From the NCBI GenBank assembly GCA_903850735.1, contig CAINMN010000081.1:1-58113 (forward strand): a stretch of 58,113 nt of DNA, read 5' to 3'. Below, piece after piece: positions 1 to 58,113 of this stretch; the first letter of the stretch is position 1; every line of letters begins with the position of its first letter. The DNA comes from an uncultured Burkholderiales bacterium. Lineage in GTDB: Bacteria; Pseudomonadota; Gammaproteobacteria; Burkholderiales; Burkholderiaceae_C. Made by a program: the position numbers and the translations under genes. A model generated the notes under the pieces. It saw only the letters and a list, made by a program, of their open reading frames with translations. It ran no database searches and was not told the origin of the DNA.

Positions 1-1113
1 CACCTGCCCACCCCTGCGGCGAACTCCACCCACCTGCGCGCAGACTTTGGGAGCTGGCGCCTGCGCTGGGAGTTGCACACTGAATTTGTGACCTGGACTT
101 TCATGCGCGAAATGCCGTCGGAGCCTGCCAACGTCATGCCGCAGACCGCTGTGCAGGCCGTGCCGCAACAATGGCTGAACCAATTGCCGGGTGAGTGCCT
201 GGTGCGCTTGCATTTGTGGGCCATGTCCGTGCGCGACATGGACGCCGCGTGGGTGTCGCAGTGCTTGCGTGAAGAGTCTTTGGTGGCCTCCACCGTGGCC
301 GATGGCTTGGCCGAAGTGCACACCGATTTCCAGATGCACGCCGATGGGTTTGCCCGCATGGTCTTGTTCGCTGGCAACATGGCACCGCGCCGGCTGGGAC
401 GTTTGGTGCAGCAATTGCTGGAAATCGAAACCTATCGCATGGTGGCCTTGTTGGGGCTGCCCGCTGCGCGTGAAGCAGGCGCGGTGCTGGCCGATGCCGA
501 GCGCGAGTTGGCCGAGTTGGCGCAAGCCATTCGAAGCGCCAAACGCGAAGACGAGGCAGGCTTGCTGGACCGCCTGACGCGACTGGCTGGGCAGGTGGAG
601 GGGCAGTATGCGGCCACGCATTCGCGTTTCTCGGCCAGCCGGGCTTACTTTGAGTTGATCGACCGCCGCATTCATGACATTCGAGAGTCACGGCTCAGCG
701 GCTTGCAAACCATCGCCGAGTTCATGGAGCGACGCCTTTCACCGGCCCGCAGCACTTGCGATTGGGCGGTTCGGCGTCAAACGGCCTTGTCCGAGCGTGT
801 TTCGCGCATGAGCAACTTGTTGCGCACGCGGGTGGAAATCGAGCAGCAACAAAGCAACCAGGAACTGTTGGCCACCATGAACCGCCGCCAAGGCTTGCAA
901 TTGCAATTGCAGTCTACGGTGGAGGGCTTGTCGGTGGCGGCCATCACCTACTACATCACCGGCTTGGTGCATTACGTGGTGGAGGGCTTGTCGCGGCACG
1001 GCTGGCCCTGGGGCGTGGACATCACCACCGCAGCCACCGTGCCTTTGGTGGCTTTGCTGGTGTGGCTGTTCATTCGCAGAATCCATGATCGGATCACTGT
1101 GGCTCAGAGATAA
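1..1113 (+). CDS. DUF3422 family membrane protein (5' end outside window)
   Basis: The reading frame is open from the first base of the window, so this is the C-terminal 370 residues of a longer protein; DUF3422 proteins are usually a little over 400 residues. The fragment starts inside the conserved N-terminal half (a run ending in HTEFVTWTF) and continues through a long, mostly helical, charged middle part. It ends with two hydrophobic segments at about residues 308-330 and 338-358, counted from the window edge, separated by a short Trp/Gly-rich loop, and a basic tail (IRRIHDR). That suggests a cytoplasmic helical body anchored by a C-terminal hairpin. The family has no established biochemical function. 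The gene stops 53 bases before the kinase start and shares its strand, but nothing shows that it belongs functionally to the downstream system. Confidence 0.85.
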   Translation, partial: HLPTPAANSTHLRADFGSWRLRWELHTEFVTWTFMREMPSEPANVMPQTAVQAVPQQWLNQLPGECLVRLHLWAMSVRDMDAAWVSQCLREESLVASTVADGLAEVHTDFQMHADGFARMVLFAGNMAPRRLGRLVQQLLEIETYRMVALLGLPAAREAGAVLADAERELAELAQAIRSAKREDEAGLLDRLTRLAGQVEGQYAATHSRFSASRAYFELIDRRIHDIRESRLSGLQTIAEFMERRLSPARSTCDWAVRRQTALSERVSRMSNLLRTRVEIEQQQSNQELLATMNRRQGLQLQLQSTVEGLSVAAITYYITGLVHYVVEGLSRHGWPWGVDITTAATVPLVALLVWLFIRRIHDRITVAQR

Positions 1114-1166
1114 TCGGAAATCCTTCGGCTTTGATTTCTTGACTCTTCTTTGTGGTTCCTTAGGCT

Positions 1167-3227
1167 TTGGTTTTTGGGTTCAGCTCACTTTTGGTCCTCA
1201 TTCATCGCAAGCTGCACAGGCTTGTGGGGCATCTGCTATGCCTTTTAAGTTTCCTGAGCTGGGTCGGCCTCTCTCAGGCTGAAACCCTGCTTTTGTTGCC
1301 AGAAACCAAGCAACAGAATCTGGCGCCCTATTTGGAAATTCTGGAAGACGTTTCTGGCCGGTTGGGCATTGACGATGTGAAGCAGGGCCCCTGGGCACAT
1401 GACTTCAAGCCTTGGCAAGGCACGGGCGACCTGAATTTGGGCTACACAGCCTCTGCCTGGTGGTTGCGATTCTCATTGCAGCGCTCCGATGAGGCACCCA
1501 GGCATTGGTTCATCGACTTGCCGTACCTGAACTTAGATCAAGTCGATTTTTACGCGCCTGACCAAAAAGCCATTCTCACCGGCAGCATGCGCCCGTTGGC
1601 AACCCGGCCTTTGCAGCATCGGTTTTTTGTCTTTCCGATCGAGCTGGACGAAAGCCCCAGTCGTTTTTATGTTCGGGTGTCCTCTGGCTATTCCCTGACC
1701 GTCCCCATCTCTGCCTGGCAGCCGGAAGCATTCCTCCAGGACAGTCAGCAGCAGTTGCAACTGCAATGGCTTTATTTCGGCGGATTGATCGCCCTCATGC
1801 TCTACAACATGCTGATTTTTGTCTCGCTTCGAGACCAGCGGTTTCTCTTTTATGCCTTGTATGTGGGATTTTTTGGCATGGCCATGCTGGCGGGGAACGG
1901 TCTTGGTCGCGTGATGGTCTGGCCACAAGCCACGCAATTCGACGCAGTCTCTCAAAGTTTCTTTCTTTCCGTGGCTGCCATGCTGTCCATTGCCCTGACG
2001 CGAGCTTTTTTGAACACGCGACAACTTGCTCGCTTTGTGCATCAAAGCTTGAGCGCGTGTGCTTATGCTTTCGGGGCGTTGGCGGTGGCCTATGCCGTCA
2101 GTGTTTGGACGCCTTTGCCGGTGCAGCATCTCCATACGGTGATGCTGGTTGTGGGTTTTTTCAGTGCATTCCTGATCATGGCAGCCGGGTGCATGGCACT
2201 CTACAAAGGGCAATCGGGGGCGCGTTTTTTTGTGTTGGCGTGGGGGGTGCTTTGGACGGGGGCTTTGATCGCTTCATGTCGTGCCATGGGCTGGCTGCCG
2301 ACCTCTTTGCTGACGGCCTACAGTTTGCAGTTGAGTTCTGCACTGGAAATGCTGTTGTTGGCTTTGGCACTGGCAGACTTGATTCGGCTCGAGCGCCATG
2401 ACAAGATCGAAGCCCAAGCCCAGGCGCTGGAGGCCAACCAAGCACTGCTGGCTTCTTCTCAAGCCTCTGGTGAAAAATTAGAGCAGGCGGTAGATCAACG
2501 TACCAGTCAATTGGCGCAAGCGCTGGCGCAAGAAAAACATTTGCGCGACCAGCAATCTCGATTGGGCGCATTGATTTCCCACGAGTTTCGAAATCCATTG
2601 GGAATCATTGACAGCCAAATCAGCTTGCTTCGAAAAGAAAAAGCCCTGGGCCATGCACAAATTGACAAGAGAATCGACATCATGTCAGGTGCGGTACAAA
2701 GATTGCGCGCGCTGTTTGACACATGGTTGAACGGGGACCGCATTAAAAAGTCATTGGAAACCGCCGATTTAAAGCCGCTGGAGATCAATCATTGGCTGCA
2801 GTCTACGGAACAAGCCCTGCGGCCTTTGGCCCGCAATCATCGCTGGGGGCTGCAAGTTCTGCCTCATCCAGTCACTGTCATGTTTGATGCCGATTTGCTT
2901 GAAATTGCGGTCATCAACTTGGTCGACAACGCATGCAAGTACTCGCCTGCAGGGTCTCAAGTCGCTTTGCATTTGCGTGAGCGACCTGGTCAAATTGGCA
3001 TTGCGGTCATTGATCATGGCGCAGGTATTGCGCATGAGCATCGGGGAAGGGTCTTTAATGCATACTTTCGGGTGCATCCAGAGGGCGCCGTCGCGGGGCT
3101 GGGCTTGGGTTTGACTTTTGTGCAGCGCGTGGCCGATTTGCACCAGGGACACATTGAGCTTGAGAGCCAACCCAAGCTTGGAAGCACATTTTGCCTCTGG
3201 TTGCCTGCGCTCGAAACACCAGCATGA
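1167..3227 (+). CDS. 7TMR-DISM sensor histidine kinase
   Basis: This is an inner-membrane sensor kinase that phosphorylates the regulator encoded next. A hydrophobic leader (about residues 20-39, ending near LSQA) is followed by a periplasmic 7TMR-DISM extracellular domain (about 45-190), a block of seven membrane segments (about 200-410), a coiled coil with QAQALEANQ (about 415-460), a HisKA domain and an HATPase domain. The phospho-acceptor is His472 in LISHEFRNPLG. The ATP site shows NLVDNACKYSP (N box), DHGAGI (G1) and GLGLGLTFV (G2). No ATG exists near the N-terminus. TTG 1167, TTG 1191 or GTG 1224 must serve, and all keep part or all of the leader; none has a clear Shine-Dalgarno sequence, so the start is uncertain. 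Its last bases overlap the regulator start (ATGA). The ligand is unknown; DISM domains often bind carbohydrates or other small molecules. Confidence 0.9.
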   Translation: MVFGFSSLLVLIHRKLHRLVGHLLCLLSFLSWVGLSQAETLLLLPETKQQNLAPYLEILEDVSGRLGIDDVKQGPWAHDFKPWQGTGDLNLGYTASAWWLRFSLQRSDEAPRHWFIDLPYLNLDQVDFYAPDQKAILTGSMRPLATRPLQHRFFVFPIELDESPSRFYVRVSSGYSLTVPISAWQPEAFLQDSQQQLQLQWLYFGGLIALMLYNMLIFVSLRDQRFLFYALYVGFFGMAMLAGNGLGRVMVWPQATQFDAVSQSFFLSVAAMLSIALTRAFLNTRQLARFVHQSLSACAYAFGALAVAYAVSVWTPLPVQHLHTVMLVVGFFSAFLIMAAGCMALYKGQSGARFFVLAWGVLWTGALIASCRAMGWLPTSLLTAYSLQLSSALEMLLLALALADLIRLERHDKIEAQAQALEANQALLASSQASGEKLEQAVDQRTSQLAQALAQEKHLRDQQSRLGALISHEFRNPLGIIDSQISLLRKEKALGHAQIDKRIDIMSGAVQRLRALFDTWLNGDRIKKSLETADLKPLEINHWLQSTEQALRPLARNHRWGLQVLPHPVTVMFDADLLEIAVINLVDNACKYSPAGSQVALHLRERPGQIGIAVIDHGAGIAHEHRGRVFNAYFRVHPEGAVAGLGLGLTFVQRVADLHQGHIELESQPKLGSTFCLWLPALETPA

Positions 3228-3919
3228 GCACCGCGCTTGCACGCCACCTTCCGCGCCTCCTCATCATTGAAGATGAAGATGGTCTGCGCGACGCCATGGT
3301 GGATTACTTAACGCTGGATGGTTGTTTTGCCAAAGGCGTCAGCACGCTGTCTCAGGCAGAAGCGTGGATGCGCACAAACGACTTTGACATCCTGGTGCTG
3401 GATCTCGGGCTGCCAGATGGCGACGGCCTTGCTTGGCGCCAAGCCAAACCGCACTTGCGCGAGAAGGGCCTGGTGGTGACGACCGCCCGCGGAGCGAGAA
3501 GCGATCGCATTGAAGCCGCCCAAACAGGGGCAGATCTTTACCTCGTCAAACCAGTTTCATTGGAAGAGCTCAGCCCCCTGGTTCGCAATCTTGCACACCG
3601 TTTGCGGCCAGTCTCTGCACATTGGGCCTTTAACGCCCTGGAGTGGAGTTTGCGATCACCCGAGGGCATTGTGATCAAGTTGACGCATTCGGAGTCCATG
3701 CTGATGCGTCAGCTGGCACGATCACCCGGTCAACCGGTGCCACGCAACGATCTCATCTTGGCCTTGGGCGAGACCCCCGGAATTTACGATGTCCGTCGCT
3801 TGGAAATCATGGTCCGGCGCCTGCGTAACAAGGCAGAAAAAGTGCTCGGCCGGCCACTGCCTCTTGAGACCGTGCATCGACAAGGGCTGGCTTTTACGGA
3901 GCCGATCACCCCCTTCTGA
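3224..3919 (+). CDS. OmpR/PhoB-type response regulator
   Basis: This 231-residue protein has a receiver domain (about residues 10-125) and a winged-helix DNA-binding domain (about 135-228). The acidic pocket is visible in LIIEDEDG, the phospho-acceptor is Asp60 in VLDLGLPDGDG, and the conserved Lys lies in YLVKPVS. The effector half contains LTHSESMLMRQLA and a recognition-helix segment near DVRRLEIMVRRLRNK, typical of Trans_reg_C. The start at ATG 3224 overlaps the kinase stop by four bases, so the two are translationally coupled. An in-frame upstream TTG at 3191 would add 11 residues lying inside the kinase gene and is unlikely. It is probably the cognate partner of the kinase. Its position directly before the export operon makes it a plausible activator of that operon; this is inference from layout. 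Confidence 0.92.
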   Translation: MSTALARHLPRLLIIEDEDGLRDAMVDYLTLDGCFAKGVSTLSQAEAWMRTNDFDILVLDLGLPDGDGLAWRQAKPHLREKGLVVTTARGARSDRIEAAQTGADLYLVKPVSLEELSPLVRNLAHRLRPVSAHWAFNALEWSLRSPEGIVIKLTHSESMLMRQLARSPGQPVPRNDLILALGETPGIYDVRRLEIMVRRLRNKAEKVLGRPLPLETVHRQGLAFTEPITPF

Positions 3920-3938
3920 GGGGCAGGCGCCCACCCTC
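3918..3938 (+). terminator. possible weak hairpin after the response regulator
   Basis: The regulator stop codon runs into a GC-rich inverted repeat. The outer arms GAG/CTC and inner arms GGGC/GCCC enclose a four-base loop, with a three-base bulge on the 3' side. A T-rich stretch begins about nine bases after it (3947-3960). The bulge and the gap before the T tract make this a poor intrinsic terminator, so read-through into the next gene is possible. Confidence 0.25.
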
Positions 3939-3977
3939 GATGAATGGTTTTCTATTTATTTCAATTAAATCAAAGAC

Positions 3978-4037
3978 TTGCGATTAGTTTTGACAGTAAA
4001 AATACACATTTTCCGACAAATTGCGACATTGTTGAAT
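3978..4037 (+). promoter_or_regulatory. pair of direct repeats upstream of the sapC-like gene
   Basis: The hexamer TTGCGA occurs at 3978-3983 and again at 4021-4026, 43 bases apart (about four helical turns). Each copy is followed five or six bases later by TTGA (3990 and 4032). Paired direct repeats on one helix face are the usual binding arrangement for OmpR-type regulators. This is a candidate site for the regulator encoded just upstream, based only on visual pattern and position. Confidence 0.3.
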
Positions 4038-4061
4038 ATTGTCAAATAAGTTATTTATCAT
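4032..4061 (+). promoter_or_regulatory. candidate promoter of the export operon
   Basis: A possible -35 element TTGAAT (4032-4037) is followed after 18 bases by TATCAT (4056-4061), a reasonable -10 hexamer. This would place the transcript start about 30 bases before the sapC-like ATG. The surroundings are clearly more AT-rich than the genes. The -35 box overlaps the second TTGCGA/TTGA repeat, which would suit an activated promoter. Confidence 0.35.
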
Positions 4062-4100
4062 GATTACTGGTGAATAATTTTTATTGCAAAAGGTATAAAA

Positions 4101-4808
4101 ATGTTTGAACAAGTAGTGCCCATCAACAAGGAACGCCACGCCAAGAAAAAAGTCCGATTGAGCAGTGACTTTCACTTTGCTGCCAAATTCCATTTGGCGT
4201 ACTTGACCATGGCCGAATTTGTGCGCGCAGCTTCCACGTATCCGGTGGTCTTTTTGGAAGACAAAGCCAATGACGAATTCCGTCCGGTGGCGTTGTTGGG
4301 ACTTGATGCGGGCGAAAACTTGTTTGTGGACCACGAAGGCAAGTGGTCGGCCTCTTACATTCCGGCGATCATCCGTCGTTACCCTTTTGCTTTGAGCAAG
4401 TCCGACGACGCTGATCGTTATGTGGTTTGCGTTGACGAGGCCAGCGACCTCATCAGCGACACCGAAGGTTCCCCGATGTTCGATGACGATGGCAACCCCA
4501 CCCAAGTGATTGAAAACGTCAAGCGCTATCTGGGCGAGTTGCAGCAAATGGACCAGTTGACGCAGGAATTCACACAGTTTTTGGTGCATAACAATTTACT
4601 GACACCACTGAACATGCGTGTCAATGCGGCCGATCAGGTCAAGAGCATCACCGGCTCCTATGTGATCAACGAAGAGCGACTCACGAATTTCTCAGATGAA
4701 AAATTCCTGGAGGTTCGCCACAAGCGCTATCTGCCTGCCATCTATGCCCACCTCTTGTCCTTGCCGCAAATCGAACGACTGGTGAGCCTTAAAAAACCTG
4801 CTGCGTGA
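4101..4808 (+). CDS. SapC family protein
   Basis: This 235-residue protein fits the SapC family: a short N-terminal run (FEQVVPINKERHAKKKV), then FHFAAKFHLAYLTMAEF, a VVFL...FRPVALLGL segment, a W(S)ASYIPAIIRRYPF segment and a C-terminal half with repeated acidic and amphipathic stretches. There is no signal peptide and no membrane segment, so it is probably cytoplasmic. ATG 4101 has AAAAGG at 4088-4093 with seven bases of spacing. The family is named for a gene near Campylobacter S-layer genes and is often found near surface-protein secretion genes; its biochemical role is unknown. Here it sits 95 bases before the tolC-like gene and heads the gene train that ends in the giant surface protein. 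A role as a helper or modifier of that protein is a reasonable guess. Confidence 0.85.
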   Translation: MFEQVVPINKERHAKKKVRLSSDFHFAAKFHLAYLTMAEFVRAASTYPVVFLEDKANDEFRPVALLGLDAGENLFVDHEGKWSASYIPAIIRRYPFALSKSDDADRYVVCVDEASDLISDTEGSPMFDDDGNPTQVIENVKRYLGELQQMDQLTQEFTQFLVHNNLLTPLNMRVNAADQVKSITGSYVINEERLTNFSDEKFLEVRHKRYLPAIYAHLLSLPQIERLVSLKKPAA

Positions 4809-4892
4809 GATGAAAAACAGCTCGAAACAGACGCGTTGATTTGGACAACCTCCATGGATTTCGCTTCTGATCCTTCGAGATGCACCTTCGCT

Positions 4893-4896
4893 GGAG
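4893..4896 (+). promoter_or_regulatory. ribosome binding site that decides the tolC-like start
   Basis: GGAG lies seven bases before ATG 4904 and four before the adjoining ATG 4901. The more upstream in-frame ATG at 4880 has no comparable site. Confidence 0.5.
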
Positions 4897-4903
4897 TCTG
4901 ATG

Positions 4904-6580
4904 ATGTCTAAGACCTTGAGCAAAAGCCGAATTTTCATGGCCTTGGCCGTGGCAAGCTTGGCGGTGACGGCCCAATCCGCCGAGCCCAATGCCTCGCGCA
5001 AAGCAACGGGTAAGCCAGTCTCTTCCGCATCGCAGAAGAAGGCCAAGAAACGTGTGCCCCAGCCTGCTGTCGCACCTGTGGCAACAGCGCCATCGGAGAC
5101 CCCTGCCGTTGAGGCGAATCAAGCGGCAGAAGGCGGCGACGACCAACTTTTGACGCTCAAGGAATTCGTGGCGCGCTTGCGCACAGACAACCGTGCCATC
5201 TTTGCCAAGCGGACGGAGCGCGATATTGCGGCCACTGGCATTGAGCGTGCCGGCGCTGTGTTTCAGCCGCAGCTCAATGTCAGCGCAACCAATGGCTCGC
5301 AACGACAGAAAAATTCCTTTGAGGAGTACCTCTACAGGGGCACGGTGCCTGTTTACGAGCGCCGAGGCCAAGATATCTCCGTGGCTGTTTCACAGTTGGT
5401 CAGCACAGGCGCCAAGTTGGAGGCAAAAGCCACCTTGTCTCGTTTCATGACCAACATCAACCGAAGCATTTCAGGTGATGCCGCTGCGCTTTATTCCGAT
5501 GACTATTACAACCGATCCCAATACGGCTTGGCCCTGAGCCAACCCTTGCTGAGAGATGCCGGGTCGACAGTCACCCAAGCGCGCGTCAAAGTCGCTGAGT
5601 TGGACGCACAGGCTGCCGAATACACCAGCCGAGAGACGCAAGCCAGTGTCATGGCCGAAGCGATCATGGCTTATCACGATCTGGCTTTTGCGCAAGAAAA
5701 GCTTAAAGTTGCACAAGAGCGTGTGGTGATGGGGCAGCGCCTTTTACAAGAGGCTCGCGCCTTGACCGCTTCAGGACGGTTGTCCCAGTCCGATGTGCTG
5801 GAAGTCGAAAATTCCCTAGGCCGGTATCAGTCCGCGCTCAGCGAGGCACGTCAGCAGCATCTCGATCGTTCCAACCGATTGCGGAGTTTTGTGGCTGCCA
5901 GCACACTGGCCGATCAAGGCCTTTGGCGTGCAGCCGATGCCATTCCCATGGGGCCCATCACCCCCCTTGACCCTTCTTTGGACCAAATGGTTTCTGAGGC
6001 CATGCAACGACGTGATGACTTGCGCATGCGCCGTGTGATGGTTCAGCGCGAAGGGACGCAAGTCGAGTTTGCGCGCAACCAAGCCTTGCCCAAACTGGAT
6101 TTGGTTGCCAACTATTACCGAAATGGCTACGAGTTGAATGCGCGCCAGTCATTTGCTGCACCCAACTTGCGGGACTTTCCGAGTTGGTCTGTTGGCTTCC
6201 AATTGAACATGCCGATTGGTGCAGATCGACAAGCCAAGGCTGATTTGCAAGCCGCCATGCTGCGTAAGAGTGACGCTCAGATGGCAGTTGACGCCTTGGA
6301 GGCCAACGTTGGAAATGATATTGAGACGACCCAAAGTTTGCGCGACAGTGCGGTCGAGCGACTGTCATTCCTCCATGAAGTGGCGCAGCGCGAGCAAAAA
6401 CTTCTGGAGCTTGAGCGTCGAAGGCTCAGCGCGGGGCGAAGCGACATGCGCGAAATTTTATTGCGCGAAGAGCGGGCATTGAATGCGCAACTCGGCGTCG
6501 TCGAGCAAAGGGTCGCATTGGTGAAGGCGGAAACTTTATTGCAGGCGGCGCAAGGTGTGCTGGTGCAGCAATTTGATTAG
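4904..6580 (+). CDS. TolC family outer membrane channel protein
   Basis: About 558 residues. A signal peptide (MSKTLSKS, hydrophobic core, cleavage near TAQSA) is followed by a Lys/Ala/Pro-rich low-complexity stretch to about residue 75, then two outer-membrane-factor halves. The first begins at LTLKEFVARLRTDN, the second near DPSLDQMVSEAMQRR. Long heptad-like helices (AQEKLKVAQERV; VEQRVALVKAETLL) and beta segments (QYGLALSQPLLRD; WSVGFQLNMPIG) are visible, as expected for a trimeric periplasm-spanning channel. It would be the outer-membrane exit of the export system. ATG 4904 is preferred for its GGAG; 4880 and 4901 are alternatives. The next gene starts 10 bases after its stop. The low-complexity linker after the signal peptide is longer than in typical TolC. 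Confidence 0.93.
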   Translation: MSKTLSKSRIFMALAVASLAVTAQSAEPNASRKATGKPVSSASQKKAKKRVPQPAVAPVATAPSETPAVEANQAAEGGDDQLLTLKEFVARLRTDNRAIFAKRTERDIAATGIERAGAVFQPQLNVSATNGSQRQKNSFEEYLYRGTVPVYERRGQDISVAVSQLVSTGAKLEAKATLSRFMTNINRSISGDAAALYSDDYYNRSQYGLALSQPLLRDAGSTVTQARVKVAELDAQAAEYTSRETQASVMAEAIMAYHDLAFAQEKLKVAQERVVMGQRLLQEARALTASGRLSQSDVLEVENSLGRYQSALSEARQQHLDRSNRLRSFVAASTLADQGLWRAADAIPMGPITPLDPSLDQMVSEAMQRRDDLRMRRVMVQREGTQVEFARNQALPKLDLVANYYRNGYELNARQSFAAPNLRDFPSWSVGFQLNMPIGADRQAKADLQAAMLRKSDAQMAVDALEANVGNDIETTQSLRDSAVERLSFLHEVAQREQKLLELERRRLSAGRSDMREILLREERALNAQLGVVEQRVALVKAETLLQAAQGVLVQQFD

Positions 6581-6590
6581 AGGGGCAAGC

Positions 6591-7472
6591 ATGAAGGGAT
6601 GGTTGAGCCGAAACACGGCGGTCCATGCAGTGACCGCCGTTTGGCTTTGTGTGGCCAGCCAAATTTGCGCTGCCAGCGCCGATGAAGTGTTGGGTCCGGG
6701 CTTCACGCAAGCATTGAAAGAGGCCAAACTCAGCATGACGGTCAACGGCCGGGTCGAGGGGCTGATGGTTCGCGAAGGACTTCGCGTGAGGCGCGGTGAC
6801 TTGCTTCTGCACTTGGACCGAACCACGGAAGAGCTCGAAGTCAAACGTCGCCAATTGGTGTTGCAGGACACGGCCCGGTTGCAAGAGCTTCGGCAACGCG
6901 AGGCGACATTGACCCAGCAAGTGGGGTCTGCTCGAGAATTGCTGAGCAACGGCACCATTTCCCGAAAGCAATTCGAGGATGAAGAGTTGGCTTTTCGCGC
7001 CACCGTCGCTGAAAGGCAGGCGCTGGAGTTGGCCAAGCAGCGCGAAGAGGTCGAATTGCAATTGAGCCGCGAGGCCTATGAGCGGCGCCACTTGAAAGCG
7101 CCCATTGATGGTGTGGTTGCGAAAATTCACTTTCGGGTGGGTGAGAGCATTGCCCCGCATGAGCCAGTCTTGGTCTTGGTGGATGTCAGTCGTGTTCGCT
7201 TTCTGAGTGCGGTATCGCCAGCGGCGGCAGCACGGCTGAAGCCGGGACAAAGCGTGACCGTCCAATTGGGGGCGGAGGCACGTGCGCCAGCGCGGCGCGC
7301 GCGCATTTCTTTTGTGTCGCCAACAGCAGATCCTGCCAGCGGCTTGGTGGAAGTGACGGCAGAATTCGACAATCCAGACGGCAGTGTCAAGCCCGGAGTG
7401 ACAGGGCGGCTGACGCTTGAGGCGGTCAACCCCAGCCCACTGCCCTCGACCAAAGCTGAGCCCAGGAGCTAG
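6591..7472 (+). CDS. periplasmic adaptor (HlyD/RND-type membrane fusion protein)
   Basis: This 293-residue protein has an N-terminal signal peptide (basic MKGWLSR, hydrophobic stretch to about residue 28, ending near CAASA). A split lipoyl/barrel-sandwich domain follows: first half VNGRVEGLMVREGLRVRRGD, second half KAPIDGVVAKIHFRVGES. Between the halves is an alpha-helical hairpin (about residues 80-165) and after them a beta-barrel part (VRFLSAVSPAAAARLKPGQ). This is the layout of adaptor subunits that contact TolC-type channels. The start at ATG 6591 has GAGGGG just upstream; a GTG at 6555 would overlap the tolC-like gene and lacks a leader. It is short for an RND adaptor and has no pump partner in the window. 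Inferred role: part of the bridge between inner-membrane components and the TolC-type channel. Confidence 0.88.
   Translation: MKGWLSRNTAVHAVTAVWLCVASQICAASADEVLGPGFTQALKEAKLSMTVNGRVEGLMVREGLRVRRGDLLLHLDRTTEELEVKRRQLVLQDTARLQELRQREATLTQQVGSARELLSNGTISRKQFEDEELAFRATVAERQALELAKQREEVELQLSREAYERRHLKAPIDGVVAKIHFRVGESIAPHEPVLVLVDVSRVRFLSAVSPAAAARLKPGQSVTVQLGAEARAPARRARISFVSPTADPASGLVEVTAEFDNPDGSVKPGVTGRLTLEAVNPSPLPSTKAEPRS
7464..7468 (+). promoter_or_regulatory. ribosome binding site for the GTG start of the GAF-HlyD gene
   Basis: AGGAG lies five bases before GTG 7474. No ATG is available near this position, and upstream in-frame codons lie inside the previous gene. Confidence 0.55.
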
Positions 7473-7473
7473 C

Positions 7474-9330
7474 GTGATCGCCAGCGACGCACTCTCTCGT
7501 TACACCGATCAGTTGGCGCCACTCTCGGCGTACGATGGTGCGCCGGAGGCTTTTTGGTCGGCCTATCTGGCGGCAGTGGGGGGCTTGCTTGCGCCGCGGC
7601 GTTTGTTGTTGCTGGTCTCTGCCCCTGATCAAGGCTGGCAGGCCATCGCCCAGTGGCCTGAAACCGCACCAGATCAAGCCATCGATGCCGATGTGGCGAT
7701 GCAACTGATCCCACTGGCGCAAGCCACAGAAATTGCATTGGCGCGTGATGCGAAGGGTGGTGTCATTGGGCTTGCACTGGACCTGCCCGATGCCCCCGTT
7801 CCCCGTCGCCAAAAGGCCGTCTTGGTGGCTTTGCTGGACGCCGGCCGTGATCACGGCGATTCAGAGACCCTGTTGCTTTCTTGGGCTGCGTTGGTGGCGC
7901 AGATTCCAGCCCATTACAGCCAGCGTCGACTGCTGGCGGCACAGCCGCAGGTTGAGCCACAAGGCGCAGAGAAAGCTGAGCGCTTGCACGATTTGGTTCA
8001 GTTGGCCATTCAACTGGGGCAAGAGTCACGGTTCATGCGCATGGCATTTGTGCTTTGCAATGAACTGGCTGCGCGTTACCAGTGCGATCGTGTTTCTCTC
8101 GGTTGGGTCAAAGGGCCTTACGTGGCGTTGGTGGCCGTCAGTCATACCGAGAAATTTGATCCGCGTTCATCGGCTTCGCGTGCACTGGAAGCCTTGATGG
8201 AGGAAGCCCTGGAGCAGGAGGCGGTGTTAGCCTATCCCGCACCAGAAGGTGGACGTTTGATCACGCGGGCGCATCAAAAGCATGCGGATCAAATGGGGCA
8301 TCCTTTTTTGCTGACGCTGCCCGTCAGCCGTGCAGACCAAGCTGAAGCTGTTGTGACATTGGAGCGTCAGGGGCAAGCCCTTTCGGATGCTCAGACTTGG
8401 GAAATCCAGCTGTTGCTGGCGTTGGTGGCGCGTGGCTTGGTGGATCTCCATCAAAGCGAGCGTTGGTGGGGCGAACGCCTGGCACAAGACATCCGGCATT
8501 GGGCTCAGGATCTTCTGGGGCCACGACACACATGGTGGAAATTGTTGGGCGCCGGCGCACTGAGCTTCTTCTTGGCATCCCTTGTATTGCCTTGGTCTTA
8601 CCGCGTGGATGCAGGGTTGGCGATTCGCAGCAAAGATCTTCTCTTCATGCCCGCGCCTTTCGATGGCTACTTGCGCAGCGTCCATGTCAATGTCGGTGAC
8701 CGCGTAGAGGCGGGTGCGGTGCTGGTCGAACTGGATACGCGGGACTTGCTGCTGGAGGCGTCGATGGCGCAATCTGAACTCCAACGCGCGGCACGAGAAA
8801 CCGAAAAAGCGCAGGGTGCCCGACAGTTGGCCGATATGCAAATCAGTTATGCGCGGCAACAGCAAGCAGAGGCGCGGCTGAACCTGATCCGTCATCAGCT
8901 TGAGAATGCGCAGGTGCGCGCGCCGTTCTCGGGCATTGTCACCGAAGGCGACCTCAAGAAAAATCTGGGTGCACCGCTGCGAAAAGGCGACCTTCTGGTC
9001 AAGTTGGCTCAGGCCGAAGAGTCCTTCATCGAAATTGAGATTGATCAGGCTGACGTGCACTTGGTACAAGTGGGTACACGGGGTGAATTCGCTTTGGTTG
9101 GCCGTCCAGACCAGAAGTTCGATCTTGTCATTGATCGGGTGGATCCGGCTTCGGTCTCAAGGGAAGGGCGTACTGTTTACTTGGCCCGCGCGCAAGCGCA
9201 AGGGCCTGCGCAAACTTGGTGGCGACCGGGCATGGGCGGTACCGCCAAGCTCGATGCAGGTGACCGCAGCCTGTTGTGGGTCATGACCCATCGCACCGTG
9301 CGATTCTTGCGGGAGTTTTTCTGGATATGA
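7474..9330 (+). CDS. GAF domain-HlyD fusion, inner-membrane adaptor
   Basis: This 618-residue protein joins a large cytoplasmic N-terminal part to a membrane fusion protein. Residues 1-350 hold a first poorly defined globular part and then a GAF-like domain (about 175-330; CNELAARYQCDRVSLGWV and FLLTLPVSRADQAEAVVTLE). One membrane segment follows at about 356-378 (KLLGAGALSFFLASLVLPW). The periplasmic part has the two lipoyl halves, MPAPFDGYLRSVHVNVGD (about 392) and VRAPFSGIVTEGDLKKN (about 480), around a helical hairpin. The GTG start is set by AGGAG and leaves one base after the previous stop. Its own stop overlaps the next start (ATGA). HlyD proteins of type I systems normally have only a short cytoplasmic tail, so the GAF part is unusual and may sense a ligand or dock a cytoplasmic partner. 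I see no transport ATPase domain in it. Confidence 0.88.
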   Translation: MIASDALSRYTDQLAPLSAYDGAPEAFWSAYLAAVGGLLAPRRLLLLVSAPDQGWQAIAQWPETAPDQAIDADVAMQLIPLAQATEIALARDAKGGVIGLALDLPDAPVPRRQKAVLVALLDAGRDHGDSETLLLSWAALVAQIPAHYSQRRLLAAQPQVEPQGAEKAERLHDLVQLAIQLGQESRFMRMAFVLCNELAARYQCDRVSLGWVKGPYVALVAVSHTEKFDPRSSASRALEALMEEALEQEAVLAYPAPEGGRLITRAHQKHADQMGHPFLLTLPVSRADQAEAVVTLERQGQALSDAQTWEIQLLLALVARGLVDLHQSERWWGERLAQDIRHWAQDLLGPRHTWWKLLGAGALSFFLASLVLPWSYRVDAGLAIRSKDLLFMPAPFDGYLRSVHVNVGDRVEAGAVLVELDTRDLLLEASMAQSELQRAARETEKAQGARQLADMQISYARQQQAEARLNLIRHQLENAQVRAPFSGIVTEGDLKKNLGAPLRKGDLLVKLAQAEESFIEIEIDQADVHLVQVGTRGEFALVGRPDQKFDLVIDRVDPASVSREGRTVYLARAQAQGPAQTWWRPGMGGTAKLDAGDRSLLWVMTHRTVRFLREFFWI

Positions 9331-11495
9331 GCCTTGAACAAGCGGCCAGCAAAACCTACAGCGATGCTTGGCATCGCGTGGCCACAGTGCGTGCCGAGTT
9401 GCGTCACAGCGTGACGGCACATCGCCAGTTTTTCAGGGGCGAGCCATGGGTGATTTTGCGCGACCGCTTTTCAAGTGATTGGTACCGTGTTTCGCCTCAA
9501 GCCTATGATTTTTTATGTCGTCTTTCGTTACAGCAGACCATCGCGCAGGTCTGGGAAGCTTGCCTGGTGGCAGATCCCCACGGAACACTGACGCAAGAGG
9601 AGGTGGTGCAGCTGATCGGGCAGATGAACCTCTCAAACCTGATTTCGGTCGATCGCGGGGCATTGGCAGAAAGCCTGTTTGAGCGATTCAGCAAGCGTGT
9701 ATCGGCCGAACGCAAAGCCTTGGTGTTGGGGTTTTTATCGATCAAGCTGCCTTTGCTGGACCCTGACCGCTGGTTGGAGCAAGCCCGCAAGCCCATCGGG
9801 TGGATATTCAGCCCCTTGGGGGCAGTGATGTACAGCTTGTTGCTCTTGCTCGGGGGCAAAGCCTTGATGGACAACGCCGACCGATTGTTCGATCAGACTT
9901 CGGCGTTGCTGGCACCCTCGAACTTAGGGTTGCTTTATGTGGGCTTTCTGATCGCCAAATTGCTGCACGAACTGGGGCATGCCGCACTGTGCAAGCGTTT
10001 CGGTGGCGAGGTGCACAAATTAGGCGTGATGTTCCTTATTTTTGCGCCGATGCCCTATGTCGATGCGACTTCTGCCTGGGGTTTGCGCAATCGCACCGAA
10101 CGCGTGTTGGTCGGGTTGGGCGGTGTTTTGGTGGAGTTGGGCGTGGCTGCGATGGCCGCTCTGATCTGGGCGCACAGCGCGCCTGGAACAGTCCACGCAC
10201 TCGCTTACAACATCATGTTTGTTGCCAGCGTGTCCACATTGGTTTTCAACCTCAATCCCTTGTTGCGTTTTGATGGCTACCACTTGCTGGTGGATTTGCT
10301 GGACGTACCGAATTTGTTTCAGCGCTCTCGCGAGCAATTACGCTACTTGGGTGAGCGCTACTTTCTGCGGCTTCCCCATGCGCAAGGTGCTGCTCGCACG
10401 CCGACGGAGGCCTGGCTGTTGCCGCTGTATGGATTGGCGAGCATTGGGTATTGGTTGGCCTTGATGAGCACCATTGTGGTGTTCGTGGGGGGACAGTATC
10501 TGGAATTGGGCATCCTGCTGGCGTTTGTCCTGGTTTTTACCTCCATCCTTCTGCCCATAGGGAAATTTTTACTTTACCTGATCAACGATGCGCGACTGGG
10601 CCCCTACCGTGCGCGTGCGGTTTCATTGACAGCAACGGCAGGCGTTTCACTGATGGTGCTGCTCACGTTGGTGCCCATGCCCGACCGTTTGCGTGTGCCT
10701 GGTGTTTTGGAGGCTGAGCGTTCACGTGCGCTGCACAGCGAAACCGATGGTTTTTTTGTCGAATTGTTGGCGCGTCCAGGCGAGTTTGTCCAGAAAAATC
10801 AGCCCTTGCTGCGATTGAGCAATTTGGACCTTGAACGTGAAATCGAAGCAGCACAAATGCGGCGCCAAGAGTTGATGTCTCAAGAGATCCGCGCCATCAG
10901 CAAAGGCATGGTGGATTACGCGCCATTGGCGAGACAACGCCAAGCGCTTGAGGAAAATTTGTCGCAACTGTTAGAACGTCAAGAAGCTTTGCTGGTTCGG
11001 GCGCCTATCGAAGGCGTTTGGAGTGCCAGCGAGTTGGCGCATACCCGAGGCCAATGGATGGCGCGTGGCGCCAGTCTCGGAACCTTGGTACAAGGTGGGG
11101 GATGGCGCTTCGTGGCAGTGCTCCCTCAAATTGGCAGTCATGTTTTTGATGGTGAGGTGCAGCAAGCTGAGGTGCGCCTGCGTGGCGAAGAGTCCATGAA
11201 CGTGCTGGCACGTCAAGCTCAGGTGATGCCCTTTGAGCAAGGTATTTTGCCCTCACGCGCTCTGGGCATGGCCGGTGGTGGCGCGATTGCCGTATCCCCT
11301 TCTGACCCCAATGGGTTGACTGCCACGGAACCATTTTTTCGGGTAGAGGCCCGCATTGAGCCTGATGCAGAGCCAACGCCTGCACTGTTTCACGGTCGCA
11401 CGGGGGTGATGCGCATCACGCTCTCGAGTCGCCCGTTGCTGAGTCAATGGGAGCGCGAATTGCGCCAATTTCTCCAAAGGCGGTTCCGAGTATGA
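9327..11495 (+). CDS. PqqD-like / M50 site-2 protease-like / HlyD fusion protein
   Basis: This 722-residue membrane protein has three parts. About residues 33-110 resemble a PqqD-type peptide-binding fold (VILRDRFSSDWYRVSPQAYD). The middle is a polytopic M50 metalloprotease core with HELGH (His214, Glu215, His218) in a membrane helix and the second metal site NPLLRFDGYH (Asp316). The C-terminal third, after a last membrane segment near residue 440, is a HlyD-like lipoyl/hairpin part (ETDGFFVELLARPGEFVQK; VRAPIEGVWSASELA). All metal ligands and the catalytic Glu are present, so proteolysis is possible. ATG 9327 overlaps the preceding stop (ATGA); a GTG at 9276 lies inside the previous gene. 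In context it could receive the N-terminus of the giant protein, cleave or hold it, and hand it to the adaptor/TolC assembly; this is inference. Confidence 0.88.
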   Translation: MSLEQAASKTYSDAWHRVATVRAELRHSVTAHRQFFRGEPWVILRDRFSSDWYRVSPQAYDFLCRLSLQQTIAQVWEACLVADPHGTLTQEEVVQLIGQMNLSNLISVDRGALAESLFERFSKRVSAERKALVLGFLSIKLPLLDPDRWLEQARKPIGWIFSPLGAVMYSLLLLLGGKALMDNADRLFDQTSALLAPSNLGLLYVGFLIAKLLHELGHAALCKRFGGEVHKLGVMFLIFAPMPYVDATSAWGLRNRTERVLVGLGGVLVELGVAAMAALIWAHSAPGTVHALAYNIMFVASVSTLVFNLNPLLRFDGYHLLVDLLDVPNLFQRSREQLRYLGERYFLRLPHAQGAARTPTEAWLLPLYGLASIGYWLALMSTIVVFVGGQYLELGILLAFVLVFTSILLPIGKFLLYLINDARLGPYRARAVSLTATAGVSLMVLLTLVPMPDRLRVPGVLEAERSRALHSETDGFFVELLARPGEFVQKNQPLLRLSNLDLEREIEAAQMRRQELMSQEIRAISKGMVDYAPLARQRQALEENLSQLLERQEALLVRAPIEGVWSASELAHTRGQWMARGASLGTLVQGGGWRFVAVLPQIGSHVFDGEVQQAEVRLRGEESMNVLARQAQVMPFEQGILPSRALGMAGGGAIAVSPSDPNGLTATEPFFRVEARIEPDAEPTPALFHGRTGVMRITLSSRPLLSQWERELRQFLQRRFRV

Positions 11496-13513
11496 ACGCT
11501 GCCGCGCAAGTTTTGACCCCATCCGCCGAGCGTCGTATGCCAAGTGCTTGCACGCTTGCCGCTTTGGAGCAACTTCCCGAAGGGCTGGATGCCCATGCAC
11601 AGCGCCTGCAAGGCTGGTGGCGACGTCACAATGGTGTTCAGAAAGCACTGCGCGACATTGCAGACAAAGCCGCGCTGGCATGCAGTGCGCTCAATGAGGC
11701 CAGTGAGCATGAGCTGTCACAAGCGCTTGACGAGGCACGCATGCGTTTGGCCTTGGACCCGTTGGATGCAAAGGGACACCTCGCGCAAACCTTGGGCGTG
11801 GTGGGGCAGGTGGCGCGTCGGGTGCTGGGCATGAGCCCTTATCCGGTTCAGTACATGGGCGCACTGGCATTGCACCAGGGGCTTCTGGCAGAAATGGCGA
11901 CGGGTGAAGGCAAAACTTTGACGGTGGGGTTGGCGGCTGTGTTGGCCGGCTTGACGGGCCGTCCCTGTCATGTTTTAACGGTGAATGACTACTTGGCTGA
12001 GCGAGATGCCAACGCCATGATGACTCTCTACAAGCATTGTGGTTTGACAGTGGAATCGATCACTTCTGAAGTGGCGCCAGCACAGCGTGTGATGCGCTAT
12101 GGCGCAGATGTGGTGTATTTGACGGCCAAGGAGCTGTTGGCAGACCATCTGCGCGATCAGTTGGCCGAACATGCAGGCCAAGGGGGGCAGAAGCTGGCGT
12201 TTCAGCAGTGGCTTACATCATCCCCTGAAGGAAGTGAACATCAAGCGGGAGTGCGTCTGCTGTGGCGCGGTCTTCACACCGCCATTGTGGACGAAGCAGA
12301 CAGCATTTTGGTGGACGAGGCTGTGACGCCATTGATTCTGGCCGCGCCGCGTGACAGCAGGGGACTCGCGCAGGCGGTGCAGCGAGTTTCAGAGCTCGCC
12401 AATGCGCTTCAAGTCAATGTCGATTACGAAGTTGTTGTCCGCGCGCAAGCCGTCACTTTGCAGGATTCCGCCCGCAGAGCCCTCGTGCAATTGGCCAGCG
12501 ATTTGCCCGAACTTTGGCGACCCGCGCCGCGTCGCGAGGAGTTGTTGCGGCAGGCTTTGGTGGCCCGCCATTTTTACCATGCCGGAGAACATTACGTTGT
12601 GCAAGACGGCGAGGTCGTTTTGCTAGACACCTTCACGGGGCGACTGACACCGGGGCGCTCGCTCACAGCGGGGATGCACCAAGCAATAGAAGCTTTCGAA
12701 GGCGTGGAGATCACGGAGCCCAACGAGTCGCTGACACAGATGAGTTTCCAGGCGTTTTTTCGCAGGTTCAGGCGCTTGTGTGGCTGTAGCGGAACGATAT
12801 GGGAGGCAGCGACAGAGTTATGGGCCGTCTATGGCGTTGCGGTCGTTCGTATTCCCACCCATCGTCCCCGTATTGTGGTGGAACGTGCACCAGTCCTCAC
12901 GGGTGATCTTGAGGGGAAGTGGCAAGCCGTTGTTGCCGATGCCTTAAAGGAAATTCAGCGTGGACGCCCCGTACTGATCGGCGTGCGCAGCGTCACGGCC
13001 AGCGAAGAGTTGGGACAGCGCTTGCGCGCCCATGGCATGCAACCCCAGATTCTCAACGCACTGTCACATGAACACGAAGCGCAGATCATTTCACAAGCGG
13101 GTCAATTGGGGCGTTTGACCATTGCAACCAATATGGCGGGCCGCGGAACCGATATTCGTTTAGGTGAGGGTATTGCTGCGTCTGGCGGCTTGCATGTGAT
13201 CATTGCCGAAGTCAATGACTCCGCGCGAATCGATCGCCAATTGGCGGGGCGTTGTGGTCGTCAGGGCGACCCAGGCAGTGTTTCGCTCTACCTGTCCATG
13301 AAAGACACCTTGGCAGAGCGTCAACTTGGCTTGCTTTGGCCGTGGTTGCTCAAAAAATGGAGGTACCCCAAACTGGCGGCATATGCCTTTCGCCGCGCTC
13401 AAGCGCAGTCAGAGCGGGAGGCCTATTCGCGGCGACTTTCTGTTTTGCGCAACGACGACTGGATGGCTTCAGCGCTTCCCTTTGAGGGACGACAAGGAGG
13501 TGGTTTGGCATGA
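11492..13513 (+). CDS. short SecA-like translocation ATPase
   Basis: This 673-residue relative of SecA (about 900 residues in E. coli) has no signal peptide or membrane segment. Motor domain 1 shows the Walker A segment ATGEGKT (Lys141) and DEADSILVDEA (Asp267). A preprotein-binding-like region follows, with VVQDGEVVLLDTFTGRLTPG. Motor domain 2 shows TNMAGRGTDIRLG and RIDRQLAGRCGRQGDPG. The chain stops soon after YLSMKDTL and a short helical stretch, so the SecA helical wing, most of the helical scaffold with the two-helix finger, and the zinc-binding tail are missing. It cannot be a complete substitute for housekeeping SecA. ATG 11492 overlaps the M50 gene stop (ATGA); an upstream alternative at 11447 lies within that gene. 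It is probably the energy source of a dedicated export route for the giant protein, acting alone or with the next gene product. Confidence 0.9.
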   Translation: MNAAAQVLTPSAERRMPSACTLAALEQLPEGLDAHAQRLQGWWRRHNGVQKALRDIADKAALACSALNEASEHELSQALDEARMRLALDPLDAKGHLAQTLGVVGQVARRVLGMSPYPVQYMGALALHQGLLAEMATGEGKTLTVGLAAVLAGLTGRPCHVLTVNDYLAERDANAMMTLYKHCGLTVESITSEVAPAQRVMRYGADVVYLTAKELLADHLRDQLAEHAGQGGQKLAFQQWLTSSPEGSEHQAGVRLLWRGLHTAIVDEADSILVDEAVTPLILAAPRDSRGLAQAVQRVSELANALQVNVDYEVVVRAQAVTLQDSARRALVQLASDLPELWRPAPRREELLRQALVARHFYHAGEHYVVQDGEVVLLDTFTGRLTPGRSLTAGMHQAIEAFEGVEITEPNESLTQMSFQAFFRRFRRLCGCSGTIWEAATELWAVYGVAVVRIPTHRPRIVVERAPVLTGDLEGKWQAVVADALKEIQRGRPVLIGVRSVTASEELGQRLRAHGMQPQILNALSHEHEAQIISQAGQLGRLTIATNMAGRGTDIRLGEGIAASGGLHVIIAEVNDSARIDRQLAGRCGRQGDPGSVSLYLSMKDTLAERQLGLLWPWLLKKWRYPKLAAYAFRRAQAQSEREAYSRRLSVLRNDDWMASALPFEGRQGGGLA

Positions 13514-14424
13514 CCGCCCGCCCGCTTTGGTCTGATCGTGCCTGGCTCGGGCAACCCGCGCCCGCCTTTGCCGCGGGTGTGCAATCCCTGCTTCGTGCCA
13601 GCCAGGGATTGGCAACATCCGGGTGGGAAATCTCTGTGCGCTTGAGTCCTGAGGGGCTCTGCCTGCAACGCTTGCTGGTGGGTTGGGAAACCCGGGGGGT
13701 AGCGCTTGCGCGCAAACGTCAGTTGGCTACCGAATGGGGTATACCGCCCACTTTGTCACCAGCTTGGCAGTCCGATTTGATGCATGCAGAACAAGTGCTG
13801 TTGGCCATCGAGGGGGGGCAACTGCAGGGGCGTGCGGACACGCTAGAGCGGCGTGCCTATTTGCAATTTCCCCGTACCCAAGACAACGAGAGTTTGGTTT
13901 TGCGAGGCTACAAATGGCGTGATGAACAACCGGATGTCTGGCGTCAAACAGATTACCACCGGCTGCCGATGGGCCTTGCGCAAACACAGCACGCCCTGCG
14001 CCTGGCGATGACGCAAGACACGCATGATGCGATGTCCTCGCATGCCTACAGCGCGGCCGCAGAAATTCTGAACAACGCCTGTCAAAGACTCAGTCAGCGT
14101 GGCGATTCACTGGAGACTGCGCCCTTCGAAATTTTGGTCGCTACCGAATCCTCGCAGGCGGGGCCAACGCCCAGAACTTCCTTGTGCATGCGTTTGTATG
14201 ACCTTGACGTGGATGCGCGCATGGCATCTGAGCCTTTGCAAAAATTGTTGTCCCTTTGGGGGCAAGCTCAGCATGGCGCAGCTTTGCGCAATTTATTGAC
14301 ACATCGTCCCTTGGGTTGGTTGGCGACCGGCACCGATCGCCAAGGGTTACCCTTTCTGACACTCTATGCCCAGGCTAGCATTCACGATGCCTGGCAATGG
14401 ACAGCTTTAGGAGCTGGCAAATGA
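13510..14424 (+). CDS. uncharacterised protein between SecA-like and giant genes
   Basis: I do not recognise a family. It is 304 residues, without a signal peptide or clear membrane segment, so probably cytoplasmic. The N-terminal half has alternating beta-like segments (WEISVRLSPEGLCLQRLLVGW) and a Gln/Arg-rich middle. The C-terminal half has helices (LEILNNACQRLSQ-like, about residue 185) and a strand-rich end (LGWLATGTDRQGLPFLTLY). ATG 13510 has a strong AAGGAGG at 13494-13500 and overlaps the SecA-like stop (ATGA); its own stop overlaps the giant gene start in the same way. This locked position between the ATPase and its likely cargo suggests a cargo chaperone, targeting factor or missing subunit of the short SecA-like motor. 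No sequence motif supports one of these over the others. Confidence 0.8.
   Translation: MTARPLWSDRAWLGQPAPAFAAGVQSLLRASQGLATSGWEISVRLSPEGLCLQRLLVGWETRGVALARKRQLATEWGIPPTLSPAWQSDLMHAEQVLLAIEGGQLQGRADTLERRAYLQFPRTQDNESLVLRGYKWRDEQPDVWRQTDYHRLPMGLAQTQHALRLAMTQDTHDAMSSHAYSAAAEILNNACQRLSQRGDSLETAPFEILVATESSQAGPTPRTSLCMRLYDLDVDARMASEPLQKLLSLWGQAQHGAALRNLLTHRPLGWLATGTDRQGLPFLTLYAQASIHDAWQWTALGAGK
14409..14413 (+). promoter_or_regulatory. ribosome binding site of the giant gene
   Basis: AGGAG lies seven bases before ATG 14421. This favours 14421 over the in-frame ATG 14397, which has no such site and lies deeper in the preceding gene. Confidence 0.65.
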
Positions 14425-17400
14425 AACGCAACAAAAAATGGCCTGCGTTGAACCGCATCAATCAAGCTTTGCGCAGCAACCGAATTCAAGTTGAAAAGCT
14501 GGAAGACCGTGTGTTGCTGTCGGCAGACCCTTTGCTGCAGTTTGAAAAGCCCAAAGCGGCAGAAGTTGTCTCAAGCGACAACATCACCCTGAACCTCAAG
14601 GATGCGGCCGCCGACCCCTTTGCAATTGCCGCATTGGCGGCCAAGCCGGATACCAAGCGCGTTGACCTCAGTCAGAGCCAAGGGACAGAACAGGACAGCA
14701 GCATTTTGTCCTGGCAACAGCCTGGCGAGTTGCTGGCAATCAATAACAGCCTCAAGGGGCTGGTGGTCGACCTTGGCGACGCGTCCTCTGCTGCGACGCT
14801 GTCGATGGAGTTGGATGGCCGACTGAAAATTTCAGGCGCCAATATTTTGGATCTGATTTTCAAGGCGCCTACCGATACCCTGGTCATTTCAGGGGGGGGT
14901 GGTGTTGACAGCTTGCTCTTTGACATGGGCAGTTTAAGCGCCATGGATTTGGGTGCAGCAGACCTCGTGATTGAGGCGGAAACGATCGAGTTAGGTGCCA
15001 CACAATCGCTCAAAGGCACCGGTGACTTTGTGTTCAGAGGCTTTGCTCAAATCAGCCAGTCGCGAACACAAGCGCAGTATGACTTGACCCTCCAAGCGGA
15101 CGCACGCGTGTCGCTTTTAGGGGCTGTTGTGACGTCGGGGCAAGTGATAATGGATGCCCGCGTGCAAGCCCTGGGTGGCTTGAGTGGCAATGCATCGGCA
15201 GTCGATCTTTCATTGCATGCTGCCACATCGGCCATTGCCATGGTGGGAGGCCAAGCCAAAATTGAGGCGGGTGGCTTGTATGTCACGGCAGCAACCAGCA
15301 ACCAACTGAGTGTTTCGGGCCAGTCGTTTGGCAATGCGGCTGCCCTGGGCTCCCTGGATCTGACGGCACGGCAAACCACGCGCGCAATTGTTGAGAGTGG
15401 TGCCACCTTGGTGTTGGGGTCCGGCACCAACCCGCCCGCAATGTCTTTGCTGTTGGAGGCGGTTGATCGAAGCAGTTTTTCAACGCGCTTGGCTGTGGAT
15501 GACTCGGCAACCACGGGCGACGATGACCTGAACCGCGCCCGCAGCACGATCAGCCTGGAGCGCTCAGCCGAAGCCATTTTGTTGGGCCGCGAAATCAATG
15601 TGCCTGCTGTAGATGGCGCGGCGGCCTCCGTGCGCTTACAGCCTGTGACGGCCTCTGGCAAAGTTCAGTTGAGCGCGGTTTTGGCTGATGGCGCCAGTGG
15701 TGGCGTGCGGGGTGTGATCGATTCGGATCGTTTTGGTCAGCACGCCACTTCCACGCGTGATACGGTGACTGTCCAAGTGCGCGATGTGGACCTTTCTGCA
15801 TCGGCATTCTCGGCGTACGCCCAGAACCAGAGCAGCTTGCTGGCGCAAGCCAAGCAAGCAAGCAACGAGGCTGCAGGCTTGCTCTCCGCTGTGCCCCCAG
15901 AGGGAGGAAGCGCCCAAGTCTTGCCCAGCGTCTCGGTGCTGATGGCCAACACGCACTTGACGGCAGCTGGCCTGGCGCAATTGATCGCCGTGGATGCCTC
16001 GGACCTTTATGCATTGAGCGACGGCTTGACAGCAGACGCCAGCTTGATCAACAAAATAGATCCCTTGTTCGCAAGCAACCTTGCAGATCGCCTTGCGCAA
16101 GTTCGTGTCTTTGACAGCACAGTGAGTGCCGGAGATTTGCACATCTTTGCGGTCAACCGTGCGAAACTCCTTGCAGAAACGCGCGAAGCGCGTCTCTTGT
16201 CGCTGACCTTGGCGCCGTCGTCCTCGCTGACTGCCATCGGTGCAACCGCTGCATCCAATCAGCTGACAGGAGGTGCTCGCGCGCTGGTCGATCAGTCGGC
16301 TTTAACCCTGGGGCATGATTTGCGCAGTGGCGCGCGAATGTCCAGTCTGGTGAAGTCCATCACGCCACAAGGTGTGCCTTCCGGCACGGCCAGCAATATC
16401 GCCCTGGGTCACTCCGTTGGATTCAATGCCGTTGGCTGGAAATGGAAGAGTGGCACGTCACCCACCCAAGCCAGCACAAGCAGCCTGCTCGGTTCCGATG
16501 GAAATTTTGATTCTTCACCGATAGAAATTTTGGCGCGTGTCAACAACACCTCTGTCAAGGCGCAGGGTGATGTGGTTGTGCGAGCTGACAACGCCATGAA
16601 AATCGTTTCGCTCACCGGCGATTTGACCTCTGCCTCTGGCAGCAGTGCCAGTGGCTTGCTTTCTTTGGGTGCCTCTGCATTGCTGGTGAGCAATCGCGTT
16701 CGAAGTGAAACACGTGCAGTCGTGGATGGCCTTGATTCCGCCGCCTCTTCCCAGTCGACTCAGAATTTTCACATCGGTGGCTCATTGGACATCGCGGCCC
16801 TGGATAGCGCACAGGTTCAGGCCAATTCGGACATGAGCTCTGGGGCAGGCGGCGGTGTGGCACTTGGCGCTTTGGTGGCGCGCAATGATGTGCGCCAAGT
16901 GGTCGATGCCTTGCTGTCACGCGTGTCTTTGCGTGCAGCGGCCGATGTGTCGCTGCGAGCCTCCAACAGCTCGTCCATTCAAGCCGTGACCCAAGGCGAA
17001 ATAGGTTCATCGAAATCAGCTGCGGGCATGGGATTGGCCATGAATGCGCTGATTGCCACCAACATGGTCCTGGCAAAGGCGCATGCCAGCATTGAGCACA
17101 GTGATTTGTACATTGAAGGCCATTTGCGGGCGCATGCAGACAATCTGGCGCGCATCGATGCCAATAACAGTGCAGCGATGACAGCCAATGGTTTCTCGGC
17201 AGGGGTGAGCCTTGCTTACAACACCATTGGATGGTCATCTCAAAGTGTGCTGGGCAGCAGCTTGGAGTCCTTCATCGGGTCTGATCTCGGAACAGAGATA
17301 CCTGCACAGACACTTGCAACCATTGTGGCTACGCGTTTCACAGTACTAGGTGACGTCAGTGTTCGTGCCGGTGGGGGCGACAATTTGAAAGACCCCGTGG

Positions 17401-20400
17401 GGGGGCTGATCACCGCCAAATTGGCCAACAAGACAGAGAGTCAACTGCCAACAGCCTCTGCCAGCTTCATCTTGGCCATGAACAAGGCCAGCAGTTTGAC
17501 CCAGGCATGGATCAGTCCGCTGTCCTACGAGCAGACCGAGAGCAGCGCCGTGGTCGCGCCCAGTGTTTTGTTTGTGGGTGGCGGTTTGATGGTGCAGGCC
17601 TATGAGGCTGTCGCGATTGATGCGGATGTGAGCCTGTCGGTATCCCGTGGCGGGGGTGCCTCTGCCGGAGGCATTGCATCGCGCAATGATGTGCGTGGTC
17701 AAACAACGGCTGGCTTGGACCGAGTGAACCTCGATGCAGGTCTGGAAGTCCTGATCCAAGCGACACAGGGCGCCAAAATTCAGGCCTCTGTTTCCGGTGA
17801 AAGCAAGTCGCAAACAGAGGACGAGGCATCACTCAGTGAAAAAGCGATTTCAGAGGTCGTGGACAAGGTGGTCGCGCCGATTGCCATCAATGGCTTGATT
17901 GCCAACAACCTGATTCTGTCCGAGAGCCGAGCCCTTCTCACGCGCAGCAACGTCAAAGCCGGCTCAGATCTATCGGTCCTCGCTGAAAACAGCGCCAGTA
18001 TTGACGCAAGCAATACAGCCATCATGTCCTCAGGCGGCACGGCCGTGGGAGTCACGCTGGCTTTCAATACGGTGGGCTGGAAAGCCATGGACATCATGCG
18101 CCAGTCGGTGAATGCCCTGGCAGGAAGCAGCTTGGGCGTTGAGACGCCAGCGCTGGCTTTGGCAAAAATTGAGGATACGCCCTTGTCGATCAGCGGCGAC
18201 CTCACGGTGTTGGGCCAAATGAGTGGCCGCATTGTTTCTGAAACCAACAACCAGACAGAGGCCAATTCTGGGGGCGCGGCTGCGAGCGTCATTTTGGCGT
18301 CCAGTGCAGTCAGCACGCGTGCTGACGCTTATGCACGATTCACGCCCTCATTTGGCAACAAAATGATCCAAGTGTCGGGCAATACGCGCATCGAGTCGGA
18401 GGACGCGCCATTCATTGATGCCAACACCTTGGTGGTCTCTTCTGCTGCCGACAAGTCTGAGTCAGCTGACCCTGTCTTCTTCAAAGTGGATCATCTCAGC
18501 CGTTTCGGCCTGATCCATGTCAAGTTTGGTGACCAGGTTTTATTGGACGAAGACTACGAAAATGGCGGAAATGCAGGCGCCATTTACCGCTACATGGGCC
18601 CGGATGGCGGCGTGGATTTGTCTGCGCAGGATTACAGCGACACTGGGTATTGGTACGAGTTGCCACAACTGCCACCTGTGCCCAAAGAGTTGCTTTTGGT
18701 TGGGCAAATCATGGGGTTGGATTCCCTGCCGGACCAGCCAGCGGTTGCTTCGGAGAACGCAGTTCAGCGTTTGTCACTCACGCCAGACGCCACATTGGAT
18801 TTCAGCGATGCTGGCAATCCTCCCAGCTTTACGCTCGCCCTGGGCGATGAGGCAACGGCACCCATTGAGCTGCTTCAGATCGGTGTGGCCTACAACGAGC
18901 GCCAGCGGCTGCGCTTGATCGCCAAGCCAGATCTGTTGGCTGCGCGCGACTTGCTGGAAGATCCGCCTGCGTTGACGTACACACTGAGTTATCGCCCACC
19001 CGCAGGGACCAGCCTGTCGGGCGTGGCGAGCCAGTCGCTCCAAAAGATTTTGACCTGGACCAATGATGCAACCACCGATGCATTGACCCTTGAAAAAGCC
19101 TTGACGGAGTGGTTTGGCGAGGGCAACGTCAAAGTCACGCACAACAGCGAGTTGTCTGCCAGCGATCATGCCTATTCATTTGCCAATGGCAGCACGGTCT
19201 ATGACATTGCGTTTGAGGGCGAGTTGTCCGGCAAAAACCTCGGTTTGATTACCCTGAGCACCCTGGACACGCCAGACTCTCCTTTTGTGGTGTCTACCCA
19301 GGAATTGGTGGCCGGTCATGCAGCGCGAACCACGGCTGAGCAAGCTGTCCTCATCCAGTCGGCGCTCAACAAAGCCCTTGCGGGGGACTTCACCTCGGTC
19401 ACGGCAGAGAACGCTGGCACGTATCGGATTTCATTTCAGGGCGACTATGGCAACCAGCGGCTGAGTCGACTCACGCGGGATGATTTGCCTGACGGCCTGA
19501 AGGCCGACATCAGCATTGTTCAGGCCGGACGCAAGGGAAGCCTGCCAATTTTTTCGCTCAAGGATGTTGCCTATACAGAAAATGGCACAGACCTTTTCGA
19601 TTTGACCTTGACGGTGAACGCAGTGGATTACACCGCCCAAGGATTGCTCAACAGCATGACGGCTGAGCAGTTGCAAAAGGCGATCGATCAAAAAGCGGTT
19701 GCTGCCGACGGCAGTCATTTGTCAACTCAAAAGCTGCAAACCAAGGTGACCCTGGAAAAGGATGCCTCTGGAAAATCGGTTTGGCGAATTGCGTTGAATG
19801 GCGACATTGACAACAAACAATTCAATGGCATCAAGTCCACGCGTGTTCCCGAGAGCACCAGCACACTCCAAGCGGCAGCAAGCTTGGCGACAGAATTGGC
19901 ACTGGACAACTTGTTTTCAGTCTCGACACCGTCCGTTGCAGTTGGTGGGATCATCGTTCGCAATGACGTGCGTTCTGTGGTGAATGCCTTTGTTGAAAAC
20001 GTCACGCTGAAAGCCGGGTCTGTTTCAATTCTTGCGAATGAGGATGCAACGATTTTGGCGCAAGCCGATGCGCAAGCCACAGCCACAGGCGGTGGCGCAC
20101 CGGGCCTGGCCGCTGGTGGAGTGATTGCGACCAATGCCATCCTGAACTCTGCCAAAGCGTACATTGCCAGCAGTGATGTGACGGCCAGCGAGGGCGGCGT
20201 TTCGGTCAAGGGCGACAACAGCGCGCACATACGTGCGACCAATAAAAGCGCCATGACCTCTGATGGCGGCAAAGCCGTTGGCGTGACCCTTGCCTTCAAC
20301 ACCATTGGATGGGCGCCGGCAAATTTGCTGTCTGCCACGGTCGATGCGCTTGTGGGTTCCAGTTTTTCAAGCCCGCGCTCTTCAGAGTTATGGGTGTTTG

Positions 20401-23400
20401 TCCGCGACAGTGACATCACAGCCAAAGGCGATGTTGACGTCTTGGCCAATGCGCGTGCCTACATTCGCTCCCTGGTAAGCAATGAAACCAGTTCGGAAGC
20501 AGATTCACCTTTGACCGTCAGCAACCTCGCGTCAGGCGCCAAAGGAGAGTCCAGTGGCGGGCTGGCCATGGGTTTTGTGCTGTCAAGCAACTTGGTGAGC
20601 AGTCTGACCAAAGCCTTCATAGAAGGTGACACGGGGAGTGTGACCACCACGGCTGGCAACTTGTCCGTCAGTGCCAAAGACGATTCGCGCATCAGTGCCA
20701 ACAGCATGCTCTCCGCTGTGTCGGGTGTCGGTGACAGTGATGCCAGTTTGGCATTGAATGCCATCTTCAAATTCATCGGGGTGGATTACACGGATCGCTC
20801 AGGTCTGCAGACCCTCAAAGCCAACGACCGCGTTCGCATTGGATCCGCCAAATACAACGACTTGGACAGTCCGGATGAAATGTCGACAGGCGAGCGCGTT
20901 GAGCTTCGCCATGGCGTTGGCAATGGTGTTCGGGGCGCAATCTATGAATACATGGGTTCCGAGCCTCTGGAAAATGTGCTTTTTGACAAGGTGGATTTCG
21001 CAGACGCTACACAGTGGCGTCAGGTGCAAGGCAAAGTTGGGCCGGTTTACCTTTACAAAGGGCCTGCTGGGCAATTGGATCTTCGCAAGGAAAATTTCAA
21101 CGACACCACGCGCTGGACGCCTGTCAATGTGAACCTGTGGTCTCAGATCAGCGGACGCGTCTTGGGCGTGGCTGAGGATCTGGCATCTTCTTTCATGGGC
21201 TCCAAGAGCTCGGCCTCTGCTTTTGGGGGCTTGGTGGTGCGAAATGATGTGCGCGCCGAGACGCAGGCGCGCATCGATGATCAGTTGCTGAAGATCGCAG
21301 GTGACATTGGCATCACGGCAGACCAGCTGGCCAGTATTCTGGCCAACATCAAGAGCACGGTTGAAACCAGCCAAACCGGCGTCAATGTGGTCATCGCCAC
21401 CAACACCGTCTTGAACAATGCCAGGTCCTGGATGGACAACACCCTTGCGACAACGCATCGCGTGACAGGCAAGCCCGCCTTGGGCGACATCAATGTGTCA
21501 GCCTTCAATCGCGGACGTATCGTCGCCGTTCTGGAAAGCACGGTCGAGGCTTCCAGCGCGGTGGGCGTCACCTTGGCCTTCAACACCATTGGCTACGCGC
21601 CGCAAAATCTTTTCGCGAACATGGCTGACAGTGTTCTTGGCACCAGCTTTGGCGCACCCAACACATCGGCCACACAGGCAGGAATTCGTGGCAGTCAAAT
21701 AAGTGCGGCTGGCAGTGTGAATGTGCTCGCGGATTGGGCGGGTAGCATTTACGCTGAGATTTCGGGTTCTGCAGTGGCCATCAGCGCTTCGGCCAAGCCA
21801 CGCGACAGCGAAGGTGCTTTGACGATTGCGCCCGTGGTGGCCATGAACAAGATCGCTGCAGATGTGGAAGCTGTGATCGACGAGGCAAAGCCAGTCCTGG
21901 CGGGCGGGTCGATCACCGTGCTGACCAAAAGTCGCACCCGCATCGAGTCCAAAGTCAGCGCATCAGCCGTGGCCGTGGCTGCTGGGGCCAAGGGCGCCAA
22001 AGCGATTTCTGTTGGCTTGAGTCTTGCGCGCAACGATATCCTGAGCGATGCCGAGGCTTCGATCCAAGGGGCTGGTGCGCTCCTCCAGGCTGGCGGTGAT
22101 ATTCAGGTGGGTGCCTGGCGTACTTCTGCCATCGTGGCCAATGGCACCGCATCTGCTGTGGCAGTGGCTGCCGGTGCCAAAAGCGCACCCGCTGTCGCGG
22201 GCGGCGGAACTTTGGCCTTCAACCGCATCAGCGGTAACACCGATGCCTTTGCAAGCGGCGTCACGCTGAAAACCATGGCGCCTGTCAGCCCAGCCAAAGG
22301 CGATGTCACAGTGGAAGCACACGATGATGCGGCCATCAAGGCCTATCTTCGTTCGGTTGCCGCCGCGGTATCGATTGGCGGCTCTTCTACAACGGCCGTG
22401 GCGTTGGGATTGTCGGTGGCCAGAAACATCATCGGTGCGCGTTCAGTCTCCGTGAGCGCGAATGGGGGGCGCCAACTTTACAAGGCCTCCGAAAACACGG
22501 ACAGCGACCAATCTAAAAACAAGTTAACCAGCTTGCGCAAAGGCGACCGTGTGATCGACGACAGCAGTTTGCTGGGGCGCGAGGTTTATGAATATGTGGG
22601 GGAGGACCTGAGCAGCGCCAAGCCCATCAACCTCACCACGCAAAATTACGCCGACGAGAGCACGTGGAAACTCGTGAGTTACTCACCTGAGACCTCCAGT
22701 ACGCTCGCAAGGCTTGCCAATGCGGATGTGCGTGCGGTCGGGCAATTGACCCTCCATGCGGCCTCGCAGGCTCAGATCAAAGCCTTTGTGGTCGCTGGCG
22801 CTGCAGCCGTGGGTGCCGGAGGAGCTGGGGCCAAGTCGGTCAGCGCAGCAGGGAGCTATGCAGAGAACCGCATTTTCTCCAGCATGGATGCCCGCATTGA
22901 TGGCAGCGCCCAGCGACAAGCCGACATCCAGGCCAATGGCATTGTGATTCGCGCGGAAAGCCGCGCCAGCATCGATGCGGTCGCCGGGGCGGCCTCTGTT
23001 GCGGCTTCCCTGGGTGGGGGCTCCTCCTTAAGTGTGGCGATCGGCTTATCGCTGGCCTTCAACAGCATTGACTCGGACGTTCTGGCGCATACGCTGCAAG
23101 CTGACCTTGATGCGGGAAGTGGTGCACTGGACGTCCGCGCTATTTCCACAGGCGTTCAACCGGGGGCCAATCTCAGCGCGACCGACCTGGCTGCCAGCGG
23201 CATACAGGCGACCACCCTGGATGCCGCAGCCAATTCGCAAGCGAAACCCAGCGCCCAAACCAACGATGGACGCACTTGGGATTACCTGCCCGCTGATGGC
23301 CTGACCAGCCTCAAGCAGGGCGACACGGTACTGGATACCCGTACCAATCAGATTTTCGAATATCGCGGCAGCGACCAAGCCCTGGACCTGTCCAAATTGA

Positions 23401-26400
23401 TTTTTTCGGGTGGTGATTGGCGCGAAAAATCCATGCCCAAGACGGAGGTCAAAGTTGGCTACACCGTGCGCTTGGACGCTTATCACCTGGCAGGCGGATT
23501 GGTTGGGCGTGTTTATCGGTTTCTGGGGGGGAATGTCCAGCACGTCACAAGTGCAGGGTTTGCGCAAGTGAACCTGGGCGACTTGGTCCGAGTGTCAGAT
23601 GATCACACAGACAGCGCACTGCGCGGGCGTGTGTTTGAGTACATCGACACCGAAAACACATCAGGTGGCTTGTTAGGTTTGGACGCTGTCCCCGTGCGGG
23701 TGGAATTTGCCAAGGCTGATTTCACCAACACCAAACTTTGGAAAGAAAAGGATTTCAAGCAGAGTTTGACCCTGGCCACTGAAAATTTTGCAGATACAGC
23801 ACGTTGGCAGTTGGCATCGGATTTTGCAGACCCCAGCACCTTGCCTGCCCTGCGACAAGCCTTGTTGGCAGCCGGTTACAACTTGGCCAAAGCTGACAGC
23901 ATACGTCCGCAATCGCTTTACACCACTGGGAATGGCCAGACCTGGATGTATGACAGCACCAGCAGTGTGGTCAAGATCACCAACGGAACCACCGTTCGCG
24001 ATGCCTCCGTGACGACCAGCGACCTGGTGTATCGCTTCATTGGGGATTCGGGAACCGCGGGCAAGCGAGTCAGCCTGTCGGGGACGAATTTCAAGGACAC
24101 CTCTCTTTGGGAGGCTTTGCCCAAAGCTGAGACGGTTTTGAAAAAAGGCGATACCGTCAAACTGTCAGAGTTCTACGCCAAAGGCGGCATGCCTGAGGCG
24201 ACCTACCGCTTTATCGGCAAAAACAACACTGCGTTGAATTTGGCGCAAGTCAATTACAGCAACACCAGTCAATGGGAGTTGGTCAAGCCGGAGCTTTCGC
24301 TGTCCGTGATCGCCAAGGGCACGCAATGGAAGCTTGTGGACGCCAACGGCGAGAGCTATGTGATGACGCTCAAGCAGGGCGAGCTTTCCCTGGCCAGAAA
24401 CAACATCAGCGCCATTTCAGTGGCAGCTTCTGCAGCCATCGGCGTGGGAAGCTCAGGCTTGGCTTTCAGTGGTGCAGGTGCCGTTGCAATCAACACCATC
24501 GCAGGTTCTACCGATGCTTTGCTGGTCAAGAGCACCGCCAAAGCAACGCAAAATATCAACCTGTTTGCGCTATCCGATGCCAGGATTTCTGCCACCATCG
24601 CCTCTCTTTCTGTGTCGATTGCGGGTGGCGCTGGAACAGGCGTGGGAGCCTCCATCGGCATTTCTGTGGCACGCAACTTGATAGGCCAAGAGGGTTTTGG
24701 CACAGTCGGTGAGAGCGCCATTGCCACGGTCCGCGCCTTGTTAGAGGACAGCGCTGTTTCCACTTTGGGAAATGTGTCGTTGTCAGCGGACGCAAGCCAG
24801 AGCATTGATGCAGTCGTTTTCTCAGGCTCGGCTGCCGTTGCAGGTGGCGGCGGCACGGGGCTTGCCGCCAGCGGTTCTGGCGTTTGGGCAGAAAACCAGA
24901 TCGGGACACGGGTGCGTGCTGGCAGTCTGACGCTCCAAGGCCTTGGGAGTCGACCCAGCCTGCTCGCAGCCCAGGACATCGCCGTGCTGGCCGCCAACCG
25001 CTCGCGCATCACTGCGTTTGCAGGTGCGGCCTCGCTGGCGGCAGCGGTGGGCGGTGGCACGGGTGCCGCAGTGTCCGTGGGCGTTTCGTTGGCGCGCAAC
25101 GTCATTGACGGAGAAATCACGGCCGAGCTTCAGGGGGCACGCGTGACGCAGGCGCGGACTTTGACAGTGCGTGCCTCATCGGATGCAGATATTCAGGTTT
25201 TCTCCCTGGCAGCTTCCATCGCAGCGGGCTTTGGTGGTGGCACGGGCGTTGGTGTGAGCGGTGCTGGCGCATCGGCCATGAACATTATTTTGGCCGATAC
25301 CCGCGCGGCATTGGCCGATTCTGAAGTTCGTGCGGATGACGATGTGGTGGTGGAGGCCTTGGCCAGCAGCCGAATCGATGCCACGATCATTTCCGCATCG
25401 ATCGGTGTGGGAGGCGGTGGTGCCGCAGGCATCGGGGCATCGGTCGGTGTGTCCATTGCCCGCAACTACATTGGCTACAACCCTTATGCGCTGCCTTTGG
25501 GAAGGACAGTGACTTACACCCAGGGCGTTGACAGTCCGGCACGATTTGCCAAGGGGGATGTGGTGCGCTTGTCGCAGACCGCGGGAGCGCGCGCCAATGA
25601 GGCCTATGAATACATTGGGAACGATGCCATCACGCCAAAGGATGCGAACAAAGATGGAAAGCCAGATGACTTGTTCTTGGCGCAAGATTTTTCGGATACC
25701 GATAAGTGGAAGCAGTTGGTCACCCAGTCTGCCAATGTGATTGAGGCAGTGGTTGAAAACGCCAGTGTTTTGGCCAGCAGCGACAGCAGTCGCACTTTGG
25801 ACTTGCGCATTCGCGCTCAAAATCAGCAGAGCATTCAATCCTGGGTGCTGGCGGGGTCCGCCGCTGCCTCAGTGGGGGGCTTGGTGGGCGGTGCCGTCAG
25901 CGGAGCCGGCGCCAGCGCAGTCAACTTGGTCAATTCTGATGTTCTCGCCACGCTGCGCAGTACCACAGGCCTTGGCGTCAGTGTGGATGGCGACATCAGT
26001 CTCACCGCAGACAATGTGGCCAGCATTCGCTCCAGCGTTCAGGCAGTATCGGTTGCCGCAGCCTTTGGCGCCAGTGCTGGCGCAGTGTCGTTAGGGGTTT
26101 CAACAGCCTACAACGCCATCAATGGACAAGTGGCTGCCAGCATCGATCGCGCCTTGGTCGAAACGAACTCTGGCGCGGTCAATGTGAGCGCCACTGACAA
26201 GCCCTCGATTGAATCCAAGTCGACCGCAGTTTCCGTTGCCATTGCGGGAGGCATTGGTTTTTCCTTTGCCGGTGGCGGAGCAGTGTCCGTCAATGAAATT
26301 GGTTCAACGGTGACGGCCGCCATTGACCGCAGCGGAGATTTGCCGCTGGCCGGAAGTGCCAGTGGCTTGACAGAGGTGCGTGCCGAAGACGGCATCACGG

Positions 26401-29400
26401 TCAATGCACAGTCTACCCCCTGGCTGCGAGCGAAGGTCGAGGCTGCAGCCGCCAGCTTTGGCTTGATCGCTGCCGCTGCAGCGGGCACGGTCTCCGTGAA
26501 TCGCATTTCACCAACGGTGCGCGCCTATGCCTCTAAGTCAAGCTTGACGGTGGAGCCGGGTGAGGGCACGGTGACCATCAGCGCACGCTCACAGCAAGAT
26601 GCCTACGCGCGCTCCGATGCGCTCAGTATCAGCTCAGGGGCATCCATGGGCATGTCCTCTGTGAGCACGACGGGCAGCAGCAATGTGGAGGCTGGCCTGC
26701 GAACAGACGTTCGGGTCAGTGCGCCGGTGCTGACCATTCGCGCCGAAGGAACGGATCAGATTTTCCAGCAGTCAACCGCCTCGAGCGGAGGTTTGTTTGC
26801 GGGCATTGCAGGGGCTTACTCACGTGTCAGCATTGCTGGTCAAGCCAATGCCACGCTGGGCGACCGATCCCATATCACGGTGGACACATTGAATGTGTCT
26901 ACCAAGCGAGACCAGCAGTTTGATGCCACGGCTTTCAACACTGCGGTCGGGGCCTTGGCTGGCAGCGGTGCCGTCATGGTGGTGGATCTCATGGGGGCGG
27001 CCGAAGTTCAGATTGGCAAAAACGTCAAAGCGGCGGCCGGCGACATTCTTATTTCTGCCAGAAATTTCGCTGACAAGAGCAAGTATTCCAACTCCGCCAA
27101 CTCTTTGCAGTCCTTTGGGGGCGGCTTAGGCACGGCCACCGCTTTGGGTGCCACGACGCTCTTGGGAAGCTCGTCCGAGCGCTTTGGCGCCCGCGTGAGT
27201 GTGGGTCAAGGCTCCGAGCTGGTGGCCGACAGCAGCGCAGCAGCCGGTGGCAGATTGCGCATTGAGACCGTCACCGATGTCTACGCAGTGGACAAAGTGC
27301 GCATTGATGCTCTGGGCGGCGCCGCGCTCAATACGGCCTCGGCGATTCAAAATGCGCAACTCATGTCCAACATCGTCATCGACGGTGCAAAGGTTCATAA
27401 CCTGAACGGCAATTTGGAAATGGCCACCCAAACAGTGGCTCGCCTGTTTTCAAATGCCAACAGTTTTGCCATGGCCGCAGTGGCAGGGGCCAATGCCAAT
27501 GCCATCACGCGGCTCAATTCAGACAACCTCATCACCCTCACCAATGCAGACTTGATTGGCTCCGATGTCCATCTTTATGCTGGCCAGACATCAGACCGAA
27601 TCAGCAACCAATTAGGGACCACGGCGCGCACAGACATGACCACCGTCTCATTGGCGGGGATCAGCTTGCCTGTGGCGACCAGTAACATCACGGAAACCAA
27701 CCGCGTCAAATTGGATGGCACGACCCAAGTCAGGGCCATTCGACATGTGGATATGCTGGCTGAGCCGGGAATCGGCGGTGACACGCGTGCCAAGACCGAT
27801 GGACTGGTGATGAACATCGTGGCATTTGGCCCGCCCTTCATCATGCGCCCCGTGCCTTTGGCCAATACAAGCAGCGTCAACGAAGTCAGCATTGGCGGCA
27901 ATGCGCGCGTGGAGGCGGGCACAAACTACCGAACCGAGTTTCGCATTCTCCCAATTGCCATCAATGGCGTTCGCCAGATAGATGCCGCTCGGTTGACCAC
28001 GAACACGGACCTGACGGCCTCTGAAAAATTGGCCATGGGTTTGGATGCGTCGCAACAGTACGAATACGCCGCACTGACCATGGACGACGTGGCCATGGGC
28101 GTGACCAAAGGCAACATCGTTGAGTTGGAAGCGGGGGCTTTCCTGGCCAAGCCAGGTCTGCAGGCCGGGCAGTATTACCAGTTCACGCCAGCTGCCTTTG
28201 CAGATGAAAGCCTGGTATTGGAGAAGGAAGACTTTACCGATGCCTCACGCTGGACGCGAATTCAACCGCAGGTTCAGTTGACCTCCTCGTCTCAAAACGT
28301 ATCGGTGGCGACAGGTCAATCGGTTCGCACTACGGAAGGGGCTTGGTACAAGCGCACGGGGGCCGGGGTATCGATTGGCGCCTCGGAAACCTTCAGTGGC
28401 AGTGGCTGGGCACAGGTGACCGCCATCAAAAGCAACCGTGGCCTGAATTTCGCCCTTACGCTGAGCGATGATTTTTATGTCGTCAAGCCCAAGAGCTTGG
28501 CTTTGCCGCAGCTTGTCTATGCCAACGTGGGCAATCAATTGCTTGAGGATCGTGCCAAAGTGCTGGGCTGGATGGAAAGCCATGCGGGCAACGCCGAAGC
28601 GATTGCCCGTTACCAAGCCTTGCTGGAAACCATCGATCAGCAGTTGCTGAAAATGGGCTTGGGCGAAGTGGCCAGTGATGGCAAGACTGTGGCTGCGCGC
28701 GCGCAGTTTGATCAGCTTTTCTTGACGCTGCCGAAAATCACCGCATCGGGCGGTGGCGTCTTCATCAAGGCAGGGGACACCAGCCGCGCTGCCCTTGCCA
28801 ATGCCGTTTCCGATGGCCGTGTCCTGGCGCATGGATCGGCGCGCATCAACATCGTGAACAACTCGCTGTTCGGTTTGGTGATCAACGACATTGGCATCCT
28901 GGACAGCACACGCCAAGACCTTGTGGCAGGTGAACTCAAGAGCATGGATCCCGGGACAGCCTATTTCAATGGCATCGCCCTGGGGATGGCGGGCGCCAGT
29001 GGATTAAGTGACATTCGCATCACGCAGGATGCCTATCCCAAAGCCTATTACAACCTCGGCATCACGCCACCCAGCGCGCCACAAGATTTGTACATTCGTG
29101 GGCGCATCAGCAATGCGGATGGGGACCTCACTCTCAGCAACCTTGAGGGCAGCATCAACGTCACGGGAGAAATCAAGGCCAAGAACATCAATTTGTCGGC
29201 TGCGGGTGATTTCAACCTTTCCACAGATGACTGGTACCACACCAATCAAGATCCGCGGCAGTATGTCAACTTCAACAAGTTGTTTGGCCAAAAACTGTAC
29301 AACAGTGCGGGGCAACCAGGCTCGTTGGCACTCACGCAAGACAGCCCCATGCTGTTGCCATTGGAGCAAGCCATTGATGCGGTCGTGCCTCAATTGCGCG

Positions 29401-32400
29401 CAGAGGTTGAATCCAACGACACGCTTGCAACCGCAGAAACTTTGTCAGCTGGCGGCCAAGTGGTGGGACGACTCAGCAGCGCCACCGACATTGACCTCTA
29501 CAAGCTCAAAGTGGCATCGGCCGGCAAGGTTCTGCTCGATTTCAGCTCGCCTGTGGCGCCAGGACCGGACGCAGAACGTCCCTTCTTTACCCTGCAATTG
29601 CTCGACACCGAGAAAAAAGTTGTCGCCAGCCAGAGCGTTGGAAGTGGCAAATCGATCGCATTTGAAGTTGCCTCGGCTGGGACCTATTTTGTCAAGTTAC
29701 AAGCCGGGACGGAATATGTGCGCGCAAGCCTGAACGCTACGGCGACGCCCCGCACGCTTTACAACGGCGGCAATTACAGCCTGACAGCCAGTTTCAAGGA
29801 AGCTCGCAAGTCGATCGTTTTTGCCATGGGTGCCATCAACATCAATGCGCGCTATCTCAACATCGACGGCCTGGTGCAGAGCGGTGTGGACACCATCGAG
29901 TTGAACATCAGCCCAGACTTTGCGCCCACGGGTTCCGTCAACTTTACCAACAGTGCGGGGGATATTCGGCAAGGCATCAGTTTTGGCGCCGAGGACTTGG
30001 TGACAGTCGATGGGTTCTTCGATGCCGACAAGGGTTTGATCATTCTGGAGGACATCAAGCCCACGGGTGGCTCGGTGAGTTTGACGGGGACCTTGGTGAG
30101 CACCGGCAATGGCCAGATCAAAGTGGCCAGTGGCTATGCCTCGGTCAAGATCAATAACCAAAGCCGCTACGAATTGGCTGTTGGGAAAATCGATGTCTCC
30201 GAAAATCGCGTTGGCACAGTCACCCTGACGGACACGCCTACGCTGAGTCGTGAAATTTTCACGGTGCAAAACGGCCAATGGTCACGGGTACACCAACAAG
30301 GGACGCTGACCGTGAAGCAGGATGGCGGAAATGCCATCAGCAGCATTCGTTACAACACGGTAGAAACCCAATCTGGCATTGCTGCTGACACGCGCGCGCA
30401 AGGGTATTTGCCGCTGTATTACAACCCCGTGGCGGGGCGTTATTACTCCTGGACGGAAGGCCAGGCCATGACGCAAACCGAGGTGTATACCTACGAAGAG
30501 CGCAGCTTCAATTTGATCGGTTTTGATTGGGACTTCCTGTCGCCAGACAGTGAAGCCAAAGATGTTGAGCAGAAATTCACCGATGGCACGCCCTTGCTGG
30601 AGTCTGAGGTGGTGATCACGCCAGCTAACACCAGCGCCATGCTGTTGGTGGACTATGTGCGAAAGAGCAACCCAGCCGTCGATCTCATCAAAAATGTATC
30701 TTTGGTGCGTGACGTCAGTACCAATAAGCTTTACCAGTATGTGGGAGAGAGCGCTGGGGTGACATTCCCTGTGATGAGCTTCACAGACACAGAGAAATGG
30801 AAGTTCATCGAAGACCTCAAAGGGGGTAAACGTGTGCTGGATCTGGCCAGCGTGAAGGCCAATCCCACGGACGCCAGCAAGTGGACTTATGTTTACGAGA
30901 ACACCGAGGCGAACCGGGTCAAGCGCATTGACGGTAGCAACTGGGCTCCCAAAAAAGCAGAAAACCGTCTGGACAGCAGTTTTGCAAACCAGGAAATCAC
31001 CATCAAAGGCCCGACCAAAACGGGCGGGGGTTGGTTGCGCGAAACGGTGATCACCACCATCAAAACCACGGTCACTGGCTTGAAGGACTTTTATACCTAC
31101 AGCCTGAAAGCAGACAACCCGATCGAGATTTCAGCCACAGTGGGCGCCAGTTTACCGACGGTCGACATTCAGACCACAGGAACCCTGCGGCTGTCCAGCA
31201 GCATCACCCTGGGTGGAAATATTGCCGAAGAATCGGAGGACTTTGTCCCCATTGCGTTGTCGGCAAATGCCCTGGAGGTTTCTGGCACGGCGGTTTTTGT
31301 GGGGGCTTTGCCTGAAATCAAAGCCAACAGCGATGTCATCATCAAGGTCAAGGATGCCCAGGGCAAGCTCAATATCCAAGCCAAAGGCAACATTCGGGTT
31401 GAGCAACTGGTCAGCAGCACGCCGACGCAACAGCAAGCGCTCAAGATCGGCCAAGTCATCGCCGCAGCCTACATCCGCGATGGACAGACCCTGGCCGCTG
31501 GCAGTGATGTGACCGGTGCCGAATTGCTGCAAGCTTACGATGTACAAATTCTTTCGCGCTACGGCATTGTCGGAACGGCCGCCTCGGCGCGCATCTTGGG
31601 CGCCACCTTGTCTTTGGATGGGGGAGCGGGGCTGATCGCTGCGCGAATGGACAGCGATGCAGATCAGACAGGGCAAGGCGGTGTCGCTGCCCGTGCAACG
31701 GGCAGTGTGTCCTTGACGGAAACCAGCGGCAACATGCGCTTGGTGACAACATCTGCGTGGCAAAGCGTGGTAGCCATCGATAGCGCGTCGGATGTCTCCT
31801 TGGAAACCAAGGCGGGGGCCATTCTGGATGGCATCCATGAGCGCATCATTGCGGACCCAAGGGCAACGACCAGTGCTGTTGCCGCCAACCTCAGTGCCAG
31901 TCAAGCCGCAGAGGCTGGATTCGCCTCATTGCAGGAAATGACGGATCGCGCGCGTTATGCCATGGCGCCTGATCTGGTGGCTGCCATTTTTCCTCACCAA
32001 GACACGATGGGGCAGGGGACTGCGGGTGATGAAAAAATCAACATCCGTGCGCGCAACATCACCCTCAATGCCAATGGCAGCACGGAATACGCTGCAGGGG
32101 TGGGGCAGCTGAATGAACGTCTCACGATTCTGACGCCTGGCAACAGTGCCGCACTGACGCCACAGGCCAAAGAGCTGCTCGCGCGCGCTTCTGCCACGGA
32201 TGTGGTGGACGTTGCTTACCAGCGTTACCGTTACATTGGCACAGGCGTGGATGCGCAAGCGACCTTCAATCTTGCCGATGCCGGTTTGTTTGGGAACCCG
32301 CTGCTATGGGAAAAAGTCAGTGGTGAGCCCCCCGCGGACTTGCCATTGTTGGGCTCGACCGATGGCATTGTCAGTGTTCGCAATGGCCAATGGGTGGAAG

Positions 32401-35400
32401 ATCGGCGAGACGTTCGCAGTGTGACTCTGCGTTTGGTGGATGACCTCGAGGTTTTCGCCAGCGGCACCTTGGCTGTTCGAAGTCAGGGCAATGTGGCAGT
32501 GCGTGCAGCCAGTGATATCCGCATTGCGACAGGCCAGGTTGATGGGCTCGCCTTGCGCGGTATCGAGGCGGCGGGAGGGATGTGGCTCTCCACAGCAGGT
32601 TCCATCACGGTCGCCAACCAAAATGATGGAATACCGCTCAAGTCAGGCGGTGACATTGAACTCTTTGCCGATGGCTCGCTGGCTGGCAATTCAGGCTTCA
32701 TTCAAACCTTGTCAGGCGACGCGTTGGCGATAGACCTGGGTGCGAAAGGCCAGCGCGTCATGGGCAGCGACACCTACCTACCCGGCCTGCTGAGCGTCAA
32801 TGCCAAGGGGCACGTCAGCTTGCAGGAACAGTCAGGGGATCTGTGGCTGGGCTCTGTCGTCAGTCGCATGACTGACACCGACACTTGGTCGCTTGAGTTG
32901 GTGGCGACAGCGGGAGACATTCGGGCCTCTGAGCGCACAGAGTCGGCGCAGTCACTGAACATTGAAGCGTCTCGTGTGCGCTTGCTCGCAGGTGGCTCGG
33001 ATGTGAATGGCATCCGCAATATTGGCACTTTGCTGATCCCGCTTCGCATGGATGCAGATGTCTTGCAAGCCAGCAGCCGATCCAGCTACGCCAGTGTCAT
33101 CGCAATAGAAGACCAGGATGAATTGACGCTTGCACCACGCGAGGGCAATTTGCCAGCGCTGGACTTTTTCAACAACGGCGAAGGGCGCTTGTTGGTGCGC
33201 TCTGGCGGTGATTTGGTGGTCAACTCCGAACTGCGCGTGCAAGCCGCACAAAGCAGTGCCATCACCCTGGCCTCCAGCGGTGGTCATTTGCGACTCAACA
33301 GTGACATCCATCTTGGCAATGGCGCCTTGACCTTGCAAGCTGCAGGCGATGTCCTGCAGGCCGCAGGATCCAAGATCCTGAACCCCCTGGGGACCACCAG
33401 CGTCAAAGCGGGCACAGTCGCTAGCTCGGGTGTGGCTGTGGGGTCCATTGTTCAAGGACAGGGCGCACTTCTTTCCAGTGCCGCCAGCGGCTCCGCAGGA
33501 GGTTCTGTGGTGTTGACTGCCACGGGTGATATCCGAGTCAGCTTGGTAGATGCGGGGCAGGGTGAGTTGACGCTCACTGCCGGTCAGTTTGCAGATGCTG
33601 GCAACATCACCGAGTCGAGCTTTGATGCCGAAGATGATTTGCGTGGTGGTCTGGTTCAGTTGGGCGCCGCAGGCAGCATAGGAACCTTGGGGCGCAGAGG
33701 TGAAGCCTTGGAGCTGTCAGCCCAAACCCTTCGTGTCAGCAGTGGCAGTGACGTGGCTTTGCGTGCCAGCAGTCAAATGAACTTGGCCAGCATGCAAGTG
33801 GGCGTGGCACAAAGTGCCGCCCAAGTTTCCCCGGTAGCGGCGGATGCGGTGCTGGTGGTCAGCAGCGGCAATCTACAGGTCAGCGGCGATGTCAAACTGG
33901 CGGCCTCAGGCAACTTGCTGCTTCAAGCGCAGAGCGGCGCAGTCAGCTTGGGTGAGACACAGTCAGCGCTATTGGGCACCCGAGGCGGAAACCTGTCCAT
34001 CTTGGCCGCGACAGATTTGCAGATCGGTCCAGGCGTCAGTCTCAGCAGTCTGGGCGGTACGATTGATCTCTCCGCGGCGAGTGGCACGCTGTCCATGGCA
34101 TCTGGCGCAGTGGTCTCCAGTTTGTTGGCCAATGGCAGTTCGGCGGATGTGATGGGCTCAAGCGGTGATGTCCGTCTGGAATCCGGTATGGATTTGAATG
34201 TCGCCAGCTTGCTTGCGGGCGAGCGTGCGGTCAGCTTGGTCGCGGGCGGTGCAGTGCGTCAAGCTCTGACCCAGGAGCTCGCCTCGACTCAGAATGTCCA
34301 CGCAGGAATTCTGCGTATCGCTGCCGGCACGGGTGTGGGCACGGGACTGGATGGAAAGAGTTCCGCTGGCACGGCTTTGCGTACGCAGGTGGATCAACTT
34401 TCTGCACGGACCCTTGCAGGCAGCCTGGCTCTGAGCAATGAAGGCAATGTGCAGGTGGCGCCGCTCACCGATTTGCGCCTGACCCGCACCACGGCAACGG
34501 GCCTGTTGGCGCCCTTGTGGGACATAGCGCAGTCAGGCCTTTCAGCGGCTTCAACGGGCACCGTGTGGGTCAGCACCACAGGCACGATGGCGATGGCAAT
34601 GGATGCGCGGCTCGATGGCGGCTTACCGGTTTCTGGCGGGACCGTGACGCTGACGGACGCAGCAGGTGCCGTGGCTTTGCCAACCTACACACAGCCCCTC
34701 ACGAATGCAAACGACATCCATGTCTTGGGTGATGTGATCTTGAACGATGCCTGGTTGTCCAGCCATGGCATTCAGGATGGTGGCCAATACACCTTGCACA
34801 TCAGCGGCAATGTGCGCGTGGAGTCTGTCAATCCAGTGGTGGGGTCTTTGACCGTCCTTGCCGGTGGCAACATTCAGTTGGTCAGCCATCTCCTTTGGAA
34901 GACTGCGGGCGATTTGCGTCTGGAAACCCTCCGCGATATTGACATTGGTGCGAATGTCCAAGTCAACACCCAGGGCGGCTCGCTTGCACTGCTTGCACGT
35001 GGCAGCATTGTCCAGAACGATGGCAGCTTGGTGGACACTGGCGGAGGCAGCATGGCGTGGCTCACCGTGCGTGGCGACATACGCCAAGTCGGTGGCGCAC
35101 AAGCCGTGACCGTGGGGGCATCGGCCTCAGGCCCGATGCGTCTGGACGCGGGGGCAGCACTGACCATTGCCAGCCTGGACGCAGGAACAGCGGCAGTGGC
35201 CTTGGCCAGCCGTGCTGGTTCTATCATGGACGCTGACAGCGGCAGTGACACGCTAGACATTCGGGCTGGCGAGGTTTGGCTGGATGCCAGCGATGACATT
35301 GGCGCACAGATCCTGGCGGGTGGGACTCCTGGCCAGAACGGCTTGCAAGCCAATCCCATTGACCTTCGCGCAAATACGGTGGCAGCCAGAAGCGCTGGCG

Positions 35401-38400
35401 GACTCCGATTGAATGCAAGCGAATCAGTCAGCATTGGTGCCGTCCGTCTTGACTTGTTCTCGCTCAGCGGGACCGGTTTGACGACCACGGATGGTGGGGA
35501 TATCTCGTTCAGCGCGGGCTCCAGTACAAGTGCGAACACGGTGATGCGTGTGGACAGCTTGGTTTCAACCAGCGGGTCGGGTGGCGTGTCGCTGCAAGCT
35601 TCGGGCAGTGGTGCGCGAATTGGTGTGAAGGCTGACATTCTCTCTGGCATGGGTCTCTTGCGGTTGTCCGCTACCACCAGTGTGGACGCCTTAGACCAAG
35701 CGCGACTGATCGCACAAGGCGACATCGAAATTCGTGCCGCGCAAGGTTTGCGTCTGGTGGATGCTGACGGTCTTCAAAGCAACGGGTCGATTGGGCGAGA
35801 CGCTGGCAGCAGCTTGGGTGTTCTTCGGATTGTTGGCAATCAGACCTTGGCTGCTGGCCAGAGTCTGTCCTTGAGATTGCAAGGGAATGCGGCAACGCTC
35901 CACGACCGACTGGAGGTGAGCGGGACTTTGAGCTTGGCCGGAAACTTGGCTTTGCAAATTCCTTCTTTCACCGACAGCACGGCATATGCCCCAGATTTGG
36001 CACAGCAATTTGATCTTGTGAGCGCGGGGCAGATCAGTGGACGCTTCAGCACGGCAGAGGGTTTGTTCGGTTATGACGATGGCAGCACGGTGCTGTCAGT
36101 GGTTCAGGCCACGCCAGCACAGGGTTCGGCCAGCTTGTCGCTGACCACGCTGCAAAGGCCGGCCGCGGATACCGTCAGCATTCAGGCCCACCACAAAACT
36201 GACGCCGATCGCTTGGGCATGTTCTTCAATGCCGCTTATTTCGGCGAAGGGCAATCGTATTACCCGGTGGGCATGACCTTGACCAGCCATCAATTTTTGA
36301 CTGTTGATGGTGTCTTCCGCCTCGCCAGCGATCTGCAGACGGTGTCTTTGTCCAACGCTGGACTGTCAGCAGGATCTGCGCAAACCCGTCGTTGGTTGAT
36401 TGGCGGGGAAAACCTCAACGCATTTGTTGGCTTGAATGGTCCGTACCGTTTGGATACTGACCATGATGGCGATCTGCTGGAAGAGCGCATCCATCCGACC
36501 GCTGCTGGCTTTGAGTTGACAGGGTTGAACTTGGGCCTGGCGCTCTACTTGGAACAGCCAACGCCTGTCACCGCAGCTTTGGATGCAGTGAAGGTCAGCA
36601 CCAACTCTCGCCATTGGGTCAGCATTCACGCCACAGCAGCGCATGCCGAAGAATTTGGCTTGCCTTTTGTGCAAGCTCAGGCGCGCAACATGTCCGTTGA
36701 TATCAATGCCGGCAGTGATGGCAGCGTTGTGGACTACGCCAGTGCCGTTGTGGCAGTGCCGATGGGCGTCAACCTGGCAGGTGGGCCCACCCAAACCATC
36801 GACTTCCAAGGCAAGTCAGGCACACTGATTCGCGCTTCTGGCGACTTTGCGCTTTCCGTTGACCAGTTCTTCTCGATCTCGGGGAGCATGGGTGTCGAGA
36901 AAAGCACGCGGGAATTGACACTTGCCGACGGTACACAGGTTCGCGCCGATACCTTGTCTTTTGGCGGTAAAAACCTCTACGCATTTGCCGGCGTTGGGGG
37001 GCCCTATTGGGTGGACACCAATGGCGATGGCATTTACACCAGCGCCGATGCGCGGCCCGCCACCACGGGCAATGACGGCGCCATCGGTTTGGCATTGGAG
37101 AATACCAATTTTGGTTTGCTCCTCTCAACCGCATTGCCTAACCAAAAGGGAGCGGAAGGCCTCAGTTGGTCCGCCTTGTCTGCGAATGCATCCAGCATCT
37201 CCGTCGTGGGCGTGAGTGACCTCACGCTCAAAGTGAACAACCTTGCTGTGGATTTGAACTTGGTGCAAGGCGCGAGCGCCGATAGCGCGAATGCCAAGGT
37301 GATTGATTTCGCCTCTGCCGCAGGGCCTGTTGGCATTGTCACGGGGACAGGGACCAAGCAATGGCTTGCCATGAAAGGCAGTGACGGTGTTCTGGCGCGC
37401 GCGTCCGCCAGCGGCGAATTGCGGGTCGGTGATTTCCTTGAGCTCTCAGGCGCTGTCGGGTTAGAGCGTCGGGCTCAGGACCTGGTGCTGGCCGACGGTA
37501 CCCGTGTGGCAGCCAATATGCTGAGCATCGCCGGCACAGATTTTTCTGGCTTTGTGGGCGTTGGTCCTTACCGCGTGGACCTCAATCAGGATGGTCTTGT
37601 CTCCGGCAACGAAATCAACCCCGACGCAGTGGGGTTGGGCGTTCGGGATGTGGATTTCGGATTGGCCTTGTTCAGTTCATACAACAGTGGCAAGCAGGGA
37701 TACACCCACGATGCCGATGCGCGCTGGACGTCTTTGACCGCGAGCGTGGGAGCGGTTGACACCCTGGTGGGCTTGCCCAGTGACATTCAATTCCAGGTCA
37801 GAGATCTGGGTGTAGACATCAACTTGGTTTCTGGCGTGGCCAGTCATTTGCAGAACAGCAAGGTCATCGACTTTGGCACCCGCGAGGTGGGGGGCCAAGT
37901 TCAGAACAGATCGCTGGACCTGCTGGCGGGTCCAGGGCGAACACTCAGCCTGACGCACGATGGAACGCGTGGTCAGTTGGTTCGCGCTTCAGGCGGCCTC
38001 ACACTCGATGTGGCTGGTTTCTTCTATGCCAGCGGCTCAATGTCGATTGAGAAATCTGCGCGCGACTTGGTACTTGCAAACGGAAGTGTTGTCAGCCAAG
38101 CCAGCGTACTGACCATTGGGGGCACCCATCTCAATGCTTTTGCCGGTATCAATGGGCCTTACCGAACAGATACCAACGGCGATGGGCGAATTGATTTCAA
38201 CGATGAGGTGAACGCTGATGCCGTGGGTTTGAGCCTGTCGCAGGCAGAGTTCGGCCTGGCACTGTTCAGTAAAGCAGGGGATGCCCGTCAATGGGTCAGC
38301 CTGCAAGCCAGCGCCTTGGAAGTGGCCCTGGTGGGGGTGCCAGGCATCACCGCATCCGCCAGCAATCTGTCGGTCAGCATCAATCAGGTTTATGGGACTT

Positions 38401-41400
38401 CGCCTGGCACAGACGCCAACCGCCAGGTGGTCGATTTCAGTGGCGCGCGTGCCTTCCAGGTGTACACCGGCTACAACAAGACCACCACCTTGAACATGCA
38501 AGGCAGCCTGGGTAATTTGGTGCGCGCTTCGGGCAACTTTGAGCTCAGCGTGGCTGACTTTGTGACAGCGCGTGGCTCTTTGGGTTTCGAGAAGTCTCGC
38601 GGCACGGTCACGCTCGCCAATGGACAGACACACACGGTGGATCGTTTGTTGGTGGGTGGCGAAGGCATCCATGTGTTTGCCGGCGTCGGTGGCCCTTACT
38701 TCACTGACAGCAATGGGGACGGACAAATCACCGACGCTGACACGCCCAGCGCATCGGCGACGGGCTTTGTGCTCTCAGAAGCAGATTTTGCGCTGGCCAT
38801 CCTGTCCACGCCCACGGGTGTTGCCGCTGCTCCTACGCCTCTGGGTGCGTCCAAATTGCCTGGCGTGAGCTGGGTTGGGCTGGATGTCAGCGCAAGCGCT
38901 ATTTCTTTTGTGGGTGTCGACGCGCTCAAGATGGACGTTACCAACATCTCTGTCGAGGTGAATTTGGTCAATGGCCTGGCGCAGGAACTGGACAGCAAAG
39001 ATTATGTGGCTGACTTTGCGGCCATGGAAAAAGCAGGTCGCGCCCTGGAGGTGGTGACCGGCACCGGCACCACGCGCCGACTCAACGTCAGCGGTACCAA
39101 AGGCGAATTGGTCCGTGCCAGTGCAGATGTTCAGATTGGCGTTGGCGACTTCTTCTATGTGGGTGGCTCCCTGGGCTTTGAGAAATCCACGCAAACCTTG
39201 GTGCTCGCCAATGGCACCAGAATGTCACATGACATTTTGACAATCGGTGGCACGGACATTCGCGCTTTTGCGGGACTGAATGGTCAAGCCATCATTGACA
39301 GCAATCGCAATGGCGTGATTGATGCGGCAGAAGGCCCAGGCCCCAACGCCGTGGGCTTCAGTTTGTCGGGCGTCGAGTTTGGTGTCGTCATCGCCTCCGA
39401 GCGCGAACTGATCAGTCAAGCGCTGGCGCGTGACCTGCAGTGGCGCGATATTGCCTACGCAGACTCTCGCCAGGTCGCCATTGCCAGCGGCGCTGATGAG
39501 GGATTGTGGGTTTCAACGGACAAAGGCTACACCTGGCGGGTTACCAGTGCGCCCGGCGGCTTGAACTACAGCTCGGTGGCGATTTCCAGCGATGGCCAAA
39601 CCATTGTGGCCAGTGTGGATGGCGGGCGTCTGGTCCTTTCGCGTGATGCGGGCCAAACCTGGGAAATCCGTGCCAATGTCGATCGTTACAGCGATGTGGC
39701 GGTGGCTGCCAATGGTCAACTGTTGAGCGCCGATCTGCGGTCGACACGCAGCTTTGACGCCTTGATTTTGAGTGGTGGTTTCGGTGAAGGCAGCCTCATC
39801 AACGTGACGGGCTTGGCCTCGCAGGCGGTCAGTTACACCGTGACCAAAGCGGATCTCACACCCGAGTCAGGGTTGTCGGCCAATGCCGCATCGGCCAAGG
39901 TCCTGGAAAACATCGCGAAAAAAATAGCAACCCAAATCAACACGGCAACAGGGTCTCTGGCCGTTGCAACGGCGCAGGGCGCAGCCATCGTACTGGCGCC
40001 CCGCCAAAGCGGGCTCGATGCGGGTTGGTACGACATCGGCTCTTCTGTCAGTGGCAAGGGCAGTGTGCAATTGGCTCGACAAGCCAGCGCTGCTTCGCTC
40101 AAGCAAGTTGATTTTGTCAATGTCAATGGCAATTTCAAATCAGGCGATCGCATTGTCATCAGTGGCGTGGCCGGCAGTGCGGATCAGCCGCGCGACATCA
40201 TTTATACCGTGACGGCTGCAGATTTGACGGCCAACGGTGATGGGACGGGGGGGCAAGCCACAGCGGCGCAAGTCCGCGCGCGCGTGGCTGAGCGCATCCA
40301 GGCGATTTTTGACGAGCCCGTCAAAATGCAAGACCAGATTGCGCAAGCGCAGGCTTACATTGAAGGGCAACAGTACGCGTTGGCCAGGGTTCGTTCAGAT
40401 TGGCTGACGTTAGTGCTCAACCCAGGCATTGAGGATCTGATCAAAAATCGCATCAGCAGTGCCGTGGCCCTGAAAGCCAACCTGCAAGCGCAATTGACAC
40501 AGCTTGCGGCCTATGCGTCCGCTGTCAGTGTGACCTCGCCGGGTGCAGGCATGTTGGTGATGACGGCGCGCAACGTTGCTTCAAGCTTCCAGCTGGGCAT
40601 GCAGGTCCAGGGAGCGAGCAGCCAGCACTTCACTCTGGCGCGCGGTGTGGATTTGATCACCCAACGTGGCGCTTTGCAATCCGTCGGCAGTGGCGTGAGC
40701 ACCAACAACTCGCCGTCGGGTGTTTCCGATCAGATGTGGCGTTCATTGGACGCCTTTGGCCAGGGTCTTGGGGTGATCGCAGCCGCAGGTGCGCCAGTTG
40801 CTGGGGCGGGTGCAAGTGGCTTGTTCCTGGGGCAGATGGCCGAGGGCAGCAACCAGTTCCATTGGACCGAGATCAGCCGCAATGCCACGGCTGGTCAAGA
40901 CTGGGTGGCTGTTGCGGCCAGCGAAGGATCGCTGGCCGCATCTGCGGACAGCACAGTGGCCGCACAGGCCGGTCGATACCTGATGGCTGTGGCCAAGGGT
41001 GGCCAGTTGCACGTCGCAGACACCCTGCGCGTCATGCCCGGCAGCGAAGCCACGCCCATATACCAATCCAACCCTGAATGGGCCTGGCGTGTGGTGGGCG
41101 AGAGCCGAAATTGGACGTCAGTCGCCATCAGCGCCGATGGGCAAACCATGGTCGCTGCGGCATCAGGCAGCCAAGGTGGCATTTGGGCCTCGAGCGACGC
41201 GGGGACGAGTTGGCGCCTTGTCAAAGGGTCTCAAGCCATGAACTGGCGCTCGGTCGCACTCAATGCCGAGGGCACGCGCTTGGTCGCTGTGGCCGACCAC
41301 AGTGGCATCTACAGCACCAGCTTGAAAGATGCGCGAGGCGCCATGCCGACGCGTGTGGCCGTGGAGGCCGAAGCAGCCAACGCCAGCATTGTTGGCTTGC

Positions 41401-44400
41401 CTGCCGGGTTCGAAATGTCGGTCCGCGATGTCCAAGTGGGCATCAACTTGCCAGAGTCCCAAGGTGGGCAGGTGATTGACTTTGCAAATTCTGCCTTCGA
41501 CCTGGTCACGGGCACCGGCACAAGCCGTCGGATGTCGCTGGCGGGCAGTGATGGCGAACAATTGATGCTCGCCGCGGGCATGACCGTGCAGTTGGACAGC
41601 TATGTGTATTTGGATGGCTCTGCAGCATTCCAGAAAAAATCTTCTACGCTGACGCTGGCCAGCGGCGATCAAGTCAAGGTTCAAGCGCTGACCGTTGGGG
41701 CCAGCGATGTTCAGGCCTTCGCCGGATTGGCCGGGCCTTATCGCGTGACCGCTGGCTCTGCTTTGGACATTGCCGACGGTGTGAGTGACGGACTGAATGC
41801 GCGCGCCAAAGGCTTTTCGATGACCGATGTGGACCTTGCGCTGGGAATTTTCCAAGCCGAGACCGGGCAAATCATCGATGGTGTATCGACCAACGGGGCC
41901 AGCTGGATGGCTTTGTCGGCAGCGGCTGGCAGTGTGGACATCGTGGGTATTCCAGATGTCACGCTGGCTGGAAGTGATTTCAGCATCCAGGTCAACCGCA
42001 GCAACCAATTGCCCGGTGCCTGGGCGTCGGAAAAATCACAGCGCGTGCTGGATTTCACCACCCCCTACCAAGTCAAGTCGGGTGCCAAAACCAGTGTGCC
42101 CTTGACCATGAAGGGCTCGTTGGGAGAAATGCTTCGCGTGGAAGGGACGGCAACGATTGCTGTTGGCGAGTTTTTCTCGGCCAGTGGCGCCATCAGTGTG
42201 GAGCAGTCCCAGCGAAATCTGACGGTGCGAGAGGGCAGCAACAGTCGACAAGAGGCTGTTGATTTGCTGGTGATCGGCGGACACCAACTGTCTGCGCGTT
42301 TGGCAACCTCTGCTGGGGCGGGGGCTTTGGGTGTGGAGTTGACGGGGCTGGACCTCGCGCTGGCCCTGGCCACGTCGCGCTCTGTCAACGACAGTGCCGC
42401 ATGGTTGGCATTGTCGGGGCATGCAGACAGCGCAAGTCTGGTGGGGACGCAAGCTTTTGGCCTGACTGCGCAGGCAAGCAATCTCAGTCTGGACTTGAAT
42501 CTGGCGTTGGGGGAAACGTCTGCTGGCGCGGCCAATCGCGGCATTGTGGACTGGAGCACGCTTTCCAATGCAGGGACCAGTCTCAAGGGGTTGCAGGTCA
42601 GTGTCGGGGGGACTTCGCGCTACATCAATTTCAGTGCTGCGGCTTTCACGGTCGCAGGCACCATGGACTTGTCGTTTGGCAGCGTTCTGCAGGCCAGCGG
42701 AAGCATGGCGATCTCGCGCATTGAGCGCGATATTGTGGTCGGCAGTGAAACCCTGTCCGCGACAGGCTGGACCTTGGGCGCTTCAGGTTTGTCGGCCAAA
42801 GTTCAAGGCCTGCAAGTGAGCAACTTGCGACTCGGCTTGGCCATGATGACGCCGAGCCAGCGATTGAGTGGTGACAGCCGCTCTTGGTTGGCTTTGGCCG
42901 CCAGCGTGGATGAGATCGATCTGGATGCCAAAGCCTTGGGCTTGCCTGAATCCATCCAACTGTCTGCCAGTCAGTTGGGTCTGGAGGTCAGCCAAGGCTT
43001 AGGGGCACTCAATGGCGCCTCCAATGATCAAGTGATGGATTTGCGCGCCACGGGCACGCCTGCAACGGACCGCAGCTTGCGCGTCGCCACAGGCGCGGCA
43101 GGTCAGGACATCACACTGAGTTTCACGCGCGATCAGGGCGAGTTCATGTCGCTGGTGACGGATGCGCAAATTCAACTGGGTACCTTGGTCAGTTTGAGCG
43201 GGACGATCGCCATTTCACGCGCCAGCGCCCGAAGTGTCACTTTGAACGATGGGCAGCGCCGACTGATGGGGCTGACCACCATCGCTGCGCGCGATGTCGA
43301 CATTGCGGTGGGCCTCAATGCCCCTGCATGGCACGATGCAAATCCAGCCAACAATGCGGACTTCTTGGGCGTGGAGCTCTCCAATGGCGCTCTGGGCCTG
43401 ATGGTGCTCGACGACATTCAAGGCCAGGGCAGCTTCCTTGGGTTGAAGGCCCAAGCAGACAGTCTGAGTTTGCAAGGTGTGCCGGGAATCACCCTGTCAG
43501 CCAATACCATGGCAGTTTCTTTCAACCAAGGTTTCGGTACAGGTGATTTGGCCGGCAAAGTGGCTGATTTCAGCGCGGGCGACATTGACGGCAACGGCCT
43601 GAATGATGGGGGGACGCCCATCACTGTGCGCGGAAGCAATCTGTTCACCCTGAACGATCGCCAAGCCAAACTTGAGGCGCAAGCTGTTTTGAATTTGGCC
43701 ATCCGCAGTCCAGGCAGCGCAAACGACAGTTTGCCATTGGTGTCTGGGTCGGGACAATTCAAATTGCTGGAGTCGCAAGGCCAGTTGATTTTGGCCGGCA
43801 GCAATCTCAAAGCTGAGGTCAATGTCAGTGCAGATCAGCGCGCCGGTATTTATGACGGTAGCGTTGGCCTGTTGTTGGACAAGTCAGGCTTTGCTTTGTC
43901 CATGCAAGCCACTGCCATGTTGTCGTTGAACATTCCAGGCGTTGAAGGCATCCGAGCTTTTGCCGACTTCTCCCTGGACCTGAACCGCACCGGCAAGGTC
44001 CTGGATCAAAGCATTGCCGTGGGCGGGGAGCACATTCATCTCCAGTTTGGTACTGCCGACAATGCGACGCGCTTCCATATTGGCAAGCTTGACGCCACCA
44101 TCGGCTCAACGCTGGGTGGAATGCTGGCGGACATGGCTCAAAACATGAGCGACAGTGCCCTGGAATTGCGCAAGGCTGACAAGTTGCCGGTCGTGGGCAA
44201 GAGCGTGGATGAACTCTTTGACCTTTCACCGGTTCTGGGTGTGGGCGATTACATGTTGCATTACCTGGCGCCTGTCTTGCCTGATGGTGACATCAGCCGA
44301 TTGACAGATGCGGTTGCGGTGGATTACGGCCGATTGGGTGAGCCCACCTTCCTGGGCATGCTGGACTATTTGAACAGCCAATGGCTGCGCGAAACGCTGG

Positions 44401-47400
44401 ATGCGGGTAGCCGAGGCTTGAGTGTGGTGCTGAACGACAAAGGATTTGCGCTCAGCTTTGAGGGCGCATTCAGTCGCAATCCCCGCTTTGACCTCGATCT
44501 GGCCACATCCTTGGGCGATCTAGGCATTGACGTCACAGGCAAGGCAGCGGTTTCGGGACATCTGCGGGCCGCCTTGGATTTTGACTTCAAGTTAGGTTGG
44601 GGAAGTGGTTTACAAGCGGCTTTCGATCTCCATGAGCTTAGCTTTGAAGGCAGTCTGGCGGCGAACAGTTTGGTGCTGGGCGCAGGCCTGGGGCCCATCA
44701 ATTTGAGCATTGGGCGCGAGGGTCGCAATGCCAATGGCGTGAATTGGAAGCAGGGTTCAGCGGCCATCAATTTGTCTGGTGGAATCAAAATCGCGAACGG
44801 TCAGTTTGAGCTGCTCAATCCGCAAGCCAACCTGGACCTGAATTTGCCCCTGTATGCCAGTGTGGCAGGCATTGATCTGGTCGATGATCCAGCCCTGACG
44901 CCCGGTGTCACCCTCAAGGGCAATGTTTTGGGAAGTTCCGGCTTGCAGGTCGCAACCCAGAACTTTGAACAATTCAGTCGTCTTGGCAAGCTCAGCCTAG
45001 TCGATGTTTTGGCAGCTCTGCCGGCGATGTTGGATTATCTTGAGACGGTGGATCCATCGTCCCTGGGTTTAGGTGATTTGCCGTTCATCGAGCAAGGACT
45101 CGGGGACGTCTTGGATTTGGCCTCCAGCTTCAAAACGCAGGTGGTGGACAAAATCGACTTTTACCGCGCCCCTGTGGCTTGGGCCTCTGCGGACCGCAGT
45201 GAAACGCAGTTGGCCAACGGCAGCGCCCAGCTTTCTGCGTCTGGCAATGAACTTGTCGGTCTCAAGAGCCAGTTTGCCGCCTCCATGAGCGGGCTGTATG
45301 TGACCTTGGGACAACAGACCCGCCAAATTGCCAGCGTGTCGGACGACGGCACGACATTGCGCTTTGAGAAAGCCTTTGATGGTCTCGGCGCGCAGAGCCA
45401 AACTTACCTTGTTCACAAGGCCATCGAAAAAATCAAGACGCTGGATGAATTTGTTGCTGCATTGAACAAATCAGGCCTGCTCGGGAATGCCAAGGCCAGT
45501 TACGACGCTGCGACCAACGAGTTGCGCGTGCCCGTTCGTTACGCGCATACCTTTGATCCGCTGTCAACGCCGATCCATTTGGGCTTTGGTGGCGACGATG
45601 CGCCTGTCAGTTTATCCACCAGTGCCACGGGTGCCGTGAATGTGAATCTGGCGGCTGGCTTTGATCTGCTGTTGCGCTTGGGAGACAAAGTTTCCGTCGG
45701 CGTGGATCGGTTCGCGGGGCGTGCAGGCGTGGCCTTGCAGGTGAAAGACCTGGAGGTGGCCGCCAAATTGGGCTTTGTGACGCTCACCGCAGGCGGTGCT
45801 GGGAGCGGCTCGGGTATTGAATTGGCCGCAGCCATTGATGTGGGCTTTGACAACACACCCATCAACGGCAAAGCCGACTTCAGCAACGGTGGCGGTCAGT
45901 ATTGGTTGCTCAACCCGCCAACCTCCGCTGCGGGGATTGCCGATGCCTTGGGTGACATTGTCATTGACATCGACGGGTCGGCCTCTGCACGACTCAAGGG
46001 CCTGGCGATCGGTGCCGGGCAAGCCGGCGTGAAATTGCCCGATGCCGAGTTGGGCATTGTTGTGCAGAACCTGCTGGATCTGGACACAGTGGTGTTGGGG
46101 TATTCACCCGATTTTCAGCTTGACAAAGCGTTGGCCAGCGGCAATCTCGATCCGAACGCAGTGGTGATTGTTCTTCCCGCCATTCCGAGCTTGTCCAATC
46201 TCAATGCGCTGAGTTTCGCCGACATTGTGGGTGCTGTTCGCCTCGGCCTGGAGTTTGTGGATTCAGCAATCAGCAGCCAGCCTTTCTATACCCAGAGCCT
46301 GCCTGTATTGAACAGTTCGCTCAAAGACATTTTGAATGTGGGCGACAAATTGTTGGGTGCGTTGGCAAAAACCGACGACCAACCGGCGCAAGGCTTGGAC
46401 GAGGCTGAGCGTGTGCTGGAAGAAGCACTGGGGCTCGATCCGAGCTTGCTGGATTTGAGCATTGATTTGGACAGCAACAAGCTGTTCATCGACCTGAATC
46501 CGCGAATCAACTACGAAAGCACCATTCCGCTCGATCTTGATTTGGCGACACTGGCAAACTTGGCGGGTATCGAATTGCCGGCTGGATTCGATGCCTTTGT
46601 GGATGCTTCGGGGACTGGAAACATCCACCTGGCACTGGGTGCGGATTTGCAACTTCGCCTGGGCGTGACATTGCCCACAGCAAAACAAAGCCTCGGGTTC
46701 GCGATAGAGGACTTCAATCCGGTCACCGGCAAGGGCACGCGCTTGGGCTTGACGGCTCGCCTGGTGGCAGAGAATCTCAACCTTGATTTCAAGGTGGGAC
46801 CTGCGGAGATTGCCGTGCGCGATGGTGTGATCGCGCTGGACGCCGACGCGCGTGCAGAAACAGCGGCGCCAGCCGCCTTGCAATTGGCTTTGGTCAATGG
46901 CAAACCAGAGGTGCAACTGGTGGGTGCATTCGACCTCACGTTGCCGTTGTCAGCCAAGCTGTTGGGTCGCGAAATTCCGATCGGTCAGTTGGTCGTGCAG
47001 ACCGATCCAAGCCTGGGCACAAAAGGCTTAGAAACACTGGTCAAGCAAATTGCCGGCCTGACCAAGCCTGGTGAGCCTTCAGCACTGGTGTTGAAGTTGC
47101 CAGACCTTGATATGCCCGAGGTGGGTAAGAATGCACTGATCGACTTGCTGTACAACCCGAGTTTCATCCTGGATGGGGTGGACTTTGGGATGGGCGCTGT
47201 CCAGGATTTATTCCAATCCACCCTGGCAGCCGACGTCCCATTCATCGGTGGGGCTCTGGCGGACGCCGGCACCATGATTGGCAATGTGCGTGGCGGATTG
47301 TTGCAAGATTTGCGACTCAAATTGGCGGGCCCTGGCAAGCCTGTCGAACTGGTCCGAGACGCCTTGTTCAATGTGTTCGGACCGAGTGGCCTGAACATTT

Positions 47401-50400
47401 TGCAGGACGGCAATGACGCCGATACCACGGTCAGCATGGACGACATCGATATTGCCTTCTTCAATGAAAAAGGTGCGCGCGTCTCCACATGGGTGCCTGG
47501 GCAAGCTTTGCCAGCAAGTGGCGTCGATGCATTGCGTTTTGACATGGACTTGGGTGGAACGCTGAACTTGGCTGGCGTGGAAGTCCCGCTGAACCTCAAT
47601 TTGCCGGGCTTCAATTTGGACATTGATGGTGGTTTTGAGTTGCAAGCGGATTGGCATTACGACTTCGGTTTTGGCCTTTCATCTTCGGCAGGCTTCTTCC
47701 TGGGTACCAACGACTACGTGCCGCCGAAACCCAAGGGAGACAACACATCGCAAGCGGCAAGCACGCCGGAGTTGCGCTTGGGCTTGCGAGCTTTCCTGGA
47801 CGGGACACCACGCGATCCCAGCACCACAGAGCCCTTCGAAGGCAGCGGAAAGTTGCTGTTCTTTGAGGCCAACGTCAAAGACAAGGACACAGATCCGGCT
47901 GAGGGTTTCCAAGGCAGCAACCTGCGCGGCGAATTGACCTTGGATTTGATCGGTGACAAGACGGGGCGCTTGACGTTGGACCGCGTTCTTTCCGATCCCA
48001 CCAAGGTGCTGGCGGCTTCTTTTGGTGTCAGTGCCGATTTGCGCTTGGCCGTTGAGTTGGGTGTGACGGGTCTGCCCAAAATTCAAAGCGATTTTGTGAT
48101 CGATTGGGATTGGCGCCTGGGGGATCCGAGCGTTCAGTTCCCGCACATCAACATTGAAAATCTGCGACTGGATTTGCAATCGACGGTCATGGATTTCCTG
48201 CTGCCGATTGCGCGTCAAGTCAGCTCTGTCTTGGCGCCATTCCGCGATGTTGTCGAGGCTTTGACCACACCGGTGGCAGGTCTGGACATGATTCTGAATC
48301 CGGCACGGGAAGCGCTGGGCAAAACGCCGGACAACACGATCCGTGGGTTGATTGACACGGTCTACGAAATCATTCGCAAGACCAAGCCCGAGAAAAATCT
48401 GGCGCCGATTCCATGGGAAGTATTGGACGCAGTCAAATTTGCCTTGCAAATGCCCGACATGGTTCGCACCTTGGTTTCCGTTGGCAGTGGTGTCGCCCTG
48501 GGCAGCATTTACAACATCGGGCGAAGTGACTTCCGGTTTGAGGTTTCCAAAGACATTGCCGCCACTCAGAGCTCAGGTGGCATCAATTCACTGTTCGCTG
48601 GAATGGAAGCATTCAGTGGCGCGGCCAATGGTGGCGCCAAGGCCACGGCACGCTCAGGCTTGCAATTCTTGCCCTACATCACCGACATCAGCAATTGGGC
48701 CAAAATTTTCTCCGGTGGCAATGCAACCATCTTTACCTACGAATTGCCATTGCTGGAGTTCAGTACAGGCTTTGATGTCGAGTTGGCGCGCATACCCATT
48801 CCGTTCCCGCCGCTGTCATGGCTGAACATTGTGATCGGTGCCATTGGCAGCATGCGCGCGACCATTGATCTGTCGTTTGGATTTGACACATTTGGCGTGC
48901 AAAAAGCAGTCCAAACGGGCAATCCTTTGGATGTCATCGATGGCTTCTTTATCAATGACTGGACATTGCCTTCCGTTGTCAATGGCGTGCTCGATCCCAA
49001 GACCGGTGGCAAGGAAAAGCCAGAATTCAGTTTGGCGCTCGAACTCGGTTTGCTGGGTGGCCTGGGTATTCCTGGCGCAGCAGCTGGCCTGGGCGGTTCC
49101 GTGACCTTCATGGTGGACGCGGATTTCAACGACATCAAGCAGGGCACGATCAAGCGTGACAGCAGTGGTCAGTTCTTGAGCGTGAGCTATGTCGGTGATG
49201 GCAAGGTAAGGGCCTCTGAAGCTTTGGCCATGATGAGTTACCCGGGCCTCATTCCTGGCATTCCGGGTGGACCCCTCAATTTGTTTGATTTCCGCTTCCA
49301 GGCAGCAATCAGTCCCTACATTTGGGCCAAAGTTGGCGTGGGCCTTTTCTCGGTCTCTGCCAATGTCAAACTTTTCTCGCTCAATTTGCCAGCCATCAAT
49401 GTCAACGCCCCCACCATCAAGCCTGATATGGGTGTGGTGCAGAACGGCGTTCTCACATTGTTTGCGGGTGATCGTGCATCGGAAAGAAAATACCTTGATA
49501 CCGCAGACAGTGCGGAAACCTGGACGCTCAGCGGCAAAGACAATGGCGTGATTGACGTAGAGTTCCGCGGCTATCACACCCGCTTTACCGGCGTGGCGAA
49601 AGTGGTGGTCGACCTGGGCCAAGGCAACGACAAACTGGATGCTGGAGCCTTGTTGAACAATGTGGTGATTGAGGCCAATGGTGGCGCAGGGGACGACACC
49701 GTGTTGTTGGGCGCCGGTGGCGGACGTGTCATTGACACCGAAGGCAACAACGTGATGCGCGCATTGGCGACAGGCATCGCGCCGGTTTATCTGGTCGGAG
49801 GCCGTGGCAACGACAAGCAGTATGGGGGCTTGGGCGACGATATTCTTTACGGTGGCGCAGGCAGCAACGAATTGTTTGGCGGTGGCGGCGATGACACACT
49901 TTACGCAGTTCAGGGCATCAACAAGCTCGCTGGCCAGGACGGTGTGGATTTGTATGTTTTCACCGGTGAACTGGGTAGCAACTTGGTGACGGAGACGGGC
50001 AAGGAAGGATCAAGCGTCGATCTTTCGGGCAAGATCCCGAACGAACTGCTGGGCATTGTGGGCCCGCTCCCCAATGTGCCAACGGTATCGGCGCCGCAAA
50101 GTTTTGCTGTGATTCGCAATGTTGACGCCCGCTTGCCCTTCTATGGGCAACCGCTCACTGGCGGCGCTGACATTGTGACCAAAGTCATCTTCTCTGCCCA
50201 AGATGGTCTGTTCACGGCCAAATCCGTGAGTGGCGTGACCGTGGAAGGCTCGGGCAGCAGCAAACTGACACTGACGGGAACACTGGCGAACCTCAATGCT
50301 TATTTGGTTTCGACCAACTCTCCCTCCTACCGACTGGTCACTGACAGCGATGTCAGGGCGTTGACTGTCACCATCGATCAGGATGGTTTGACCAGCAGTG

Positions 50401-53400
50401 CTTTGTCTGAAATTCGCGCCATGACCAGCACCGATGTCAGCCAAACATGGCGCGACATGGCGCAGTCGGGTCAGCGCATCGTGGCTGTCAGCGGTGCAGA
50501 GGGAAGCACTGTGGGGGTCTACTTGAGCAACGATGCAGGGCAATCTTGGCTTGCAGCCAAATTGCCTGCAGGTGTGGGGTATGACATGGCCTCCATCAGC
50601 CCGGACGGGCAAGCTTTGGTGGCGATGTCCAGCAACGGCAGTTATGCACTGTCGCGCGATGGTGGCAGCACCTGGACCACCGGACAAGCGCCGTCGGACA
50701 ACTACGCCGATGTGGTCATGTTGGCGGATGGTCGCGTTTTGGCCGTTGACAGAACAGACAGCGAGAAGAACTTCTATTTCAACAACGTGTTTGACTGGGG
50801 TTGGCGCACAACGAACAAGCCTGGCTTGGCAAGGGTGCTCGGTTTGGACGGTCTGTGGACGCAACTGAGTTCGCCCAACGGCAACTGGAATGCACTGACA
50901 ACCGCCCAAACAACACAACACAGTTTGGTGCTGGCTGCCACTGGCAGCAAAGCCAACAACAGTGTCAATGGTGACCTGTACATGGGGACCGTCGCGGCCA
51001 GCGGTGCGATCACATGGGCAAACGTGACACGCAATGGGCCTGCCAACGCCAATTGGACGTCCGTTGACATGAGTGCCGATGGTCGCTACCTTGTTGCCGC
51101 TGTGCGCGGCGGCCAGATCTACCTTGCGGATACCTCTCAGGCCAATTGGACTTGGCGCTCGACTGGCCTGACAGCTGATTGGACCGCCGTCTGGATGTCG
51201 GACGACGGCCAGAGTTTGGCCGCAACCGCCAACGGCGGTGTTGGCGGCGTCTGGATTTCTCAAAACGCTGGCAATGCCTGGGCCAAGGTCGGTGGCCAAG
51301 GGACCATGGGCATCGCGACTGGACAGGATTGGCGCATGGCCTCCGTGGATTCGAGCACGGGCGAGATCATCGCTGCGGTCAGCGGCACGCCCTTGATTCG
51401 TTTTGATCCACCACCGACCAGTGCTGCCCCCAACATTGATCTGCCGCTGCAACTGGAGGCTCCCAGTGCGACCCCAACGTCTGTGACGCTGGCCAGCAAT
51501 GCGATTGCCGATGCAGATTCGGCGCGCTTGAGCGTTGAGTTGTCAGCTGACAGTGGGCGCTTCGAACTGACGACGGCGGGTCAAGAAGCGCTCACAGAAA
51601 TCAACCAAAAGGCCACTGCTGCCGCTTTGGTGAGCGTGCGTGCCTCGTCTGGCAACAGCCCGGCTGTGGAGGGGGTCAACAATGTCATGGATGGAAACAC
51701 CCGTACCAAGTACCTCAACTTTGACGGCGTGAGCAGCGGCTTGGTGTTCGAGCTCACCTCGGCAGAGGTTGTGGGCCAACTGTCACTCACGACACGTACA
51801 AATGATGACATCTGGGCCTGGGATCCCAAAACCATTGCGGTGTATGGCGCCAACGATGATTTGACCTGGGGCAGCAGCCAATGGACGTTGGTCCAGGACG
51901 GCTTGGCTACCAATCTGGCGAACACACGTGGTGCAACCAGCGTGGTTGACTTTGACAATGCCACGCCCTACCGTTTTTACAAAATGGTCGTCACGGAAAT
52001 CAAGGGTGTCCATAAAAATACCCAGCGCTATGCGCACTTTTCGGAGGCCTCTTTGCTGTTGCCTACCCTGGCTGTGACGCAGAACGATGATGGCAGCCTG
52101 CGCCTCAGTGGTGACAAAGTGGCGCTTCAAAAGTTCCTGGCCTCCGAAGAGCTGATTCATTTTGTTGCAGGTCCGGCAGGTTCCAACGGTACCTTGGCGG
52201 TCACGGCCAGCGATGGTGTGAACGTGACCCGTTCCAGCATACCGCTGGTGGATCAGCAGCCTTTTGCCATCCGTGCTTCTTACAACGGCGGAAGTTTTGA
52301 AATTTTTGCCAGCTCTGGAAACGGCTTGCGCCTGGCCCGCGCAGGAACCAATGAAGTTCGATTGGGCACGCTGGGCGATGAGCTCTCAGTGATCAAGTTG
52401 GCTGAGTCGCCTGTGACGCAGGCGTTTGAGGTTCTGTCAAGCCAACCGCAAGAAGCCTCTGCAGACGATGCCGGCGGCCAGCTGATCAACTTGGTGAGGC
52501 CCAGTCCGGTCACCCAGCTGACGCTGACAAGCCAGGCCTTGGCAGGCACCTCAGCGCTGGACCCCAGCCAGTACGCCCTGTATGGCGCCTCCGAAGGTTT
52601 GGCTTGGGGCGCAGAGGGTTGGAAATTGATTTCGCAAGGCAGTACAGGACTCAGCGAACAACGAAATGCCTCTGTGACCCTGAAGTTCAAGAATACCGAG
52701 ACCTTCAGCCACTACAAGCTCGTTTTTGCCGCGACCCGCGCTCCCGCTCTTCAACCCACTTCAGCTCGCGTGGCTGCCGCCGTTTTGGGCGGACCCAGTG
52801 CTTTGACATTTGTGGCCTCCAAAGGCGCCGACACTGTGAGAGTTTTTGTCGGTGATACCCGCTCTCAAGATGGATCGGCAAGGCAATTGGTCTTGCAAGA
52901 TCATGTGGAAACGATCACTGCGACCATCACGAAGGTCTTGGCATCTTCCCTGAACAGCCCGGCGGCTGAAATGGTGGCCAATGTGGTCGACGGCCAAACT
53001 GGGACCAAATATCTGAATTTCGACGGCATCGGAAGTGGCATGGTCATGAAGCTTGATCATGCCGATGCCATGACGGGGCTCAGTTTGACCACACGGACCA
53101 ATGACGATATCTGGGCATGGGATCCCAAGACGGTGGCGATTTATGGCGCCAATGAGGCCCTGGCTTGGGCAGATTCCGCTTGGTCGCTCATCCAAGACGG
53201 CTTGGCCACACAATTGCCCAACGGCAGAGGTGAGAGCAGCAGCGTCACGTTCAGTAACGCCAACGCCTACCAATACTACAAGCTTGTTTTCACAGACACC
53301 AAGGGCACTCACCAAGGCAAACGCTATGTTCATGTCTCGGAAGCCACGCTGTTCAAGCAAGTGAGCCTGCTTGCCGATGACCGTCTGTCTTTGCAGATGA

Positions 53401-56054: not shown

Positions 56055-56139
56055 GTCTGCGGAATTTTTGGAGTTTGTCTGACCCTGCGCCTTGGCACAG
56101 GCTGACGAACCCAATCATTTGATAAGCATACGTACATTA

Positions 56140-56168
56140 TTGACGCACTTAATAAGTGTAGTTATCAT
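56140..56168 (+). promoter_or_regulatory. sigma70-type promoter of the mobA-like gene
   Basis: TTGACG (56140-56145) and TATCAT (56163-56168) are separated by 17 bases, close to consensus in sequence and spacing. The predicted transcript would start about 40 bases before ATG 56215. Confidence 0.65.
56146..56158 (+). promoter_or_regulatory. palindromic operator in the promoter spacer
   Basis: A perfect 6+1+6 palindrome (CACTTA, A, TAAGTG) fills most of the spacer between -35 and -10. A protein bound there would block RNA polymerase. In Comamonas testosteroni, mobA is repressed by the MarR-type regulator MobR, so a MarR-type repressor is a reasonable candidate. The regulator gene is not in the window. 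Confidence 0.5.
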
Positions 56169-56214
56169 GTGAGTGCGCTGGATTTGATGCGTGTTTCAAT
56201 TTGGGAGACAAGTG

Positions 56215-58113
56215 ATGCAGTTTTATAAAAATGGTTTCAGAGGCGGTAACCCGGACATCCAGCCCGCCGCGCCCAACCGCCGCAACCGTGGCCTGCATGA
56301 GCCCTTGCCAGAAAAAGTCGATGTGTTGATCGCCGGTACAGGGCCGGCCGGCTTGTGCCTGGCCGCGCAGTTGGCGCAATTCCCTGAGATCGAGACCATG
56401 ATCATCGAGCGCATGGCCAGCAACATCATCAAGGGCAAGGCCGATGGCATCAACACCCGCACCATGGAGATGTTCCAGGCTTTTGGGTTTGCCGACAAGG
56501 TCAAGCGCGAAACCTATTGGGTGAACCAGACCGCCTTCTGGATGCCAGACCCCCAAAACCCCGACCACATTCACCGCGTTGGGCGAGTGCAAGACGTGGC
56601 CGATGACAGCTCGGAGATGCCGCACATCCTGATCAACCAGGCGCGCTTGCATGAGCTGTTTTTGGAGGTGATGCAAAACGCGCCCTCGCGTCTGGCGCCC
56701 GATTACGGCTGGGAAGTCGTGGGCTTGACGATCGACCCCACCACCCAAGACCACCCGGTGACCGTCACCCTCAACGACGCCACCGGCGTGAACTGGGGCG
56801 GCACCCGCACCGTGCGGGCCAACTATGTGGTGGGTTGTGACGGAGCGCACTCTGCTGTGCGCAAAGCCATTGGCGGCGTGTTGCATGGCGACGCGGCCCA
56901 TCAGGCCTGGGGGGTGATGGACATCCTGGCCAACACCGATTTTCCGGATGTGCGCCAGAAGTGCCTGATCTCATCTGCCAAAGAGGGCAATGTGCTGGTG
57001 CTGCCGCGCGAGGGGGGGTACATCTTCCGCATGTATGTGGAGCTCGACAAGCTGCGTCCCGATGAAAAGGCGGCCAACCGCAAAATGAACCAGGACGACA
57101 TCATTGCGGCCGCCAACCGCATCATCAAGCCCTACAGCCTGGATGTCAAAGAGGTGGTCTGGTGGTCCATTTACGACATTGGCCACAGCCTCACCGACAA
57201 GTTCGATGACGTGCCCGAAGGCGAAGACCGCAACCCCCGCGTCTTCACGGCAGGGGATGCCTGCCACACCCATTCGCCCAAAGCAGGGCAGGGCATGAAC
57301 GTCTCCATGCAGGACACCTTCAATTTGGGCTGGAAGCTGGTACACGTGCTGCAAGGGCGAGCCGATGCCCGCTTGTTGCGCAGCTATACCAAGGAGCGTT
57401 TGACCGAGGCCAAGCGCTTGGTGGAGACCGACCACAAATGGTCGCGCGTCATGTCGGCGCCCACCACGCAGGCGGAGCGCGAAGGGCGTGAAGAGCCACG
57501 CATCATTCGCCAGTTCAAGGAGAACCTGGAGTTCACCGGGGGCACGGCTGTGCAGTACGACACGTCTTATCTGTTTGCGGAACCCACGCACCAAGCGCTC
57601 GCCAAAGGCGAGGTCATTGGCCGGCGCTTTCATTCGGCGCCGGTGGTGCGCTTGTCCGATGCCAAGCCAATGCAATTGGGCCATGTGGCCCAGGCCGACG
57701 CGCGCTGGCGCATCTATGCGTTTGCGGGCCAAGCCGACAGCTCGGCTGCGGGCTCTGCCATCCACAAGCTGGCCGACTGGTTGGAAAACAGCCCCCAATC
57801 TCCCATCGTCAAACACACGCGCAAGGGCGAAGACATTGATGCCATCATCGACTTGCGTGCCGTGTTCCAGCAAACCTTTGACCAACTGGCCTACGAGAAC
57901 ATGCCGGCGCTGTTGAAGCCCCAAACCGGCAAGCTGGGATTGCAGGACCACGAAAAAATCTTCTGTGTCGATCACAAGGGTGCTGGCGATATTTTTGAGA
58001 TGCGTGGCATCGACCGCGACAAAGGTTGCCTGGTGATCGTGCGCCCTGACCAATACGTCGCCAACGTCTTGCCCCTGGATGGGTATGACGCCTTGTCGAC
58101 TTACTTCGCCGGC
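56215..58113 (+). CDS. mobA: FAD-dependent hydroxylase, probably 3-hydroxybenzoate 4-hydroxylase (3' end outside window)
   Basis: The frame is open to the window edge; 633 residues are present and only a few at the C-terminus should be missing (the Comamonas enzyme has about 639). The N-terminus MQFYKNGFRGGNPDI is characteristic of MobA/phenol-hydroxylase-type proteins. FAD motifs are GTGPAG (Gly41-Gly46), VVGCDGAHSAVRKAIG and the GD motif VFTAGDACHTHSPKAGQG. The last 170 residues form the thioredoxin-like domain (MQLGHVAQADARWRIYAFAGQ). The reaction would use NADPH, oxygen and FAD to turn 3-hydroxybenzoate into protocatechuate in the cytoplasm. ATG 56215 has GGGAG at 56203-56207. Phenol 2-monooxygenase or another hydroxybenzoate hydroxylase remains possible. 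It has its own promoter and seems unrelated to the export operon. Confidence 0.85.
   Translation, partial: MQFYKNGFRGGNPDIQPAAPNRRNRGLHEPLPEKVDVLIAGTGPAGLCLAAQLAQFPEIETMIIERMASNIIKGKADGINTRTMEMFQAFGFADKVKRETYWVNQTAFWMPDPQNPDHIHRVGRVQDVADDSSEMPHILINQARLHELFLEVMQNAPSRLAPDYGWEVVGLTIDPTTQDHPVTVTLNDATGVNWGGTRTVRANYVVGCDGAHSAVRKAIGGVLHGDAAHQAWGVMDILANTDFPDVRQKCLISSAKEGNVLVLPREGGYIFRMYVELDKLRPDEKAANRKMNQDDIIAAANRIIKPYSLDVKEVVWWSIYDIGHSLTDKFDDVPEGEDRNPRVFTAGDACHTHSPKAGQGMNVSMQDTFNLGWKLVHVLQGRADARLLRSYTKERLTEAKRLVETDHKWSRVMSAPTTQAEREGREEPRIIRQFKENLEFTGGTAVQYDTSYLFAEPTHQALAKGEVIGRRFHSAPVVRLSDAKPMQLGHVAQADARWRIYAFAGQADSSAAGSAIHKLADWLENSPQSPIVKHTRKGEDIDAIIDLRAVFQQTFDQLAYENMPALLKPQTGKLGLQDHEKIFCVDHKGAGDIFEMRGIDRDKGCLVIVRPDQYVANVLPLDGYDALSTYFAG

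Follow-up and report, generated by a model that had tools for sequence, protein, structure and literature searches.

In 2015, Kamneva, Poudel and Ward described a set of bacterial genes that includes SecA_DEAD, M50-HlyD, GAF-HlyD, HlyD and OEP genes (PMC4452313). In their proposal, SecA serves as the ATPase and the M50 protein as the pore, and no ABC gene is present in the loci (PMC4452313). Loss of the wing-scaffold domain was reported for this clade of SecA proteins, and the wing domain of SecA has been implicated in contact with SecYEG (PMC4452313). Methylobacterium extorquens AM1 is listed there among the carriers, with GAF, M50, SecA_DEAD and HlyD genes (PMC4452313). The study named no cargo, and the words "LEPR", "giant" and "cargo" occur 0 times each in its main text (PMC4452313).

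A second line of background concerns LEPR-XLL proteins. In the literature searched, these proteins are mentioned in passing in two papers, one reporting a giant of Vibrio whose C terminus carries RTX and serralysin domains (PMC10868602) and the other a Limnohabitans protein among the transcripts of a Lake Baikal sample (PMC9611531). In the same literature, we found no link between the 2015 cassette and LEPR proteins, and no account of how LEPR proteins leave the cell.

In this study, we analyzed a window of 58,113 bases, which is an entire contig (C81), so that the view ends at both contig ends. The original prediction had presented the window as encoding a candidate undescribed export machine. 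That novelty does not hold, since the same gene set, with SecA proposed as the ATPase, was already in the 2015 account (PMC4452313). The loci described there carry a SecA_DEAD protein in which SecA_SW is missing or reduced to a small part, sometimes an OEP gene, and no ABC gene; the window likewise has SecA_DEAD without SecA_SW, adjoining M50-HlyD and GAF-HlyD genes, and its genome has a separate canonical SecA. What is new is the link to a cargo, a sister type of cassette that lacks the short SecA-like ATPase (SecAL), and loci in which SecAL is devoid of ATPase motifs.

Results

Organization of the locus

A train of genes on the + strand (4101-56054) encodes, in order, SapC, a TolC-type channel, an adaptor, a GAF-HlyD protein, an M50-HlyD protein, SecAL, a 304-aa protein and a giant protein. 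The original prediction of a single train with TolC, three HlyD-type modules, an M50 protease and a SecA-like ATPase was correct in all its genes, each of which was found in place on the + strand.

The first gene (4101..4808, +) codes for a SapC family protein (PF07277; Pfam E 1.7e-73). SapC is a recurrent neighbor of the cassette: it was matched in 9/80 relatives' loci, and it is part of the train in some relatives and lies beside some cassettes of the window's type (group I, defined below). In Campylobacter fetus, SapC presumably adjoins S-layer export genes; literature searches on SapC and on daptide found nothing. The TolC-type outer membrane channel (OEP; 4880..6580, +) matches PF02321 (E 3.9e-29) and scores under the cut-off of TIGR01844. 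It is followed by an HlyD-type periplasmic adaptor (6591..7472, +; ATG at 6591 in an ORF open from 6555; HlyD_D23 E 7e-22), which is of the RND type according to TIGR01730 (133.9 bits, cut-off 94.9). The next protein, GAF-HlyD (7474..9330, +; ORF from 7417), matches HlyD_3 (E 2.5e-16). Its GAF domain has no Pfam match at E≤0.1, and the label rests on other members of the family, 28/32 of which match PF01590 at this threshold.

Downstream are the M50-HlyD gene (9327..11495, +), whose start lies in an ATGA overlap and whose product contains HELGH and NLNPLLRFD, and the SecAL gene (11492..13513, +; SecA_DEAD E 1.1e-82). The 304-aa protein (13510..14424, +) has no Pfam or NCBIfam match at E≤0.1; its homologues in L039-L042, L111, L200 and L201 are mostly from near relatives. 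The train ends with the giant LEPR protein (14421..56054, +; NF012209), the proposed cargo. Its predicted length of 13,877 aa was confirmed from ATG 14421 and becomes 13,885 aa from ATG 14397. Four consecutive junctions (GAF-HlyD/M50-HlyD, M50-HlyD/SecAL, SecAL/304-aa protein and 304-aa protein/giant) are 4-base ATGA overlaps, at 9327, 11492, 13510 and 14421, so that translation of the giant is probably coordinated with that of the machine genes.

A DUF3422 gene, a 7TM histidine kinase and a response regulator are located 5' of the train, and a minus-strand gene pair 3' of the giant (56149-58053) has no Pfam or NCBIfam match. Promoter-like sites were at the level of shuffled sequences (3 versus 3.2), and terminator-like sites numbered 22 versus 15.8 in shuffles (sd 4.1). 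Pfam scans of the 13 window genes, including the giant, detected no ABC or RND pump on the contig, in agreement with the original prediction.

The M50-HlyD protein

From the N to the C terminus, this protein consists of a PqqD-like part, seven predicted membrane helices and an HlyD part similar to MexA and MacA. In the structural model (pLDDT 91, pTM 0.77), the N-terminal part is beta-rich and winged-helix-like. The seven helices between the two parts were read from the model and from hydropathy; with an odd number of helices, the N-terminal and HlyD parts would sit on opposite sides of the membrane.

The window protein has the residues of M50 site-2-type proteases, i.e., HExxH and a second metal-binding aspartate, and the corresponding positions (H231, E232, H235 and D333) are invariant in 77/77 M50-HlyD proteins. 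PqqD-type domains bind leader peptides. The PqqD family (PF05402) was matched at E≤1 in 14/30 M50-HlyD members (best E 2.2e-5); by type, the match occurred in 5/7 members of group I, at residues 37-116, and in 0/3 members of the sister group II, and the window's own M50-HlyD had no PqqD match. In addition, a model of the daptide HExxH RiPP protease (NF041824) aligned with residues 42-423 of the window protein (E 2e-52), with a score of 178.6 bits that is under the curated cut-off of 300.

A SecA-like ATPase of reduced size

SecAL matches SecA in the motor core and the preprotein-binding domain (SecA_DEAD, PP_bind, P-loop), and the window SecAL had no SecA_SW match at E≤0.1. Its AlphaFold model (pLDDT 89) gave SecA structures as the best Foldseek matches. 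Beyond residue about 625, the model contains little besides one long helix (641-676), and therefore the wing and the two-helix finger of SecA seem to be missing. The long helix may in part be a remnant of the SecA scaffold helix. A housekeeping SecA, distinct from SecAL, is present in the window's genome in pieces on two contigs (C101 and C334).

Walker A, the DEAD box and motif VI are intact in the window SecAL, which served as the reference for aligning catalytic positions. Compared with it, 89/100 SecAL ORFs are near-intact, with changes at fewer than 4 of the 15 positions. Five SecAL ORFs lack both Walker A and motif VI: L212 (genome G464), L236 (G110), L217 (G102), L080, which retains the DEAD box, and L093 (Parabeggiatoa), which is 512 aa long. 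Other irregular genes include L069, with an altered Walker A and split over two frames, L238, which is stop-split, and L058 and L237, which are cut by contig ends and have an intact Walker A (L058 was not counted as degenerate). The genomes of L069 and L080 also carry an intact SecAL. No SecAL besides the motif-less one, and only housekeeping SecA, was found in the Parabeggiatoa genome and in G464, G110 and G102, with weak matches left off the list in the searches of the latter three. The M50 active site was intact in 7/7 loci checked (L058, L069, L080, L093, L212, L217 and L236).

Recurrence of the cassette and its two types

An alignment search with M50-HlyD matched at least 594 stretches; relatives are encoded in at least 545 of these, and the analysis continued with the best 80. 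Among the matches listed, the titles name Pseudomonadota, sulfur-reducing deltaproteobacteria, Verrucomicrobia, Planctomycetes, Fibrobacteres, Lentisphaerae and Omnitrophota. In the best 80 of the at least 545 relatives, by strict distances, SecAL is directly 3' of M50-HlyD in 66 of the 75 loci with room for it, and GAF-HlyD is directly 5' in 66 of 73; both values are undercounts owing to spurious ORFs (e.g., L062 and L089 carry SecAL). Pairwise distances of SecAL and of M50-HlyD were correlated over 60 loci (r = 0.86; the highest of 1000 permutations gave 0.11), as expected if the two genes move as one unit. Chance neighborhood was rejected on the basis of the strict adjacency counts, this correlation and the LEPR association reported below. 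The distribution is patchy, with M50 matches in 11/101 relatives.

We further surveyed 397 Pseudomonadota genomes of at least 90% completeness, including that of the window (G000). M50-HlyD scores were bimodal: 36 genomes scored above 550 bits and form group I, the type found in the window, whereas 48 genomes had best scores of 270-412 bits and form group II, the sister type; 313 genomes remained. Cassette numbers per genome are lower bounds, as the two best M50-HlyD candidates were scored in each. The search for SecAL scored up to 15 candidates per genome, with the weakest matches left off the list. SecAL is a clear gene in 30/36 group I genomes, among them G333, where it is stop-split; four more (G169, G102, G110 and G464) have a divergent or contig-cut SecAL adjoining M50, and the search of G262 and G373 yielded no SecAL. 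Within group II, SecAL was found in 0/44 genomes tested (of 48), and only housekeeping SecA scored high. When individual loci were read, SecAL was beside M50 in 18/20 group I loci versus 0/20 group II loci. The 20 group II loci contain a shorter GAF-HlyD-like gene in 19 cases and an ORF of more than 1200 aa in 18, some of these ORFs being possibly spurious; ABC-like ORFs were found by motif scan in 3/20. M50-HlyD, not SecAL, is the constant core of the cassette.

The original prediction also inferred that the SecA-like ATPase either replaces the ABC motor or drives the cargo through SecYEG into an HlyD/TolC bridge. Replacement of the ABC motor is supported only in part. As a universal motor, SecAL was rejected, because it was not found in the 44 group II genomes tested, in G262 or in G373 and is motif-less in four genomes (G464, G110, G102 and Parabeggiatoa).

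Association of LEPR giants with the cassette

LEPR proteins were searched for with NF012209, a model of 24 positions, at a main threshold of E≤1e-3. Matches were found in 32/36 group I and 7/48 group II genomes versus 0/313 other Pseudomonadota genomes (Fisher p 2.9e-41 and 4.9e-7), with p values inflated by relatedness, as genomes within one family are not independent in these counts. The gene unit recurs across phyla and co-occurs with LEPR proteins. At E≤0.1, the numbers were 36/36, 35/48 and 20/313; the ORFs listed for the 20 other genomes were of at most 1014 aa, and 4/36 group I genomes had a match at this threshold only and not at E≤1e-3. The contrast also holds within a single family (f78), where a hand count at E≤1e-3 gave LEPR in 5/5 M50 carriers versus 0/34 others. 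Among 144 Verrucomicrobiota genomes, two of which had been used to reach the phylum, 10/11 of group I had a match at E≤1e-3 versus 1/133 others, the sole match outside group I being a 636-aa frame. LEPR was present in 5/5 hand-chosen cassette genomes; the control, Deinobacterium chartae, had a match at E≤0.1 and none at E≤0.01.

Of 53 LEPR matches at E≤1e-3, 32 are on the same contig as a listed M50 gene, at distances of up to about 6 kb in 23 cases and up to 20 kb in 29 (distances were derived from ORF lengths, and the M50 list omitted some weaker group II rows). A LEPR giant also adjoins the cassette in two genomes with a motif-less SecAL, G464 (E 4.4e-7) and G110 (E 0.0068, above the family cut-off). 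The LEPR giant is the likely cargo of the cassette, as had been predicted, on the grounds of proximity and of an association counted by genomes, which is not equivalent to transport.

Several additional observations were made in the course of these searches. Two LEPR frames, in G507:C142 and G161:C115, are open over 20,466 and 19,427 residues, respectively. The window's genome encodes a second LEPR protein of at least 2110 aa with the motif LEPRVLLSGD (L226, 13569-19898 of G000:C107), and no cassette genes were matched near it in the 19.9 kb read. A second GAF-HlyD gene in this genome, cut by its short contig (L227, 1441-3147 of G000:C66), suggests a second cassette. Finally, a contig filed under Akkermansia muciniphila (L038) encodes an M50-HlyD protein 61% identical to that of the window and is probably mis-binned.

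The giant protein and its N-terminus

NF012209 matches the window giant with 24.6 bits (cut-off 17) at residues 31-48, counted from ATG 14397, and the LEPR-type motif, LEDRVLLSAD, is located in a basic N-terminus (14487..14540, +). The giant is acidic and contains no cysteine and no clear membrane segment (no 19-residue window above 1.72). RTX calcium-binding repeats (49680..49901, +; residues 11754-11827; PF00353 E 1.2e-7) were the only family above cut-off in a Pfam scan of the protein. Judged by its sequence, such a protein would be suited to folding outside the cell in calcium.

We compared LEPR N-termini in 39 pattern rows, of which two (L044 and L182) were dropped as chance matches. In the remaining 37, with starts guessed from upstream ATG codons, the stretch before the motif has a median of 31 residues and a net charge of +5. 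None of the 37 reaches a 12-residue hydropathy mean of 2.0; the highest value is 1.56, compared with 2.6 for the signal of the window's TolC protein. Thus, basic and devoid of a hydrophobic core, these N-termini do not look like ordinary signal peptides. At position 8 of the motif, 28/28 group I rows have S, N or A and 9/9 group II rows have D. Since 16 of the former and 2 of the latter had been obtained with the LEPR model, a possible bias toward S, we also counted without them, and the pattern was seen in 12/12 and 7/7 rows. The two scored group I loci without an adjoining SecAL (L031 and L214) retain the S type, and the LEPR motif therefore varies with the M50 protein and not with SecAL.

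Discussion

We propose, with a probability of roughly 60%, that the cassette is a dedicated exporter of LEPR giants, in which M50-HlyD would read, and perhaps cut, the leader and SecAL would be auxiliary. The sequence evidence for this proposal consists of the gene unit, its recurrence, the LEPR association, the N-termini without hydrophobic core, the conserved M50 site, and a SecAL that is a motor core without scaffold and wing. The basic LEPR N-terminus would act as the leader and be read by M50-HlyD, whose N-terminal part is PqqD-like in relatives, and the M50 site would probably cut it. The HlyD parts, together with the TolC-type channel, would form a conduit across the periplasm and the outer membrane, and SecAL, in the branch to which the window belongs, may push or guide the chain at the cytoplasmic face. 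The pore in the inner membrane would be either M50-HlyD or SecYEG. A bolder version, which we offer tentatively and consider rather unlikely, is that M50-HlyD itself both reads and cuts the leader and is the gate of an exporter that has no ABC, RND or SecYEG component and can move a chain 10,000 to 20,000 residues long out of the cytoplasm to the exterior in one step; SecAL would then be an optional extra motor, confined to one branch and, in places, reduced to a guide without ATPase function.

A route through SecYEG has to be considered, as SecAL is homologous to SecA and its best structure matches are SecA structures. SecAL or the housekeeping SecA, which the window's genome contains in pieces, would drive the giant through SecYEG; HlyD and TolC proteins would act only from the periplasm to the outside, and M50 would clip a leader held in the membrane. 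Branches without SecAL could rely on the housekeeping SecA. However, the LEPR N-termini are without a hydrophobic core (0/37, with many starts guessed), and SecAL is without SecA_SW, while the wing is implicated in SecYEG contact (PMC4452313), and we regard this route as unlikely, though deserving of attention. The RTX repeats of the giant bring in another candidate, a canonical type I ABC exporter encoded elsewhere in the genome, with the cassette only processing or anchoring the giant. The Vibrio LEPR-XLL protein, for which C-terminal RTX and serralysin domains are reported (PMC10868602), would suit type I secretion, and the window's genome has two PrtD-family type I ABC genes above cut-off, on C150 and C244. 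But, by our reading, the C244 gene is accompanied by an HlyD-like gene and a partial ORF of large size, and a TolC-like gene and a 1743-aa ORF lie in the C150 stretch; each ABC gene therefore seems to have partners of its own. With no ABC gene on the cassette contig, and ABC-like ORFs in only 3/20 group II loci by motif scan, such an exporter is improbable.

The RND-type adaptor and the patchy distribution (M50 in 11/101 relatives) would also suit a cassette that exports or senses something small and adjoins giant genes since both are mobile. Against this, LEPR proteins are associated with the cassette genome-wide as well as within a family, and the types of LEPR motif and cassette are matched; we consider a small substrate very improbable.

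If the dedicated-exporter reading is right and the two are paired, the cassette without a cargo of 2015 and the giant family without an exporter would explain each other. The family includes very long predicted bacterial proteins, with open frames of up to 20,466 residues; M. extorquens AM1 presumably has a giant protein as well. The exporter core, if real, would be an addition to the ABC, RND and MFS cores and differ from them in that it fuses an adaptor to a membrane protease. SecAL genes that have lost the ATPase motifs are natural tests of the role of the SecA-like part.

Several known systems share parts with the cassette. The window giant scores above the cut-off of the LEPR-XLL (LEPR-8K) family (NF012209), a match that provides a name only and no exporter. 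RiPP leader proteases (NF041824) have in common with the cassette the M50 match and, in cassette relatives, a PqqD-like part, whereas the cassette M50 is fused to HlyD and its likely cargo is a giant protein. RND efflux pumps have an inner-membrane RND protein, which the contig lacks; its adaptor is of the RND type. Accessory SecA2 and SecAL are alike in being SecA-type ATPases that occur in addition to the housekeeping SecA; unlike SecA2, SecAL is without the SecA_SW region and sits with HlyD and TolC genes in Gram-negatives, and the scaffold, wing and two-helix finger region of SecA and SecA2 is not found in it. Finally, type I secretion (HlyB-HlyD-TolC) and the cassette share HlyD adaptors and a TolC-type channel, and RTX repeats occur in the large likely cargo of the cassette. 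In contrast to type I secretion, the cassette contig has, instead of an ABC transporter, a SecA-like ATPase and an M50 membrane protease that is fused to HlyD, and the motif of its likely cargo is N-terminal.
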